DNA of 64,000 bases. Origin: Gordonia zhaorongruii. GTDB taxonomy: Bacteria > Actinomycetota > Actinomycetes > Mycobacteriales > Mycobacteriaceae. Position 1 is the stretch's first letter. Each line of letters begins with the position of its first letter. The translations under genes were made by a program, and so were the position numbers. Location of the stretch: positions 620,001-684,000 of the forward strand of contig NZ_CP041763.1 in assembly GCF_007559005.1 (NCBI RefSeq). The letters are read 5' to 3'. The notes under the pieces were generated by a model, which saw only the letters and a list, made by a program, of their open reading frames with translations, had not been told where the DNA came from and did not search any database. Shown piece after piece: positions 1 through 64,000 of the stretch.

Positions 1-1092
1 CGTGTGGGCGTCCGCGGCGGTTTCGCGCGTGAGCCCGAGATCGTTCTGGCAGACGACGTCGTGATCGCGGATCACGTCACCGAATCGCTATTCGCCGACG
101 ACGCCGGTCTGCGCCGGCTCATCGAGTCGCAGCTCGAGGAGCCGCTTCCTCAGCCCCAGCCGTACTGGCACATCACGCTGTTGACCTCGACGCGGACCAG
201 CAGGCAGTCGATCCTGCTGAAAGTGCACCACAGCCTTTCCGACGGTATCGCCGGCGCTGCGTTCGCGGGCCTGCTGGCAGATGTCGGCGCTGACGGTCCC
301 CGCGAGTTCGACCGGTTCGCGACGAGCCCGCGATTCCGAGTCGGCACCGTCGACCCGGAACTCCTGGCGGCGAGTCGCACAGCCTTCGAGCGTCAGTGGG
401 CCGCGGGCGACGAGGGGCGGTCATGGCCGGCGCTGACCGGCTCGGGGCGGCGCGAGACAGCGCTGTACTCCGCGTCGACGCGCGAACTGCGGCGCGCCGC
501 CCGACATCACGGGGCATCGGTCCACGAGTTCCTCATAGCGGCCATCGGACGGGCGGTGAGCGTCGCTCCGCCGGTCACCGACGAACCTCAGGCGCAGAAC
601 ATCCGCGTGACTCTGCCGGTGACATTGGACCCGTCGTTCCGTCACACGGGTAACGCCGTCGGTCTCTCGCTGCTCAACCTTCCGGGAGACTCCGCCGACC
701 TGGATGTCCAGATCGAGCGGGCGCGCGCCGAGTTGGCGATCACCGAGACCGAGCGCCTGGAACTCGCGCTGGCCCCCGTGGACGACGCTCCGCCGATGCC
801 GTGGGCAGACCAGCGCGCCCTCGTCGCCGAATCGATGAAGAGGATGAGCCCGGACATCCACATCGGCATCAATCCGGGGTTCACCCGCTCCCGTTCGGTG
901 CTGGGGCGGGACTTCGCCGGGATGACGCCCTTCTCGCCGCTGCTGGGGTACTCCTTCTCGATCACCGGACTCATCCTGGGCAGCCGGACGTCGCTCGGCG
1001 TGGTCGCCGACCGGTCCGCGCTGCCCGGCTACCCGGGGACCTTCGTGGATGCGCTGTCCGCGGTGATCGCGGAGGCCGCGCCGGTCGGTTGA
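1..1092 (+). CDS. WS/DGAT-family acyltransferase, 5' truncated by the window edge
   Basis: Wax ester synthase / diacylglycerol acyltransferase family protein. The active-site motif HHSLSDG (HHxxxDG) is visible about 75 residues into the readable part, and a later segment, LPVTLDPSFRHTGNAVG, resembles the conserved GN-containing core of the family. Full-length members are roughly 450-480 residues with HHxxxDG near residue 130-140, so about 60 N-terminal residues probably lie left of the window; the frame is open to base 1. Known members esterify long-chain alcohols or diacylglycerol with acyl-CoA. The gene converges with the siderophore operon, with 28 nt between the stop codons. It is therefore not co-transcribed with it, although an acyl transfer role in siderophore lipidation cannot be excluded. 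The family call is firm; the substrate is unknown. Confidence 0.8.
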   Translation, partial: RVGVRGGFAREPEIVLADDVVIADHVTESLFADDAGLRRLIESQLEEPLPQPQPYWHITLLTSTRTSRQSILLKVHHSLSDGIAGAAFAGLLADVGADGPREFDRFATSPRFRVGTVDPELLAASRTAFERQWAAGDEGRSWPALTGSGRRETALYSASTRELRRAARHHGASVHEFLIAAIGRAVSVAPPVTDEPQAQNIRVTLPVTLDPSFRHTGNAVGLSLLNLPGDSADLDVQIERARAELAITETERLELALAPVDDAPPMPWADQRALVAESMKRMSPDIHIGINPGFTRSRSVLGRDFAGMTPFSPLLGYSFSITGLILGSRTSLGVVADRSALPGYPGTFVDALSAVIAEAAPVG

Positions 1093-1120
1093 TCGTCCGC
1101 GGCGGCTGATACCTACCTGA

Positions 1121-2584
1121 TCAGTCCGACCCGAGTACCTCGCCGAGCACAGCGTCGGCCGACTGCGGCAGCCTGGCGATCAGGTCGATGGCGGTCCGCG
1201 CCGCCCGGTCGGCGAACGCCTCGTCGAGGATGTCGGTGCGGTACTCGACGTCGAGGCGGAGATCGTCGTTCTCGCTGAACTCGAACGCGAGTGACAGCGG
1301 ATAGTGCACGACATCCTTGGTGATCGTCTCGCAGGTGACGTGCGCGCCCTCGGGCACAGCGATCCCGCGCAGCGGGGCGTTCTTCACCAGCGTCATGATC
1401 TCGGCGACCGGGAACCGTCCGCCGTCGGTGCGCAGTGCGGTGAGGATGGTCCCGTAGTCGATGGCCGAGTGCTCCATCGCGCCGTACACCGCCGCAACCC
1501 CGCTTCGCAGCGCGTCGCCGGTCCGGTCGCGGCGGTCGAACGTGAACCGCATGGGGATGATGTTGCCGGTGTAGCCGACCCGATCGGTGGTCTCTCCGGG
1601 GGCCCGGTTGTCGGCGGGAACCAGCATGACGAAGTCGTCGGACCCGCTCATTGCACTGACGGTGAGTGCGGAGATCACGATGAACAGTGCGTTCGGGGTG
1701 GCTCCGACCTCGCGTGCGAAGGCGACCGAACGCTTCACGTGAGCGTCGGGGACCGGCAGGCTGAGGCAGCGGCCGGGACCTTCGCCCATCACCGAGAACC
1801 AGCTGTCCTCCGCGCTGGACGCAGGCAGCTGTCCGGACAGCGGGTAGCGGATGCCCTCGGCTGCCCAGGTGCGCTGCGCGTGCCGCACCGCCGCGTCCGC
1901 GTGGGCGCCGGTCCGGGTTGACGGGTCGACGGCGGCGCCGGTCGGCAGCACGACCGCGCTCCGGGCATCGCCCGATACGAGGGCGCCGATCACCGGCGGG
2001 AGGATCGTCTCGTCGCCCGCCATGTGGTGCAGCACCAGAATCATCGAGACACCCGTGTGGTGCCGCAGTACCCGGACCCGGCAGGGCGGTTCCTCGGTGA
2101 GCCGGAACGGCGCCGCCGCGAGGGTCTGCGCCGCCTGGGCGACAGCGTCCCCGGCAGATCGGCCCCGAGCCTCATCGGCGCCGTCCGTGGGGATCTCGCC
2201 CCACTCCCAGACCTCGCCCGGGACCGCCCACCGGCCGTTCCGTTCGATGGCCCGTCGGCGTGGCACACCGTCGACGACCTCGATGATCGAGCCGATGACC
2301 TGGGAGGAGGCGATCAGCCGCTCGGTCGCGGCGACCACGTCCTCGATCGAGTACGGGGCGCCGAACTCCAGATGGACGGCGAAGTTGTGCGAGTCGGACT
2401 CGGGATCGATCTCGTAGATCTTCCACATCCGGCGCTCGGCGATGCCGAGCGCACCGTCCGCGGTTTGCGGCTGCGGCGCCGACTCGTCGGCGCTGGACCC
2501 GGCCTCCGTACCGGCAGTGTCGATTCCGGCGGCTGCGAGTCGGCGACGCATCGCCTCCTGCTGTGCATCGGTCAGGACGTTCAC
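1121..2584 (-). CDS. Free-standing NRPS condensation-domain protein (second of two)
   Basis: A 487-residue single-domain protein of the condensation (C) / CoA-dependent acyltransferase superfamily and the last gene of the biosynthetic operon. The active-site motif reads HHMAGDE at residues 186-192: the catalytic second His and the Asp of HHxxxDG are kept, but the final Gly is Glu. The GTG start at 2584 was chosen because it overlaps the stop of the upstream acylase gene (GTGA) and follows a good AGGAG; the frame stays open further upstream but that stretch lies inside the acylase gene. There is no carrier or adenylation domain. By analogy to VibH, a free-standing C protein that condenses a carrier-bound acyl group with a soluble amine, it may form an amide between the NRPS-bound salicyl-oxazoline and a hydroxycadaverine unit. 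This role is inferred. Confidence 0.75.
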
Positions 2585-4935
2585 GGATTCTCCTGCGTTC
2601 GGACGGCCCCGGGCGTCGAGGCAGTGTGTGCGGACGGGGTTCGTGCGGCGTGATCGCTGCGCAGCGCCGTCCAGTCGCTGACGACGTCGACGAGTTCGCC
2701 GCGGGACCAGGCGAAGGTCTGGTCCTGGAAGTGCTTTGACCGAGGGTCGCCACTGGCGCCCATCGGCACGATCCATCTGCTTCGGTCGCGGTCGCTCATG
2801 TCCCACACGTAGCGCGCCACGGAACCGAAGCGGCACACGTGGGAGACACCGACGACGCTGGAGTTGGCGAACACGCACTCGGCGTCGCCGCCGAGACGGA
2901 CCGGATGGGGACGGACCTGCTCGGACAATTCCGAATACTTCGGTGTGACCCCCGCGAAGTCCATGCCATGGAACGGCACGAGGACGTGAACGTCACCCCA
3001 GGCCGGAACGACCGGCACCGCATCGGTCTCGGTGGCCAGCGACTCGAGTACGGCGGTCGCCGACCGTTCCACGTCCAGACCGATCCCTGGGGCTCCGGCG
3101 ATGATGGACTCCAGCGCCGCGGCGACCCTGATCGGCACGGAGAAGAACGGCGTGATCCACATCGGGTAGCCGTGCGGGGCGGTCAGGCCCGACAGCGCCG
3201 GATCGGCGGAGATCGTGCTGACTAATCGGCTGCGGAACTCCGCGAACAGATACGCCTCCTGACTGGCGGCGTGCATGCCGCCGTCCCATGTGAGCAGTCG
3301 ATCTCGCAGTGCGCGTCCGCGTTCACTCACGTCGGTCAGGGAAGCGATCAGGTCGGTGATGACGGCGGCCGGCGCATTGGCGACGTCGCGATGGATCGTC
3401 TCGCATCCGTCCACCGAGCCTGCGGCCGGATCCGAGAGGAGCCGATCGATCCGTTCGGCACGGGCAGGCGGCGCGCATTCGGTGGTGGTGGGCTGCATCG
3501 GCGAGCAGTCGGGGATGCGCTGGTTCGCGATCACGGCGTGCGAGGTCACTGCGGCGTCGAAACCGTCGTCGAGTACCGATGGAGTCTCGTACCCACGCCA
3601 GCGGTGCCGCTCGTCCCAGCCGGGCACCGGCAGCCAGTAGTTCTCCGCCGCCCTGACCGGGAACCGGCCCACCGTGTGCCGAGTGAGACGGCCCGCGGTG
3701 TCCGCGATGACGATCCGGTTGGCGGGCTCCACCCAGTCGGCGAACGCACGCTCCACGTCGTCGACGGATCGCGCGAAGATCAGGTCGGTCACCGCGTCGA
3801 AGGTCGAGGAGGAGTCGGTGAGCATCGGCGTCCGGAGGCTCACCGACCAGGCGTCGTCCGGTCCGCCGAAGACCACTGACCCGTTCGGCGTCTCGATGAT
3901 CTCGACCTGGACGGACTCTCCGCCGCGCACGTCGATGCGCTCGGTGCGCGAGGGCACCGGCGATGCTCCCTCGGGAGTCATGGCGACAACGTCGTCGTCG
4001 CTGCGACTGAGCTTCTCGATGAAGACGTCCTGGTAGTCGGCCATCGCGTTGGTGATCCCCCAGGCAACCGACTTCGCGTGCGCGAAGTGCGGCATGCCCG
4101 GAACACCGGCGAAAGCGAAGCCCACGACGTCGAACTCGGGTGATGCGAGGTGGATCTGCTGGTATACCCCGGGGGTCTCGATGAACCGGTGCGGATCGCC
4201 TGCGATCAGCGGTGCGCCGGTCTCGGTCGCCGATGCCGCGATTCCCCAGGCGTTGCTTCCCGAGATGGCGTCGCCGAGCGGCGGCACCGCAGGATCGGCA
4301 CGAGGCACCGGGCCTGATGTCGGATCCACCGGACAGTGCGCGGTCAGGTCGGCGATGAACTGCGCGTCGGGTCGGTCGGGCACCTGATCGCCGGGGTGCA
4401 CGGGGCCCTCGCAGTCGAAGAGGTCCAGGGCGGCCGGGCCGAGTGAGCGGCAGGCGTTCAGGCGCCACAGCTTGGTGGCGAAGCGGCCGAACATGAGGTG
4501 CGCCGCGAGGAAGACCGCGATCGGCGTCCACGGATCCCACGCCGTCGGACGATGGTCGAATGCGTCGAGCTCGACCGCATGCGCCTCGGCGTGCGATCGA
4601 GTGATCCCGTCGGAGTAGGCGCGGAGCAGGAGCCGCGTCCGTGCGGACGACGCATCGTGGACGCGGCGCGCGACCCGATCGATCTGGGCCCGTCGAACGA
4701 ACTCGTCCCACTCGACTCCGTCGGCGCCGAAGATGGTGGCCGTCCGGCCTTCCGCCCGCAGGCGCAGGAACTCGATCTGCCAGGCGCGGTCGATGCCGGT
4801 GGCGTAACCCTGGCCGAACAGAGCGCCCGCCGCGGAGCCGGACCGGATGTGCGGGATCGCGTGGGCGTCTCGGATGAGCTCGAAGTCGTAGGCAGGGGAG
4901 TGCTCGGCGCGGGGATGGCCGTCGCCGTCATTCAC
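2581..4935 (-). CDS. Penicillin acylase family (Ntn hydrolase) protein in siderophore operon
   Basis: 784-residue member of the penicillin amidase / acyl-homoserine-lactone acylase family. Such precursors self-cleave at a Gly-Ser bond, and the new N-terminal Ser is the nucleophile. Here the motif SGSNAW places the candidate nucleophile at Ser227, so residues 1-226 would form the alpha chain plus linker and 227-784 the beta chain. The N-terminus ([14 protein letters not shown]) is hydrophilic and shows no signal peptide, unlike the periplasmic siderophore-maturing relative PvdQ, so a cytoplasmic site is suggested. A GTG start at 4935 overlaps the end of the upstream condensation gene by 8 nt. 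Position in the operon implies hydrolysis, or formation, of an amide bond during siderophore assembly; which bond is unknown. Confidence 0.85.
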
Positions 4936-6355
4936 CGGAGTCCTCCGCAGTCAGCAGATCCGCGAGCGGCAGGCGTGCCGTGGCGGCGGCGAGGATGTCG
5001 TCGAGATGATCGTGGAGGCGCTCGATGGCGCTGTCGGCGAAGAGCGCGACCCGATAAGAGATCTGCACGTCTGTCCGGTCCGGATGCATGAAGGCCTCCA
5101 CAGTCAGCGGCAATGCGAGCCGTCCCTTGTCAGCGAGCTTCCAGGTCATGGTGGTTCCGGGGAGGTGGATGCCGTCGACCTTCTGGTCGAGGAACAGGAC
5201 GAGGGAATCGAACGGCTGCGCCGCGTCGTCGGCGGTGGCCTTGCGGGCGATGTCGGTGATGTGCGTGAACGGGAATGCGCGATGCGCGAAGGCTGCGTCG
5301 GTCACCGTCCGGGTGTGCTCGACGAGATCGGCGAAACGGGGACCTGCGCCGCGGATGCGCAGCGGGATCGAGTTGCTGAAATTGCCGATCAGGTCCTGGG
5401 TCCCGGTCTCCTCGCGGTTGGCGACTGCAGTCCCGATGAGGACATCCGATCGTCCGGTGAGACGACGCAGAGCGAGGTAGTAGGCCGTGAGGAACACGGT
5501 GAACGGCGGTGTCCGCAGTTCCGAACTCAGGCTCCGCAAAGCGGAGTCGGCGGCGGCGCTCATCACCCGGTCGTGCCGTGTGCTCGTCTCGGGCGCGGCA
5601 TCGAGGCGGTGGTCGTACGGCAGGTTGGCCGTGTCCACGACGCCGGCGAACTGATCCTCCCAGAAACGCGTGTCGGCGGTGTGGTCGGCGGCCGCGAAGC
5701 GATCCTGCTCCCACTCGGCGAAATCGGCCACCTGCCGCGGCGGTGGATCGACTGCGATGTCGGGGCCGGTGAGCGCCGCGTCGTAGAACCGCGCCACGTC
5801 GCGGGCCATCACCGGCAGGGTCATCCCGTCCCAGAGAATGTGCTGCATCGCGACGACCATCGCCAAGCGCGGCGCACCCGCCGCATTGGACGGCAGGTCG
5901 ACGAGACTCACCCGCACCGACGACTCGGCCGCCAGATCGAACGGCTCGGTCGCGGCCTTCGAGATGAGCTCGTGCAGGCGGCACTCCGGGGCGGAAGCCG
6001 GCCGCAGATCGACGGACGCGACCGGCAGCGGGAACTCCTCGTGGATCCGTTGGAACGGCTCACCGTCGGCGTCGGCGTGATACGTCGTCCGCAGGATCTC
6101 GTGGCGGCGGACGACGGCGAACAGCGCCCGGCGCAGTGCTTCTCGGTCGACGGGGCCCGTGTACGTGAAGGCGAGGCAGATGTTGTTCGCGGTGCTCTCG
6201 GGAACACGCCGCTGGTGCGACCACACCAGCCGCTGGCTGAACGACAGGGGAGCGCGGTCGGGCGCCCGCCGCGCGGGCACGGCGGGCACGTCCGAGATTC
6301 CGGCGTCGGCCAGTCGGCCCTGCATCGCGCGATGCAGCTCATCGAGTGCTGACAC
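4928..6355 (-). CDS. Free-standing NRPS condensation-domain protein (first of two)
   Basis: 475-residue stand-alone condensation protein. A short leader (residues 1-30) precedes the C-domain start motif LSFSQRLVW. The active-site motif is QHILWDG at residues 171-177, so the first His of HHxxxDG is Gln while the catalytic second His and DG remain. The GTG start at 6355 lies 6 nt downstream of the NRPS stop codon, and the 3' end overlaps the acylase gene, so translation is probably coupled. No carrier, adenylation or thioesterase domain is attached. With the MbtB-like enzyme lacking a thioesterase, one of the two stand-alone C proteins is the obvious candidate for releasing its product by aminolysis, as VibH does in vibriobactin synthesis. 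The division of labour between the two is not visible from sequence. Confidence 0.85.
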
Positions 6356-6361
6356 GGTGAT

Positions 6362-9300
6362 TCAGTCCCTCCCTCTCGGGGCGGTCGTTGCGAGTTCCGG
6401 TGCGGAGACACCGGCCACGTCGAGAAGGATCTCGGCGACCTGCGTGAGCCTGCCGGGCACCTGCTCGCGTTCGGCGAGCACCGAGGCGAAGCCGCGGACC
6501 GTCCTCCCCGCGAAGACGTCGGTGATCCCGATTCGCTCGACGGCCAGCAGACCGCGGACATTGGCGACGAACGTGGTGGCCAGGATCGAGTTGGCACCAG
6601 CATCGAAGAAGTCTGTGGTGACACCGAGCCGGTCCACCTCCAGCACCTGTTCGGCGATGTAGGCGACCGCGGCTTCGACGACGCTCTCCGGCGCGACGTA
6701 CTCGCCCTGGGGTGCTCCGGTCAGCGCCCGTTCCAGCGTCTCGTGAATCGACGCCCGATCCACCTTCCCGTTGGCGGTGAGCGGAACCTCGTCAACGAGG
6801 CGGACCACCTCGGGGACCATGTACTCCGGCAGTCGGTCGCGGAGGCCGGTCGTCACCGATGGCGAATCGGATGCCGCCCCGTCCGATGCTGCCGTCACGG
6901 CGAGTCCGAGTCGGCCGGCGAACACAGCGGCGACGGCCTCTCCGATCCCGGGAAGCGCCCTGGCCGCCGCCTCGACCTCGCCGAGCTCCACGCGATACCC
7001 ACGGATCTTCACCTGGTGGTCGGCTCGTCCGAGGAAGTCGATCGTCCCGTCCGGCAGGTAGCGTGCCAGATCGCCGGTTCGGTACCAGCGCACATCGTTC
7101 GCGATCACGAACCGGTCGGCGGTGCGCTCCGGGTCATCGCGGTAGCCGTCGGCCACACCGGCCCCGCCGATCCACAGTTCGCCGGTCACCCAGTCGGGGG
7201 TGTCCTCCAGTCGGTCGTTGACCACGCGGCAGTGCACGCCCGCCATCGGCCTGCCGTACGGAACGGCCGTCCAGTCGGCCGGGAAATCGTCGGTGACCTC
7301 GTAGACGGTGGAATGGATCGCGGTCTCGGTGGTACCGCCGAGACCGGCGAACCGCAGACCGGGCACGGCGGCCCGGGCACGCCTGCCGAGATCGGCGGCT
7401 ACCCGGTCGCCACCGGTGATCACGGTGCGCAGTGTGCGGAGCTGTGAGGCGCCGGCGCTGTCGAGGAGCATGCCGATGAGTCCGGGAGCCGCGTTCACCA
7501 CGGACACGCGGTGCGCCGTGATCCGGTCGGCCCAGGCCTGCGCGTCGCGGGTGTGCTCTCCGTCGATGCAGACGAGCGCACCGCCCAGCGAGAGCGGACT
7601 GAAGATGTCGAAGACCGAGAGGTCGAACTCCAACGCCGATAGGCCGAGCGTCCGGTCGTCGGAGCCCAGACCGAACTCGTCGGTGATCGCGTCGACGGTA
7701 TTGGCCGCGGCGCGATGGCTGACCTGGACGCCCTTCGGTTCACCGGTCGACCCCGAGGTGAACAGGACGTAGGCCAGGTCATCGGGGTCGCCGACGATGG
7801 GACGATCGATCGGCGACGCGGTCACGGCGTCGTCGAACACCACGGGAGTCGCCAGGGCCGGAAGCTCGGACGTCTCCTGCGAGATCACCGCGCCGACCTG
7901 TCCGCGCGTGAGGATCCGGTCCCGACGCGCGCTCGGCTGCTCGGAGCCGACCGGCAGGTACACAGCGCCGGCCGCGAGTGCGCCCAGGACCGCGATCACC
8001 TGGCGGTGACCCTTGGGCAGGATGATCGCGACCGTGTCGCCCGGAGCGATGCCCGCGGTCTGCAGCGCCCCGGCCACCGAGCGCGCCTGCGCGGCGACGG
8101 CCGCATAGGTCAGCTCGCGGCCGTCCGCAGTCACCAGCGCGGTGCGCTCGGGAGAGCGTGCCGCGCGGTCGAAGAACGCGCCGTGCAGCGTGCGCGGCAC
8201 GATCGTGGACGGCGCGGCGGCGGCGCGGTCGCGCACCTCTCGTTGTGCGGCGGGCAGGCCGATCTCGAGTGCTTCGCTCCAGTCGGCGTCCTCGGATACC
8301 AACCCGTCGAGGATCGAACGGAATTCGGCGAACATCGTCTCGATCATGCCGTCGGGCAGTGCATCCCGGCGCACGTCCCAGTTCACCAGGAGGCCGCCGT
8401 CGAGTTCCACGACCTGTGCGTCGAGGTCGACCTGCGGACCCTGCGACAGGATCCAGACGGGCTCGCCGAACAGGAGTCGAGCACGATCGGACACTAGCTC
8501 TCCGAACCCGAGACCCGAGGTGAACACCAGCGACGGGGTGACCGTCGAACCGCGCTGCCTGCTGAGGTCGCGCAGGACGTCGAGGCCCTCGTACGCCGCG
8601 TGGCCCGCCGAGTCGTGCAGTTCCCGCTGCAGTCGGCGCGCCCGGTCGATCATCGACTCGACCCGAGTCGCATCGGCATCGATGAGCACCGAGTTCGTGA
8701 AGTCACCGACCACCTGATCGATGTCCTCGTGGACCGGTTCGCGGTTGAACAGCGGGACATTGAGGAGGAAGCGCTGATGCGTCGACCAGCGTGCGACGAC
8801 CTCCGAGAACACGGCGGCGAGCGTGACCGCGGGGGTGAGTCCGTGCGAGTACGCGGCGGAGTAGAGCCGTTCCCTCTCCGGCGCAGCGAGCCGATGGTGG
8901 TACCGGACGCTGCGGTCGGGTTCGCGGCGACGCTCCTCGGGGACCGTGGGTAGTGAGGGAGTGTCGGGCAGGGCGGGCACCTTCTGCTCCCACCAGTGAC
9001 GGGCCACCTCGTACTCGGCCTCGGTCACGTGGTCGTCCTTGCCCGCGAGGTACTCGCGGAAGGTGCAATCGATTCGCGGCAGCGGCGCGTCGGTCTCGTA
9101 GGCGATCGCCAGATCGTCCAGTACTCGTCGATAGCTCATGGCGTCGGCGGCGAGCATGTCGACGTCCAGGTGGATCCGGTGTGCCCCATCGGGAAGCAGC
9201 GTGAGAACGACCTCGATCACGAGGCCCGCGGCGGTATCCAGCACCTGGTGACTCATGCGGTCCCGGGTCCGTTCCAGCTCCGATTCCACATCCCCGGCGG

Positions 9301-9886
9301 CGTTCCGCAGATCCACCATGCTGAACACCGAGCGCGGCGGACGCGGAAGGATGCGCTGGGTCCCGGCGTCGTCGAAGGCCGCGCGCAGCATCTCGTGCCG
9401 TGTGACGACGCGGTCGACCGCTCGCTCGAGCCGGTCCGCGTCCACACCGCGGCCGTCGAACTCGGCGAACAGGTGCGCGGCGACACCGCCGAGGGCCTGA
9501 CCGTCCTGGCGGCCGACCCAGTACGCGTGCTGCATCGTGGCGAGACCGAACGACGAGTCGTCGGTCACCTGGTCGTCAGTCACCTGGTCCGTGCTCGCGT
9601 CGACATCGGGCTCCGGCACGGGGGCCGGCTCCCGTGCCGGGGGTGCCTGCGTTTCAGGGGCGTCGGAGTCCTCGCCGAGCAGGCGGGCCCACGCCTCGAC
9701 GGTCGGGTCCTGGGCCAGCTGCGAACTGCGGACCGCGTATCCCCGCTTGCGCCAGGCGCTGGTCAGCTTGATGACAAGCAGTGAGTGCATGCCGTGGCGG
9801 ACGAGGTCGTCGGCGTCGCCGATGCTCTCGGAAGGGATGTCCAGCAGCGCTGCGACGTCCTCGCGGATCTGGTCTCTCGAAATCAC
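6362..9886 (-). CDS. MbtB-like NRPS: carrier - cyclization - adenylation - carrier, no thioesterase
   Basis: 1174-residue nonribosomal peptide synthetase with the MbtB domain order. An N-terminal aryl-carrier-like domain (about 1-72) has its phosphopantetheine Ser35 in GMHSL. After an acidic linker comes a heterocyclization domain with the DxxxxD motif DMLAAD (243-248) and Ser251. The adenylation domain contains FTSGSTGEPKG and YRTGDLARYLPDG. The C-terminal carrier has FFDAGANSI. Family knowledge: MbtB takes salicylate on its first carrier, activates Ser/Thr and forms the 2-hydroxyphenyl-oxazoline of mycobactin. My by-eye reading of the specificity residues (about D-L-F-N-I-G-L-I-H-K) is nearer the Thr code DFWNIGMVHK than the Cys code. 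M. tuberculosis MbtB ends in a thioesterase, which is absent here, so another protein must release the product. Confidence 0.93.
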   Translation of the reverse strand: MISRDQIREDVAALLDIPSESIGDADDLVRHGMHSLLVIKLTSAWRKRGYAVRSSQLAQDPTVEAWARLLGEDSDAPETQAPPAREPAPVPEPDVDASTDQVTDDQVTDDSSFGLATMQHAYWVGRQDGQALGGVAAHLFAEFDGRGVDADRLERAVDRVVTRHEMLRAAFDDAGTQRILPRPPRSVFSMVDLRNAAGDVESELERTRDRMSHQVLDTAAGLVIEVVLTLLPDGAHRIHLDVDMLAADAMSYRRVLDDLAIAYETDAPLPRIDCTFREYLAGKDDHVTEAEYEVARHWWEQKVPALPDTPSLPTVPEERRREPDRSVRYHHRLAAPERERLYSAAYSHGLTPAVTLAAVFSEVVARWSTHQRFLLNVPLFNREPVHEDIDQVVGDFTNSVLIDADATRVESMIDRARRLQRELHDSAGHAAYEGLDVLRDLSRQRGSTVTPSLVFTSGLGFGELVSDRARLLFGEPVWILSQGPQVDLDAQVVELDGGLLVNWDVRRDALPDGMIETMFAEFRSILDGLVSEDADWSEALEIGLPAAQREVRDRAAAAPSTIVPRTLHGAFFDRAARSPERTALVTADGRELTYAAVAAQARSVAGALQTAGIAPGDTVAIILPKGHRQVIAVLGALAAGAVYLPVGSEQPSARRDRILTRGQVGAVISQETSELPALATPVVFDDAVTASPIDRPIVGDPDDLAYVLFTSGSTGEPKGVQVSHRAAANTVDAITDEFGLGSDDRTLGLSALEFDLSVFDIFSPLSLGGALVCIDGEHTRDAQAWADRITAHRVSVVNAAPGLIGMLLDSAGASQLRTLRTVITGGDRVAADLGRRARAAVPGLRFAGLGGTTETAIHSTVYEVTDDFPADWTAVPYGRPMAGVHCRVVNDRLEDTPDWVTGELWIGGAGVADGYRDDPERTADRFVIANDVRWYRTGDLARYLPDGTIDFLGRADHQVKIRGYRVELGEVEAAARALPGIGEAVAAVFAGRLGLAVTAASDGAASDSPSVTTGLRDRLPEYMVPEVVRLVDEVPLTANGKVDRASIHETLERALTGAPQGEYVAPESVVEAAVAYIAEQVLEVDRLGVTTDFFDAGANSILATTFVANVRGLLAVERIGITDVFAGRTVRGFASVLAEREQVPGRLTQVAEILLDVAGVSAPELATTAPRGRD

Positions 9887-9937
9887 GTCACTCCTACTAA
9901 CGAAAATGTGCGGGTGCAGATGATGATGTGCCGGGCA

Positions 9938-11251
9938 CTACGCGTCGATCTCCTCGTCGGTGACACCGAAACTCGTGAACGCGGTGTTGCGCGGCAGTCG
10001 GTAGGCCTCGCGGCCGGTTACCGCGTTGAGGATGCGAGCGTTGCGGACTGCGCCGATGTCGAGGTTGGGAGCCGACACCCCGTGGGCGTGGGTCTCCGCG
10101 TTCGCCACGAAGAGCCGGTCGGTCAACTGCGGGTCGGATGCCACCGAGTGATTGGCCTCGACCACCAGACGTCCCTGCGAGTCCCGCCGGAGTCGGTCGT
10201 CGATCGGGCCGAGGAACGGTTGCTGCCGCTCCCGGTACCCGGTCGCGGCGATCACCAGGTCCGCGCTGTGCGCGATCGCCGTCTCGGTGTCCAGGTGACG
10301 GCCGCGCACCCGGATCCGGCCGGCGGGCTCGGTCTCGAGTGCGTCCACGCGGACGCCGGTGCGCAGACCGACCGGAGCCAGACCGTCGAGCAGCTGCCTG
10401 CGGTAGAGCAGGTCGTGCAGGCGCTCGAGAGTGTCGCTCGAGATCCCCTTGTGAAACTGCCAGTGCCCGGCACGGACACGGTCGCGAGTGCCCTCGGGCA
10501 GACCGTGGAAGTAGTCCATGTACGCCGGAGTCGTCATCTCCAGGGACAGCTTGGTGAAGTCCAGGGGAGCGAACCACGGCGTGCGGGTCCACCAGCGCAC
10601 CGCCGGACCTCCACGCAGGTTCGCCTCGAGCAGGTCGACGACGATCTCCGCACCTGACTGACCCGAGCCGATGACCGTCACCGCGTCCGCCGCGTGCGCG
10701 GCTTCCTGGTGATGCAGATAGGTCGAACTGTGCACGACGGCAGGCGAATCCGACTCCATCGCGGCGGGGACGGTCGGTTCGGTGCCGACTCCGATCACCA
10801 CGTGGTCGGCATGGATGGTGGTGGCGACTCCGTTCGCGGTGGCGATCACCTCGAAGCGCTCGGCGTCGTCATTCCAATACACCTCGTCGACGGTCGTGCC
10901 GAAGCGCAGGGACGTCAGCCGGCCGACGACCCACAGCAGGTAGGCCTCGTACTCGCGCCGGGTCGGAAAGAACTGCTCCCGCACGAGGAACGGGTACAGG
11001 CGATCGACGTCCGCGAGGTAGGCCAGGAACGACATCGGATGGGTCGGGTCGACGAGTGACACCAGGTCGCTCAAGAAGCTGACCTGCAGGGTCGCCTCCT
11101 CGAACAGCAAGCCGGGATGCCAGCGGAACTCGGGTACCGAGTCGACGACAAGGACGTCCAGGTCGTCGACGGTCGAGGCCATGGCCGCGAGACCCAGGTT
11201 GAACGGTCCGCAGCCGATCGCCAGGACATCGACGGATACGGGATCACTCAT
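9938..11251 (-). CDS. DesB/IucD-like diamine (cadaverine) or lysine N-monooxygenase
   Basis: 437-residue flavin-dependent N-hydroxylating monooxygenase. It has an N-terminal FAD site with the GCGPFNLGL motif, an NADPH-binding segment VTVIGSGQSGAEIV, and the late ATGYRER motif of the lysine/ornithine N-monooxygenase family. Such enzymes use FAD, NADPH and O2 to hydroxylate the terminal amine that later forms a hydroxamate. With a decarboxylase and a DesD-like synthetase in the same operon, N-hydroxylation of cadaverine, as by DesB in desferrioxamine synthesis, is more likely than hydroxylation of lysine. The start overlaps the decarboxylase gene by 8 nt. The gap to the NRPS gene (about 50 nt) is the only sizeable one within the core operon. 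Confidence 0.9.
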   Translation of the reverse strand: MSDPVSVDVLAIGCGPFNLGLAAMASTVDDLDVLVVDSVPEFRWHPGLLFEEATLQVSFLSDLVSLVDPTHPMSFLAYLADVDRLYPFLVREQFFPTRREYEAYLLWVVGRLTSLRFGTTVDEVYWNDDAERFEVIATANGVATTIHADHVVIGVGTEPTVPAAMESDSPAVVHSSTYLHHQEAAHAADAVTVIGSGQSGAEIVVDLLEANLRGGPAVRWWTRTPWFAPLDFTKLSLEMTTPAYMDYFHGLPEGTRDRVRAGHWQFHKGISSDTLERLHDLLYRRQLLDGLAPVGLRTGVRVDALETEPAGRIRVRGRHLDTETAIAHSADLVIAATGYRERQQPFLGPIDDRLRRDSQGRLVVEANHSVASDPQLTDRLFVANAETHAHGVSAPNLDIGAVRNARILNAVTGREAYRLPRNTAFTSFGVTDEEIDA

Positions 11252-12848
11252 GGATGTCGACCTTGTCTGTCACGCCGTACTCGGCCTGCTCGGACTCCAC
11301 TTCCAGGGCGAGGCGCAGAAGCTCGTCGAACAGTTCGTCGATGTCGGACCCGTTGGCTGCCGGATTCAGCAGTGTCAGCTTGAGGCACGTCGACGCGTCG
11401 TCGTCGCCGCCGATGCGCACCCGCGTGCGTCCGATCAATGCCGTGCCCGAACTGATCAGACGACGGCGCAGCTCGGAGTTGACCCCGTCGAGGGCCTGGC
11501 AGCGGTACCGGAACACCACGGTCGTCAGGGTCACCGGGGCGACCAGTTCGAGCTGTGGCTCGGCGACGATCCGCCGCTCCGCGTGCCGAGCGAGTTCGTG
11601 ACAGGTGTCGAGGATGTCGCCCAGACCGGAGCGCCCGTACGCGAGGAACGTGGTGAGGACCTTGAGAACGTCCGGACGTCGCGTGGTCTGCAGGGTGTGG
11701 CCGAGCAGCCCACCGAAGCCGGCTTCCTCGTCGTCCTCCGGGTTGAGGTAGGCGACGTTGCGATCGAGGGAGGAGAACAGATTCTCGTCGCGGAGCAGCA
11801 GGACGCTGGCCGCCGCCGGCTGCCAGCCGACCTTGTGCAGGTCGAGAGTGATCGAGTCGGCGCGCTCGAGGCCGTCGACGAGACCGCGCAGGGTGTCCGA
11901 GAACAGCGATCCGAAGCCGTACGCCGCGTCGGCGTGCAGCCAGACCTGGTGGCGCTCGGCGATATCGGCGATCGCATGGAGTGGATCGATGGTGCCGAAG
12001 TCGGTGGTGCCCGCAGTGGCGACGATGGCGAGAGGCGTACCCGCAGTGGTGGCGAGGGCGCATTCCAGAGCGGCGGGGACCATCCGGTGATGCTCGTCCA
12101 CCTCGATGGGCACGACGGCGCCCTCGCCGAGGCCGAGGGTGGCGCACGCCCGGTTGATCGAGAAGTGCGCCACGCGTGAGCAGAACACCACCGGACGGTC
12201 CAGGTCGGCCACACCGTGATGCCGGGTGTCGATGCCTCGCTTCGCGGCGGCGTGATCCCGGGCGATCAGCAGGGCCAGCAGGTTGGAGAACGATCCGCCG
12301 GGACCGAAGACGCCTCCCGCGCAGGGGGGAAGTCCGGCCAGTCTGGCGAGTGCCGCGATGGTCCATTTCTCGATCGCGAGCGTCGCCGGACCGGAATCGT
12401 AGGTGTCGAGCGATGCGTTGGTGGCGCTCGCCATGGCGTCCGCGATGACCGACACGGTCAGCGGCGGCGGCTGCAGGTGAGCCGCAGTCAGTCGGTGCGT
12501 GAGATCGAGCCCGTAGGCGGCGATCAGGGCGCCCACTCGGTGCAGGGCCTGGTCCTCTCCGATCCCGTTCTCGGGCAGTTGTTCCGGACCCAGCGAACCG
12601 GTGACCTCCGCGAGCATCTCGCGGGGTGCGCCGTACGGGAGCGGTGAACCGTGGTGACTGCCTTCGACGGCGGCGGCCACCCGTGCCAGGCCTGATCCGA
12701 TGTCGGACCAGCCGCGTCCAGGTGTCGCGAAGCGCGGCTCCGTGCGCGTGTGAGTCAGGTGGTCGTGAGACACGTTGAGCTCCCGTCTGGGATTCGAGGA
12801 AGGTGCGGGTTCGTGTGCGGTAGGCGCAGGCGTGACGCGCGCGGTCAT
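11244..12848 (-). CDS. DesA-like PLP-dependent (lysine) decarboxylase
   Basis: 534-residue group II pyridoxal-phosphate decarboxylase. The PLP lysine is recognised in LDLHKVGWQPAA, and the preceding segment has WLHADAAYG with the cofactor-binding Asp. In desferrioxamine clusters DesA of this family makes cadaverine from lysine; relatives act on 2,4-diaminobutyrate, glutamate or aromatic amino acids. The neighbours (N-monooxygenase, acyltransferase, IucA/IucC synthetase) favour lysine to cadaverine. The ATG at 12848 overlaps the synthetase stop (ATGA), supporting this start. A GTG about 27 codons downstream (VSHDHLTH) is an alternative, because the first 27 residues are Pro/Ala-rich and not family-like. 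Confidence 0.88.
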   Translation of the reverse strand: MTARVTPAPTAHEPAPSSNPRRELNVSHDHLTHTRTEPRFATPGRGWSDIGSGLARVAAAVEGSHHGSPLPYGAPREMLAEVTGSLGPEQLPENGIGEDQALHRVGALIAAYGLDLTHRLTAAHLQPPPLTVSVIADAMASATNASLDTYDSGPATLAIEKWTIAALARLAGLPPCAGGVFGPGGSFSNLLALLIARDHAAAKRGIDTRHHGVADLDRPVVFCSRVAHFSINRACATLGLGEGAVVPIEVDEHHRMVPAALECALATTAGTPLAIVATAGTTDFGTIDPLHAIADIAERHQVWLHADAAYGFGSLFSDTLRGLVDGLERADSITLDLHKVGWQPAAASVLLLRDENLFSSLDRNVAYLNPEDDEEAGFGGLLGHTLQTTRRPDVLKVLTTFLAYGRSGLGDILDTCHELARHAERRIVAEPQLELVAPVTLTTVVFRYRCQALDGVNSELRRRLISSGTALIGRTRVRIGGDDDASTCLKLTLLNPAANGSDIDELFDELLRLALEVESEQAEYGVTDKVDIHE

Positions 12849-14668
12849 GAGGGGGGCGCTCCGGCGTCGGCGATCGGATCAGCGATCGGATTGGCGAGCC
12901 GGTGCTCGGCATCGAGGATGGTGAAGTACGAGTCGCCTGCGTTGACCATCCGCCGGTTGTTGCCGAGCTGCAGACCGTTCATGTGCACGGCCGGAAAGTC
13001 CGGTGCGAACAGGTCCCAGCGCGTGAAGCGAGACTCCAGATCTGGGTGGTCGGCGACGAATTCGTGCAGGCTGTCGGCGACGATCTGCCAGAAATCGGAG
13101 TCGACGATCAGGCGGCCGGTGTGCAGGATCGCGGCGAGGGGACGGAGGAAGTCGTCGAACACGTCCGAGAGGACGCCCAGATTCCGGATGGCGTCGGGCT
13201 CCTCGGTGAGCGCGCGCCTGCACGATTCCGGAAGGTCGGCGGGATCGCTGAAGATGCAGACCTCTTCGCCGATGTCCTTGAGGATGGCCCGTGCGGGTAC
13301 CCCGGAGTCCAGTACGAGGATCAGGTTCTCGCCATGCGGGGAGAACTTCAGTTCGTACCGGTAGAGGAGGTATGCGATCGGGTGGACGTACGACCGCAGG
13401 TAGCGGCGAACCCATTCGTCGGCGGTCAGTCCGGAGCGTTCGATGAACGATCCGATCAGCGGGTCGCCGTGGTGATCGACGTGCAGGAGCGACGCCATGG
13501 TGACGAGTTGCTCGTGCTCGGTGATACGGGGCTCCGGGCTCTGACGCCACAACGCGGACAACAGCTTCCGGTACTCCGATCCGGGCTCGGTGATCGAGTT
13601 GAAGCCGGGGTGCCGATAACCGATCGCGGCGACCTCGAACAGCATCTCGAAGCCGAGCGAACGCAGGTACTCGTCACCTGTCACCTGCTCGCGGACCCAG
13701 TCGTTGATCGCCGGCGTGGTGCGCATGTAGTCGGCGGACATTCCGCGCGTGAAGCCCATGTTGACGATAGACAGCGCGGTCTTCACGTAATGCCGTGCCG
13801 GTCTGGAGACGTTGAACAGGGTCCGGACGGACTGCTGCGGCTGATAGAGATCGGGGGCCTCGCCGAGTAGCACCAACCGCGCCTCGGCGATGTCGGGAGC
13901 GTAGACCCGGGACACCTTCTCGGCCCACTGCCAGGGGTGGACGGGGAGATAGCAGTAGTCCGCCGGGTCGAGTTCCTGATCGGTGAGCACACCGGCGAAT
14001 CTCTCGAGGGTGTCCGACCCCAGTTCATCGCGCAGCAATTCGTCGTAGGAGACGTCGCTCATCGCAGCGAAGTCGCAGTCCTCGCGCCGCGCTGCGAGCC
14101 AGATCAGACGAAGCCGGCTTCCCGACTCGGGCGCGTACGCCGCGATGTCGTCCGAGCTGAAGCCGAGGCGGCCGGCATTGGCGACGATGCAGGGATGCCC
14201 CTCGGTCATCGTCGCTTCGACGGTCTGGAAGTCTGCCGCTGCGAGATCGGCGACCACGATGCGCCGAGCGTCGGGGCGGTCGGCGCTGATGGAGAGGGTG
14301 TTGACGAACTCCTCGATGTACTCGGGCAGGGTATCGGCGGAGATTCCGAGGGTGCGGTGCAGGTCGATGATGAGATCGACGGATCGGACCGGTATCTCCT
14401 CGCCGTCTCGCATGCGACGCATCGATGACTCGTCGACGGCCCAGTTCTCCAGCGAGAGAAGCTCGGCGGCGAAGGTGTACTCAGTCCGTCGGTCGTCGGA
14501 GCGGACCAGGTACTCACCGGAAGCCGTCTCGATCGGCCGGATGACCCGTTCGTGGCAGAACTCGGCGAGGATCTTCTTCGCGATTCGGCGGTCGTACACG
14601 TCGCGGAACGAAGGTCGGTGAACTCCGCTGCGGTCGTCCACCGACGTCATCTCAGTGCCGGTCGTCAT
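12845..14668 (-). CDS. DesD-like IucA/IucC family NRPS-independent siderophore synthetase
   Basis: 607-residue NIS synthetase. Hallmark motifs are present in order: [15 protein letters not shown] (ATP/substrate region), [22 protein letters not shown] and the C-terminal-domain motif SPHGEN. The family adenylates a carboxylate and couples it to an amine or hydroxyl. DesD, about 590 residues, joins N-hydroxy-N-succinyl-cadaverine units. Length and neighbours (DesA-, DesB- and DesC-like genes) favour this type over citrate-activating IucA. Two candidate ATGs exist; 14668 gives a 17-nt overlap with the acyltransferase gene, and the second Met (residue 7) would remove most of it. Expected to act in the cytoplasm on succinylated N-hydroxycadaverine. 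Confidence 0.92.
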
Positions 14669-15260
14669 GGACTGCCGGCTTCCGGCCGGTGTCGGTGGCC
14701 CGGACGAAGTCTTCGCGGGTGCAGTAGCTCAGCCGAGCTGTCTTGCCTGCGACGGGGTAGTCGCCGGCGACCCGGAAGCCGACTGCCGAGTTGAGACGCT
14801 GGACCGCTTCATTGCGGACGTCCGGTTCGACGACCACACGTGATGCGCCGAACTCGAAGAACGCCGTGCGCATGATGTAGAGCATCACGTCCCCGGTGAA
14901 GCCCGTGACCTCGTGATCCGAGTGTGCGACGAGCAGGTGCATCCCGACGTCGCCGTCCGCGTGCTGGTATCCGGTGCCGGGTTCGGCCAGCTCGCTGGTG
15001 AGCGGCTCGTACAACTCGAACATGAACTCGGGGCGCTCGTCCTGGTAGCCGATCCGGAGTCCGTGGCCGGATTCGCCTGCGTCCCGGATGTTCTCGGCGA
15101 GAAAGTCGTGCACTTGTCCGAGGTCGCTATCGAGCATGTCCCAGTATCTGGACTTGGGATGAGTCAGCCAGCTGTGCACGGTGGCGGCGTCGCGGTCGGC
15201 GTCGACCTGCGCGGACTGCAGGCGCAGACCCGACGGGGGAGTTGGACTCATCGTTCCCAT
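14652..15260 (-). CDS. MbtK/IucB/DesC-type hydroxylamine acyltransferase
   Basis: About 200-residue GNAT-fold acyltransferase of the siderophore group (Acetyltransf_8: MbtK, IucB, DesC). Recognisable segments are [12 protein letters not shown], the core [12 protein letters not shown], and the C-terminal [20 protein letters not shown]. It should acylate the N-hydroxyl amine, with succinyl-CoA if DesC-like or with a long-chain acyl-ACP if MbtK-like. It is the first gene of the eight-gene operon. Three in-frame ATGs exist (15275, 15260, 15251). The outermost lies on the edge of the IdeR-like box, which should overlap the promoter, so I prefer 15260, with 15251 equally possible. It is the only acyltransferase of this type in the window, so it may have to use two donors. 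Confidence 0.85.
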
Positions 15261-15274
15261 TTCGCTCGATTGCA

Positions 15275-15293
15275 TTAGGTTAGGCTAACAGAA
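15275..15293 (-). promoter_or_regulatory. IdeR/DmdR-type iron box before the biosynthetic operon
   Basis: TTAGGTTAGGCTAACAGAA matches 17 of 19 positions of the IdeR consensus TTAGGTTAGGCTAACCTAA. It lies just upstream of the acyltransferase gene that heads the minus-strand operon. Fe2+-loaded IdeR binding here would repress siderophore synthesis under iron-replete conditions. The match is read from sequence; binding is inferred. Confidence 0.88.
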
Positions 15294-15342
15294 GTTAGAC
15301 CCTATACCGTCGACGCTCACGGGGACAAAGAGGCCGGTGAGG

Positions 15343-16044
15343 TCACCGCCAGTAGGCCTGCGCCTTGATGGATGTCTTCGGCAGTGAGTGTCGGCCACGG
15401 AACGTCTTGGTGATCGACCGCGTGGTGTTCGCATCGCAGGCGATCCACGCGAAAGCGTCGGTGTCGCAGGTGATCTGCTCGGCGGATTCCTGGAGCTCCC
15501 GCCCGTCGTCGATGCGTTCGACCCACGTGACCGTGGTCGCCTCGGTGGCGCGGACCGGCAGGGTCTTGTCCGATTCGTACTGCCACTCGAGCCACACCCG
15601 GGCGGGTGTGCCGTCGATCGCGTCCAGCAGCGAGTTGACTGCGGGCAGTGCGGCCGGGTCTCCGAAGATGAGGTACTCGCTCGGTGTGGGCTCGGGGAGG
15701 CTGAACTTCGATCCCATGACGGTGGCTGCGATCTCGTCACCGGGTCCCGCGGTGAGTGCCCACCGAGCGGCGGGGCCGTCGTGGATGGCGAACTCGATGT
15801 CGAAGGTGTCGTTGTCGGAGTCGGGGTCGCACAAGGTGTAGCCGCGCTGCTGGACCGAATCGCCGTCGGGTGCCCACAGGCGTACCCACTGAGTCGGGTG
15901 GATCGGGTGGTCCGTGAGGAGTCCGCCACCGCTGAATCCCAGTCGGACGTATTTATCCGTGACCTGCTCGGTGGACGTGACGGTCAGAACGTAGTCGCTG
16001 CCGCCCATTGCCTTGAGTATCAGTCCGCTGATTCCTTTTCCCAT
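15343..16044 (-). CDS. Siderophore-interacting flavoprotein (SIP, ViuB/YqjH-like)
   Basis: 233-residue member of the SIP family of FAD-dependent ferric-siderophore reductases. The FAD-binding segment QRGYTLCDPD corresponds to the family RxYT motif, followed by a siderophore-type NAD(P)H-binding half with YLIFGDPAALPAVNSLLD and the C-terminal WIACDANTTRSITKTFRG. These cytoplasmic enzymes release iron by reducing the imported ferric siderophore to the ferrous form. The gene precedes the biosynthetic operon on the same strand with a 67-98 nt gap and has its own IdeR-like box 33 nt upstream, so it is probably a separate iron-repressed unit divergent from the acyl-AMP ligase gene. Confidence 0.9.
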   Translation of the reverse strand: MGKGISGLILKAMGGSDYVLTVTSTEQVTDKYVRLGFSGGGLLTDHPIHPTQWVRLWAPDGDSVQQRGYTLCDPDSDNDTFDIEFAIHDGPAARWALTAGPGDEIAATVMGSKFSLPEPTPSEYLIFGDPAALPAVNSLLDAIDGTPARVWLEWQYESDKTLPVRATEATTVTWVERIDDGRELQESAEQITCDTDAFAWIACDANTTRSITKTFRGRHSLPKTSIKAQAYWR

Positions 16045-16076
16045 GCGGCGACAGTAGCGGAACTCGCGGAAAAAAC

Positions 16077-16095
16077 TTAGTCTAGGCTGCCCTAA
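16077..16095 (-). promoter_or_regulatory. IdeR-type iron box before the SIP gene
   Basis: TTAGTCTAGGCTGCCCTAA matches 15 of 19 consensus positions and lies about 33 nt upstream of the SIP start codon in the divergent 200-bp intergenic region. Confidence 0.75.
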
Positions 16096-16128
16096 ACTAA
16101 TCTGATGGTCCGGATGTGGGGCTCCATA

Positions 16129-16147
16129 GTAGTTTAGGTTAACCTCA
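16129..16147 (+). promoter_or_regulatory. IdeR-type iron box before the fatty-acyl-AMP ligase gene
   Basis: GTAGTTTAGGTTAACCTCA matches 15 of 19 positions of the IdeR consensus, about 100 nt upstream of the ligase ATG. Together with the box at 16077 it makes a two-site divergent regulatory region, one site per promoter. Confidence 0.72.
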
Positions 16148-16245
16148 CCTTCATTGCCAGGTGTTCATCGGGCATTCAGGGCGGATCAGATCTGGCTGCG
16201 AGCGGAACGGCGACGCCACCTCCGCCGAGAGAGTAGGGACTCGAG

Positions 16246-17892
16246 ATGCAACAGAACGGTGTGCTCGCCGCAACCGGTACCGCGAGCGGGCTCGCGGATT
16301 CGATCAGCGAGGTCATGCTCGAAAGCGGTGAGACGCTATCGGTTCTGGACGCGGAGACCGGAGAGTGGGACGTCAGGTCCTGGCGCGCGGTCCACGAGCG
16401 CGCCGTTGAGATCGCGACGCAGCTCCGGGACGACCACCGGGGTGAGCCGCGCGCCGTCGGGCTGATCGGCGATCCCACGGTGGACCTGATCGCGTCGGTC
16501 CAGGGTGCCTGGTTGGCGGGTGCCGCCGTCTCGATACTTCCCGGTCCGGTCCGGGGTGCGTCAGAGGCGCGGTGGGCCGAGAACACTCATGCGCGCTTCG
16601 CGGGCATCGGTGTCCGGACCGTCCTGGGTGGCGGCCGGGAGCTCGACCTGCTGTCCACCATCGACGGGGTGCTGCGCGTCGAGCCGTTGTCGCACTACGG
16701 GGTCGGCGCCGACACCTCGGGCTTCGTGCCGATCCAGGCGGCCCCCGACGCCCCGGCGATCCTGCAGGGTACGGCGGGGTCCACCGGCGATCCGAAGACC
16801 GCGGTGCTGTCCTCGACTGCGGTGCGCACGAACACGACTGCGGTGATCGATCGGCTCCAACTGGACATGGCGCGCGATATCGGCGTGAGCTGGCTGCCGC
16901 TGTACCACGACATGGGCCTGACCTTCCTGCTTGCCGGGATGTGCTCGGGGATCCGTCTCTGCATCGCGCCCAACTCGGCGTTCGGGGCGTCGCCGTTCAC
17001 CTGGCTCGGGTGGCTCTCGGACTTCCAGGCGACCATCACGGCCGCTCCCAACTTCGCGTACGACATTCTGGGCCGCTACGGCCGGCTCATCAAGGATGTG
17101 GACCTCACGAACGTGCGTGTGTCGATCAGCGGTGGCGAACCGATCGATCCCGACGCCTTCGACAAGTTCCTGGCAGTGACGGCTCGTTTCGGCTTCGATC
17201 CTGCTGCGGCTGCGCCTGCCTACGGCATGGCCGAGTCGACGTGCGCGGTCACCATGCCCGCAGTGGGCGAGGGAGCGCAGTACGACGAGGTCGTGGTGAC
17301 CCCGACCGAAGCCGGTGCCGCGCCCCTCCGGCGACGCTATGCGCTGCTCGGGAAACCGTTGGACGGCATGGAGGTTCGTGTCGTCGAGCCGTCCGTCGAC
17401 GTTCCGGTCGTCGAGAACCGGGACGTCGGCCAGATCGAGATCCGCGGCACCTCGATGATGACGGGCTATCTCGGGCACGACGATCACGCCGCAGACGACT
17501 GGTTCCCGACGGGGGATCTCGGATACCTCGTCGATGGACGTCTGGTCATCTGCGGCCGCGCGAAGGAGATCGTCATCGTCGCCGGCCGCAATCTGTTCCC
17601 GGTCGAGGTGGAACGCGCGGCTGCTCGCGTCGCAGGCGTCAAACGCGGCGGGGTGGTCGCGGTGGCCCGGGGTGAGGGATCGGCGCGTCCAGGACTCGTC
17701 GTCGTGGTCGAGTACCGCGGTGCCGATCAGGAGGGGGCTCGTGCGGCGGTGACGTCGGAGGTCGCCTCCGAATGCGGGATCGTTCCTGCTGGCGTGGTGT
17801 TCGTCGGACCAGGTTCCGTGCCCCGGACCACCTCGGGCAAGTTGCGACGTCTGGAGACGCGAAGGCTCGTCGAGTCGGGTGAGTGGAGCTGA
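16246..17892 (+). CDS. mbtM: MbtM-like long-chain fatty-acyl-AMP ligase
   Basis: 548-residue ANL-superfamily ligase closely resembling M. tuberculosis MbtM (FadD33), as I remember that sequence. Shared segments include GAWLAGAAVSILPGPVRGA, VSWLPLYHDMGL and the C-terminal PGSVPRTTSGKLRRL. MbtM adenylates a long-chain fatty acid and loads it on the carrier MbtL, for acylation of the hydroxylamine of mycobactin. The ATP loop reads QGTAGSTGDPKTA and the catalytic Lys is in SGKLRR. This argues that the siderophore is lipidated and that this is not the salicylate-activating enzyme (MbtA). No MbtL-like carrier or MbtN dehydrogenase gene is nearby. It has its own IdeR-like box upstream. Confidence 0.9.
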   Translation: MQQNGVLAATGTASGLADSISEVMLESGETLSVLDAETGEWDVRSWRAVHERAVEIATQLRDDHRGEPRAVGLIGDPTVDLIASVQGAWLAGAAVSILPGPVRGASEARWAENTHARFAGIGVRTVLGGGRELDLLSTIDGVLRVEPLSHYGVGADTSGFVPIQAAPDAPAILQGTAGSTGDPKTAVLSSTAVRTNTTAVIDRLQLDMARDIGVSWLPLYHDMGLTFLLAGMCSGIRLCIAPNSAFGASPFTWLGWLSDFQATITAAPNFAYDILGRYGRLIKDVDLTNVRVSISGGEPIDPDAFDKFLAVTARFGFDPAAAAPAYGMAESTCAVTMPAVGEGAQYDEVVVTPTEAGAAPLRRRYALLGKPLDGMEVRVVEPSVDVPVVENRDVGQIEIRGTSMMTGYLGHDDHAADDWFPTGDLGYLVDGRLVICGRAKEIVIVAGRNLFPVEVERAAARVAGVKRGGVVAVARGEGSARPGLVVVVEYRGADQEGARAAVTSEVASECGIVPAGVVFVGPGSVPRTTSGKLRRLETRRLVESGEWS

Positions 17893-17928
17893 CCGTGCTG
17901 CCGAAGTCGGCGAATGCCCGATTTTAGA

Positions 17929-17947
17929 TCAGGTAAGGCTGGCCTAT
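17929..17947 (+). promoter_or_regulatory. IdeR-type iron box before the transport genes
   Basis: TCAGGTAAGGCTGGCCTAT matches about 14 of 19 IdeR consensus positions, 54 nt upstream of the start of the membrane-anchored protein that leads the uptake genes. It is the weakest of the four boxes, but well placed. Confidence 0.65.
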
Positions 17948-18000
17948 ATTGTCTAGCAAGTGCCGGGCCGCGAGGGTCCGTGAATGAAGGAGCGCGTGCC

Positions 18001-18855
18001 ATGTCGCAGGGAGATTCGTACGGGAGCGAGCAGTCGTACGCCGACGAGCAGTACGGCGGGTACGAGCCGGAGCCGATCTCCTCGCGTGAGCAGCGTCAAG
18101 CGGAACCTCAGGACAACTCCTCCACGGTGAACGTGCCGACGATCCTCGCCTCGGCAGGTATCGCGGCGGTCGTCTCCGCGCTGATCGTGACGATCGGAGT
18201 GGTCGGTATGGCGACGTCCGACAAGCTGGGCGGCACCACTGCGGCGTCGGCGACGCCGACAGTGGTGAACCTCGGCGCCGAACATGCGGGGTTGGGTAAC
18301 GGTGCGGCCGCGGCAGGCGCGTCGACTGCTTCGGCAAGCGGAGAACCGGATGTGGCGGCTGAGCCGGAACCCGTTGCCGAGGAGGAGGTTCCGGAGAGCG
18401 ATGGGGGCTCCGGGACAGGCGGCGACGCTCCGCAGTCCGACGGGCAGGAGAGGGGCGCGCAACAGCGCGCGGTTCAGGCACCGAAGCAGTCCGCGGCGGC
18501 GAGTCCGAAGTCGCTGACGCCGGGGCAGCTCAACACCAAGGTCAAGACGATCATGAACACGAAGGCATCGCGCGCGGCGCGCGCAGATGAACTCGAAAGC
18601 GGAGCGCGCGCTCTCGGGAGCATCGACGAGGTGGCAGAGATGCTCCGCGTCAGCGGCGCGGGTTTCAGCTACAAGATGATCGGGCCGGTGCAGCACAGCG
18701 GCAAGAGCTTGACGGCGACTCTCCAGATGTCGCTCATCGGCAACGGATCCCGTACACGTCAGCTCACCTGGGTCTGGACGGACGACAAGTGGAAACTGTC
18801 CGATAAAAGCGTCTGCGTCATCGCGTCGTACGCGATGACCAAGTGCACCGTCTGA
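18001..18855 (+). CDS. Membrane-anchored exported protein, function unknown, iron-box controlled
   Basis: 284 residues. A hydrophilic Tyr/Glu/Gln-rich cytoplasmic head (1-45) is followed by one membrane segment (about 47-70), an Ala/Gly/Glu/Pro low-complexity stretch (about 76-180) and a folded C-terminal domain starting LTPGQLNTKVKTIMN. That domain loosely resembles the low-molecular-weight antigen MTB12 family; this is a weak by-eye similarity. The two Cys residues near the C-terminus (VCVIASYAMTKC) could form a disulfide outside the cell. The ATG at 18001 follows AAGGAG; the longer in-frame start at 17914 would overlap the iron box and was rejected. It is probably the first gene of an iron-repressed transcript with the ferric-siderophore ABC transporter, 46 nt upstream of the binding-protein gene, suggesting a role in siderophore handling at the envelope. 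Confidence 0.7.
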   Translation: MSQGDSYGSEQSYADEQYGGYEPEPISSREQRQAEPQDNSSTVNVPTILASAGIAAVVSALIVTIGVVGMATSDKLGGTTAASATPTVVNLGAEHAGLGNGAAAAGASTASASGEPDVAAEPEPVAEEEVPESDGGSGTGGDAPQSDGQERGAQQRAVQAPKQSAAASPKSLTPGQLNTKVKTIMNTKASRAARADELESGARALGSIDEVAEMLRVSGAGFSYKMIGPVQHSGKSLTATLQMSLIGNGSRTRQLTWVWTDDKWKLSDKSVCVIASYAMTKCTV

Positions 18856-18901
18856 TTTCATGAAAGGGCCCTCCACGGAGGGCGGAAGAGGAGAAGCAAC
18901 T

Positions 18902-19891
18902 GTGACCAGGCGCAAACCAGGGACCAGGCTGAAATCGGGCCTCGTGCTCGCTCTGATCGCGATGACCGCGCTCGTCGTCGGAGCGTGTTCGGCGCCCGAG
19001 GAGGAGTCGAACTCGGCTCCCGTGCAGGTCAACCTGCCGGACGGTCGTCAGGTGACGGTGCCGAGTGCACCGGAGAGGATCGTCACGCTCGGTGGTCAGT
19101 GGACCGACGTCGCATTGTCGTTCGGGGTCACGCCGGTCGGTTACACCGATATGCAGGAGAAGCAGACCGGCAAGACCGCTCCGTGGTTCGGTGACAAGCT
19201 GAAGGACTCCACGGCGGTCGATCCCGACAACGACGTCGTGGGTTCGGTGGCGAAACTCGACCCGGACCTCATCCTCGCTCCCGGATTCGCCTCCATGTCA
19301 GACGATTTCGACAAACTGTCGAAGCTCGCGCCGACCATCGACAAGATCAGCGGCCAGCAGGTCGATCCGTGGCAGGACATGGTGAAGCTGATGGGCACGA
19401 TCCTCGATCAGAACGACAAGGCGCAGGAGATCATCTCGGGCGTCTCCGGGAAGATCGACGCGATCGGCGACGAGCACCCCGGGCTGAACGGCAAGACCTA
19501 CACATTCGCCTACCTGTACGGAGCGGACCAGATCATGGTTCTCGGGGACGAAACCGACGGTGCCGCGAGACTGTTCAGCTCGCTCGGACTGAAGATGGCT
19601 CCGTCGCACGTCCAGCGAGCGAAGAAGACCGGACAGCCGCGTTTCCAGGTGAGCACGGAGAACGTGCGACTGCTCGACTCGGAGGTACTGGTGATCGCGA
19701 GCCAGACGCCGAAGCTGCAGAAGCGGCTCGAAGGCCTGCCCGGCTACCGGAACCTCGAATCAGTCAAGAACGGTGCGGTCGCGACGATGTCGCAGACGGA
19801 GATCACCGGACTCAACGAGCCGTCGCCCAGTTCCATCCCGTACACGTTCGAGAAGATGAAGCCCGCTCTGGCGGCCGCGGCGAAGAAGTAG
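18902..19891 (+). CDS. Ferric-siderophore ABC transporter substrate-binding lipoprotein (FecB/FhuD-like)
   Basis: About 329 residues, periplasmic-binding-protein family. The N-terminus MTRRKPGTRLKSG is followed by a hydrophobic stretch and the lipobox VVGAC with lipidated Cys29. The mature part opens with the typical PERIVTLGGQWTDVALSFGV segment of ferric-siderophore binders and continues with LDPDLILAPGF. The GTG at 18902 was chosen for AGGAG eight bases upstream; an earlier ATG at 18860 would put 14 extra residues before the signal peptide. It captures the ferric siderophore outside the membrane and delivers it to the two permeases that follow. Confidence 0.93.
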   Translation: MTRRKPGTRLKSGLVLALIAMTALVVGACSAPEEESNSAPVQVNLPDGRQVTVPSAPERIVTLGGQWTDVALSFGVTPVGYTDMQEKQTGKTAPWFGDKLKDSTAVDPDNDVVGSVAKLDPDLILAPGFASMSDDFDKLSKLAPTIDKISGQQVDPWQDMVKLMGTILDQNDKAQEIISGVSGKIDAIGDEHPGLNGKTYTFAYLYGADQIMVLGDETDGAARLFSSLGLKMAPSHVQRAKKTGQPRFQVSTENVRLLDSEVLVIASQTPKLQKRLEGLPGYRNLESVKNGAVATMSQTEITGLNEPSPSSIPYTFEKMKPALAAAAKK

Positions 19892-19914
19892 TCGCGTAGG
19901 CGGGTCTGTTCATC

Positions 19915-20922
19915 GTGGGCAAGATGTCTCGACGGTTGGTCGGCGCCGCGCTCCTGCTGCTGCTACTCGCGGCGGCGAGCGTGGCGTCGATCGCCCTCGG
20001 ATCGCAGTCGATCCCGTTCGGCGAGGTCTGGGACGTGCTGTGGGGTGATGGGGGCGCGGCGCGTCCCGACGCGGTCGGCATCGTCCATGAGCTCCGGATT
20101 CCGCGAACGGTTCTGGGACTGCTCGTCGGGCTGGCGATAGGTGCCGCCGGAGCCCTCACTCAGGGACACACGCGCAACCCGCTCGCCGATCCTGGAATCC
20201 TCGGTGTCAATGCCGGTGCTGCCTGCGCCGTCGTCGTCGGGGTCTATGTCCTCGGCATCACCACTCCGATCCAGTACATGGGATTCGGCCTTCTCGGCGC
20301 GATGATCGCCGCGAGTGTGGTGTTCTTCCTGGCATCGGTCGGGAAGGGGGCGAACCCGCTGACACTCGTTCTGGCAGGCACCGGGCTGACTGCGGTCCTG
20401 ACCGCCTTCACGTCGGCGATCGTCCTCATCGATACGGCGTCGCTCGACGCGTGGCGGTTCTGGCAGGTGGGGTCGACGGCGGGACGCGGTTGGGATGTCA
20501 TCGTCGCCACTCTGCCGTTCATAATCCCGGGGGTGATCCTGGCGGTGGCCAGCGGATTCTTCCTCAACATCCTGTCACTCGGCGACGAGATGACCATGGC
20601 GTTGGGATCACGCATCCTGCAGGTGCGGATCGTGGGAATCATCGCCATCACGTTGCTGATCGGGGCGGCGACCGCAGCCTGCGGTCCCATCGTCTTCCTC
20701 GGCCTGGTCGCGCCGCACGTGGCACGCTTCTTCACCGGCCCGGATTACCGCTGGATCGTTCCGTATTCGGCGCTGCTCGGTGCGGTGGCCCTGGTGCTGT
20801 GCGATGTGCTGGGACGGGTGGTCGCCCGGCCCGGAGAGGTACAGGCCGGCATCGTTCTCGCCGCGGTGGGTGCCCCGTTCTTCATCGCGCTGGTGCGGAC
20901 CAGGAAGCTGGTAGCCGTATGA
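19915..20922 (+). CDS. FecCD-family siderophore ABC permease 1
   Basis: About 335 residues and 8-10 membrane segments, with family landmarks LRIPRTVLGLLVG, GAALGLTQGHTRNPLADPGILGVNAGAA-type residues (ALTQGHTRNPLADPGILG), and the late GPIVFLGLVAPHVARFF. Forms a heterodimer with the next gene product. GTG at 19915 gives MGKMSRRL; the ATG at 19924 (MSRRL) is an equally good start. The stop overlaps the next start (ATGA). Confidence 0.93.
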   Translation: MGKMSRRLVGAALLLLLLAAASVASIALGSQSIPFGEVWDVLWGDGGAARPDAVGIVHELRIPRTVLGLLVGLAIGAAGALTQGHTRNPLADPGILGVNAGAACAVVVGVYVLGITTPIQYMGFGLLGAMIAASVVFFLASVGKGANPLTLVLAGTGLTAVLTAFTSAIVLIDTASLDAWRFWQVGSTAGRGWDVIVATLPFIIPGVILAVASGFFLNILSLGDEMTMALGSRILQVRIVGIIAITLLIGAATAACGPIVFLGLVAPHVARFFTGPDYRWIVPYSALLGAVALVLCDVLGRVVARPGEVQAGIVLAAVGAPFFIALVRTRKLVAV

Positions 20923-22037
20923 CCCGCAGCGAGACGAGCGACCAGATCCCCGTGCAGGCGATCGCCGACGGCCATGCATCGCAGCCTGTGTACCGGCGCC
21001 GCACAGTGGTGCGGATCGGCGGCGGCACGTTCGTGATCCGGCCGTGGGCGACTGGTGCCGGTGTCGTCCTCGCCACCGCGGCGCTGCTCCTGTTCGCCAC
21101 GAGCATCGGCGTCAGCGAGCTGCCCATGAACCTGGTCGATGTCGCGCGAATTCTACTCGGGGGCGGTACACGCGCCGAGAACGTCGTCGTCTTCGACTCG
21201 CAACTGCCGATCGGATTGGTGGGTCTTCTCGTCGGGTTCTCCCTCGGTATGTCCGGGTCCCTGACGCAGGTGATCGCGCGCAATCCGCTGGCTACCCCGG
21301 ACATGCTCGGCATCACCTCGGGGGCCAGCGCGGCGGCGGTCGCGGTCATCGCCTTCGGATCGAGTTGGGCGACGTGGCTCGCCGACCTGGGTCTTGCCGC
21401 GGCGGCGCTGGTCGGCGGCCTGCTGACGGCTGGAGCCATGTACGCCCTCACCTGGCGCAAGGGCATCGACCCGATCCGATTGGTCCTCGTCGGTGTCGCC
21501 CTGACCTGGGGGCTGCAGGCCGTGGTTGCCTATCTGCTGACGCGGGCGCAGGTCCATCAAGCTCAGCAAGCCCAGCGTTGGATCGTGGGATCGGTCTCCG
21601 GCGCCGGGTGGAACGACGTGTGGCCGCCGTTGATCGTGTTGCTTCCGGCGATCGCCTTCGTCGCGGTCCAGTCGCGCAACCTCGCCGTTCTGAGCCTGGG
21701 GGAGGACATCGGACGCGGACTGGGAGTTCGGTCGAACGCCGTGTCCGGCGTCATGCTCGTCGTCGCGGTGGTGGTGGCCGCAGTGGCCGTCTCGTCGGCG
21801 GGGCCGATCGCGTTCGTCGCACTGCTCGCGCCCCAGGTGGCGATGCGGCTGACTCGATCGGAGATGCCCGGTCCGATCACATCCGGTCTCACAGGTGCCT
21901 GCCTCGTGATCGCCGGTGACATCATCTGTCGCGCGGTGCTGCCACCGGGGGTGCCCGTCGGCGTGGTCACCGCGGGCATCGGCGGTCCCGCACTGATCTA
22001 TCTGATGATTCGAATCAACCGAAAGGCGTCGGTATGA
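20919..22037 (+). CDS. FecCD-family siderophore ABC permease 2
   Basis: 372-residue FecCD permease with a 45-residue hydrophilic N-terminal extension before the first membrane segment. Conserved parts include TQVIARNPLATPDMLGITSGA and GPIAFVALLAPQVAMRL. The ATG at 20919 overlaps the stop of permease 1; the open frame further upstream is the shadow of permease 1. Its own stop overlaps the ATPase start (ATGA), so all three transport genes are translationally coupled. Confidence 0.93.
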   Translation: MTRSETSDQIPVQAIADGHASQPVYRRRTVVRIGGGTFVIRPWATGAGVVLATAALLLFATSIGVSELPMNLVDVARILLGGGTRAENVVVFDSQLPIGLVGLLVGFSLGMSGSLTQVIARNPLATPDMLGITSGASAAAVAVIAFGSSWATWLADLGLAAAALVGGLLTAGAMYALTWRKGIDPIRLVLVGVALTWGLQAVVAYLLTRAQVHQAQQAQRWIVGSVSGAGWNDVWPPLIVLLPAIAFVAVQSRNLAVLSLGEDIGRGLGVRSNAVSGVMLVVAVVVAAVAVSSAGPIAFVALLAPQVAMRLTRSEMPGPITSGLTGACLVIAGDIICRAVLPPGVPVGVVTAGIGGPALIYLMIRINRKASV

Positions 22038-22870
22038 GCACAGCGTCCACCGAGCGATCGACGTCCCGCTTGACGGGGGCCGGCCTGCAGGTCGGGTACG
22101 GGGATCGCACCATCATCGACGGCCTCGATATCACCGTCCCGGACGGCCGGGTGACGACCATCGTCGGTCCGAACGGGTGCGGGAAGTCGACTCTTCTCCG
22201 GTCGTTGGTGCGGCTGCTCAAACCGACCTCGGGGCAGGTGCTCCTCGACGGCCGTGACATCGCCACGCTGCGTACCAAGGACGTGGCGCGGATACTCGGA
22301 CTGCTGCCGCAGAGTCCGGTCGCGCCAGAGGGATTGACCGTCGCCGACCTGGTTTCGCGCGGACGTCATCCGCATCAGTCGTGGTACCGGCAGTGGTCGC
22401 CGGAGGACGAGGCAGCCGTCTCGCGAGCCCTCGAGCAGACGAGCTGCACCGAGCTCGCAGACCGGACCATCGACACTCTCTCCGGTGGCCAGCGTCAGCG
22501 TGTGTGGATCGCGCTGACTCTGGCCCAGCAGACCGATGTGGTGATGCTCGACGAGCCGACCACCTACCTCGACCTGGCACATTCGGTGGACGTCCTCGAC
22601 CTCGTCGACGACCTCTGCCACCATCACGGCAAGACAGTCGTGATGGTGCTGCACGATCTGAACCTCGCCATCCGCTACAGCGACTGGTTGGTCGTGATGC
22701 GCGACGGTGCGATCCTTCGTGAAGGGACGCCGTCCGACGTGATCTCCAGCGAGCTGCTGGAGGAGGCGTTCGGGCTCCGGTCGCAGGTGATGACCGATCC
22801 GGTCTCCGGCGGTCCGCTGATCGTCCCCGTCGGCCGTAAAGGAGACCTCCGTTCACATCTCGGCGGTTGA
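22034..22870 (+). CDS. Siderophore ABC transporter ATPase (FecE/FhuC-like)
   Basis: 278-residue ABC ATPase. Walker A is GPNGCGKST, the Q-loop is in LLPQSPVAPEGLTV, the signature is LSGGQRQRVWIA, Walker B is VVMLDEPTTYLDL and the switch His is in VLHDLNLAIRY. The family powers import of ferric siderophores, haem or cobalamin; the adjoining binding lipoprotein, permeases and iron box point to ferric siderophore. Last gene of the uptake operon. Confidence 0.95.
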   Translation: MSTASTERSTSRLTGAGLQVGYGDRTIIDGLDITVPDGRVTTIVGPNGCGKSTLLRSLVRLLKPTSGQVLLDGRDIATLRTKDVARILGLLPQSPVAPEGLTVADLVSRGRHPHQSWYRQWSPEDEAAVSRALEQTSCTELADRTIDTLSGGQRQRVWIALTLAQQTDVVMLDEPTTYLDLAHSVDVLDLVDDLCHHHGKTVVMVLHDLNLAIRYSDWLVVMRDGAILREGTPSDVISSELLEEAFGLRSQVMTDPVSGGPLIVPVGRKGDLRSHLGG

Positions 22871-22888
22871 GCCTGCGACTGTTCGGTG

Positions 22889-22980
22889 GGTTTCGACTCG
22901 CTGCGCTCGCTCAACCGTCGAGGTCTCTCTCGATGGTTGAGCCGCATCTGAGGCGCCAGCCGAAGTTGTGTGTCGAAACC
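22889..22980. repeat. Dispersed palindromic repeat, copy 1
   Basis: An imperfect inverted element. GGTTTCGAC (22889) pairs with GTCGAAACC (22972), and GCTCAACC (22909) pairs with GGTTGAGC (22935). The inner motif ACTCGCTGCGCTCGCTCAACC is itself near-palindromic. The same motif recurs at 27671-27890 and 61654-61690, always between genes. Confidence 0.8.
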
Positions 22981-23085
22981 GGGCGCGGCCGTACGACGAT
23001 TTCGATGCGGGGCCGCCGGTCAGCATGCCTGCCTCTGCCGTAGAATCCTCGGCGACGGTTGGGCCATCCCCGTGTCGGCCGTCCC

Positions 23086-23161
23086 GCTCTCGTAGCTCAG
23101 GGGATAGAGCACCGCTCTCCTAAAGCGGGTGTCGCAGGTTCGAATCCTGCCGGGAGCACCA
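23086..23161 (+). tRNA. tRNA-Arg(CCU)
   Basis: A full cloverleaf can be drawn. The acceptor stem GCTCTCG pairs with CGGGAGC, the D arm is GCTC-AGGGGATA-GAGC, the anticodon arm is CCGCT-CTCCTAA-AGCGG with anticodon CCT (23119-23121), the variable loop is GTGTC, and the T arm is GCAGG-TTCGAAT-CCTGC. The discriminator A is followed by an encoded CCA (23159-23161). It reads the AGG arginine codon. Confidence 0.97.
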
Positions 23162-23186
23162 GGTCAGAGCGTTATCCGCTCTGGCC
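23162..23186 (+). terminator. Hairpin immediately after tRNA-Arg
   Basis: GGTCAGAGCG (23162) pairs with CGCTCTGGCC (23177) over 10 bp including one G-U, with a 5-nt loop. It is directly after the tRNA CCA. No T tract follows, so processing signal or weak terminator. Confidence 0.6.
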
Positions 23187-23545
23187 GTTCGCGTCCCGTG
23201 GGCACATTTTGAACACACGATGATCGGCGAGCGATGCGCCGTCGGTGTTGCGAGCGGCCGAAATACGGGCCTTCGAGGGAAGTGTTCCCTCGGAACGGTG
23301 AATTCTGGCCGATTTCCGCAGCAGCCTCCCGACATCAGCGGAGCGTATTTCTCGCAGGGGCGAACGGGGGATGTGAACCGTCGTGATCCTCTCATCTGTT
23401 CGGGTGATTTCCGGTCCGCTCTCTCGTGGAACTCCCTCGAGGCGCGGATCATTCACCGTGGAGTACACGTGTTGCACGATCGCGTGCTTCGTCAGCTCCT
23501 CTGAAATGTCTACCGCCCACGCCCACCAGTCAAGGACCCGTCCCA
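23187..23545. other. Intergenic stretch between tRNA-Arg and the Ltp lipoprotein gene
   Basis: About 360 bp without a convincing gene. Short open frames here lack ribosome sites and family features. By eye the stretch looks less GC-rich than the flanks. I looked for an integrase gene or a second copy of the tRNA 3' end that would mark an att site and saw neither. Confidence 0.5.
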
Positions 23546-24109
23546 ATGCGTAAGACCATCGTCGTCGTCGTGCTCACAGCGGCCCTCAGCATCGGGGTGG
23601 CCGGGTGCAGTTCAACTGACAAAGAGATGAAAGGCGCGGCCACGACAGCGGTGGACCTGGCGAAGCAACCGGTTGCCACGAAGACGGTCACCGTGACCGC
23701 AAGCCAGTCCGCTCCGACCGCCGAGGAAGCCGTCGCCGAGACTGAAGATCCGGTGACCACCGCTGAGGAATCGGCCACGGTAACTGCCGAATCGGCGACA
23801 ACCACGAATACCGAAGAGGATCTTCCGGTAGCCCGGAGCAATGCAGTCGGGAAAGCGCAGGAGTACCTCGCAATCAGTGCCTTCTCGCGCAGTGGTCTGA
23901 TCAGCCAGTTGGTCTACGAGGGATTCGAGGAGTCGGATGCGGTGTATGCCGTCGATTCCATCGCGCCCGACTGGTACGACCAGGCAGCCAAGAAGGGCGG
24001 CGAGTACATGTCTATTAGTTCGTTCTCGCAACAGGGACTCGTTGATCAACTCGTCTACGACGGTTTCACACAGGAGCAGGCGACTCACGGCGCCGCCAGT
24101 CAGTTCTGA
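23546..24109 (+). CDS. Ltp-family (host cell surface-exposed) lipoprotein
   Basis: 187 residues. Signal peptide MRKTIVVVVLTAALSIGVAG ends in the lipobox AGC with lipidated Cys21. A Thr/Ala/Glu-rich linker (about 30-100) leads to two copies of the Ltp helix-turn-helix-like repeat, AQEYLAISAFSRSGLISQL and GEYMSISSFSQQGLVDQL, each followed by a GF segment (YEGFEESDAVYAVD; YDGFTQEQATHGA). The domain was named for Ltp of Streptococcus phage TP-J34, a superinfection-exclusion lipoprotein; many actinobacterial chromosomes carry relatives of unknown role. ATG at 23546 follows AAGGA. It lies alone 385 bp after tRNA-Arg(CCU), in DNA that looks less GC-rich. A phage-defence role is possible but not shown. 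Confidence 0.85.
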   Translation: MRKTIVVVVLTAALSIGVAGCSSTDKEMKGAATTAVDLAKQPVATKTVTVTASQSAPTAEEAVAETEDPVTTAEESATVTAESATTTNTEEDLPVARSNAVGKAQEYLAISAFSRSGLISQLVYEGFEESDAVYAVDSIAPDWYDQAAKKGGEYMSISSFSQQGLVDQLVYDGFTQEQATHGAASQF

Positions 24110-24293
24110 AACGTGCCGACCGGGACCATGTTCAGCGGTTCGGCTCTCATTCAGCGCATACCGATTCGATAACGCGAATCTCGGACATCCCGTGGTCAGC
24201 GGGACCGTTTTCGGACATACGGATAAAACGTCGCCGACGTCCCCTGCTCTTCTGATGCGGAATGTCGTTCAAACGGCTTACGCTCAGTCGGGA

Positions 24294-24313
24294 GTCGTAC
24301 CGACCGGTACGAC
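24294..24313. promoter_or_regulatory. Perfect 9-2-9 palindrome upstream of the LGFP-repeat gene
   Basis: GTCGTACCG (24294-24302), AC, then CGGTACGAC (24305-24313): perfect arms, about 10 nt before the ribosome site of the next gene. It could be an operator or a hairpin in the mRNA leader. Confidence 0.55.
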
Positions 24314-24335
24314 GTGGCACATCAGGAGGGGACCT

Positions 24336-25982
24336 GTGAAGAAGCGATTGCGCGGACTCACGCTTGGTCTCGCAGTGGGAATGGGTGCGACCTTGTTGCT
24401 CGCCCCGCATGCCCAGGCGGACACCAAAGCGGATGCAAGCAAGGCGATTGAGAAGCTTTCCGACAACATCCAGGATGGCGACGCCGATCGCGGATTCAAC
24501 GACTCCGGACTCGGCAAGAAGCGCGGATCGATCACTGCCAACCAGGACGGGTTCGAACAGAAGTTCCGCGGGGGCACGATCTACTGGTCGAAGGAGAGCG
24601 GCGCGCACGTTCTCTACGGCGCGATCAACGAGAAGTACGACGACCTCGATGGCACCAAGGGCGACGTCGGCGTGCCGAAGTCGGACGAGGCAGACGTCAA
24701 GCTGAAGACCAAGGGTCGCGCGGCCGAGTTCACCGGTGCCGGCGATCCGAAGATTCTGTGGACGCCGAAGAACGACGCGTGGCTGGTTCGCGGGCCGTTC
24801 AGTCTCGCTTCGGACAAGCTGGGAGCCGATCTCGGTGCGCCGAAGGGCGAGATCAAGGCCGACGGCGGTGCCGTCTCGCAGGAGTTCGAGGGCGGCACCC
24901 TCGACTACGACGTCAACTCCGGTGAGTGGACCTCGCGACCAGCGAGCCTCGCCAAGGACCTCGATGGTGTGAAGGTGCCTGCCGATTGGGAGAACGCCGG
25001 ACTGCCCGGGGTGAACATTCCCGGGCTCGACGCCGCGCAGAACAGTGCGGCGAATGCGACCGATGCACCGCGCGCGGGTGCGGAAGCATCCAGCGACGAC
25101 GGGATCTCGCCGTGGTGGTGGCTGCTCCTCCTGCTGCTGATCCCGGTCCTGCTCGGCATCTGGGCGCTCCTCAAGGGCAAGAAGGGCAAGAAGGCCGACT
25201 CCGGTAAGAACGATCAGAACGGCAAGGGCGGCTCCGGATTCGACCCGAAGAAGACCGCAGCGGGCGTCGCCGGCGGAGCGACTGCAGCGGGTGCGGCAGG
25301 CGTCGCCGCCGCGAAGAAGGGCGGCCAGGGTGCTGCCGATACCGCGTCAGGCGCGGCCGGAGGGGCCGGCGCAGCCGCCGGCGGACTGAAGGACAAGGTT
25401 ACCGGACACGGTGATCAGCCGGGCGGTCAGACGGGAGATCGCGCAGGCAACGGCGCGCCCGACGAGACTCGCGCCGCTGCGGGCGAATCCGGGAACCAGG
25501 GCCCCGGGAATCAGGGTGCCGGGAATCAGGGCGCCGGATTCGCAGCCGGTGCTGCGGGACTCGCCGGCGGTGCGGCAGCAGGGGCAGGTGCGGCCGCCAT
25601 GGGTCGGCAGGGCCAGGACAATCAGGGCCAGGACCAGCAGGGCCAGCCGGGGGCGCAGCCCACGGACGGCGCGCCCCAGCAGTCGGGTGCCCAGCAGCCG
25701 GGGGCTCAGCAGCCGGTTGCCGATACGTCGGCAGGTAAGCATTCTGGCGACGGAGTCGGACAGTTCGATCGTGGCGGCCAGGGCGTGCCGGTCCCGATCG
25801 GCGGTCATCTGCCACTACAGGATCCCTTGACAGCACCGGAGGGTTACCCGATCAAGGGTGACTCCGAGGCGGGCAAGTTCTATGTGCCGGGCCAGCAGGG
25901 GTACGACGCGGTGAAGCCCGCAGTCTGGTTCGCGAGCGAGTCGGTGGCATCGGCCGCTGGATTCACTCCGGCAGGCCGGTAG
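24336..25982 (+). CDS. Exported LGFP-repeat protein with one membrane anchor and Gly/Ala/Gln-rich tail
   Basis: 548 residues. Signal peptide to about Ala28 (APHAQA before DTKAD). Residues about 50-220 contain LGFP-type repeats (FRGGTIYWSKESGAH and FEGGTLDYDVNSGEW, with DVGVPKSDE and DLGAPKGE between), a module linked to cell-wall binding in mycolic-acid actinobacteria. A membrane segment WWWLLLLLLIPVLLGIW is followed by a KGKKGKK stop-transfer. A long low-complexity tail follows (GNQGAGNQG and GQDNQGQDQQGQ repeats). The C-terminal 45 residues (YPIKGDSEAGKFYVPG ... VWFASESVASAAGF) match a small module that I recall being annotated as a sunset domain. GTG at 24336 follows AGGAGGGG. Probably an envelope protein with both ends structured. 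Confidence 0.8.
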   Translation: MKKRLRGLTLGLAVGMGATLLLAPHAQADTKADASKAIEKLSDNIQDGDADRGFNDSGLGKKRGSITANQDGFEQKFRGGTIYWSKESGAHVLYGAINEKYDDLDGTKGDVGVPKSDEADVKLKTKGRAAEFTGAGDPKILWTPKNDAWLVRGPFSLASDKLGADLGAPKGEIKADGGAVSQEFEGGTLDYDVNSGEWTSRPASLAKDLDGVKVPADWENAGLPGVNIPGLDAAQNSAANATDAPRAGAEASSDDGISPWWWLLLLLLIPVLLGIWALLKGKKGKKADSGKNDQNGKGGSGFDPKKTAAGVAGGATAAGAAGVAAAKKGGQGAADTASGAAGGAGAAAGGLKDKVTGHGDQPGGQTGDRAGNGAPDETRAAAGESGNQGPGNQGAGNQGAGFAAGAAGLAGGAAAGAGAAAMGRQGQDNQGQDQQGQPGAQPTDGAPQQSGAQQPGAQQPVADTSAGKHSGDGVGQFDRGGQGVPVPIGGHLPLQDPLTAPEGYPIKGDSEAGKFYVPGQQGYDAVKPAVWFASESVASAAGFTPAGR

Positions 25983-26006
25983 GCCGCCGAACCCTGCGAT
26001 CGACTT

Positions 26007-26042
26007 TGCGGCCCGGACACCGACCACGGTGTCCGGGCCGCA
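26007..26042 (+). terminator. Strong 16-bp perfect hairpin after the LGFP gene
   Basis: A 16-bp perfect stem from T26007 to G26022 pairs with C26027 to A26042 around the loop ACCA. It is 25 nt past the stop codon, without a T tract, of the type common in actinobacteria. Confidence 0.85.
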
Positions 26043-26092
26043 GTCGTCGGTGCCGCAGTTCGTCAGGGCGGCGGTTTGGCTACGGTGGTCTC

Positions 26093-26914
26093 ATGAGTTC
26101 TGAAACACGCGTGCTCACCGTTCTGGTGACCGGCGCGAGCAGCGGTATCGGTGCAGAGGTGGCGCGGCAGATGGTGGCCGCAGGGCATCGGGTGTACGGG
26201 ACCAGCCGAAATCCGGATACGGTGTCGAGCCCGATTCCGGGCGTCGTCTACGTCGCGCTCGACAATGCCGACTACCGCTCGGCGGAGGCGTGCGCCGAGG
26301 AGGTCGGCGACGTCGACGTGCTCATCAACAATGCGGGCGAGAGCGCGGCGGGGGTCTTCGAGGACACCCCGATGGCGGCAGCCGAGCACCTGTTCCGGGT
26401 GAACGTGTTCGGTCCGATCGCACTCACCAAGGCGGTCCTCCCGGGAATGCGCCGACGACGCGGCGGGACGATCATCATGGTCGGGTCGATGCTGTCGAGC
26501 TTCCCCGTGGCCTTCCGCACCAACTACGCGGCCACCAAATCCGCCCTCAAGGGGTACGCGATGGCACTGCGCCGAGAGGTGGCGCCGTACGGCGTTCGGG
26601 TGGCCACCGTGGAGCCCGGCACCATCGCGACGGGCATCGGCGGACGTCGCACGATCCACATCGCGGACGACTCCGCCTATCGTGACGAGTACGAAACAGT
26701 GGCAGCAGCGACCAGTCGCAATGAAGAGCGCGGCATCTCCGCCCACAAGATGGCGGAGACCATCGTGCAGGCTGCGCTCGCCGACAATCCCAAGCCCCTG
26801 TACGCACGCGGAAATCGCGCACCGATCGTCTTCGCGCTCAGGCGGATCGCACCGCGGCAGATCGTTCTCGACCTGACTGCGCGCGTGCATGGACTGAAGA
26901 AGGTCCGGCCCTGA
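26093..26914 (+). CDS. Short-chain dehydrogenase/reductase
   Basis: 273-residue classical SDR. The cofactor motif TGASSGIG is at the N-terminus, NNAGES marks the NAG motif, and the catalytic Ser (VGSMLSS) and YAATK are present. The extended C-terminus (ARGNRAPIVFALRRIAPRQIV) resembles SDRs acting on lipids or steroids, but no substrate can be assigned. ATG at 26093 follows the hairpin terminator of the preceding gene by 50 nt. Followed 11 nt later by cobF, so possibly co-transcribed by chance of packing. Confidence 0.85.
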   Translation: MSSETRVLTVLVTGASSGIGAEVARQMVAAGHRVYGTSRNPDTVSSPIPGVVYVALDNADYRSAEACAEEVGDVDVLINNAGESAAGVFEDTPMAAAEHLFRVNVFGPIALTKAVLPGMRRRRGGTIIMVGSMLSSFPVAFRTNYAATKSALKGYAMALRREVAPYGVRVATVEPGTIATGIGGRRTIHIADDSAYRDEYETVAAATSRNEERGISAHKMAETIVQAALADNPKPLYARGNRAPIVFALRRIAPRQIVLDLTARVHGLKKVRP

Positions 26915-26925
26915 CGGCGCGGCCG

Positions 26926-27675
26926 GTGCGGCTCCGCGTCATCGGGATCGGTCCCGGCGGGGCGCGACAGATCACCCTCGAAGCCGTCGATGCGATCGCG
27001 GGCACCGACGTCTTCCTGTTCCTGGACAAGGGATCGCGAACCTCGGAACTCACGGCCGTCCGGCAGCAGATGCTCGACGCGCATGCGCGGCCCGGCCACC
27101 AGGTGGTCGCCGTTCCCGACCCGCCGCGCGACCGGGACCCGGCCGACTACGAGGCAGAGGTGCGTCGTTGGCACACCGCACGAGTGGATGCGCTGGACGC
27201 CGCGATCGACGAGTTCCTGCCCGACGGCGGCACTGCCGCCTTCCTCGTGTGGGGCGACCCGGCGCTCTACGATTCGACTCTCCGCATCACCGATCGGCTC
27301 GCCGAGCGTCGGTCCGGCCTGCACGTCGAGGTGATTCCCGGAGTCACGAGTGCGTCCTCGTTGACCGCGGCACACGGGATCGTCGCGCACGGGGTCGGCG
27401 AACCGGTGCTCACCACGACGGGACGACGCCTGGCCACCACTCCGGATGGGGCCGACCTCAACCAGATCGTCATGCTCGATTCGGCTCTCGCGTTCCGCGA
27501 GACCGCCCATCCCGATGACACCGTCTACTGGGGCGCCTACCTCGGTACGGAGCACGAGATCCTGATGAGCGGTCGAGTCGGCGACGTCGCCGAGGAGATC
27601 GCGTCCGCACGCTCGCAGGCGCGCGAACGGCTCGGCTGGATCATGGACATCTACCTGCTTCAGCGTGCGCGGTAG
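26926..27675 (+). CDS. cobF: Precorrin-6A synthase (deacetylating), CobF
   Basis: About 249-residue SAM-dependent tetrapyrrole methyltransferase. The N-terminal RVIGIGPGG is the family glycine loop, AFLVWGDPALYDST is the second SAM motif, and VEVIPGVTSASS is the third. The length and the ending GWIMDIYLLQRAR fit CobF, which methylates precorrin-5 at C-1 and releases acetate on the aerobic cobalamin route. GTG at 26926 is the only plausible start and has a weak ribosome site. No other cob gene lies in the window, so the gene is separated from the rest of the pathway, as in several actinobacteria. Confidence 0.9.
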   Translation: MRLRVIGIGPGGARQITLEAVDAIAGTDVFLFLDKGSRTSELTAVRQQMLDAHARPGHQVVAVPDPPRDRDPADYEAEVRRWHTARVDALDAAIDEFLPDGGTAAFLVWGDPALYDSTLRITDRLAERRSGLHVEVIPGVTSASSLTAAHGIVAHGVGEPVLTTTGRRLATTPDGADLNQIVMLDSALAFRETAHPDDTVYWGAYLGTEHEILMSGRVGDVAEEIASARSQARERLGWIMDIYLLQRAR

Positions 27676-27890
27676 GCAGGTGGTTTCGACTCGCTCCGCT
27701 CGCTCAACCATCGAGGGGTGAGGCGGTAGGCAGGTGGTTTCGACTCGCTCCGCTCGCTCGACCATCGAGGGAGGGTGGCGAGGTGCTGTCTATCTCGGTG
27801 GTTGAGCCGTGTCCGAGGCGTTAGCCGAGGCCGCGTGTCGAAACCAGGTGGGATGTCGACACGCTCCGCTCGCTCGATCAGCGATGGGCG
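27671..27890. repeat. Dispersed palindromic repeat, complex copy 2
   Basis: Two direct copies with 54-bp period (27671-27717 and 27725-27771), each starting GGTAGGCAGGTGGTTTCGAC and carrying CTCGCTCCGCTCGCTC. They are followed by the inverted half (GGTTGAGCC near 27800, GTCGAAACC ending 27845) and a third partial CGCTCCGCTCGCTCGATCA. The element fills the gap between the convergent cobF and phosphatase genes. Confidence 0.85.
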
Positions 27891-27923
27891 GTCTCCGCCT
27901 CATCCATCGAGGGTCGGAGCGTC

Positions 27924-28664
27924 TCACCACGGCGTGCTCAGCGCATCCAGGACATCGTCGGCGATCTCGCTGCGGCAGATGACGAAGTCGGGCATGTAGG
28001 GCTGCGGATTGTTGTAGACGATGGGGCGCCCGTCGAGGCGACTGCAGTGCAGGCCGGCGCCGAGAGCGACGCCGACGGGCGCGCAGTTGTCCCACTCGTA
28101 CTGGCCGCCGGAATGGACGTATGCGTCGGCGTCTCCGCGCACCACCGCCATCGCCTTGGCTCCCGCGGAGCCGATGCGGACCGCGCTCATCCCGAGACGG
28201 TCGGCGACGGCCGCCGAATGATAGGAGTGCCCGTACCGGGACACCGCGAGACGCCCGGTCAGCTCTCCGTCCACGATGTTCCCGTCGTCGCGCCGGAACA
28301 CCTCGCCGTGCGCGGGCAGCGACACCGCCGCGACCTCGGGTGCACCGTCGAGGGTCAACGCCACGTGCACCGCCCAGTCGGCGGTGCCCATCGCGAACTC
28401 GCTCGTCCCGTCGAGGGGATCGATGATCCAGACGCGGTCGGCGCTCGACCGGTCGCCGACGTCCGCAGCCTCCTCCGACAGAATCGCGTCGCCCGGACGG
28501 TGTGCGCGCAGAACGGTGGAGATCCAGGCCTGGGCCAACGCATCGCCCACGTCGCCCACCAGACGGCCGGTCAGCAGGTCCCGGTGCCGGATGCCGACGA
28601 GGATCTCACCCGCGCCCTCGGCGAGATACGCGGCGAGGTCGGCATCAGAGAGGTGCGGGGGCAT
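27924..28664 (-). CDS. cysQ: Inositol-phosphatase-family protein, CysQ-like 3'(2'),5'-bisphosphate nucleotidase
   Basis: 246-residue Mg2+-dependent phosphatase of the IMPase superfamily. The metal ligands are in ILSEEA and WIIDPLDGTSEFA, with the C-terminal metal motif YEWDNCAPVGVALGAG. The EYEWD-type segment and WIIDPLDGT fit CysQ enzymes, which remove 3'-phosphoadenosine phosphate formed in sulfate assimilation; mycobacterial CysQ also acts on fructose-1,6-bisphosphate and inositol-1-phosphate. Single gene, convergent with cobF and divergent from the glycosylase gene. Confidence 0.85.
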   Translation of the reverse strand: MPPHLSDADLAAYLAEGAGEILVGIRHRDLLTGRLVGDVGDALAQAWISTVLRAHRPGDAILSEEAADVGDRSSADRVWIIDPLDGTSEFAMGTADWAVHVALTLDGAPEVAAVSLPAHGEVFRRDDGNIVDGELTGRLAVSRYGHSYHSAAVADRLGMSAVRIGSAGAKAMAVVRGDADAYVHSGGQYEWDNCAPVGVALGAGLHCSRLDGRPIVYNNPQPYMPDFVICRSEIADDVLDALSTPW

Positions 28665-28733
28665 CTACCCACTGAAGCACATCATTCGGCGGACACCCTG
28701 GCCTGGCGCGCTGCATCGGTACAGACTGGTGTC

Positions 28734-29624
28734 ATGCCGGAACTACCCGAAGTCACCGCCATCGCGGTGTACCTCGACTCGGTGATGGCGGGACTGCCGA
28801 TCCGCCGGGTCGACGTGGCGTCGCTGTCGGTGCTGAAGACGGCCGATCCGCCCTACACGGCACTGCCGGGCCGCACGGTGAGCGTCGTCGACCGCATCGG
28901 CAAGTATCTGGTGATCCGGACTGCACCCGGCCCCGACACCTCCGCAGACGAACCCGAGATCGATCTGGTGATCCACCTGTCCAAAGCGGGATGGGTGCGA
29001 TGGAGTTCCGCGCTCTCGCAGACCCCGCCGCGGCCGGGCGGCAAAGGCCCCATCGCCCTGCGCGTGCACTGCGGACTGCCCGGTGAGGGGTTCGATGTCA
29101 CCGAGGCAGGCACGCAGAAACGACTCGCGGCGTGGATCGTCCGCGACCCCGCCGAAGTGGAGCGGATCGCCTCACTCGGTCCGGACGTGCTGGCGCTCTC
29201 CCGCGACGAGTTCGCGGCGATTCTGGCGGGCAAGGGATCCCGTCTCAAGACCTTGCTCACCGATCAACGCGTCATCGCCGGAATCGGGAACGCCTACTCT
29301 GACGAGATCCTCCACACCGCGAAGCTGTCGCCGTTCGCGACCGCCAAGGGGCTCACTCAGGAACAGGTCGACGAGCTCTACCGGGTCAGTCGCTCGGTGC
29401 TTCTCGACGCCGTCGCCCGGCTCGAGACCCGTGAGGTGGCGACGATGAAGTCGGAGAAGCGCACCGGGCTGCAGGTGCATGCGCGGACCGGACTGCCGTG
29501 CCCGGTGTGCGGGGACACCGTGCGCGAGGTGTCGTACAGCGACCGGTCGTTCCAGTACTGCCCGACGTGTCAGACCGGGGGCCGGATCCTCGCCGACCGC
29601 CGGATGTCTCGACTGCTCAAGTAG
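28734..29624 (+). CDS. Fpg/Nei family DNA glycosylase / AP lyase
   Basis: 296 residues. The N-terminus PELPEV supplies the catalytic Pro2 and Glu3. The helix-two-turn-helix is VIAGIGNAYSDEIL, and the C-terminal zinc finger has CPVCGDT ... YCPTCQTGGR. These bifunctional enzymes excise oxidised bases and nick the abasic site. The RTGL segment before the finger and the insert PGPDTSADEPEID are typical of an actinobacterial Fpg/Nei subgroup, so whether it prefers 8-oxoG or oxidised pyrimidines is unclear. The ATG at 28734 was chosen for the obligatory MPELPEV start. Confidence 0.93.
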   Translation: MPELPEVTAIAVYLDSVMAGLPIRRVDVASLSVLKTADPPYTALPGRTVSVVDRIGKYLVIRTAPGPDTSADEPEIDLVIHLSKAGWVRWSSALSQTPPRPGGKGPIALRVHCGLPGEGFDVTEAGTQKRLAAWIVRDPAEVERIASLGPDVLALSRDEFAAILAGKGSRLKTLLTDQRVIAGIGNAYSDEILHTAKLSPFATAKGLTQEQVDELYRVSRSVLLDAVARLETREVATMKSEKRTGLQVHARTGLPCPVCGDTVREVSYSDRSFQYCPTCQTGGRILADRRMSRLLK

Positions 29625-29637
29625 CGGTCGCGACCGC
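29624..29637. terminator. 14-bp perfect palindrome between convergent genes
   Basis: GCGGTCGCGACCGC starts on the last base of the glycosylase stop codon and ends 6 nt before the end of the convergent DUF4185 gene. It may act as a bidirectional terminator. Confidence 0.5.
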
Positions 29638-29642
29638 GGTGG

Positions 29643-30854
29643 TCAGCGGCGCAACGTAGTACGCAGGAGCGCGACGTTGTAGTCGTCCCACCGGCTCGCG
29701 TTGAAGTACAGCTCCGGGCCGGTGCCGCGCAGAGCGGGAGACTCGGGGAGCATCATCGGCGCGTAGAGCTCGAGGCCGGCCGGTGCGATCGTCCGGCCCC
29801 GGGTCCACGGACCCTGTGGGTGATTCGCAGTGCGCATCTTGACGCCGTTCGGGCTGTCGAGCATGACGTACTTGTTCAGGAACGGGCTCCAGGAGACCGA
29901 GAGCTCGGTGACCGGGCCACGCGCGACCGGTGCCGGACGCGCTGCGGGGCCACCCCAACGGGTTCCCGTCCAGTACTGGTAGCGGTCCTGGTTGAGGATG
30001 TCCTGCGGCCGGAAGCGCGCCACGTAGGCGGACCCGAATCGGCCCTGCGGCGTGCCGTACTGGTAGATCCAGCCGGCGTCCGCACCCTGGCCCTTCACGT
30101 AGGCGCCCTGCTGGAACTGGGGATTCGTGTGATGGATCGACGGCCAGCCCGCGGGCAGCGGCACATCGAGTCCGACGTTGGCGCGGATACCGCTCTGCGG
30201 GGTGGACCAGCTGCGGCCGTTGTTGGACGAGACGGCGATCGCCGAGTAGTTGGTGAACCAGCGGCTGGGCGGCCCCCAAGCGCGGACCGACATGTAGTTG
30301 ATGTACTGCTTGCCGTTGATCGAGATGCCCGCAGTCGGGATCTTCGTCTTCTCGATGCCGCTGAAGCCGACGGCGTTGAACATCTCACCCGCGAAACCGT
30401 TGCGGTTCAGCTTCAGTCCGTTCGACAGGTTGCCGTCGTTGGAGCGCAGCAGCACGTTGCTCCGCCACTGCTGCCCCTGATGCAGGCAGTTACCGAAAGT
30501 GTCGCCGAACGCGAGGAGCGTCTGTCCGCGACCGTTGTCCCAGGCGACGCCGACGTCGGTACCGGAGATGCCGAACCGGCTGAATGTCTTGTTCGGGCTG
30601 CGCGGACCGGTGACCCACCGCACGGTCTTGGTGGTGCCGTTGTCGAACTTGGGGAGCGCCTCCTGCGGTCCGACCGGCGACCCGCCGCGGGGGAGGGGCA
30701 GGCGATTGATCAGCGGGATGTTCACGCCGGTGCCGCTGTTGCTGCAGGCGCGTGCATGCGCGACGGTCGACGTCGATCCGACGGTGAGTGCTCCGGCGGC
30801 CAGCGCCGCGCTCAGAGCTACGGTCGTCAGGCTTCGGGTGAGACGTGATCGCAT
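29643..30854 (-). CDS. Secreted DUF4185 protein
   Basis: 403 residues with a Sec signal peptide (MRSRLTRSLTTVALSAAL ..., probable cleavage after AHA at about residue 34). The mature part fits DUF4185: GISGTDVGVAWDNGRGQTLLAFGDTFG, AVSSNNGRSW, and LYAPMMLPE near the end, suggestive of a beta-propeller with Asp-box-like turns. The family is abundant in mycolic-acid actinobacteria; its function is not known to me, although relatives of glycosidases share the fold. No catalytic residues can be named. Single gene with a 144-bp upstream region. Confidence 0.82.
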   Translation of the reverse strand: MRSRLTRSLTTVALSAALAAGALTVGSTSTVAHARACSNSGTGVNIPLINRLPLPRGGSPVGPQEALPKFDNGTTKTVRWVTGPRSPNKTFSRFGISGTDVGVAWDNGRGQTLLAFGDTFGNCLHQGQQWRSNVLLRSNDGNLSNGLKLNRNGFAGEMFNAVGFSGIEKTKIPTAGISINGKQYINYMSVRAWGPPSRWFTNYSAIAVSSNNGRSWSTPQSGIRANVGLDVPLPAGWPSIHHTNPQFQQGAYVKGQGADAGWIYQYGTPQGRFGSAYVARFRPQDILNQDRYQYWTGTRWGGPAARPAPVARGPVTELSVSWSPFLNKYVMLDSPNGVKMRTANHPQGPWTRGRTIAPAGLELYAPMMLPESPALRGTGPELYFNASRWDDYNVALLRTTLRR

Positions 30855-30998
30855 CGTGACATCCTGTTACTGGTGGTGCTGAACGTGTTCTATGGACAGT
30901 TGTACAACCTAAGTCGGCTGATTGAGTGACGTATCGGCGTAGTGAGGGTCACAATAGAGCATCGGCCCGCGTGGCCGACACACGGTACGTTCGTCGGT

Positions 30999-31739
30999 AT
31001 GACACGCGAGAACATCGTCATCACCGGCGCGAGCTCGGGCCTCGGAGCGGGCATGGCCCGTGAGTTCGCGGCCCGGGGCCACGGTCTGGGCCTGGCGGCC
31101 CGGCGACTGGACCGCCTCGAAGCGCTCGCGACCGAACTGCGGGCAGGCGCCGGCCGAGTCGCCGTCGCCCGCCTCGACGTCACCGACACCGACGCGGTCG
31201 CAAAGGCTTTCGACGGACTCGGCGAAGAGCTCGGCGGCATCGACCGGGTGATCGTCAACGCCGGTCTCGGCAAAGGTGCCCCGATCGGCACCGGCAACGC
31301 GGCCGCCAATATCGAGACCATGCAGACGAACGTCGTGGGCGCGCTAGCGCAGATCGAAGCGGCGATGACGATCTTCCGAGCCCAGAACAGCGGGCACCTC
31401 GTGCTGGTCAGTTCGATGAGCGCTGTGCGTGGGCTGCCGAAGGCCCAAGCCGCGTACTCGGCGTCCAAAGCGGCGCTGGCGACCCTGGGGCAGGGACTCC
31501 AGGCCGAGCTGGCCGGCTCGCCGATCAAGGTCACCGTTCTGCTCCCGGGTTATATCGAGACCGACATCAACCGGGGCGTGAAGACGTCGATGATGACCGA
31601 CCTGGACTCCGGAGTGGCCTCCATGGTGAAGGCGATCGAGTCCGAGGCTCCGCGCGCCGCCGTCCCCGGGTGGCCGTGGACGCCGATCTCGTGGGCGCTC
31701 CGGTACCTGCCGGATTCGCTCAGCGCGCGCCTGATCTGA
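30999..31739 (+). CDS. Short-chain dehydrogenase/reductase
   Basis: 246 residues. TGASSGLG cofactor loop, NAGLG, catalytic Ser in VSSMSAVRG and YSASK. The C-terminus (WPWTPISWALRYLPDSLSARLI) resembles a subgroup of SDRs common in mycobacteria whose substrates are unassigned. The start ATG has no clear ribosome site and may be leaderless. Precedes pgi by 43 nt. Confidence 0.88.
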   Translation: MTRENIVITGASSGLGAGMAREFAARGHGLGLAARRLDRLEALATELRAGAGRVAVARLDVTDTDAVAKAFDGLGEELGGIDRVIVNAGLGKGAPIGTGNAAANIETMQTNVVGALAQIEAAMTIFRAQNSGHLVLVSSMSAVRGLPKAQAAYSASKAALATLGQGLQAELAGSPIKVTVLLPGYIETDINRGVKTSMMTDLDSGVASMVKAIESEAPRAAVPGWPWTPISWALRYLPDSLSARLI

Positions 31740-31782
31740 ACCGCCCGACGCGAATCGCACTGCGACCGCATAAGGTTGAGGA

Positions 31783-33489
31783 ATGCTGGGCGGCCTCAAC
31801 GGACAACTGGACACCGGTGATGACTTCGACATCACCGCGACGGTGTCGTGGCAAGCGCTCGCTGCACATCAGCAGCACGTGTTCGCGATGCACATGCGCG
31901 AACTGTTCGCGCTGGATTCCCAGCGCGGTGAGAACTTGGTGGTCGACGTCGCCGACCTGCACATCGACTACTCCAAGCACCTCATCACCGATGAGACGAT
32001 CGAACTTCTGGCCAGCCTCGCCCGCGAAGCCGGGTTGGAGGAAGCCCGCGACCGCCTGCTCGCGGGAGCGCATCTGAACACCTCCGAGGACCGTGCCGCA
32101 CTGCACACCGCACTGCGTCTGCCGCGCGACGCCCAACTGGTCGTCGACGGGCAGGACGTGGTCGCCGACGTGCATGCGGTTCTCGACGCGATGGGCGACT
32201 TCACCGATCGCGTCCGCAGCGGCGAATGGGTCGGGCACACCGGTGAGCGCATCCGGCACGTCATCAACATCGGCATCGGCGGCAGCGACCTCGGTCCGGC
32301 GATGGGGTACCAGGCGCTCCGTGCGTACCGGAAGCCCGATATCACCTGCCATTTCGTCTCGAACATCGATCCGGACGACGTGATCAAGACGCTCGACGGC
32401 CTCGATCCGGCGACGACGCTCGTCATCGTCGCGTCCAAGACATTCACCACGCTCGAGACGATCACCAACGCGGTCGCGGTCCGACGCTGGCTGCTGTCCG
32501 GGCTGGGAGAGGCCGAGGGATCAACCGGTGCGAACGAGGCCGTCGCCAAGCATTTCGTCGCGGTCAGCACGAACACCGAAGAAGTCGAGAAATTCGGCAT
32601 CGACCCCGCCAACATGTTCGGGTTCTGGAACTGGGTGGGCGGCCGCTACTCGGTGGACGCAGCGATCGGGCTCTCCCTGATGGTCGCGATCGGCCGCGAG
32701 CAGTTCGCGGAGTTCCTGGCGGGCTTCCACTCCGTCGACGAGCACTTCCGCACGCAGCCGATCGAGCGGAACGCGCCGATGCTCCTCGGGTTGATCGGGC
32801 TCTGGTACTCGAACTTCTGGCAGGCGTCGTCTCAGGTCGTGCTGCCGTATGCGAACGACCTGGCACGGTTCCCCGCATACCTGCAGCAGCTGACGATGGA
32901 ATCGAACGGGAAGTCGGTGACCGCGACCGGACGCGCGGTGACCGCCCCGACCGGATCGGTCTACTGGGGCGAGCCGGGCACCAACGGTCAGCACGCCTTC
33001 TATCAATTGCTGCACCAGGGGACCTGGCTGGTACCCGCGGACTTCATCGGTTTCGCGAACCCGACCGACGACCTGTCGACCGCGGACGGCAGATCGATGC
33101 ACGACATGCTGATGAGCAACTTCTTCGCGCAGACCGAGGTGCTGGCCTTCGGTAAGACGGCCGACGACATCGCCGCAGAAGGCGTCCCGGCCGCCACTGT
33201 CCCGCACAAGGTGATGCCGGGGAACCGGCCCTCGACGTCGATCCTGGCGCCGCGACTCACACCGTCGGTCCTGGGGCAGTTGATCGCACTCTACGAGCAC
33301 CAGGTGTTCGTGAAGGCGACGATCTGGGGCATCAACCCGTTCGATCAGTGGGGTGTGGAACTCGGAAAGTCCGAGGCCGGAAAACTGGTGGACGTGATCT
33401 CGCAGGACGAGTCGCCCGCCCGGCAATCCGATTCGTCGACCGACTCACTCGTCCGGTGGTACCGCGGCGAGCGGGGACGCGCCCGCTGA
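31783..33489 (+). CDS. pgi: Glucose-6-phosphate isomerase
   Basis: 568 residues, slightly longer than the roughly 550 of mycobacterial Pgi. Signature regions are [52 protein letters not shown] and [10 protein letters not shown], containing the sugar-phosphate-binding Ser/Thr and the catalytic Glu. Interconverts glucose-6-phosphate and fructose-6-phosphate in the cytoplasm. Lies next to chorismate mutase and uvrD1, as in M. tuberculosis. Confidence 0.97.
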
Positions 33490-33527
33490 ACCGGTCGCCG
33501 AGCGTCGACCCTCTCCGAGCGCAGACG

Positions 33528-33863
33528 TCAGCGGCCGAGGGGGCCGCGGCCGAGGCGCAGCAGCAGCATCGCGAGTGTGTGACCCTCGGAGCCGAGAGCC
33601 GAGAACCGGTCCAGGACCTTCACCTCGCGGCTGTGGACCAGACGGGGGCCGCCGGTCGCCATTCGGTGTGCGCCGATCTTCTTCGACACCGCGCTCCGCC
33701 GTTGGATCGCGGCGAGGATGAGGGCGTCCATGCGGTCGATCTCCAGGCGCAGCGAATCGATGTCGTCCGGCAGGTCGGCGACGTCGGAACTGAGGTCGTC
33801 GGACGCGCGACCGTGGTCCGCAGGGTCGGTTGGCTCACTCACTCCACCGATCTTGCCACGCAT
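33528..33863 (-). CDS. AroQ-type chorismate mutase (Rv0948c-like)
   Basis: About 111 residues if started at ATG 33863. The helix core LRLEIDRMDALILAAIQRRSAVSKKIG and the tail VHSREVKVLDRFSALG ... LLLRLGRGPLGR closely resemble Rv0948c, the cytosolic AroQ-delta mutase of M. tuberculosis, which converts chorismate to prephenate and is activated by DAHP synthase through its C-terminal LGRGRLGH-like tail. The longer frame to 33971 includes unrelated sequence. GTG 33842 is an alternative start with a better match to the length of relatives. Converges with pgi. Confidence 0.88.
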   Translation of the reverse strand: MRGKIGGVSEPTDPADHGRASDDLSSDVADLPDDIDSLRLEIDRMDALILAAIQRRSAVSKKIGAHRMATGGPRLVHSREVKVLDRFSALGSEGHTLAMLLLRLGRGPLGR

Positions 33864-33927
33864 GCCCCCGACGGGGTCGGCGGAGTGGCAGTCACACGTG
33901 CGCGACGGCGTGCGGGACAATGCAGGA

Positions 33928-35751
33928 ATGTTCCAGGCACGAAGAATCACGGCCTTCGCCGTTGCGCTCATCGTGGCGCAACTGATCGTGCGGACTTGGC
34001 TGGTCGCACGCGGACACTTCTATTGGGACGACCTGATCCTGATCAGCAGGGCATCGTCGCATCCGATTCTGAGCTGGGAGTTCCTCGGACACAGTCATGA
34101 CGGGCACTTCATGCCCGCAGCGTTCGGCGTCGCCGGACTGTCCACGCTGATCGCGCCGGTCCAATGGTGGCTGCCTGCGATCACGCTCGTGGTGCTGCAG
34201 GCGGTGGCGTCGATCGCCGTGTGGCGGATGATCAAGATCATCGCGCCCGGCGGCCGCGGCGGTGCACTGGCCGCGCTGGCGTTCTACCTCTTCGTCCCGA
34301 TGACCCTCACCGCCTTCGTGTGGTGGGCCGCCGGCCTCAACACCCTGCCGTTGCAGGCAGCGATGGCCTACATCGTCGGGAGCGCGGTGCGGTTGGTCCG
34401 GGACCGGGCGGAAGGCAAGGAGCGCAGCCGTCTGATCGTCTGCTCGGTGATCGCGTTCGTCGTCGCGCTCGCCTTCTTCGAGAAATCGTTGATGATCCTG
34501 CCCGTCGCCTTCGTCGCCGCGCTGCTCGCCGTCCGCGCTTCAGCGAAGCACAGCGCCGATCCGGGGGATTACCGCACGTCGGCGCTGTCGGTCACCTTCC
34601 TTCGGGCCCGCTCGCTGTGGGCCGCACTCGGCGTGTTGTTCGCCGCCTGGTCGGTGCTGTTCCTGTCGACGACCACGGCGACCGACGGGGAGCACTCGGT
34701 CTCCCAGACCGCCAGACTCGTGTGGCGCAGCGTGAACAATGCGATCGTCCCGTCGTTCGCGGGTGGCCCGTGGGACTGGGAACGGTGGATCCCATCGCCG
34801 CCGATGGGCTTCGCGCCGATCTGGATGATCGGCATCGGCTGGCTGGTTCTGGCCGGCCTGGTGATCGCCACCATGCGGGCCAAGCGAGGCATCGGGATCA
34901 TCTGGTTCTGCGCCGGTCTGTACGCGGTCGGTGCGCAGATTCCGGTGATGTGGACCCGGTCGAGCGAGAACACTGCGCTCGAACTCGCGCAGACCCTCCG
35001 CTACCTGCCGGATACCGCGTTGGTGTTCACCATCGCGTTCGCGTTGATCGTGGCGTCGCAGAGCAGTTCCGGTAGTCATTCGGCGACCGCCGAGCCGGAT
35101 CGTCGACCGGCGATCGTGGGCACGGTCGGTGCGGTCGTTCTCGCGGTGTCGGCGATGATCGCCACGACTACCTTTGCCGAGTCGTGGCGGTCGGATGGAA
35201 CTGCCGAGTATCTGTCGAACGCGAAGCAGTCGCTGCGGGAGAACTCCGATCGGGTCATGTTCGATCAGGAGGTACCGCTCGAGGTGCTGCTTCCGGTCGC
35301 ATACCCGAACAACCTGATCAGTCATGTGTTCGGCCGGCTGTCCGAGCGGCCCGACTTCGGGACGCACACCGACCGCCTCGTCGTTCTCGACCCGAACGGC
35401 CAGGCGGTGCCGGGCGGGGTGACCCGGGCACGAACGATCTCTGAGAGTTCGGGATCGTGCAAGCGCCCGGGTATCCGGGGACCCGAGCGCCTCGATCTGG
35501 ACGGACCGCTCATCGACGTCCAGTGGACGATTCAACTCAGCTACTGCGCAGACCGGGACGGCGAGATCGAGCTGAGGCTCGACGGTGGCGAGCCGCTGCG
35601 GGTGCCGGTCAAGTCGGGCCTGCAGTTCCTGTACGCACAGCTCCACGGTGCCGGCGACGCACTCCAGATCCGTCCGGTGACGCCGGGACTGCGTCTGCAC
35701 ACCGGCGAGGGGCGCGTCGGCCGTCCCGTCATGGCGGGCCTCGCGCCCTGA
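33928..35751 (+). CDS. Large polytopic membrane protein, possible GT-C-type glycosyltransferase
   Basis: 607 residues with about 10-11 predicted membrane segments in the first 400 residues and a soluble C-terminal part (about 425-607). After the first segment comes RGHFYWDDLILISR; an acidic pair in the first external loop is typical of GT-C enzymes that use polyprenyl-phosphate sugars. That is suggestive only. The AGGA adjacent to the ATG is too close to act as a ribosome site; GTG 33910 is an alternative start. Lies between chorismate mutase (divergent) and uvrD1, 59 nt before the latter. Confidence 0.7.
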   Translation: MFQARRITAFAVALIVAQLIVRTWLVARGHFYWDDLILISRASSHPILSWEFLGHSHDGHFMPAAFGVAGLSTLIAPVQWWLPAITLVVLQAVASIAVWRMIKIIAPGGRGGALAALAFYLFVPMTLTAFVWWAAGLNTLPLQAAMAYIVGSAVRLVRDRAEGKERSRLIVCSVIAFVVALAFFEKSLMILPVAFVAALLAVRASAKHSADPGDYRTSALSVTFLRARSLWAALGVLFAAWSVLFLSTTTATDGEHSVSQTARLVWRSVNNAIVPSFAGGPWDWERWIPSPPMGFAPIWMIGIGWLVLAGLVIATMRAKRGIGIIWFCAGLYAVGAQIPVMWTRSSENTALELAQTLRYLPDTALVFTIAFALIVASQSSSGSHSATAEPDRRPAIVGTVGAVVLAVSAMIATTTFAESWRSDGTAEYLSNAKQSLRENSDRVMFDQEVPLEVLLPVAYPNNLISHVFGRLSERPDFGTHTDRLVVLDPNGQAVPGGVTRARTISESSGSCKRPGIRGPERLDLDGPLIDVQWTIQLSYCADRDGEIELRLDGGEPLRVPVKSGLQFLYAQLHGAGDALQIRPVTPGLRLHTGEGRVGRPVMAGLAP

Positions 35752-35810
35752 GGTGCGCCCGCCTTCCCGCGGGTCGGGCTGTCGGTGGCCGCGGGTAGCC
35801 TGACAAGGCG

Positions 35811-38426
35811 ATGGACTCCTCGATTTCTTCTCCGACCGGCCCCGGCGCGCCCGCCTCCGATGAAGCGTCCGCGGTGCTCAGCGACCGCGGGCGTGAGCTC
35901 CTCGACGGGCTGAACCCGCAGCAGCGGGAAGCGGTCCTGCACGAGGGTGTCCCGTTGCTGATCGTGGCAGGTGCGGGCTCGGGCAAGACGGCGGTGCTCA
36001 CCCGGCGGATCGCTTATCTGCTGGCGGAGCGGGACGTGACGCCCGGTCAGATTCTCGCGATCACCTTCACCAACAAGGCAGCGGCCGAGATGCGCGAACG
36101 CGTCATCGACCTGGTCGGGCCGCGGGCCGCGTACATGTGGGTGTCGACGTTTCACTCGACGTGCGTGCGGATCCTCCGCGCCCAGTCGGCCCTGCTGGGG
36201 AACCGGAACTCGAACTTCTCCATCTACGATGCCGACGATTCGCGCAGGCTCCTCGGGATGGTGGTCCGGGATCTGAACCTCGACCCCAAGAAGTTCAGTC
36301 CACGGGGCGTCGGCACGCAGATCTCGAATTTCAAGAACGAGCTGATCCCGCCGGACGAGGCTGCGTCCAAGGCCGCAGCCGGCGACGAGAACGGGATCAG
36401 CACCGGCGCCGAGCAGACCATCGCCGAGATCTACGGGGAGTACCAGCGCCGGCTGTCGTCGGCCAACGCCTTCGATTTCGACGATCTGATCGGCGAGACG
36501 GTGGCGCTCCTGCAGCGTCACCCGGAGGTCGCCGAGTACTACCGGCGACGGTTCCGGCACGTGCTGGTCGACGAGTACCAGGACACGAACCACGCCCAGT
36601 ACGTGCTGGTGCGCGAGTTGGTCGGGGAGACGCCGACCGACGGTGGGGTGACGCCCTCCGAACTGTGCGTCGTGGGCGACGCCGATCAGTCGATCTACGC
36701 GTTCCGCGGTGCGACCATCCGGAACATCGAGGAATTCGAACGGGACTACCCGAACGCCGAGACGATCCTGCTCGAACAGAACTACCGCTCGACGCAGACC
36801 ATTCTGTCGGCCGCCAACGCGGTGATCTCACGCAACTCGAACCGCCGAGAGAAGCGGCTGTGGACCGATTCGGGTGACGGCGAGTTGATCGTCGGATACG
36901 TCGCCGATTCCGATCGCGACGAGGCGGCCTTCATCGCGAAGGAGATCGAGCAACTCGTCGACTACTCGATCGGGGGTTCGGCGAGCCATACGTACGGCGA
37001 TATCGCGGTCTTCTACCGCACCAATACCGGATCCCGCGCACTCGAAGAGGTCTTCGTCCGTCACGGGCTACCGTACAAGGTGGTCGGTGGGACCAAGTTC
37101 TACGAGCGCAAGGAGGTGCGCGACATCGTCGCGTATCTGCGGGTGGTGTCCAACCCGGACGACACCGTGAGCCTGCGCCGCATCCTGAACACTCCGCGGC
37201 GCGGTATCGGCGACCGGGCGGAGGCGTGCGTCGCGATCCACGCGGAGAACCTCGGCGTCAGCTTCTACCAGGCACTCATCGACGCCACGGAGAACCGGGT
37301 GGCGCTGCTGAACACCCGTGCGGTCAAGCAGATCACCGGGTTCGTCGCGCTCATCGAGGGCTTGCGCACCGACTTCCTGATGTCGTTCGGATCGGTAGGA
37401 GGCGACGATGCGGATTCGGCCGTCGCGGATGCCACCGCGGAGGGAGCCGACATCGGCGAACTCGTCGACGCGATCGTCGAGCGCACCGGGTACCGCACCG
37501 AACTGGAGGCGTCCAACGACCCGCAGGACGGCGCCCGTCTGGACAACATCAACGAATTGGTCGCCGTGGCCCGAGATTTCAGTCTCGAGGCCGCGCAGCG
37601 GGCCGAAGCCGAAGGCGGCAGCCCGGAGGCAGACGGTGAAGAGACAGACGGTGAAGAGACAGACGGTGCAGAGGTAGATCTCGCAGAGGTCGACAGTCCA
37701 GAATCGGATGCACTGACACGGACCGAGGATGGCGAACCCGAACCGGGCTCGCTGGCGGCGTTCCTCGAGAAGGTGTCGCTGGTCGCCGACGCGGACCAGC
37801 TGCCGGACGAAGGCGAGGGCGTCGTGACGATGATGACCCTGCACACCGCGAAGGGACTCGAGTTCCCCGTCGTGTTCGTCACCGGCTGGGAGGACGGGCA
37901 CTTCCCGCACATGCGCGCGCTCGGCGACCCCGCCGAGCTCAGCGAGGAACGCCGCCTCGCGTACGTGGGCATCACTCGTGCCCGGCAACGGTTGTACATG
38001 ACTCGCGCGATGTCACGAGCGTCCTGGGGGCAGCCGGTATCGAACCCGGAATCCCGCTTCCTGCAGGAGGTTCCGCAGCACCTGATCGACTGGCGGCGAA
38101 CCGAACCGCGTCGCGGCCCACGTGATTTCTCGTCGCGCGGCGGGGCGTTCGGCTACTCGAGCGGTGGGTTCTCCGGCGGTGGATTCTCCAGTGAGAACTC
38201 CGGTCTGCGCGGGCGGTCCTCGTACTCGTCCGATCCGACGAGGGGCCGCAACAAGCAGGTGAACTACGAGCTCGGCGACCGGATGAACCATCCGAAATTC
38301 GGAATGGGCAAAGCCGTGGCGAAGGAAGGCCAGGGGATCACCGAGCGGATCACCTTCGACTTCGGCGGAAGCGTCGGACGGGTCACGCTGATGACGGCAG
38401 GTGGTCTGCCGGGAGAGAAGCTGTAG
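35811..38426 (+). CDS. uvrD1: ATP-dependent DNA helicase UvrD1/PcrA
   Basis: 871-residue SF1A helicase. Walker A is AGAGSGKTAVL, motif Ia is ITFTNKAAAEMRER, Walker B is VLVDEYQDTNHAQY, motif III is VVGDADQSIYAFRGA, motif IV is LEQNYRSTQTIL and motif V is TLHTAKGLEFPVVF. The C-terminal tail after a Gly/Ser-rich segment ends in the Tudor-like NYELGDRMNHPKFGMGKAV that binds RNA polymerase or Ku in relatives. Unwinds 3'-5' in nucleotide excision and break repair. An acidic Glu/Asp insert (about 605-645) includes three 15-bp DNA repeats and is not in the family core. Confidence 0.96.
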   Translation: MDSSISSPTGPGAPASDEASAVLSDRGRELLDGLNPQQREAVLHEGVPLLIVAGAGSGKTAVLTRRIAYLLAERDVTPGQILAITFTNKAAAEMRERVIDLVGPRAAYMWVSTFHSTCVRILRAQSALLGNRNSNFSIYDADDSRRLLGMVVRDLNLDPKKFSPRGVGTQISNFKNELIPPDEAASKAAAGDENGISTGAEQTIAEIYGEYQRRLSSANAFDFDDLIGETVALLQRHPEVAEYYRRRFRHVLVDEYQDTNHAQYVLVRELVGETPTDGGVTPSELCVVGDADQSIYAFRGATIRNIEEFERDYPNAETILLEQNYRSTQTILSAANAVISRNSNRREKRLWTDSGDGELIVGYVADSDRDEAAFIAKEIEQLVDYSIGGSASHTYGDIAVFYRTNTGSRALEEVFVRHGLPYKVVGGTKFYERKEVRDIVAYLRVVSNPDDTVSLRRILNTPRRGIGDRAEACVAIHAENLGVSFYQALIDATENRVALLNTRAVKQITGFVALIEGLRTDFLMSFGSVGGDDADSAVADATAEGADIGELVDAIVERTGYRTELEASNDPQDGARLDNINELVAVARDFSLEAAQRAEAEGGSPEADGEETDGEETDGAEVDLAEVDSPESDALTRTEDGEPEPGSLAAFLEKVSLVADADQLPDEGEGVVTMMTLHTAKGLEFPVVFVTGWEDGHFPHMRALGDPAELSEERRLAYVGITRARQRLYMTRAMSRASWGQPVSNPESRFLQEVPQHLIDWRRTEPRRGPRDFSSRGGAFGYSSGGFSGGGFSSENSGLRGRSSYSSDPTRGRNKQVNYELGDRMNHPKFGMGKAVAKEGQGITERITFDFGGSVGRVTLMTAGGLPGEKL
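37631..37675 (+). repeat. 15-bp tandem repeat inside uvrD1
   Basis: Three head-to-tail copies of AGACGGTGAAGAGAC (the third degenerate), coding for an acidic DGEET-type linker. Likely replication-slippage expansion. Confidence 0.85.
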
Positions 38427-38517
38427 CGGTCGCCGGGTCGCGCCTCGCGGAAGCGGCCGTCAGCCGCGCCGTACAGCGGTCGTGCCGCTACGTAGAGGAG
38501 GAGGAGTGGGCGTCGGC

Positions 38518-39555
38518 TCAGCTGGTGAGACCGGAGAGCCGCACGCCCTTCTTGGCGAGCCAGATGCCCGGATCGGTCTTCATCTTTCCGTCGCGCCACA
38601 CCTCGAAGTGCAGGTGAGGGCCGGTGGAGAAGCCTTCGCTGCCGACGAGTGCGATGACATCGCCCGCGGTGACCTTCTGGCCGACCTTGGCGAGAACTCC
38701 GGAGGACGCCATGTGGCCGTACATCGTGACGGTGCCGTCGGGGGCCTCCAGCAGGACCCAGTTGCCGTAGCCCGACGAGGGGCCCGCCTCCTTCACGACG
38801 CCATCGGTGGCAGCGTGGATCGGGGTGCCGAGCGGCGCGGCCATGTCGATGCCGCCGTGGAAGGCGCCCCAGCGCGGCGCGAACGCCGAGGTGAGATCGT
38901 AGGCGCCCATATCCACCGGGCTGACGATCTTGGGCCGCTTCGCAGCTTCTTCGGCCGCGACCTTGGCGGCCTTGATCTTCTTGCCTTCGCTCAGCTGCGA
39001 TCCGAATCCGCTCATGTCGGCATCGACGGTGGCAGCGGTGACGCCCGGGCCGAGGTCGGGGCCCGACGGTGCGGCGGCCGGCGCGGTGCCGGGGGCATCC
39101 GAGGGAGCCGCGCCTGCGCCGCTGGTGCCGGCTGCGGCAAGCGATACCTCGGACTCCGGTGCCGGATCAGCGTTCGGTGCGGCCTGATCTGTACCCGATC
39201 CGAGGGCGGCGAACGTGCCTGCGCCTGCCGCGATGGCGACGAGTGCGGTACGGGCCTTAAGTGCGGAGGAGGGGGCGGGCAGCCGGTGCCTGCCGGACGG
39301 TGCGGGCACATCGGGCTCGGTCTCGGACTGCGGAGTCCGGACCGGAGGGGCCGCAACCTTGTGCGCCCGCGCCTTGGGAGCCGACACAGAGGGAAGGTAC
39401 TGCTCTTCGTCCTTGGTGACGGGGATTTCGGTGGTCTTGACGACCGAGTTGAGATCCTCGTTTCCGAGACCGATCCGGAGCCGCCGCGAGGGCAGCGGAA
39501 TATCCCGGGTAGCCGGAGCGTCGACACTGGTGGAGGGTGCTTCCTCCATGCGCAT
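38518..39555 (-). CDS. M23 family metallo-endopeptidase (Rv0950c-like)
   Basis: About 345 residues. A cytoplasmic hydrophilic N-terminus (about 1-95) precedes a membrane segment or uncleaved signal (ALVAIAAGAGTFAALGSG), then a Pro/Ala linker and the peptidase M23 domain: FHGGIDMAAPLGTPIHA (zinc His and Asp), MYGHM and HLHFEVW. LytM-type enzymes cut peptidoglycan cross-bridges or regulate amidases. ATG 39555 was chosen for the GGAG a few bases upstream; a TTG at 39573 and an ATG at 39549 are alternatives. Divergent from sucC. Confidence 0.9.
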   Translation of the reverse strand: MRMEEAPSTSVDAPATRDIPLPSRRLRIGLGNEDLNSVVKTTEIPVTKDEEQYLPSVSAPKARAHKVAAPPVRTPQSETEPDVPAPSGRHRLPAPSSALKARTALVAIAAGAGTFAALGSGTDQAAPNADPAPESEVSLAAAGTSGAGAAPSDAPGTAPAAAPSGPDLGPGVTAATVDADMSGFGSQLSEGKKIKAAKVAAEEAAKRPKIVSPVDMGAYDLTSAFAPRWGAFHGGIDMAAPLGTPIHAATDGVVKEAGPSSGYGNWVLLEAPDGTVTMYGHMASSGVLAKVGQKVTAGDVIALVGSEGFSTGPHLHFEVWRDGKMKTDPGIWLAKKGVRLSGLTS

Positions 39556-39616
39556 TGCGCTCCGTGCAGTCAACGTGTCTTCACCTCACATCATCGATGG
39601 CGTCTGTGACCATCCT

Positions 39617-39640
39617 GTTACCAACCCGTACGACGGTAAC
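39617..39640. promoter_or_regulatory. GTTACC...GGTAAC inverted repeat in the M23 / sucC intergenic region
   Basis: Perfect 6-bp arms, GTTACC (39617) and GGTAAC (39635), with a 12-bp spacer, 62 nt before the peptidase start. GTAAC elements resemble MtrA sites that control cell-wall genes in actinobacteria, but those are usually direct repeats, so the link is tentative. Confidence 0.35.
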
Positions 39641-39796
39641 CAAGCGTCCCTGCTGTGTCCACCCCGTGCTCACCATGAGTGACATCTGGCACAAGGTGGG
39701 GGACTCCGTGTGAACCGGCGTCGGCACAGGATTAAGGTCGACTATGGCCCGCGTTACACCGAGGCGGGCAACAACATACTTCAGATGGTGAGCTGA

Positions 39797-40960
39797 ATGG
39801 ATCTCTTCGAATACCAGGCGAAGGAACTGTTCGCCAAGCATGGGGTACCCACCACACCCGGGCGGGTTACCGACAATGCAGCGGACGCACGGGCTATCGC
39901 CGAGGAAATCGGCAAGCCTGTGATGATTAAGGCGCAGGTCAAGGTCGGCGGGCGCGGCAAAGCGGGCGGCGTGAAATACGCTGCCACCCCTGATGACGCA
40001 CAGACGCACGCTGAAAACATCCTGGGCCTCGATATCAAGGGCCACGTCGTCAAGAATCTCCTCGTCGCGGAAGCCAGCGACATCGCCGAGGAGTACTACA
40101 TCTCCTTCCTCCTCGATCGTGCCAACCGCACCTACCTGGCCATGTGCTCGGTGGAAGGCGGCATGGAGATCGAGGAAGTGGCTGCAACCAAGCCCGACCG
40201 TCTCGCGCGCATCGCGGTGGACGCGGTCAAGGGCGTCGACCTCGCGTTCGCTCGCGAGATCGCGGAGAAGGGTCACCTGCCCGCCGAGGTTCTCGACGCG
40301 GCGGCCGTGACCATCCAGAAACTGTGGGAGGTCTTCGTCGCCGAAGACACTCTGCTCGTCGAGGTGAACCCACTCGTCCGCACTCCGGACGATCAGATCC
40401 TCGCGTTGGACGGCAAGGTCACCCTGGACGGCAACGCGGACTTCCGTCAGGAAGCTCACGCGGCGTTCGAGGACAAGGACGCGAGCGATCCCCTCGAGCT
40501 CAAGGCCAAGGAGAACGACCTCAACTACGTCAAGCTCGACGGCCAGGTCGGAATCATCGGCAACGGCGCAGGTCTGGTCATGTCGACCCTGGACGTCGTC
40601 GCATACGCCGGTGAGGGCCACGGCAACGTGACTCCCGCGAACTTCCTGGACATCGGCGGCGGCGCGTCGGCGGAGGTCATGGCGGCCGGACTGGACGTCA
40701 TTCTGGGCGATGAGCAGGTCAAGAGCGTGTTCGTCAACGTGTTCGGCGGCATCACCGCGTGCGACGCGGTCGCCAACGGCATCGTCGGCGCCCTCGAGAC
40801 ACTGGGCGACGCCGCCAGCAAGCCGCTCGTGGTGCGCCTCGACGGCAACAAGGTCGAGGAGGGTCGCAAGATCCTGGCCGACGCCAACCACCCGCTGGTG
40901 ACCCTTGCGGAGACCATGGACGCCGGCGCCGATAAGGCCGCCGAGCTGGCGAACAAGTAG
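39797..40960 (+). CDS. sucC: Succinyl-CoA synthetase (ADP-forming) subunit beta
   Basis: 387 residues. Starts [21 protein letters not shown]-grasp features include [17 protein letters not shown] and LVEVNPLV, and the CoA-ligase part has [15 protein letters not shown] and [10 protein letters not shown]. Forms the heterotetramer with SucD and makes ATP from succinyl-CoA in the TCA cycle. sucD begins 14 nt downstream. Confidence 0.98.
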
Positions 40961-40974
40961 GAGCCTGGGAGAAC

Positions 40975-41877
40975 ATGTCGATCTACCTGAACAAGAACAA
41001 CAAGGTCATCGTCCAGGGCATCACCGGCGGCGAGGGCACCAAGCACACCGCGCTGATGCTCAAGGCCGGCACCGACGTCGTCGGCGGTGTCAACGCTCGT
41101 AAGGCGGGCACCACCGTCAAGCACGTCGATGCCGCAGGCAACGACATCGAGCTGCCTGTCTTCGGATCGGTCGCCGAGGCGATGGAGAAGACCGGCGCCG
41201 ACACGTCGATCGCCTTCGTGCCGCCCGCCTTCTCGAAGGACGCGATCATCGAGGCCATCGACGCGGAGATCCCGCTGCTCGTGGTCATCACCGAGGGCAT
41301 CCCGGTGCAGGACTCGGCGTACGCCTGGGCCTACAACGTGGACAAGGGCGCCAAGACCCGCATCATCGGTCCGAACTGCCCGGGCGTCATCACCCCCGGC
41401 GAGGCGCTGGTGGGCATCACCCCGAACAACATCACCGACAAGGGGCCGATCGGCTTGGTCTCCAAGTCGGGCACCCTGACCTATCAGATGATGTACGAGC
41501 TGCGTGATCTCGGTTTCTCGACCGCGATCGGCATCGGCGGCGACCCGGTCATCGGCACCACTCACATCGACGCCATCGAGGCGTTCGAGAAGGACCCGGA
41601 GACCAAGCTCATCGTCATGATCGGCGAGATCGGCGGCGACGCCGAAGAGCGTGCGGCCGAGTACATCAAGGAGAACGTCACCAAGCCGGTGGTCGGTTAC
41701 GTCGCGGGCTTCACCGCCCCCGAGGGCAAGACCATGGGTCACGCGGGCGCGATCGTGTCGGGCAGCTCCGGCACCGCGCAGGCGAAGCAGGAGGCCCTGG
41801 AGGCTGCGGGCGTGAAGGTCGGTAAGACGCCGAGCGCAACCGCTCAGCTCGCGCGCGAGCTGTATCAGAACCTGTGA
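40975..41877 (+). CDS. sucD: Succinyl-CoA synthetase subunit alpha
   Basis: 300 residues. CoA-binding Rossmann part starts [21 protein letters not shown], the [10 protein letters not shown] loop is present, and the phosphorylated His is in [12 protein letters not shown]. Preceded by GGAG and coupled to sucC; ends before a strong terminator. Confidence 0.98.
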
Positions 41878-41902
41878 CCAGGTAGAGACACCGCTCGACG
41901 CG

Positions 41903-41940
41903 ACGCCCCGGACCGGCTGTGAAGCCGATCCGGGGCGTTT
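41903..41940 (+). terminator. Rho-independent terminator after sucCD
   Basis: Two stacked stems: CGCCCCGGA (41904) pairs with TCCGGGGCG (41929), and CGGCT (41914) pairs with AGCCG (41923), closed by a GTGA loop and followed by TTT. About 27 nt past the sucD stop. Confidence 0.92.
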
Positions 41941-42064
41941 GCCGTGCGGGGTCGGTGCGGCGTCGGACTTCGGCGGCGTCCAGGCTGCTCTGCTCGTGGC
42001 CGCCACGCTGGTCGACGGCGTGAACGACGAGTATTCAGAGCGGTCCCGGTAGCGTTCTCAGGTG

Positions 42065-42724
42065 ATGCCCGAGGAGACAGCGTCATCTGACGAGAACAGG
42101 ATTCCCGTCACCGCACCGGATGCGGCGACGGGAACTCGTCGCAGCCTGGCGAAAGCCGCGCGGCGCGAAGAGCTCGTCGCCGCAGCGGCACGGCAGATGG
42201 CGCGTCGAGGGTTCACCGGAGTCCGGCTCGAGGACATCGGCGCCGAGGTCGGGGTGAGCGGACCCGCGATGTACCGCCACTTCTCTTCCAAGACCGACCT
42301 CCTCGACCAGATGCTGGTGGGAATCAGCGAGCGTCTCCTCGAGGGCGGCGAGCGGGTGGTGTCCGACGGTGGTGAACCCGCCGAGGTGCTGACCCGCCTC
42401 ATCGAGTTCCATATCGCGGTGCTCGTCACCAAACCCGACTTCATCAGCGTGCAGGACCGGGATCTGGCGTCGATGACACCCGAGGCGAATCGCACCGTGC
42501 GTTCGTTGCAGCGCCGCTACGTCGAACTGTGGGTCGACGTTTTGCTGGCCGCAGGGGTTCCCGATGCCCAGGAGTTGACGCGCTCGCAGGCGCGGGTGCG
42601 CGTCCACGCAGGTTTCGGGTTGCTCAACTCGTCGCCGCGGCTGCCTGCCTACCCGGCCGCCGAGTTGCGTGAACTGCTCATCACCATGGCGCGAGGTGCC
42701 CTGTACGCGGGCTTGCATCGCTGA
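42065..42724 (+). CDS. TetR-family repressor, candidate regulator of the leucine / acyl-CoA module
   Basis: 219 residues. The helix-turn-helix is RREELVAAAARQMARRGFTGVRLEDIGAEVGVSGPAMYRHF-type, seen as RLEDIGAEVGVSGPAMYRHF, with a ligand domain of about 150 residues after it. The order matches M. tuberculosis, where the TetR Rv2506 (reported as BkaR) controls the accD1-accA1-fadE19-citE branched-chain keto-acid operon. Here the gene converges with the oxidoreductase gene, 16 nt between ends, while the operon it likely controls begins 3.8 kb away. ATG 42065 was taken; a GTG immediately before it also fits. Confidence 0.85.
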   Translation: MPEETASSDENRIPVTAPDAATGTRRSLAKAARREELVAAAARQMARRGFTGVRLEDIGAEVGVSGPAMYRHFSSKTDLLDQMLVGISERLLEGGERVVSDGGEPAEVLTRLIEFHIAVLVTKPDFISVQDRDLASMTPEANRTVRSLQRRYVELWVDVLLAAGVPDAQELTRSQARVRVHAGFGLLNSSPRLPAYPAAELRELLITMARGALYAGLHR

Positions 42725-42740
42725 TCGGAACGGAAGGCGG

Positions 42741-45700
42741 TCAGGCGTCGAGGGCGTCCAGGTGCCGGCGGAGTTCGGCCCGGAACTTCTCGACGTTGGC
42801 CAACTTGATGCTCTCGTAGCCGCGGACCATGTCGGGCAGGTCGGCGACGGCGATGGCGGCGGTGATCCGCGCCGGAGCCGGATCGGTGCCCAGCGAACTC
42901 AGCACGCGATCGATCGCGGCCCGGTACTCGGTGATCAGCGAACGTTCGGTCCGGCGAACCTCGGTTCGGCCGAACGGGTCGAACCGAGTGCCGCGCAGCC
43001 GCTTCATCCGGGCGAGCCCGTTGAGTGCCGGGTTCGCCCAGTGTCCGAGCGCGATCTTGCTCCGCATGCCGAGGTCGCGGAGCATCGGCGGGTGCAATCG
43101 CACGGATACCGCGGCATCGTCGCCGAACGTGTCCGCGATCTCGGCGGCGAAGGCGGCGTCGTCCGTCAGCCGGGCCACTTCGTACTCGTCCTTGTAGGCC
43201 ATCAATTTGTACAGGTTGCGTGCCACGGTCGCTGTCAGCTCGTCGCCGTGGCCGGAGCGGTGCACCCGCTGTACGTCGGACAGCCACGACCGCGCGTAAG
43301 CCTCGCTCTGATATGCGATGAGTTCGTCGTAACGACTCCGGACCACGTGGGCGAGCTCGTCGCCCGCGCCCATCACTGAGGAGGCGGCTTGCCTGGCCGC
43401 TTCGCTCGGGTCGGCTTCCGGTGCGGTTGTGCGGACAGACTCCGCCGCCGCGGCAACGGCTTCCGGTGCCGACACGGTCTGCCGACCGCGACGGAACGCC
43501 TGGATGTTCGCCGCCACTGCCACTCCGTTCAGCTCGATCGCCCGCTCGATGGAGTCTGCGGAGACCCGCAGCGACCCGGTCTGGAACGCGGCGCCCACCA
43601 TCAGCATGTTCGCGTACTGCTCGTCGTCGAACAGCTCGTCCGCGAGCGCACCGGCGTTCACGTACACCGAGCGTGCGGCGTGATCGTCGATCGCGGTCCG
43701 GATGGCCGAGCTCTGCGGAAACCGGACAGCGGTGTCGATGACCATCGAACCGGTCGGCACCTGGGTCGTCGACACGACCGCTACCGTCTTCGCCGTCGAG
43801 GAGACCTTCAGGTTCACCGGGTCGGCACCGACGAGCTGATCGCACGCCAGGTAGACGTCGCAGTCGGCCGTCGCGACCTTCGCCGCCTGTTCGATGGCCT
43901 GCGCCGACACCTTGATGTCGCTGACCACGGCGCCGCCCTTCTGAGCGAGACCGGTCATGTCGACGGTCCGAGCGTGACGCCCGTCGAGGACTGCGGCGGT
44001 CGCGATGACCTGCGACACCGTGACCACGCCGGTGCCGCCGATGCCGGTGACGCGGACGGTGAAGTCGCCGTCCGTCGGCATGTCCGTCGCCGGTGCGGAC
44101 TCCGGCGGGGTCAGGTCGCGGTCGCTGATCGGCGCAACTTGCTCGCGCTTGCGCTCGGTGCCGGGCACGACGCTGACGAATGCCGGGCAATCGCCTTCCA
44201 GGCAGGAGAAGTCGAGATTGCACGAACTCTGGTCGATCTGCGTCTTGCGGCCGAACTCGGTCTGGACCGGATGTACGGACAGGCAGTTCGACTTGGCGCC
44301 GCAGTCACCGCATCCCTCGCAGATCCGCTCATTGATCATCACGCGCTGTGCGGGGGTGTCGGCGCCGGGATTGCGCCTGCGCTCGCGGCGCTTCTCGGCC
44401 GCGCAGTGCTGATCGTGGATCAGCACGGTCACGCCGGGCACCTGTGCGAGCTCGCGTTGCACGTCGAGCATGTCGTCGCGGTGCCGGACCTGCACGCCGC
44501 GCGGCAGTCGGAGCCTCCTGGTGCGATCGGGGTCGTCGGTGGTGACGACGATTCGCGCGACCCGTTCGGCCTGCAGAAGGGCGACCGTCTGCGGCAGGTC
44601 CATCTGTCCCACCGGATCCTGGCCGCCGGTCATCGCGACGGTGCCGTTGAACAGCAGTTTGTAGGTCAGGTTCTCGCCGGAGGCCACCGCGGCCCGCAGG
44701 GCGAGCGACCCGGAGTGCATGAAGGTGCCGTCGCCGATGTTCTGGACGAAGTGCTTCTGTTCGAGGAACGGCGCCATGCCGAGCCATTGCGCTCCCTCGC
44801 CGCCCATCTGGGTGACGCCCGCGATGTCGCCGACCTGTTCGGGTTCCATGAGCAGGACCATCGCGTGGCACCCGATTCCGGCGCCGACGATCGTGCCGGA
44901 ATCGACCTTCGTCGAGCTGTTGTGCGGGCATCCGGAACAGAAGTAGGGAGTGCGGACGGCGAGGGGGAGGAGAATGCGTTCGCGGTGCCGGTCGCGGTCG
45001 TCGAGCCACCTTCGGGCGGGCTCGATGCGGTGCCGTCGGCCGAGTCGGGTGGCGAGGCCGCGCGTGACCGCGTCGACGTCGAGTTCGCCGAAGCGGGAGA
45101 ACAGCGTGGAGCCGTCCTCGTTGGCCTTCCCGACGATCGCGGGCGCATCGCTCCGCCGGAAGAGGATGTCGCGCATGATCGTCTCGATGAAGTCGCGCTT
45201 CTCCTCGACGACGATCACCTCGTCGAGGCCTGCGATGAACCGATCGAGGATCCCGGGTTCGATCGGGTAGACCATGCCGAGTTTGAGGATGCGGATGCCG
45301 AGGCGCGAGAGATCGGAGTCGGCGATGCCGATGAGACGCAGGGCCTCGCGCATGTCGAGATACGTCTTGCCCGCGGCGACGATGCCGATGCGATCGTCGC
45401 CGGTGGACTGCACGATCCGATTGAGACCGTTCAGCCGCGCGTACTCGGTGGCGCGCGGCAGGCGCGTGGTGAGCTGATTCTGCTCCAGTTCCATCAGGCC
45501 GGCGCCGAGGAGCCGGCCGCTCGGCACGTGCGGACTGGTGCCGAGGCCGCCGTAGTCGACGCGCAGCCGGTCGGGGTCGACGGCGGCCGTCGACGCGCCG
45601 TCGGCGACGTGCGCCGAGATCTTGAGTGACGTCCACAGCCCGGACACGCGGCTCATCAGGGCTGCGTGGACTCCGAGATCGAGGATGTCGGCGCTGTCGG

Positions 45701-46307
45701 CTGGGTAGAGGATCGGCATGTACAGGTCCGCGAGGGCCATCTCGGACGCGCACGGAACCGTCGAGCTCTTAGCCCCCGGGTCGTCGCCGACGATGGCGAC
45801 GGCGCCGCCGGACGGGTGGGCGCCGATGATGTTGGCGTGCCGCAGCGCGTCGGTCGCGCGATCGAGGCCGGGAGCCTTGCCGTACCAGTAGCCGACGACG
45901 CCGTCGCGCGGTGCGCCGGAGGCGTCCGGGGCGAGGTCGGCGACCCGGGCCGCGACCTGCGATCCCATCACCGACGTTGCGGCGAGCTCCTCGTTGAGTC
46001 CGGGCCGGTGGGTGATGTCCCACGGTTCGAGATGCCGGCGGCGTCGGGCGATCTCGAGGTCGTAGCCGGCGAGCGGCGAGCCCTCGTAGCCGGAGATGAA
46101 CGAACCGGTGCGAAGCCCGGCACGGCGATCGAGGGCGGCGCGGTCGCGGACCATGCGGACCAGTGCCTGGATGCCGGTGAGGTAGATGGTGCCCGATTCG
46201 CGCGTGTAGCGGTCGTCGAGCGAGAAGGATTCGGAGGAGGTCCGGGGTGGACGGGGCTGTGCCTGGGAAGGGTTCGCGTTGCGAACGCGATCATCGGCGA
46301 CGGTCAT
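42741..46307 (-). CDS. Indolepyruvate ferredoxin oxidoreductase family protein (fused 2-oxoacid oxidoreductase)
   Basis: 1188 residues. The fused arrangement comprises an N-terminal pyrimidine-binding / alpha-type region (SGYEGSPLAGYDLEIARR), a TPP-binding region (GIGCHAMVLLMEPEQVG, GDGTFMHSGSLALRA), a ferredoxin-like cluster (ERICEGCGDCGAKSNC ... CNLDFSCLEGDCPAF) and a C-terminal gamma-type domain (GIGGTGVVTVSQVIATAA). Known relatives decarboxylate aryl- or branched-chain 2-oxoacids to acyl-CoA and reduce ferredoxin. Its position head-to-head with the leucine-degradation operon makes 2-oxoisocaproate to isovaleryl-CoA an attractive role in place of the bkdABC complex found at this point in M. 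tuberculosis. Substrate not shown. Confidence 0.9.
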   Translation of the reverse strand: MTVADDRVRNANPSQAQPRPPRTSSESFSLDDRYTRESGTIYLTGIQALVRMVRDRAALDRRAGLRTGSFISGYEGSPLAGYDLEIARRRRHLEPWDITHRPGLNEELAATSVMGSQVAARVADLAPDASGAPRDGVVGYWYGKAPGLDRATDALRHANIIGAHPSGGAVAIVGDDPGAKSSTVPCASEMALADLYMPILYPADSADILDLGVHAALMSRVSGLWTSLKISAHVADGASTAAVDPDRLRVDYGGLGTSPHVPSGRLLGAGLMELEQNQLTTRLPRATEYARLNGLNRIVQSTGDDRIGIVAAGKTYLDMREALRLIGIADSDLSRLGIRILKLGMVYPIEPGILDRFIAGLDEVIVVEEKRDFIETIMRDILFRRSDAPAIVGKANEDGSTLFSRFGELDVDAVTRGLATRLGRRHRIEPARRWLDDRDRHRERILLPLAVRTPYFCSGCPHNSSTKVDSGTIVGAGIGCHAMVLLMEPEQVGDIAGVTQMGGEGAQWLGMAPFLEQKHFVQNIGDGTFMHSGSLALRAAVASGENLTYKLLFNGTVAMTGGQDPVGQMDLPQTVALLQAERVARIVVTTDDPDRTRRLRLPRGVQVRHRDDMLDVQRELAQVPGVTVLIHDQHCAAEKRRERRRNPGADTPAQRVMINERICEGCGDCGAKSNCLSVHPVQTEFGRKTQIDQSSCNLDFSCLEGDCPAFVSVVPGTERKREQVAPISDRDLTPPESAPATDMPTDGDFTVRVTGIGGTGVVTVSQVIATAAVLDGRHARTVDMTGLAQKGGAVVSDIKVSAQAIEQAAKVATADCDVYLACDQLVGADPVNLKVSSTAKTVAVVSTTQVPTGSMVIDTAVRFPQSSAIRTAIDDHAARSVYVNAGALADELFDDEQYANMLMVGAAFQTGSLRVSADSIERAIELNGVAVAANIQAFRRGRQTVSAPEAVAAAAESVRTTAPEADPSEAARQAASSVMGAGDELAHVVRSRYDELIAYQSEAYARSWLSDVQRVHRSGHGDELTATVARNLYKLMAYKDEYEVARLTDDAAFAAEIADTFGDDAAVSVRLHPPMLRDLGMRSKIALGHWANPALNGLARMKRLRGTRFDPFGRTEVRRTERSLITEYRAAIDRVLSSLGTDPAPARITAAIAVADLPDMVRGYESIKLANVEKFRAELRRHLDALDA

Positions 46308-46503
46308 GGGATCACCTGGCCTTGCGGTGTCGGCTCGGGTGTCGACCGGGGTGATGAACGACGGTTCCGAGCGTTTATGCGGGGGCCGCGAGGGTGGTGC
46401 GGCTGGTTCCCACGATAACCACTTTCTGTGACGGGGGTCACCAACCCTGGAACAATCGATGGGAGTGGGCTGGCGAATGTGTCGGCGGACACGTATCTTG
46501 ATC

Positions 46504-46527
46504 TTCAGTTAATGGGCAATAACTGAA
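46504..46527. promoter_or_regulatory. Candidate TetR operator before accD1
   Basis: TTCAGTTA (46504-46511) and TAACTGAA (46520-46527) are perfect 8-bp arms with an 8-bp spacer. The repeat ends 9 nt before the accD1 start, downstream of a TATCTT-like -10, where a bound repressor would block transcription. Confidence 0.7.
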
Positions 46528-46536
46528 AGGGAGCCG

Positions 46537-48102
46537 ATGACGAGTTCAGCGCAGGCTCATCTCGACAATGTCGAGATGCTCCGGGACCGACTGAGGGTCG
46601 CCGCGGCCGGTGGTGGAGACAAGGCCAGAGAACGGCACGTCGGTCGCGGCAAACTGCTCGTGCGCGATCGCATCGACGCCCTCATCGATCCCGGCACGGC
46701 CTTCCTCGAAGTGGCGCCGCTCGCCGCGTTCGAGATGTACGACGGAAAGGCGCCCGCCGCGGGGGTCGTCGCCGGAATCGGACGCATCCACGGCCGCGAG
46801 TGCATGATCGTGGCCAACGACGCGACCGTCTCCGGCGGCACCTACTACCCGGTGACCGTCAAGAAGCATCTGCGCGCACAGGAGGTCGCCGAAGCCAACC
46901 GGCTGCCGTGCATCTACCTCGTCGACTCGGGCGGTGCGATGCTCCTCAACCAGGACGAGGTGTTCCCGGACCGCGATCACTTCGGCCGCATCTTCTACAA
47001 CCAGGCCAACATGAGCGCCGCCGGGATCCCGCAGATCTCGGCGGTCCTCGGCTCGTCCACCGCGGGCGGTGCGTACGTGCCCGCGATGAGCGACGAGAAC
47101 GTCATCGTCCGGGATCAGGGCACCATCTTCCTGGCGGGTCCGCCGCTGGTGAAGGCCGCGACCGGGGAGGACGTCAGCGCCGAGGACCTCGGTGGCGGCA
47201 CCATGCACTCGTCGGTGTCCGGAGTGACCGACCATCTCGTCGACAACGACGAGCAGGCGCTGGCCAAGGTGCGCGAGATCGTCCGGACGCTGGGGCCGCG
47301 CATCCCGGCCCAATGGGATGTCGAGCCGACCGTCGCGCCCGCGCACGACCAGACCGACCTGTACGACGTCGTGCCCACCGATCCGCGGCAGCCATACGAT
47401 GTCCGCGAGGTCATCGAGATCCTGGCCGACGGCGGGGAGTTCACCGAGTTCAAGGCCGACTACGGGACATCGCTGATCACCGCGTTCGCGAAGCTTCACG
47501 GCCATCCGGTCGGGATCGTCGCCAACAACGGCGTCCTGTTCAGCGAGTCGGCGCTCAAGGGCGCTCACTTCATCGAGCTCTGCGACCAGCGCCGCATCCC
47601 GTTGGTGTTCCTGCAGAACATCACGGGTTTCATGGTGGGTCGCGAATACGAGCAGGGCGGCATCGCCAAGAACGGCGCCAAGATGGTCAATGCCGTCGCC
47701 TGCGCTCGAGTCCCCAAGTTCACGGTGATGATCGGCGGATCGTTCGGTGCGGGCAACTACTCGATGTGCGGACGCGCGTACTCGCCCCGATTCCTGTGGA
47801 TGTGGCCCAATGCCCGCATCTCGGTGATGGGCGGACCGCAGGCAGCAGACACGCTGGCCACTGTGCGCCGAGCAGGCGTGGAGCGCGCCGGCGGGGAGTG
47901 GTCCAGTGCCGATGAGGAGTCGTTCAAGGAACCGATCCGTGACCAGTTCGAACGTCAGTCGGACGCGTACTACTCCACCGCCCGGCTCTGGGACGACGGC
48001 ATCATCGATCCGGCCGACACCCGGACCGTGCTGGGTCTGGCGCTCGAGGCTTGCAGACGTTCGCCGCTCCCCGAACCGCGCTACGGCGTATTCCGGATGT
48101 GA
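46537..48102 (+). CDS. accD1: Acyl-CoA carboxylase beta subunit, probably 3-methylcrotonyl-CoA carboxylase (AccD1-like)
   Basis: 521 residues, carboxyltransferase type. Typical segments: [70 protein letters not shown] and [21 protein letters not shown], which match methylcrotonyl-CoA carboxylase beta chains more than propionyl-CoA carboxylases. Transfers CO2 from biotin to 3-methylcrotonyl-CoA in leucine degradation. Preceded by AAAGGGAG and a palindromic operator candidate. Starts the seven-gene operon. Confidence 0.93.
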
Positions 48103-48134
48103 TCGGCGTGGGAGATCAGAAGCAGGAGAAGTCC

Positions 48135-50225
48135 ATGAAGACCATTCGCAAGGTGCTCGTCGCGAACCGCGGTGAGATCGCGGTCCGCGTGATCGAGACG
48201 TTGCACCGCATGGGCATCGAGTCCGTCGCCGTGTACTCGGACGCCGACGCCACCGCGCCCCACGTACGCGCTGCGGGGGAGGCCGTCCGACTCGGACCCG
48301 CCGCCGCGACGCAGAGCTACCTGGACATCGAGAAGGTGATCGCCGCCGCCCGTGCCACCGGCGCCGATGCGGTGCATCCCGGATACGGTTTCCTATCGGA
48401 GAATCAATCGTTCGCCTCGGCGCTCGCGGAATCGGGCATCGTCTTCATCGGTCCGCCGTCGTCGGCCATCGCCACCATGGGTGACAAGATCACCGCTCGG
48501 GACGCGGTGACAGCACGCGGAGTTCCGGTGGTGCCGGGACTCTCGCGCCCGGGTCTGACCGACGAGGATCTGATCGCCGCGGCACCGGACATCGGATTCC
48601 CGGTCCTCATCAAACCGAGTGCGGGCGGTGGAGGCAAGGGCATGCACCGGGTGACCGATCCGGCCGAGCTGCCTGCCGCACTCGTCACGGCGCGCCGCGA
48701 AGCCGGCGCGGCGTTCGGCGACGACTCGCTGTTCCTCGAGCATTTCGTGCTGACCCCGCGCCACATCGAGGTGCAGGTCCTGGCCGACGAGCACGGCAAC
48801 GTCGTGCACCTCGGCGAGCGCGAGTGCTCACTGCAGCGCCGCCACCAGAAGGTGATCGAGGAGGCCCCGTCAGCACTGCTCGACGAGGCGACCCGATCCC
48901 GGATCGGTCAGGCGGCGTGCGATGCGGCACGCAGTGTCGGCTACACGGGTGCGGGAACGGTGGAGTTCATCGTGTCGGCACGCTCACCCGAGGACTTCTT
49001 CTTCATGGAGATGAACACCCGCCTGCAGGTGGAGCATCCGGTGACCGAGATGGTCACCGGGTACGACCTGGTGGAGCAGCAGGTGCGCATCGCGCGCGGC
49101 GAGCAGCTGGCGTTCTCGCAGGACGACGTCACGTTGACCGGGCACTCGATCGAGGCCCGCGTGTACGCGGAGGATCCGGCACAGGGATTCCTGCCGACGG
49201 GTGGCCGGATCACCGATCTGAAATGGGTCGCCAGGCCGATCCGGTCAGCCGCTCCCGCATCAGGACTGGCACGCATCGACAGCGGTGTGGAAGCGGGCAG
49301 CGTGGTCGGGAGCGACTACGACCCGATGCTCGCCAAGGTGATCGTGCACGGCGCCGATCGTGCCGAAGCCATCGACAAGCTCGACGAGGCGCTCGCGCAG
49401 ACACGCCTCACCGGAGTGGTCACCAACATCGACTTCTGCCGCTTCGTGCTCGGACAGGACGCGGTGCGGGCGGGGGAGCTGGACACCGAACTCCTCGACC
49501 GGCTCGTCGTCGACTACGCCGCCCCGGCCCCGTCGCCGCAGGCACTGGTCGCGGCGTCGCTCGGCGGACTCGACCTGGGCACCGCCGACGACCTGTGGTC
49601 GAGCGCGCACGGCTTCCGCATCGGGACGCCGTCGCCGTTCGTGTCACGGCTGGCGGTGGACGCACGGCACTACACGGTGTCTTCGGTTCTGCGACCGTCC
49701 GCCGACGCGTCGTCGCTGGCCGCCGACGTGACCGTGGAGAGCGTCGCAGGCGAGGCGAGTGACGGTCAGGCGAAGGGCGGCGAGGCGAAGGGCGGCGAGG
49801 AGAGCGAGACGCAGACCTGGCAGGCGCCGGTGCGGATGACACCGCTGCCCGACGGTTCCATCGCGCTCGCCTGCGACGGTGTCCGCCAGCGCTGGGTGGT
49901 CCGCACGGACCGTGCGGCCGGTATCCGCTGGGTGGCCGGTGACGCCGGAACCTGGCTGGTGCACGCCATCCGCGCACTCGCCGATGCCGAAGACGAAGAC
50001 GCAGTGGGGGATGTGACGAGCCCGATGCCGGGGACCGTCGTGGCGGTGCCGGGGAACTCGGGGGACACCGTGGCCGCCGGGGAGCCGCTCGTGGTCGTCG
50101 AGGCGATGAAGATGGAGCACACGCTCAAGGCCCCGATCGACGGCGTGGCGCGCATCGATGTGAAACCGGGCGACAAGGTGTCGTCCGCACAACTGCTGGC
50201 ACACGTGGCGCCACCCGAATCATGA
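48135..50225 (+). CDS. accA1: Acyl-CoA carboxylase biotin-carrying alpha subunit (AccA1-like)
   Basis: 696 residues. Biotin carboxylase domain from [18 protein letters not shown]-grasp part with [30 protein letters not shown] catalytic motif, and a C-terminal BCCP domain with VEAMKMEH placing biotin on Lys659. ATG 48135 follows AGGAGAA; the frame open from 48051 is overlap with accD1. Before the BCCP is a repeated [10 protein letters not shown] linker coded by 15-bp repeats. Partner of AccD1. Confidence 0.96.
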
Positions 50226-50268
50226 ACCCGCACAACCTGAATCGACTGATCCAAGAACAGGACCGGAT

Positions 50269-51417
50269 ATGGAATTGACGCAGGACCACAGAGACCTCAT
50301 CGACAGTGTGCGGCACTTCGCGCAGACGGTGGTCGCACCGGTGTCCGCTAAGCACGACCACGAGAAGACGTTCCCGTACGAGGTCGTGGCGAAGATGGGA
50401 CAGATGGGCCTGTTCGGCCTGCCGTTCCCCGAGGAGTTCGGCGGCATGGGCGGCGACTACTTCGCGCTCGCACTCGCCCTCGAGGAACTCGGCAAGGTGG
50501 ACCAGTCGGTGGCCATCACGCTGGAGGCAGGCGTCGGACTCGGAGCGATGCCGATCTACCGGTTCGGCACGCAGGAGCAGAAGGAGCGCTGGCTTCCCGA
50601 CTTGTTGACCGCGCGCAGGCTCGCCGGCTTCGGGCTCACCGAACCCGGCGCGGGATCCGATGCCGGCGCGACCGCGACGACGGCCCGCGAAGACGGCGAC
50701 GAGTGGGTGATCAACGGCTCCAAGCAGTTCATCACCAACTCGGGCACCGATATCACCTCGCTTGTCACGGTCACCGCGGTCACCGGTGAGAGATCCGATG
50801 GGCGCAAGGAGATCTCGACGATCGTCGTGCCCTCGGACACGCCTGGTTTCGTCGCCGAACCCCCGTACGACAAGGTCGGCTGGAACGCCTCCGACACCCA
50901 TCCGCTGAGCTTCACCGATGTCCGCGTGCCCCGCGAGAACCTACTCGGCGAGCGCGGCCGCGGCTACGCGAACTTCCTGTCGATCCTCGATGAGGGACGC
51001 ATCGCGATCGCCGGTCTGGCCACCGGCGTCGCGCAGGGCTGCGTCGACGAGTGCGTCAAGTACGCGAGTGAGCGGCAGTCGTTCGGCAAGGCCATCGCCG
51101 AGTACCAGTCGGTGTCGTTCGCGATCGCCCGCATGGAGGCGCGCGCACACGTCGCCCGCATGGCGTACTACGACGCGGCCGCCAAGATGCTGGCCGGACA
51201 GCCGTTCAAGAAGGAGGCGTCGATCGCCAAGATGGTGTCGAGCGAGGCTGCGATGGACAACGCGCGCACCGCGACTCAGATTCACGGCGGCTACGGCTTC
51301 ATGAACGAGTACCTCGTATCCCGTCACTACCGGGATTCGAAGATCCTGGAGATCGGCGAGGGCACCACCGAGGTGCAGCTGATGCTGATCGCCCGCTCGC
51401 TGGGACTGCCGGCATGA
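50269..51417 (+). CDS. Acyl-CoA dehydrogenase, probably isovaleryl-CoA type (FadE19-like)
   Basis: 382 residues. FAD-dependent short/branched-chain acyl-CoA dehydrogenase: FGLTEPGAGSDAGAT for FAD and substrate, and the C-terminal ILEIGEGTTEVQLMLIAR with the conserved GEGT. It would oxidise isovaleryl-CoA to 3-methylcrotonyl-CoA, the substrate of AccA1/AccD1. The position matches fadE19 of M. tuberculosis. Stop overlaps the maoC start (ATGA). Confidence 0.9.
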   Translation: MELTQDHRDLIDSVRHFAQTVVAPVSAKHDHEKTFPYEVVAKMGQMGLFGLPFPEEFGGMGGDYFALALALEELGKVDQSVAITLEAGVGLGAMPIYRFGTQEQKERWLPDLLTARRLAGFGLTEPGAGSDAGATATTAREDGDEWVINGSKQFITNSGTDITSLVTVTAVTGERSDGRKEISTIVVPSDTPGFVAEPPYDKVGWNASDTHPLSFTDVRVPRENLLGERGRGYANFLSILDEGRIAIAGLATGVAQGCVDECVKYASERQSFGKAIAEYQSVSFAIARMEARAHVARMAYYDAAAKMLAGQPFKKEASIAKMVSSEAAMDNARTATQIHGGYGFMNEYLVSRHYRDSKILEIGEGTTEVQLMLIARSLGLPA

Positions 51418-51917
51418 GTGGGGATCAGGCGGCCAAGCGGATCGTCCAGCGCGGTCTGTGGTTCGAGGAGTTCGAGGACGGTGCCGTGTACGCGCACAGT
51501 CCCGGCCGGACAGTGACCGAAGCGGACAATGTCCTGTTCACCACCCTGACGATGAACACGCAGGCACTGCATCTGGATGCGGCGTGGGCCGCGGAGCAGC
51601 CCGGGTTCGGCGGGCAGCGACTCATCAACTCGATGTTCACGCTCTCGACGATCGTCGGGCTCTCGGTCGCGCAGTTGACGCAGGGGACCCTCGTCGCGAA
51701 CCTCGGATTCAGTGAGATCGCCTTCCCCGCGCCGCTGTTCGCGGGAGACACTCTGTACGGGGAGACCGAATGCAACGGGAAGCGAGTCTCGTCGTCGAGG
51801 CCGGGGGAGGGCATCGTGAACCTCACGCACATCGGCCGCAATCAGCATGGCGAGATCGTGGCACGGGCCGCGCGGGCAACGCTCGTCCGGCTCCGCCCGG
51901 ATTCGCCGACCAACTAG
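51414..51917 (+). CDS. MaoC-family (R)-specific enoyl-CoA hydratase (Rv2499c-like)
   Basis: 167-residue hot-dog fold hydratase. Opens RGLWFEEFEDGAVYAHSPGRTVTEADNVLF; the hydratase loop is in HLDAAWAAEQPGF. The M. tuberculosis counterpart at the same place (Rv2499c) acts on branched or dicarboxylic enoyl-CoA. Here it would hydrate an enoyl-CoA of leucine or itaconate breakdown. Overlaps the dehydrogenase gene by 4 nt and precedes citE by 11 nt. Confidence 0.87.
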   Translation: MSGDQAAKRIVQRGLWFEEFEDGAVYAHSPGRTVTEADNVLFTTLTMNTQALHLDAAWAAEQPGFGGQRLINSMFTLSTIVGLSVAQLTQGTLVANLGFSEIAFPAPLFAGDTLYGETECNGKRVSSSRPGEGIVNLTHIGRNQHGEIVARAARATLVRLRPDSPTN

Positions 51918-51928
51918 GAGGAACGGAC

Positions 51929-52759
51929 ATGACCGTCGACCCGTGGATCCCAGCCGGACCGGCACTGCTGTTCTGCCCGGCAGACCGTCCCGAGCGCTAC
52001 CACAAGGCGCTCGACCGCGCCGACATGGTGATCCTCGACCTCGAGGATGCGGTGGCGCCCGGCAACAAGGCGTCGGCGCGGGAGTCGCTCATCGCCGAGC
52101 CGGTACCGGCCGACCGGGCGATCGTCCGCATCAACGGGGCCGAGACCGCCGACCACGAACTCGATCTGCAGGCCGTGCAGTCCACCGGATACCGGCTGGT
52201 GATGCAGGCCAAGACCGAGAGTGCCGAACAGGTGCGGGCGCACGGTCTGCAGACCATCGCGCTCATCGAGACCCCGCTGGGCGCGACGCGCGTGGAGGAG
52301 ATCGCCGCCGCCCCCAACTGCGTCGGCCTGATGTGGGGCGCAGAGGATCTGGTCGCCGGGCTGGGCGGTGCGTCGAGCCGATTCCAGCCGGGTGAGGCCG
52401 ACCCGGGGACGTACCGGGACATCGCTCGCTACGTGCGCTCGCGGGTGCGTCTCGCTGCGGGTGCATTCGGTAAGGCCGCGGTCGATTCGGTCCACATCGA
52501 CATCGCCGACGTGGAGGGTCTGGCCGCCGAAGTCCGGGACGCCGTCGCGCTCGGCTACGCCGCGACCGCCTGCATCCACCCGTCCCAGGCAGCGCACATC
52601 CGCGAGGGATACGCGCCGTCTACCGAGCAGATCGACTGGGCGCGCAAGGTTCTGGCAGGCGCCACCGACTACGACGGCGGGGTGTTCAAGCTCGACGGCC
52701 AGATGATCGACGGCCCTGTCCTCGCACAGGCGCGCGCTTTGCTTCAGCGCGCTGACTGA
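51929..52759 (+). CDS. citE: CitE-like beta-hydroxyacyl-CoA lyase (Rv2498c-like)
   Basis: 276 residues, HpcH/HpaI aldolase family. LFCPADRPERYHKAL, ILDLEDAVAPGNK (metal ligands), IALIETPLGATRVEEIA and CVGLMWGAEDLVAGLGG are characteristic. It lacks the CitF/CitD partners of citrate lyase, so it is not a citrate lyase subunit. The M. tuberculosis gene in this position has been reported as a beta-hydroxyacyl-CoA lyase that cleaves HMG-CoA and related substrates. ATG 51929 follows AGGAGG. Confidence 0.9.
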   Translation: MTVDPWIPAGPALLFCPADRPERYHKALDRADMVILDLEDAVAPGNKASARESLIAEPVPADRAIVRINGAETADHELDLQAVQSTGYRLVMQAKTESAEQVRAHGLQTIALIETPLGATRVEEIAAAPNCVGLMWGAEDLVAGLGGASSRFQPGEADPGTYRDIARYVRSRVRLAAGAFGKAAVDSVHIDIADVEGLAAEVRDAVALGYAATACIHPSQAAHIREGYAPSTEQIDWARKVLAGATDYDGGVFKLDGQMIDGPVLAQARALLQRAD

Positions 52760-52841
52760 CAGTTCGTCGCACCGACCCCGCTCGATCACACCGACCCCCA
52801 GCCCGATCACACCGACTCAGCCCGATCAATCGGAGGAAGCC
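52760..52841. repeat. Short direct repeats between citE and the acyl-CoA ligase gene
   Basis: CGATCACACCGAC occurs twice and CAGCCCGATCA twice within about 60 bp, ahead of the AGGAGG of the next gene. It could be slippage or tandem protein-binding sites. Confidence 0.6.
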
Positions 52842-54488
52842 ATGCCTGAGCAGACGTACACCGATCACGACTCGTACACGCGCGGAGAGGCCGAGCCGCC
52901 GCTGCTCGCGCACACGATCGGCGCCACACTCGCCGAGACGACCGCAGCCCATCCCGAGGCGGTGGCGCTCATCGACGCCGCAGTGGATCGGCAGTGGACG
53001 TACTCCGGGTTCCGCCGCGACGTGCGAGCACTCGCCGCGGGTCTGCTGCGGCAGGGGGTGCGCACCGGTGACCGGGTGGGCCTGTGGGCGCCCAACCGTT
53101 TCGAGTGGGTGCTCACGCAGTTCGCAGCCGCGGAGATCGGCGCGATCCTGGTGGTGATCAACCCGTCGTACCGACGGCACGAACTCGCGTACGTGCTCGC
53201 ACAATCGGGTACGACGGTGGTGCTCGCTGCGGAGCGCTTCCGCGACTCCGAGTACGCGGAGATGCTCGAGGACGTGCGCGACCAGGCTCCCGAGCTTCGC
53301 CAGGTGATCCTCTTCGAGAGCGACGAGTTCGCCGCGTTGCTGGAGGATCCGACCGAAGCGGAGCTGACGGCTGTCGATGAGGCGGCCGCCGGTCTGCGCG
53401 CCGAGGATCCGATCAACATCCAGTACACGTCGGGCACCACGGGCTCGCCGAAGGGCGTCACCCTCTCCCACCACAACATCGGCAACAACGGCTACCTGGT
53501 GGGCGAGCTGGTCGATTACACCGAAGCGGACCGCATCTGTCTGCCGGTGCCCTTCTACCACTGCTTCGGCATGGTGATGGGCAATCTGGCAGCCATCTCG
53601 CATGGCAGTGCGATGGTCATCCCCGGGCCGGCGTTCGATCCGCAGACGGCGCTCGAGGCCGTGGAGAAGTACCGATGCACGAGTCTGTACGGAGTGCCGA
53701 CGATGTTCATCGCGGAGCTCGCCCTCCTCGACTCCGGTGCGTCATTCGACCTGTCGACCCTGCGCACCGGCATCATGGCCGGATCGCCGTGCCCCGAGGC
53801 GGTGATGCGCCGCGTCATCGACGAGATGAACATGGAGGAGGTGTCGATCTGCTACGGCATGACCGAGACCAGTCCGGTGTCGACGCAGACCCGCACCGAC
53901 GACCCGCTCGAACTCCGGGTCGGCACGGTGGGACGCGTCGGCCCGCACCTGGAGATCAAGATCGCCGACCCGATCACCGGTGAGACCCTCCCACGCGAAG
54001 AGACGGGCGAGTTCTGCACCCGCGGCTACTCGGTGATGCAGGGGTACTGGAACGAACCGGAGAAGACGGCGGGTGCCGTCGACGGTCACGGCTGGATGCA
54101 CACCGGCGATCTCGGCGTGATGGGGGAGGACGGTTACGCCCGCATCACCGGCCGCATCAAGGACATGGTGATCCGCGGCGGCGAGAACATCTACCCGCGT
54201 GAGATCGAGGAGTTCCTCTACACGCACCCGGACATCGTCGACGCACAGGTGATCGGCGTTCCCGATGCCAAGTACGGCGAGGAGCTGATGGCGTGGATCC
54301 GCCTGCGCGAAGGGGCTGCGGGCTTAGACGCGGATTCCTTACGCGAGTTCGCTGCGGGAAAGGTGTCGCGCCACAAGATCCCGAAGTACGTCCACGTGGT
54401 GGACGAGTTCCCGATGACCGTCACCGGGAAGGTTCGCAAGGTCGAGATGCGCGAGAAGTCCATCGAGCTCCTGGGGCTGGACACGTGA
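52842..54488 (+). CDS. Acyl-CoA synthetase (FadD35-like)
   Basis: 548-residue AMP-forming acyl-CoA ligase. P-loop YTSGTTGSPKGVTLSHHN, A5 motif CYGMTETSPVSTQT, hinge GRIKDMVIRGGENIYPREIEE and catalytic Lys in TVTGKVRKVEM. The corresponding M. tuberculosis locus has fadD35. It probably activates a branched short- or medium-chain acid feeding the operon. The stop overlaps the next gene's GTG start. Confidence 0.9.
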   Translation: MPEQTYTDHDSYTRGEAEPPLLAHTIGATLAETTAAHPEAVALIDAAVDRQWTYSGFRRDVRALAAGLLRQGVRTGDRVGLWAPNRFEWVLTQFAAAEIGAILVVINPSYRRHELAYVLAQSGTTVVLAAERFRDSEYAEMLEDVRDQAPELRQVILFESDEFAALLEDPTEAELTAVDEAAAGLRAEDPINIQYTSGTTGSPKGVTLSHHNIGNNGYLVGELVDYTEADRICLPVPFYHCFGMVMGNLAAISHGSAMVIPGPAFDPQTALEAVEKYRCTSLYGVPTMFIAELALLDSGASFDLSTLRTGIMAGSPCPEAVMRRVIDEMNMEEVSICYGMTETSPVSTQTRTDDPLELRVGTVGRVGPHLEIKIADPITGETLPREETGEFCTRGYSVMQGYWNEPEKTAGAVDGHGWMHTGDLGVMGEDGYARITGRIKDMVIRGGENIYPREIEEFLYTHPDIVDAQVIGVPDAKYGEELMAWIRLREGAAGLDADSLREFAAGKVSRHKIPKYVHVVDEFPMTVTGKVRKVEMREKSIELLGLDT

Positions 54489-56461
54489 GCGCGGGGACCT
54501 CGCAGATGGACCGGTTCGCCGCTGAGGTCGCGGCGAGCACCGGCCGTGAGTTCACCGGGTATTCCGACCTCTGGCAGTACTCGGTGGACGACCTTCCGGG
54601 CTTCTGGCGTGCGGTGTGGGATCACTTCGGGCTCGACGAGATCGCGCATACCGGGCCGGGCGTCGGCGACGAGGCGATCCTCTCCGACGCATCGATGCCG
54701 GGGGCGCGGTGGTTTCCGGGCGTGCGGCTGAACTACGCCGATCAGGTGCTGTCGCATCGTGAGCTCCCAGGGGCGGCGATCGTCGGGCTCGACGAGGACG
54801 GGGTGCGGACCGAGATCAGCTGGGCCGAGCTGCCCGGCTTGGTGGGCGCGGTCGCCCACGCACTCGGCGAGGCCGGTGTGCGGCAGGGCGACGTCGTCGC
54901 CGCCTACCTGCCCGATATTCCCGAGGCCGCGGTCGCGTTCCTCGCCACCGCGTCGATCGGCGCACTGTGGTCGGGTTGCGGGCAGGACTACGCCCCCGAG
55001 GGGGCGGCGAGCAGGCTGGCGCAACTTCGGCCGAAGGTGCTGTTCTCGGCGTCGGGGTACCGCTACAACGGCAAGGACATCGACCGGCGTGCCGACTCCG
55101 CGGAACTGGCACAGCTGCTGGGCGACGTCACGCACATCGTCATCGCCGACGGACCTGCAGGTGGTGCTGCCACCGACGGCCCGGCCGGAGGTTCCGGCGG
55201 GACCCGAACGTGGACCGACGTGGTCTCTCAGCGCCGTGAGCCGCAGCCGGTGCCCGTCGAGTTCGACCACCCGTTGTGGGTGCTGTTCTCGTCCGGAACC
55301 ACCGGTAAGCCGAAGGGCATCGTCCACGGTCACGGCGGCGTGCTTCTCGAGCACCTGAAAGCGGCGGGACTGCACTCCGATCTCGGACCCGACTCGGTGT
55401 TCTTCTGGCAGACCGCGCTGAGCTGGATGATGTGGAACTACCAGGTCGCCGGACTGCTCGTCGGTGCGCGCATCGTCTGCTACAGCGGGTCGCCGCTGCA
55501 CCCGGACGCGGACCGGCTGTGGCAGATCCTGGACGACGAGAAGGTCACCTATTTCGGAACCAGCCCGGGACAGCTGCAGGCCTCACGTAAGGCCGGTCTG
55601 GTGCCGGGGCGCGACCACGACCTCTCGGCGTTGAAGACGCTCGGCAGCACCGGATCCACTCTGGCCGCGGACCTGTTCACCTGGGTCGACGACAACGTGT
55701 CCGCCGGGCTTCCGATCTCCTCGATCAGCGGTGGCACCGATGTGGTGTCGGCGTTCGCCGGCGGATCGACCGGCGTGCCAGTGGTGGCTGGAGAGCTCTC
55801 GGTCCGGTACCTGGGCGTCGCGCTCGAAAGCTGGTCACCGCAGGCGCAGCCGCTCGTCGACGAGGTGGGCGAGATGGTGGTGACCGCACCGATGCCGTCG
55901 ATGCCGGTGAAGTTCTGGAACGACGCCGACGGCGAGCGCTACCGGACGGCGTACTTCGCACACGAATGGGACGCGCAGGACACGCCCGTCGTCTGGCGCC
56001 ACGGGGACTGGGTCACGTTGACCGACCGCGGCTCTCTCGTGATCCACGGCCGCAGCGATGCCACGCTCAACCGCAACGGCATCCGCATGGGGTCCGCCGA
56101 CATCTACGAGGTGGTCGAGGCCGTCGACGAGATAGCGGAGGCGTTCGTGCTCGGAGTCGACGGGCCCGACGGCAAGTACTGGATGCCGTTGTTCGTCACG
56201 CTGGTCCCCGGCGCGGAACTGACGGACGAGCTGGTGAAGCGCATAGCGGGCGAGGTGCGGTCCCGACTGTCGGCCCGGCACGTACCCGACGAGGTGATCG
56301 TCGCCCCGGGGATCCCGCACACCCGTACCGGAAAGAAGCTCGAGGTTCCGGTGACGGCGATCCTCGCCGGCCGTTCGGAGGTGAACGTCGACCCGCGTTC
56401 GGTGGACGACTACTCGCTCATCGACTGGTACGCCGAGAAGGGGCGTGCTCACGTCTGGTGA
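54485..56461 (+). CDS. aacS: Acetoacetyl-CoA synthetase
   Basis: 658 residues. AMP-forming ligase with the acetoacetate-CoA ligase pattern: LWQYSVDDLPGFWRAVWDHFG at the start, ARWFPGVRLNYADQ, SSGTTGKPKGIVHGHGG and NRNGIRMGSADIYEVVE, and the late RTGKKLEVPV. Activates acetoacetate, an end product of leucine degradation, to acetoacetyl-CoA. GTG 54485 was chosen because it overlaps the previous stop (GTGA); the open frame extends upstream inside the fadD gene. Closes the operon. Confidence 0.92.
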   Translation: MSAGTSQMDRFAAEVAASTGREFTGYSDLWQYSVDDLPGFWRAVWDHFGLDEIAHTGPGVGDEAILSDASMPGARWFPGVRLNYADQVLSHRELPGAAIVGLDEDGVRTEISWAELPGLVGAVAHALGEAGVRQGDVVAAYLPDIPEAAVAFLATASIGALWSGCGQDYAPEGAASRLAQLRPKVLFSASGYRYNGKDIDRRADSAELAQLLGDVTHIVIADGPAGGAATDGPAGGSGGTRTWTDVVSQRREPQPVPVEFDHPLWVLFSSGTTGKPKGIVHGHGGVLLEHLKAAGLHSDLGPDSVFFWQTALSWMMWNYQVAGLLVGARIVCYSGSPLHPDADRLWQILDDEKVTYFGTSPGQLQASRKAGLVPGRDHDLSALKTLGSTGSTLAADLFTWVDDNVSAGLPISSISGGTDVVSAFAGGSTGVPVVAGELSVRYLGVALESWSPQAQPLVDEVGEMVVTAPMPSMPVKFWNDADGERYRTAYFAHEWDAQDTPVVWRHGDWVTLTDRGSLVIHGRSDATLNRNGIRMGSADIYEVVEAVDEIAEAFVLGVDGPDGKYWMPLFVTLVPGAELTDELVKRIAGEVRSRLSARHVPDEVIVAPGIPHTRTGKKLEVPVTAILAGRSEVNVDPRSVDDYSLIDWYAEKGRAHVW

Positions 56462-56493
56462 GGGCCTGTTGAGAGGCGGCCGTTCGGCTTTCG

Positions 56494-56508
56494 TCCGGCT
56501 TTGCCGGA
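56494..56508 (+). terminator. Small hairpin after aacS
   Basis: TCCGGC, TTT, GCCGGA: a 6-bp perfect stem 33 nt past the stop, without a strong T tract. Confidence 0.5.
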
Positions 56509-56625
56509 ATCCGGCCCGCTGAGGCGCTGGTAGAGAGCGTGCCGAACTCTCACATGTTCAGTGTATTAGCGTGGACGACGTTCGTCGGGCACGACGGATG
56601 GAGTTGTACGCGTGAGGAGTGAGAC

Positions 56626-57768
56626 ATGACCTACCCGCAGTCCGGTGGCTACGGCTATGGGCAGAATCCGCAGGGTGCCCAGACCCCGGGACAGGACCAG
56701 CAGTTCGGCCAGTACCAGGGCTCCCCTTACCCGGGTTCCCAGTACCCCGCAGGTCAGTACCCCACAGGCCAGTACCAGGATGCCCAGTACCCGGCAGGCC
56801 AGTACCCGGCAGGCCAGTACCCCGCAGGCCAGTACTCGGCAGGTCAGTATCCCGCAGGCCAGTACCCGGCAGGTCAGTACCAGGATGCCCAGTACCCGGG
56901 AGGCCAGCAGCAGGCCGCGCAGTACGGACAGGGCTACGACGCTCAGGCCCAGCAGCAGTACCAGCAGCAGTACGGTCAGCAGCCGTACGCGCAGCAGCAG
57001 TACCCGCAGGCGTCCTACGGGCTCGGTGCGCAGCAGCAGCCGCCGACGAAGCCCAAGAGCCAGGGACTTCCGGCGAACACCCCGGCCATCATTGCAGCCG
57101 TGATCGGCGCACTCGGCGTGATCACGCTGTTCTGCGGGTTCTTGAGCGGTTACAACCCGAAGAATGACAACGGCGAGGGCGTCTCCCTGTTCCAGACGCA
57201 CTTCGTGCTGCCGTACGGCCTCGTCGTACTCGCAGGATTCCTCGCACTGTCGACTCTGCTGGTCGGAACCACCAAGCACTACGTCGCCGCTATCGCTTCG
57301 GTAGGAGCGACCGCGGCGTTCGCGGCCGTGTTCCAGTTCGCCTCGATCGACCCGTTGTTCGAGGAGATCGGAACCCGTGGAGCGGGCGCGATGCTGCTGC
57401 TCATCACCGCGATCCTGGTCTTCGTCGCCGCCGTCGTCTGGCTGCTCGTCGAGAGCGGACAGCTGAAGCTGGCCCCGGCGAACGCCACGGCGACCTCCGG
57501 CGCGACCGCCTCACCGCAGGCCACCGCGCAGCAGCAGGCAGATCAGGGCTACGCCGCAGGCTACGGCCAGCCGGCGCAGCAGGTGGATGACCAGGCGCAG
57601 TCCGCGTACGGCTACTCCGCGTACGGGCAGGGTGCGCAGGCCTCGGACGTCGCTCCGACCACGATGACCTCCGCCCCCGGCGCGGTCTCGGAGGACGCGG
57701 GCGCCACGACCGCATTCCAGAAGCCGGTCACCGACCCGGGTTCGAACCCGCAGGCCGAGCAGCAGTAG
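56626..57768 (+). CDS. DUF5336 membrane protein, Rv0954 (34-kDa antigen)-like
   Basis: 380 residues. A long hydrophilic N-terminal region of Gln/Tyr/Pro repeats (QYPAG units, about 25-100), then four membrane segments (about 147-290), and a Gln/Ala-rich C-terminus. Corresponds in order and layout to M. tuberculosis Rv0954, described as a 34-kDa antigenic membrane protein and linked to the cell-division site in mycobacteria. The QYPAG run is a candidate for phase or length variation because its DNA is tandemly repeated. Confidence 0.87.
   Translation: MTYPQSGGYGYGQNPQGAQTPGQDQQFGQYQGSPYPGSQYPAGQYPTGQYQDAQYPAGQYPAGQYPAGQYSAGQYPAGQYPAGQYQDAQYPGGQQQAAQYGQGYDAQAQQQYQQQYGQQPYAQQQYPQASYGLGAQQQPPTKPKSQGLPANTPAIIAAVIGALGVITLFCGFLSGYNPKNDNGEGVSLFQTHFVLPYGLVVLAGFLALSTLLVGTTKHYVAAIASVGATAAFAAVFQFASIDPLFEEIGTRGAGAMLLLITAILVFVAAVVWLLVESGQLKLAPANATATSGATASPQATAQQQADQGYAAGYGQPAQQVDDQAQSAYGYSAYGQGAQASDVAPTTMTSAPGAVSEDAGATTAFQKPVTDPGSNPQAEQQ
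56740..56900 (+). repeat. 15-bp tandem repeats coding QYPAG units
   Basis: At least nine units of the type CCCGCAGGCCAGTAC occur in frame; the copies differ at wobble positions. Length polymorphism by slippage is likely. Confidence 0.85.
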
Positions 57769-57786
57769 TAACCGGTCTCTGCCAGC

Positions 57787-59322
57787 ATGAGCCCGTCGTC
57801 GAACTCCATGGCCACCCGCCTCCGGCAGGTGCGCCTGGCTCGTCGTGCGGATCAGGTGCCACGCAAGGCGGCCACGTGGGACCTCGTGAAGGTCGCGCTT
57901 CTGGTGCCGGGCGTCAGCGTGATCGCTATCGCGGTGCTTCTTGCGATCGTGCGTCTGCTGGCAGGGGACGGGCTCTCCGGACTGAGTTCGGCGACCGCGG
58001 CCGGATGGCTCGCGGTGAACCAGGTTCCGATCACGATCGGCGGTGTCACCCTCGGAGTGCTGCCGCTCCTGCCTACCTTCGCCGTGTGCGCGGGAACGGT
58101 GGCGGTGGTGTCCGAGGGGGCGTCGACCGCGCGTGAACTGCCGGATCTGGTGGGCATCGTCGGTGCGGCGCTCGGCGGTTCGCTGCTGACGACAGCGCTG
58201 TCACTGGCTGTCGTCGCGGACGGGTCCGCCGTGACGTCGATCGGTCAGCCGGACGCGCTGGCCGCATTCGGTTACACGCTGCTGGTCCAAGGTCTGGCCG
58301 TCATCGTCGGTATCGCGAAGGCGAGCCTGCGACCGATCCTCGATGAGTTCGACGTCCCGGCGACCGAACGTGTGGGAGTGCGCGGCGGTGTCATCGCCTT
58401 CGGTGCGCTGATCGCCGGCGGTGCGCTCCTCGTCCTCACGGGCATGCTCCTGCACTGGGGGACGGTGTCGGCGATGATCGCCGACGGCAGCACCTTCGAC
58501 GGATACCTCGGCCTGACCGGCCTGTCGATCCTGTACTTGCCGAACATGGTGGCGGGGGCAGCGGCCATCGCCACCGGTACCACTGGCGAGATCGGGACCA
58601 CCGTCCTCGACGTGTTCGACGTGTCGTCCGGCGCGGTCCCACCGCTGCCGATCGTCGGAGTTCTTCCGGAGACGGGCATCGGCGCGTACGGCGCTCTCAT
58701 CTTCGTCATTCCGCTGGTAGCGGGTGGGGTTCTCGGCTGGTTCTGCCGCAGCACCGACCCGATCCGACATCTTCGGGCCGTCGTCATCGGCGCAGCCGTT
58801 GCCGCAGCGCTGATGGTGCTGGCCGTGGGACTCGGTGGCGGTCAGCTCGGCGAACTCGGCGACACCGGCGTCAATGTTCCGACGACCGGGGTGTTCGCAT
58901 TCAGCTGGATCGCCCTCGGCGGTGCGCTGGTAGCCGGCGTGATGTGGCTCGCCGCAGGCGGACTCAACCGGCGCCGGGGCGACGACGAGGATCTCGATTC
59001 CTGGCTCGATGACACCGCGCTGGATGCCGAATCGGACGATGACGAATCGGACGATGAGGAGGCAGGCCATGACGAGGCAGGCCATGACGAGGCGAGCGGC
59101 GCCACGGATGCAGGTGTTGACGCCACGGACACTGACGGCAGCACGAACGACGATGGCACGGCGGTCGTCGCCGACGGACCCGGTGACACCGGTTCCGGTT
59201 CGGACGACTCCGGTCAGGATGACGACCGAGATGCCGACGATGATCCTGACGCGTCCGATTCGGATGGTGCTGCCCGGAACACCTCCCGCGCCACCGGCCC
59301 GGACCCTTACGGACGATTCTGA
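57787..59322 (+). CDS. DUF6350 membrane protein, Rv0955-like
   Basis: 511 residues. About 9-10 membrane segments fill residues 35-395, with a highly acidic C-terminal tail (about 400-500) including two EAGHD units coded by a 15-bp repeat. M. tuberculosis Rv0955 has the same place between Rv0954 and purN. Function unknown. ATG 57787 lies 18 nt after the previous stop, suggesting co-transcription with the DUF5336 gene. Confidence 0.85.
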   Translation: MSPSSNSMATRLRQVRLARRADQVPRKAATWDLVKVALLVPGVSVIAIAVLLAIVRLLAGDGLSGLSSATAAGWLAVNQVPITIGGVTLGVLPLLPTFAVCAGTVAVVSEGASTARELPDLVGIVGAALGGSLLTTALSLAVVADGSAVTSIGQPDALAAFGYTLLVQGLAVIVGIAKASLRPILDEFDVPATERVGVRGGVIAFGALIAGGALLVLTGMLLHWGTVSAMIADGSTFDGYLGLTGLSILYLPNMVAGAAAIATGTTGEIGTTVLDVFDVSSGAVPPLPIVGVLPETGIGAYGALIFVIPLVAGGVLGWFCRSTDPIRHLRAVVIGAAVAAALMVLAVGLGGGQLGELGDTGVNVPTTGVFAFSWIALGGALVAGVMWLAAGGLNRRRGDDEDLDSWLDDTALDAESDDDESDDEEAGHDEAGHDEASGATDAGVDATDTDGSTNDDGTAVVADGPGDTGSGSDDSGQDDDRDADDDPDASDSDGAARNTSRATGPDPYGRF

Positions 59323-59410
59323 CCACCTCGGTCGCGCACCGTTCACGCGAACTGCCGTCCAGCTCGGCCCCGGACCTGTGTGAGCTGCGACTCGCGCCTA
59401 AACTGGCGGG

Positions 59411-60043
59411 GTGACCGATGCCGACCGCGATAGTGCACGCGCCCGTGCGCCCATCGTCGTCCTCGCGTCGGGGGCCGGATCGCTGCTCCAGGCGATCATC
59501 GACCGGGCAGCGGCGCCCGATGCGGCTTACCGGGTGGCCGGAGTCGTAGTGGATCGTTCATGCCGCGCCGCCGACATCGCGGCGGCCGCGAAGATCCCGG
59601 TCACGCACTGCGCCCTGCGGGATTATCACGATCGCAGCGAGTGGGATGCCGCACTGACCACCGCGACCGCCGCGTGCTCACCGGAATGGGTGGTGACCGC
59701 GGGGTTCATGAAGCTCGTCGGTCCGGCGTTCCTCGGCCGTTTCGCCGGTCGCACCGTCAATTCGCATCCAGCACTGCTGCCCGCCTTCCCGGGCGCGCAC
59801 GGCGTCGCCGACGCGCTCGCGTACGGCGCCAAAATCACCGGCACCACCATCCACCTCGTGGACGACGGCGTGGACACCGGACCGATCCTGGCCCAACGCG
59901 TCGTCGACATCGCGGCCGACGACACCGAGGCCACTCTGCACGAACGCATCAAGGTCGTCGAGCGCTCGCTTCTCACCGAAGTGGTGGACGCGCTCGCCGC
60001 CCGTGGCGTTGTCATCGATGGACGAAAGGCTCACCTCAAGTGA
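59411..60043 (+). CDS. purN: Phosphoribosylglycinamide formyltransferase
   Basis: 210 residues. N10-formyltetrahydrofolate-dependent GAR transformylase. [17 protein letters not shown] is the phosphate loop, the family active-site motif is [17 protein letters not shown] with catalytic His, and the Asp is in [16 protein letters not shown] start; stop overlaps the purH start by 4 nt. Confidence 0.97.
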
Positions 60044-61605
60044 ACGCAACTGCAGATCAGCGGCCTGTGCGCCGCGCACTGGTCAGTGTCTACGACAAGA
60101 CCGGCCTGGAGGAGCTCGCCACCGCACTGAACGCAGCGGGCGTCGAGATCGTCTCCACCGGCTCCACCGCCAAGAAGATCGCAGGCGCGGGAGTGCCGGT
60201 CGTCGAGGTCAGTGAGCTCACCGGGTTCCCGGAGTGCCTCGAAGGCCGCGTCAAGACGCTGCATCCGCGCGTGCACGCAGGCGTTCTCGCCGACACCCGC
60301 AAAGACGATCACCTCCGCCAGCTCGACGAACTGGACATCGCGCCGTTCGAGCTCGTGATCGTGAATCTGTACCCGTTCACCGAGACCGTGGCGTCCGGTG
60401 CGAGCCCGGACGAGTGCGTCGAGCAGATCGACATCGGGGGCCCGTCGATGGTGCGTGCCGCCGCCAAGAACCACCCGTCGGTCGGCGTCGTCGTCGATCC
60501 AGCCGACTACGCCACCGTCACCGACGCGGTGGCGGCAGGCGGCTTCTCCCTGCAGCAGCGCAAGGCGCTGGCCGCCAAGGCGTTCCGGCACACCGCCGAC
60601 TACGACGTGGCCGTCGCCTCGTGGATGAGCAGCGTGGTCGCGCCCGATGAGGAGAGCGACTTCCCGGTTTGGGTCGGCTCGACGTGGGAGCGCAAGGACG
60701 TGCTGCGTTACGGCGAGAATCCGCATCAGGCTGCGGCCCTGTACGCGTCGACGTCGGGTCCGACCGGGCTCGCGCAGGCTGAGCAGCTGCACGGCAAGCA
60801 GATGTCGTTCAACAACTACACCGATGGTGATGCGGCCTGGCGAGCCGCCTACGACCACGTCGACCCGACGGTCGCGATCATCAAGCATGCCAACCCGTGC
60901 GGCATCGCCGTCGGCTCCGACATCGCCGAAGCTCATCGTCGTGCGCACGCGTGCGACCCGGTCAGCGCCTACGGCGGCGTCATCGCGACCAACCGCGAGG
61001 TGTCGGTCGGGATGGCCGAGCAGGTCGCCGACATCTTCACCGAGGTGATCATCGCCCCCGGCTACGAAGACGGTGCCGTCGCGGTCCTGTCACGTAAGAA
61101 GAACGTCCGCATCCTGATCGCCGAAGCGCCGGCCGGCTCCATCACCGACGTGCGCCCGGTGTCCGGGGGCGTGCTGCTGCAGCAGCGGGACGCAATCGAC
61201 GCCGAGGGCGACGACCCGGCCAACTGGACGCTCGCCACGGGCGACGCCGCCGACGAGAAGACCCTCGCCGACCTCGTTTTCGCGTGGCGTGCCTGCCGTG
61301 CGGTGAAGTCGAACGCGATTCTGCTGGCCGACGACGGGGCATCCGTGGGAGTCGGCATGGGGCAGGTGAACCGGGTCGACTCGGCGCACCTGGCCGTGCA
61401 GCGTGCCGGCGACCGGGCCTCCGGCTCGGTCGGTGCGTCCGACGCGTTCTTCCCGTTCCCCGACGGGTTGCAGGTGCTCATCGACGCCGGCGTGCGTGCC
61501 GTGGTGCAGCCGGGTGGCTCGATCCGCGACAACGAGTCGATCGAGGCGGCCAAGGCTGCCGGGGTGACCATGTACTTCACCGGGTCGCGTCACTTCGCAC
61601 ACTGA
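60040..61605 (+). CDS. purH: Bifunctional AICAR formyltransferase / IMP cyclohydrolase
   Basis: 521 residues. The N-terminal IMP cyclohydrolase part starts [17 protein letters not shown] and includes the [13 protein letters not shown] motif; the C-terminal transformylase has [26 protein letters not shown] and [15 protein letters not shown]. Performs the last two steps of IMP synthesis. The GTG at 60040 couples it to purN; the longer open frame is overlap with purN. Confidence 0.98.
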
Positions 61606-61653
61606 CGGAGACGCTAGCCGAGGACGGGCGAGTCGAGGGCGATCGGTCCAGAC

Positions 61654-61690
61654 GGTTTCGACTCGCTCGCGCTCGCTCAACCGCCGAGGG
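61654..61690. repeat. Dispersed palindromic repeat, copy 3
   Basis: GGTTTCGACTCGCTCGCGC followed by TCGCTCAACC and CGCCGAGGG: the same core as the copies at 22889 and 27671, between the purH stop and the convergent ABC permease gene. Confidence 0.8.
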
Positions 61691-61713
61691 CCTAACGTTC
61701 GGACCCTCGGCGG
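61681..61713. terminator. Hairpin between purH and the convergent ABC operon
   Basis: CCGCCGAGGG (61681-61690) and CCCTCGGCGG (61704-61713) are perfect 10-bp arms with a 13-nt loop. The left arm is the end of the dispersed repeat, so the repeat seems to supply the terminator. Confidence 0.72.
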
Positions 61714-61740
61714 TCGGCTGTTCGTGCGGGGCGCCGGACT

Positions 61741-62487
61741 CTACGGGATCGCCTTCCGAATGGTGAGGTACGACAGTCCGGCGAGGACGGCGTCGACGGC
61801 CAGGATGAGCAGGGCCGCCACCACCGGTTGCAGATCGGCGAACCATCGTCCGAACGACGGCCAGCCGCCCTGCCAGCTGATCACGAAGGCGACGACGATG
61901 AGAACGACGGCGAGGCCGACTCCGACCGCGACGAGTGACGACGTTCCCCAGCGCTTGTAGATCGTGGTGGCCCAGAATCCGACCGTGAACGCGAACATCG
62001 CGATGACGAGGTACAGGAGTGCGGCGACGACGGCACCCTGATCCCAGATCCATGGGACGTAGAAGAAGTATCCGTCGAACCACCAGCCGTCGGTGGCCTG
62101 CTCGATCACCCCACCGATCAGGAACGTGATCGCCAGTGTCAGCGAGGTGAGACCGGCGGTCGCGAACGTACCGAGGAAGTACTCGCGCCGGGTGATGCTC
62201 AGCGCCTGGGAGAACGGGAACGTGAACGACAGTGCCTGCACCCCGATGACCATGAAGTACCAGAGCGGCGCCTGCGATCCACCGCCGTACAGGGGATCGG
62301 TCATATCGTCGACGGAATACGCGATGACGCCGAAGATCATCATGCTGATCGCGAATGATGCTCCGAGGATCACCAGCGGCAGCACGACGAACGTCTGCGG
62401 GTTGATCAGCTGAAGGCGGATCACCTTGGCGATCCGTGCGGAACCGGTGGGTGTGCCGGTGTCGTGCACCGGGGTTGCGGCGGTCAT
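61741..62487 (-). CDS. ABC transporter permease (YtrC/D-like)
   Basis: 248 residues, six membrane segments, no extracellular domain. Third gene of a GntR-ATPase-permease operon, overlapping the ATPase stop by 4 nt. The motif FVVLPLVILGASFAISMMIFGV and the late ASVG-free membrane bundle resemble ABC-2-type permeases controlled by YtrA regulators. Substrate unknown; relatives respond to cell-wall antibiotics. Confidence 0.82.
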   Translation of the reverse strand: MTAATPVHDTGTPTGSARIAKVIRLQLINPQTFVVLPLVILGASFAISMMIFGVIAYSVDDMTDPLYGGGSQAPLWYFMVIGVQALSFTFPFSQALSITRREYFLGTFATAGLTSLTLAITFLIGGVIEQATDGWWFDGYFFYVPWIWDQGAVVAALLYLVIAMFAFTVGFWATTIYKRWGTSSLVAVGVGLAVVLIVVAFVISWQGGWPSFGRWFADLQPVVAALLILAVDAVLAGLSYLTIRKAIP

Positions 62488-63428
62488 CGGAATGCTCCTC
62501 TCGGTGCGGTGGCGTGCTGTTCTGCGGTGGTGCCTGTGGCGTCGGCGTGTTGGGTGAAGCGGACGATCAGTTCCTGCATCGACACGGCCGAGGTGGTCAG
62601 GTTCAGCTCCCGGAGCCGTTCCCGGTCGGTGTGTGTCAATGCTCCGAGGACGGTCGCCGATGCCACCGGGCCGAGGCGCTCGCGGTGGATCTCCTCGCGC
62701 CCGTCGACGAACTCGTTCACTGCGCTCTCGGCACCGACGACGGTGACCGCCCGGCCGCGGAGGTCCTCAGCGTCCTCGTCGAGGACGATCCGTCCGTCGT
62801 CGATCACCAGGACTCGCTCGATGAGGTTGGAGATCTCGTCGATCAGGTGGCTCGACAGGACCACGGTGCGCGGGTGTTCGGCGTAGTCGGCGAGCAGCCG
62901 GTCGTAGAAGATCTGCCGCGCGACCGCGTCGAGTCCGAGATACGGCTCGTCGAAGAAGGTCACGTCGGCCCGCGAGGCGAGGCCGATGATCACTCCGACA
63001 GCGGACAGCTGGCCACGCGAGAGCTTCTTGATGCGGGTCGTGGTCGGGAGGTGAAAGTCGTCGATCAGCTGGTCGGCGAGGTCGTCGCTCCAGTTGGGGA
63101 AGAACATCCGGGCGGCGGCGAACGCATGCACCGGCTTCGCGTCGTCCGGATACTTCTGACTCTCACGGACGAAGCACATCCGAGACAGCGCGCGACGGTT
63201 CTCGTAGGGCTCCTCTCCGAAGATCCAGGCGTTTCCCGAGGTGGCGAAGTTCTGCGCCGTCAGGATCGACATGATGGTCGTCTTGCCTGCACCGTTGCGT
63301 CCGAACAGGCCGCAGATGGTGTTCTCGGGGATGTCGAAGTCGACGGCGTCCAGAACAGTCTTGCGGCCGTAGCGCTTGGTGAGGCCGCGCGCGCTGACCG
63401 CGGAGGTCGTCTCTGATGGGACCGTCAT
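62484..63428 (-). CDS. ABC transporter ATPase (YtrB-like)
   Basis: 314 residues. Walker A FGRNGAGKTT, signature region LSRGQLSAVGVIIGL, Walker B VTFFDEPYLGLD, and switch His in VLSSHLIDEI. The shape with a roughly 90-residue C-terminal extension is typical of ABC-2 ATPases. The signature is LSRGQ instead of LSGGQ. Start overlaps the GntR stop (ATGA). Confidence 0.92.
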   Translation of the reverse strand: MTVPSETTSAVSARGLTKRYGRKTVLDAVDFDIPENTICGLFGRNGAGKTTIMSILTAQNFATSGNAWIFGEEPYENRRALSRMCFVRESQKYPDDAKPVHAFAAARMFFPNWSDDLADQLIDDFHLPTTTRIKKLSRGQLSAVGVIIGLASRADVTFFDEPYLGLDAVARQIFYDRLLADYAEHPRTVVLSSHLIDEISNLIERVLVIDDGRIVLDEDAEDLRGRAVTVVGAESAVNEFVDGREEIHRERLGPVASATVLGALTHTDRERLRELNLTTSAVSMQELIVRFTQHADATGTTAEQHATAPRGAFR

Positions 63429-63820
63429 CGTGGGTCTCCTTCCATGGGGGTGGCCGGTGCGTGGTCGTGTCCGCGGTCCTGGATCAGGGCGATCACGTCG
63501 TCCGGGGCCAGGCCGAGGCGCCGGGCTTCGCCGAGCAGTGGCTCGATGAAGCGGTCGGCGAATACCTGCTGACGTTCGCGACGGAGCAGGTCATGTGCGC
63601 CGGAGGCGACGAACATGCCGACGCCGCGACGCTTGTAGAGGATTCCCTGGTCGACCAGCATGTTGATGCCTTTCGCTGCGGTTGCCGGGTTGATGCGATG
63701 AAATGCGGCGAGTTCGTTCGTCGATGGGGCCCGAGTCTCTTCGGGCAGGGTGCCGTCGATGATCGAGTCAGCGATCTGTTCGGCGATCTGCTGGAAGAGG
63801 GCCCGCCCGTCGTCGATCAT
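63425..63820 (-). CDS. GntR-family regulator, YtrA subfamily
   Basis: 131 residues. N-terminal winged helix ALFQQIAEQIADSIIDGTLPE, RAPSTNELAAFHRINPATAAKGINMLVDQGILYKRRGVGMFV, plus a short two-helix C-terminus, as in YtrA proteins that repress their own ABC transporter operon. ATG 63820 follows GGAGG; the frame open to 63868 would begin in the operator. Autoregulation through the adjacent palindrome is likely. Confidence 0.9.
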   Translation of the reverse strand: MIDDGRALFQQIAEQIADSIIDGTLPEETRAPSTNELAAFHRINPATAAKGINMLVDQGILYKRRGVGMFVASGAHDLLRRERQQVFADRFIEPLLGEARRLGLAPDDVIALIQDRGHDHAPATPMEGDPR

Positions 63821-63837
63821 GGACACCTCCGTTCGTT

Positions 63838-63861
63838 GGTTAGTTACTTGACTAACTAACC
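63838..63861. promoter_or_regulatory. Perfect 9-6-9 inverted repeat, probable GntR/YtrA operator
   Basis: GGTTAGTTA (63838-63846), CTTGAC, TAACTAACC (63853-63861). It lies 18 nt upstream of the regulator's start codon and overlaps the predicted -10 region. Confidence 0.8.
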
Positions 63862-63887
63862 ATGACACCCGCGATGGGAGACGTCAA
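63859..63887 (-). promoter_or_regulatory. Predicted sigma-70-type promoter of the GntR operon
   Basis: On the minus strand TTGACG (63882-63887) is followed after 17 nt by CATGGT (63859-63864), a weak -10 that overlaps the inverted repeat. Confidence 0.5.
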
Positions 63888-63937
63888 TAGGCGGAGGCGA
63901 TCTGCCGGGCGGGATCCGTGTGGCAGCGTGGTCGGAT

Positions 63938-64000
63938 ATGGACGATCGACGATGCCCCTGCGGCACGGGGGAGACCCTGGATGATTGCTGCGGCCGGTAC
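63938..64000 (+). CDS. SEC-C motif / YchJ-like protein, 3' truncated by the window edge
   Basis: The first 21 codons read MDDRRCPCGTGETLDDCCGRY. CPCGTG...DCCGRY is the metal-binding SEC-C motif with which YchJ (UPF0225) proteins begin. Only the start is visible, so the family rests on this motif alone; function unknown. Divergent from the GntR operon, sharing its 117-bp promoter region. Confidence 0.75.
   Translation, partial: MDDRRCPCGTGETLDDCCGRY

Follow-up and report, generated by a model that had tools for sequence, protein, structure and literature searches.

Does the window analysed here, a 64-kb stretch of the Gordonia zhaorongruii genome in which desferrioxamine-type genes lie among NRPS genes, encode one hybrid siderophore or two separate ones, and of which kind? 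Positions 1121 to 16044 of the minus strand form one tightly packed operon of Des-like genes, an NRPS, condensation proteins, an acylase and a reductase, from which the genes for an MbtM-type ligase and for an ABC transporter of iron-siderophores diverge. The features are as follows.

4 to 1092, plus strand: 3' part of a PapA/WS-DGAT-like acyltransferase gene, motif HHSLSDG (Pfam WS_DGAT_cat, 34.7 bits, cut-off 23.6)
1121 to 2584, minus strand: Cdom2, free-standing condensation protein with HHxxxD kept, the marker gene of ncd-type loci
2581 to 4935, minus strand: DesG-like penicillin acylase with the SN motif of the Ntn nucleophile (Pfam PF01804, 484 bits)
4928 to 6355, minus strand: Cdom1, free-standing condensation protein with QHxxxDG (Pfam PF00668, 225 bits)
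6362 to 9886, minus strand: NRPS, carrier-Cy-A-carrier (two PP-binding matches, Condensation, AMP-binding)
9938 to 11251, minus strand: DesB-like diamine N-hydroxylase of Lys/Orn type (Pfam PF13434, 335 bits)
11244 to 12848, minus strand: DesA-like PLP decarboxylase (Pfam PF00282)
12845 to 14668, minus strand: DesD/NcdF-like NIS synthetase, IucA/IucC (PDB 9nom, NcdF, 937 bits)
14652 to 15275, minus strand: DesC/NcdE-like N-acyltransferase, GNAT Acetyltransf_8 (PDB 9nij, NcdE, 255 bits)
15275 to 15293: iron-box-like site at the DesC start (site scan)
15343 to 16044, minus strand: siderophore-interacting flavin reductase in line with the operon (Pfam SIP and FAD_binding_9)
16077 to 16095: iron-box-like site between reductase and MbtM (site scan)
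16246 to 17892, plus strand: MbtM-type fatty acyl-AMP ligase (NCBIfam NF004510, 720 bits, cut-off 621)
17914 to 18855, plus strand: putative lipoprotein (NF053527, 49 bits, below its cut-off of 105)
17929 to 17947: iron-box-like site inside the 5' end of the preceding gene (site scan)
18860 to 19891, plus strand: siderophore-binding protein (Pfam Peripla_BP_2, 74 bits)
19915 to 20922, plus strand: FecCD permease 1 (Pfam PF01032, 288 bits)
20919 to 22037, plus strand: FecCD permease 2 (Pfam PF01032, 255 bits)
22034 to 22870, plus strand: ABC ATPase, FecE and FepC models nearest but below their cut-offs

The original prediction had placed DesA-, DesB-, DesC- and DesD-like genes, an NRPS, two condensation proteins and an acylase in one operon with an MbtM-like ligase beside it. 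Every gene named was recovered, with Pfam matches above the curated cut-offs for the Des, NRPS, condensation and acylase genes and a ligase score above its own cut-off. The reductase, the PapA-like gene, the transporter genes (18860 to 22870) and the iron-box-like sites had gone unmentioned there. From DesC to Cdom2 the genes run C-D-A-B-NRPS-Cdom1-G-Cdom2, and five of the seven neighbouring pairs overlap by 4–17 bp, the remaining gaps being 6 and 51 bp. The mechanical open reading frame of Cdom2 extends to 2878; a GTG at 2584, which gives a 4-bp overlap with the acylase stop, is the likely start, and relatives are of about the same length. The acylase matched PDB entries 35sz, 4hsr and the D-succinylase 7eby, and no signal peptide was seen when its translation was inspected by eye. 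The open frame of the PapA-like gene begins left of the window (G000:C1:619464-621092), and all observed layouts of ncd-type loci have a linked relative of it; the protein is a candidate for fatty-acyl transfer. In relatives, too, the putative lipoprotein gene adjoins that of the binding protein. A decayed cluster without a product could be suspected from the absence of MbtN and of the relatives' head cassette from the window, but all frames are free of stops and the motifs HHxxxD, QHxxxDG, SN and DxxxxDxxS as well as both carrier serines are intact, which makes decay extremely improbable.

Nocardichelin biosynthesis (ncd) was the subject of Fisk et al. (2025, ACS Chem Biol), as cited in the available part of PMC13036778, and two ncd proteins are in the PDB, NcdF (9nom) and NcdE (9nij-9nim). 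These are the nearest relatives of the window's NIS synthetase and acyltransferase. The DesD-like protein scored 937 bits against NcdF versus 595 for the best DesD, and the DesC-like protein 255 bits against NcdE versus 85.5 for DfoC. The window's cluster resembles the desABCD and desG genes of desferrioxamine biosynthesis in its four core enzymes and its DesG-like acylase, but it adds an NRPS, condensation proteins and MbtM; with a DesD nearest NcdF and an NRPS inside the operon, it is not a plain desferrioxamine cluster. The best PDB match of DesA was 5o5c, a decarboxylase of desferrioxamine biosynthesis. DesB matched 6xbb (325 bits) and 5o8p (302) better than MbtG (165) and is thus nearer to diamine hydroxylases than to the MbtG-kind lysine N6-hydroxylase of mycobactin and nocobactin pathways.

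DesABCD by themselves are enough for desferrioxamines, a point in favour of two separate products, in which the Des genes would make desferrioxamine and the NRPS part a mycobactin-like compound. Gordonia rubripertincta CWB2 points in the same direction, as it makes desferrioxamines and has a related locus (accessible text of PMC12161575 and PMC7262544). However, the window DesD is the only IucA/IucC match in the genome, and PF13434 detected one strong gene (335.7 bits; next 37.5). A single NIS gene and a single strong Lys/Orn-type hydroxylase gene, the interleaving and overlap of Des and NRPS genes, and a DesD closer to NcdF than to DesD make two products very unlikely; the single hydroxylase and NIS genes likewise disfavour separate loci yielding plain desferrioxamine and plain mycobactin. 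Desferrioxamines may be side products of the window cluster.

The nocardichelin-type reading proposed originally therefore holds as a prediction, given the nearness to NcdF and NcdE, the single IucA/IucC and strong hydroxylase genes, and a salicylate synthase and an aryl-AMP ligase elsewhere in the genome. A carrier-Cy-A-carrier NRPS adjoining the Des genes and a fatty acyl-AMP ligase near the locus are likewise in place. The window very likely carries a nocardichelin-type NRPS-NIS cluster, with variant gene order and an extra nocobactin-like condensation protein, for a lipidated salicyl-oxazoline bis-hydroxamate siderophore.

For comparison, 37 ncd-type genomes were assembled (22 of the genus and 15 of the family; not to be confused with a separate count of 37 of 401). 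Two genomes above the search threshold were dropped beforehand, G200 for a weak Cdom2 match with DesD absent in 20 kb and G244 as a contig-end fragment. DesA, DesC and DesD relatives adjoin Cdom2 in 36 of 36 further genomes. The same eight genes stand in the same order in 7 of the 37 loci, the window included, so the layout is more than chance. Most relatives fetched have the order NRPS-DesC-DesD-DesG-Cdom2-DesA-DesB, which differs from that of the window; gene order is a variant trait and not a defining chemical one. The gene-by-gene comparison of the loci skipped broken or truncated genes with less than 75% coverage (DesG of L085 and L111, Cdom2 of L125, NRPS of L122, and DesB in 28 loci where the stretch cut it off), and the hydroxamate tree covered 27 of the 37 loci. 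NRPS, acylase, Cdom2 and the DesAB set are common to the window and the Nocardia-coded ncd-type loci, whereas the window has another gene order, an additional Cdom1 and an NRPS of another lineage, lacks a salicylate synthase in the locus, and is without MbtN. A nocardichelin-type locus has also been proposed for G. rubripertincta CWB2 in the available text of PMC12161575, with Des genes including DesG and a mycobactin-like NRPS as here, but with the salicylate synthase inside the locus instead of approximately 330 kb away. The original prediction had named no characterised cluster with this layout, but the class itself is in print (PMC12161575, as far as available; Fisk et al. 2025), and the cluster in the window represents a variant of the known ncd class and not a new kind.

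The NRPS carries the Cy motif DMLAADAMS and an A-domain code read as DLFNIGLIH. Among the NRPS genes holding 25 C-domain matches, it alone showed the Cy motif and scored as Cy type (817 bits, next 64, with a profile that included its own sequence). Its A-domain code is identical in ncd- and nocobactin-like NRPSs and by itself does not separate serine from threonine. In a tree of 26 of 36 ncd NRPS sequences and 18 others, the enzyme grouped with nocobactin-like enzymes and not with most sampled ncd-type NRPSs. Loci L028-L045, mostly from Nocardia, found with Cdom1 as query and labelled nocobactin/mycobactin-type in this analysis, have NRPSs 57-65% identical to that of the window and a Cdom1 neighbour 49-55% identical, but Des genes are absent from the stretches fetched. 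Cdom1 adjoins the NRPS in the nocobactin-like loci and in 9 of the 37 ncd-type loci, and its predicted role is to release the aryl-oxazoline by transfer to an amine. In loci without any Cdom1 seen, Cdom2 alone must suffice, so the roles assigned to the two are provisional. The structure modelled for Cdom2 has the normal condensation fold, which does not distinguish an amide synthase from an acyltransferase. A search of IMG/VR with the Cdom2 alignment found nothing.

A salicylate synthase (TIGR03494, 441.9 bits, cut-off 325.15) and an aryl-AMP ligase (571 bits, below the DHB-ligase cut-off of 723.55) are encoded in the genome, but outside the cluster, as a divergent MbtI/MbtA pair approximately 330 kb off with an iron-box-like site between them. 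No salicylate synthase was found in the 64-kb window, which had likewise escaped attention before. Three iron-box-like sites were observed in the window with 0.01 expected, the scan using the iron-box consensus; none was detected in the 19 kb to the left. With up to 2 mismatches, at least one site was present in 16 of 23 stretches from relatives, and five of six type A main loci had none, so conserved regulation by an iron box is unsupported.

Among the 37 ncd-type genomes, seven are without a salicylate synthase, and exactly those seven carry the stand-alone adenylation gene of a chalkophomycin-like N-hydroxypyrrole cassette. The six closest relatives of the window by gene order all have the cassette near the locus and all lack the synthase. 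Like chalkophomycin chmFGHIJK, as presented in the accessible parts of PMC11177257 and PMC11085572, these relatives carry a ligase, an A protein, a carrier, a hydrolase and Glu- and Met-type flavoproteins. Two results weigh against a head swap in them. Among solved structures their stand-alone A protein is closest to two peptide synthetases, one of them linear gramicidin synthetase (307 bits), whereas the prolyl ligase 7thn reached 192 bits, so proline was inferred from its code, by comparison with the reference code, and from its neighbours. The first flavoprotein scored 124 bits versus 114 for isovaleryl-CoA dehydrogenase, a lead of only about 10 bits, and fell short of the PigA and RedW cut-offs of NCBIfam. 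NCBIfam NF045652 was non-discriminating (56 of 56 genomes matched via many acyl-CoA dehydrogenases). A DHB head in the relatives was also rejected; E. coli EntB had no match, and EntA matched just two of their stretches, at 33-35%.

Since the six nearest relatives have another cassette and no salicylate synthase, the window NRPS may be adapted to a head other than salicylate. The cluster would then take, for example, N-hydroxypyrrole-2-carboxylate or 2,3-dihydroxybenzoate from genes elsewhere, and the distant MbtI and MbtA could serve another product; of 19 Gordonia genomes that lack Cdom2, 8 have a salicylate synthase. Yet the cassette adenylation gene is absent from the window's genome at E <= 1e-70, and the remaining cassette genes, searched within the window only, have no match there at identity thresholds of 30-45% depending on the gene; the window thus holds no set of prolyl A protein, carrier, ChmH and ChmG homologues. 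E. coli EntB has no match in the window either, EntA is 30-33% identical to two window stretches, and MbtI/MbtA have an iron-box-like site. A different head is therefore unlikely, and salicylate remains the favoured one.

The window lies inside the cassette-bearing clade without the cassette, its NRPS being 71-75% identical to those of cassette-bearing relatives, and its lineage therefore likely switched back to salicylate. The closest relatives likely use an N-hydroxypyrrole head instead. Somewhat more tentatively, we favour the view that nocardichelin-type lines have an exchangeable head, that the six close relatives and a seventh genome swapped salicylate for a chalkophomycin-like N-hydroxypyrrole cassette and so make lipid siderophores of the N-hydroxypyrrolyl-oxazoline bis-hydroxamate type, and that the window lineage reverted to salicylate made in trans. 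No description of such siderophores was found in the literature searched. The available portion of PMC11177257 sorts the N-hydroxypyrrole clusters of 97 organisms into 4 classes and reports that some of them neighbour siderophore transporters and NRPSs; the cassette class of the relatives may already be included there.

Reactions and product are predicted from the genes, motifs, relatives and trees described. DesA would convert lysine to cadaverine, DesB would N-hydroxylate it, and DesC would add succinate to N-hydroxycadaverine. The DesG-like acylase might release part of the N-hydroxycadaverine for later fatty acylation, a role for DesG also proposed in the available text of PMC12161575. MbtM would activate the fatty acid, its transfer to N-hydroxycadaverine would fall to the PapA-like protein or to DesC, and DesD would couple two hydroxamate units. 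Salicylate from the distant MbtI would be loaded via MbtA onto the first NRPS carrier; the NRPS would add an amino acid, likely serine, and close the oxazoline, and Cdom1, with or without Cdom2, would release it onto the free amine. Recovery of the iron would be the task of the ABC transporter and the reductase. MbtN desaturates the lipid tail in mycobactin; it is absent from the 64-kb window, and a saturated tail is therefore put forward as a further, weaker prediction. The nocardichelin formulas reported in the accessible part of PMC6467163 correspond by our computation exactly to salicyl-oxazoline, two N-hydroxycadaverines, succinate and a C14:1, C16:1 or C18:1 acid.

Siderophores of the NRPS-NIS hybrid type form a small class, of which one family was counted in the available text of PMC12161575, and petrobactin has also been termed a hybrid (PMC13036778, in part). 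With the window supplying a predicted salicylate-fed member and the other sampled members of its clade predicted to use N-hydroxypyrrole, the clade represents a natural experiment on the change of starter by a carrier-Cy pair and leads to the prediction of a siderophore class in cultured Gordonia.

On the minus strand, from 16044 down to 1121, the window encodes a siderophore-interacting reductase, DesC, DesD, DesA, DesB, the NRPS, the free-standing condensation protein Cdom1, the penicillin acylase-like DesG and a second free-standing condensation protein, Cdom2. From DesC to Cdom2, five of the seven neighbouring pairs overlap by 4 to 17 bp, with gaps of 51 bp between DesB and the NRPS and 6 bp between the NRPS and Cdom1. 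MbtM, a putative lipoprotein, a binding protein, two FecCD permeases and an ATPase run in the opposite direction, a PapA/WS-DGAT-like gene ends at 1092, and every gene in this list has a stop-free frame. The mixed Des/NRPS operon of the original prediction was confirmed by family matches and gene order, with all named genes present. Three iron-box-like sites were found in the window against 0.01 expected, using the pattern of the DtxR/IdeR/DmdR1 family; they are patchily conserved across relatives. A tRNA gene (23086-23158) right after the transporter genes may mark a region boundary, and an LGFP-repeat protein (23937-25982) adjoins a host-surface-lipoprotein-like gene (23426-24109).

In comparison with PDB entries, DesD scored 937 bits against NcdF (9nom) versus 595 against the best DesD, and DesC 255 bits against NcdE versus 85.5 against DfoC. 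Two carrier serines and a Cy motif (DMLAADAMS) are present in the NRPS, for which dihydroaeruginoic acid synthetase (7emy) is the best match of known structure. With DesD and DesC closest to NcdF and NcdE, the earlier reading of a nocardichelin-type product is supported as a prediction. The window covers positions 620001-684000 of a complete genome of 3.23 Mb, which also holds very large NRPS genes at 2526000-2569500 and 488900-501400 of the contig (open frames of 8036, 4096, 2690 and 4613 amino acids), in which no Cy motif was found.

PMC12161575 proposes a nocardichelin pathway for a locus of Gordonia rubripertincta CWB2 and calls nocardichelins the sole NIS/NRPS hybrid family identified at that time; PMC13036778 cites Fisk et al. 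(2025) on nocardichelin biosynthesis. Because of this proposal and this citation, the class of the window's cluster is already known. Three nocardichelins were described from a Gordonia strain (PMC6467163), namely A (C40H65N5O8), B (C38H61N5O8) and one of formula C42H69N5O8, and by calculation a serine-derived salicyl-oxazoline, two N-hydroxycadaverines, succinate and a C16:1, C14:1 or C18:1 acid, respectively, give exactly these formulas.

Among 7995 scored candidates, 59 proteins were related to Cdom2 (E <= 1e-20), and all with a source name came from Gordonia, Jongsikchunia or Nocardia. Matches occurred in 28 of 59 genomes of the genus at E <= 1e-25 (strong in 22) and in 37 of 401 genomes of a family draw at E <= 1e-60. 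The 22 strong genus genomes and 15 of the 17 other-genus genomes from the draw made up a set of 37 nocardichelin-kind (ncd-type) loci, every one with DesC, DesD and DesA. Split DesG-like matches were seen in two stretches (L085 of G035, L111 of G238), and the Cdom2 match of L056 (G023) has one in-frame TGA.

Gene orders among the 37 ncd-type loci
Type A: C-D-A-B-NRPS-Cdom1-G-Cdom2; 7 loci, the window among them
Type A': NRPS-Cdom1 pair as in A, other order; two Nocardia-coded loci
Type B: NRPS-C-D-G-Cdom2-A-B; 12 loci, genus of the window
Type N: NRPS-C-D-G-Cdom2-A-B; 9 loci, Nocardia-coded
Type C: B-like, with upstream fatty-acid ligase and MbtA; 5 loci
Single layouts: 2 loci

Cdom1, searched at the loci (>40% identity, 75% coverage), was present in nine of the 37, all A or A'. 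A further 18 loci, from Nocardia and its kin (L028-L045), were fetched with Cdom1 as query; they have the NRPS-Cdom1 pair and no visible Des genes. In a quick NRPS tree, A and A' form one group (SH-aLRT 100) that joins nine of 11 nocobactin-labelled enzymes (97), separate from B, N and C (100). A quick tree of DesC, DesD, DesA, DesG and Cdom2 places A' among the N loci and genome G088 (100), with A adjoining that group (94, not starred). By these two trees, the aryl-oxazoline and hydroxamate halves likely have separate histories.

Salicylate synthase and an aryl-AMP ligase are encoded about 330 kb from the window as a divergent pair with an iron-box-like site in between. This MbtA is 68-69% identical to MbtA of two type B loci and 42-46% identical to ligases of seven genomes without salicylate synthase. 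An AMP-ligase gene in the window (52911-54452) is the genome's second best match to the DHB-ligase model (214 bits). Of the 37 ncd genomes, 30 gave a salicylate synthase match (15/22 of the genus, 15/15 others), as did 8 of 19 Gordonia genomes without Cdom2; the seven ncd genomes with no match comprise G088 and all type A genomes except the window's own. Exactly these seven, among 56 genomes, have a stand-alone adenylation protein (G. soli query, E <= 1e-70); at this threshold it is found neither in the 30 ncd genomes that encode salicylate synthase nor in the 19, and the association is one of non-independent genomes, one clade plus G088.

Chalkophomycin-like, putative N-hydroxypyrrole cassettes beside ncd-type loci without salicylate synthase
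L136:4456-11525 (G. soli): cassette
L137, L138, L140, L141, and L142 with L084: cassette
L160 with L134: partial cassette

In the six type A relatives the adenylation protein is accompanied by a ligase, a carrier and a hydrolase, together with two acyl-CoA-dehydrogenase-like flavoproteins; the G. soli proteins share 60-82% identity with their counterparts in the five remaining genomes. The adenylation code, D[ML]FYxA[WF]V, resembles that of pyrrole-forming prolyl A proteins, although among solved structures the protein matches other A domains best. The first flavoprotein is closest, by a small margin, to L-prolyl-carrier dehydrogenases (5zw0, 4irn) and has Glu at the aligned catalytic position in L126 and in 7/7 genomes. 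In the second flavoprotein this residue is Met in 6/6 genomes, and the protein is 52% identical to one named from Streptomyces anulatus, a chalkophomycin (chm) host (PMC11177257). That paper gives Glu for ChmH and Met for the prolyl N-oxygenase ChmG; the comparison is with these published residues. Protein sizes are likewise similar to those of the chm proteins (PMC11085572). In chalkophomycin biosynthesis, N-hydroxypyrrole-2-carboxylate is freed by ChmF and loaded onto the NRPS ChmL by ChmK, and the N-OH is described as a metal ligand (PMC11177257). An N-hydroxypyrrole N-O could take the place of the phenol oxygen, chelating the metal together with the oxazoline nitrogen in a six-membered ring. 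This ncd-linked class may already be among the 97 organisms of PMC11177257. In G200, stretch L126 has counterparts (46-62% identity) of the ligase, the adenylation protein, the carrier and the Glu-type flavoprotein next to NRPS genes, with no Des genes in the stretch, perhaps for another N-hydroxypyrrole metallophore.

MbtN adjoins MbtM in all six type A relatives, in two of them at 661 and 677 bits, below the cut-off of 700; a search of the window gave no MbtN (best match 25% identity). With eight proteins concatenated and A' as the root, the resulting tree puts the window among the cassette-bearing loci (100/100, 99/99, 99/99), and a grouping of the six cassette loci excluding it was rejected (AU p 1.3e-06, in a test named after the quick trees had been seen). 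The simplest reading is that the window's lineage lost the cassette and switched to salicylate. The window holds a new variant, and a further siderophore class is likely among its relatives.
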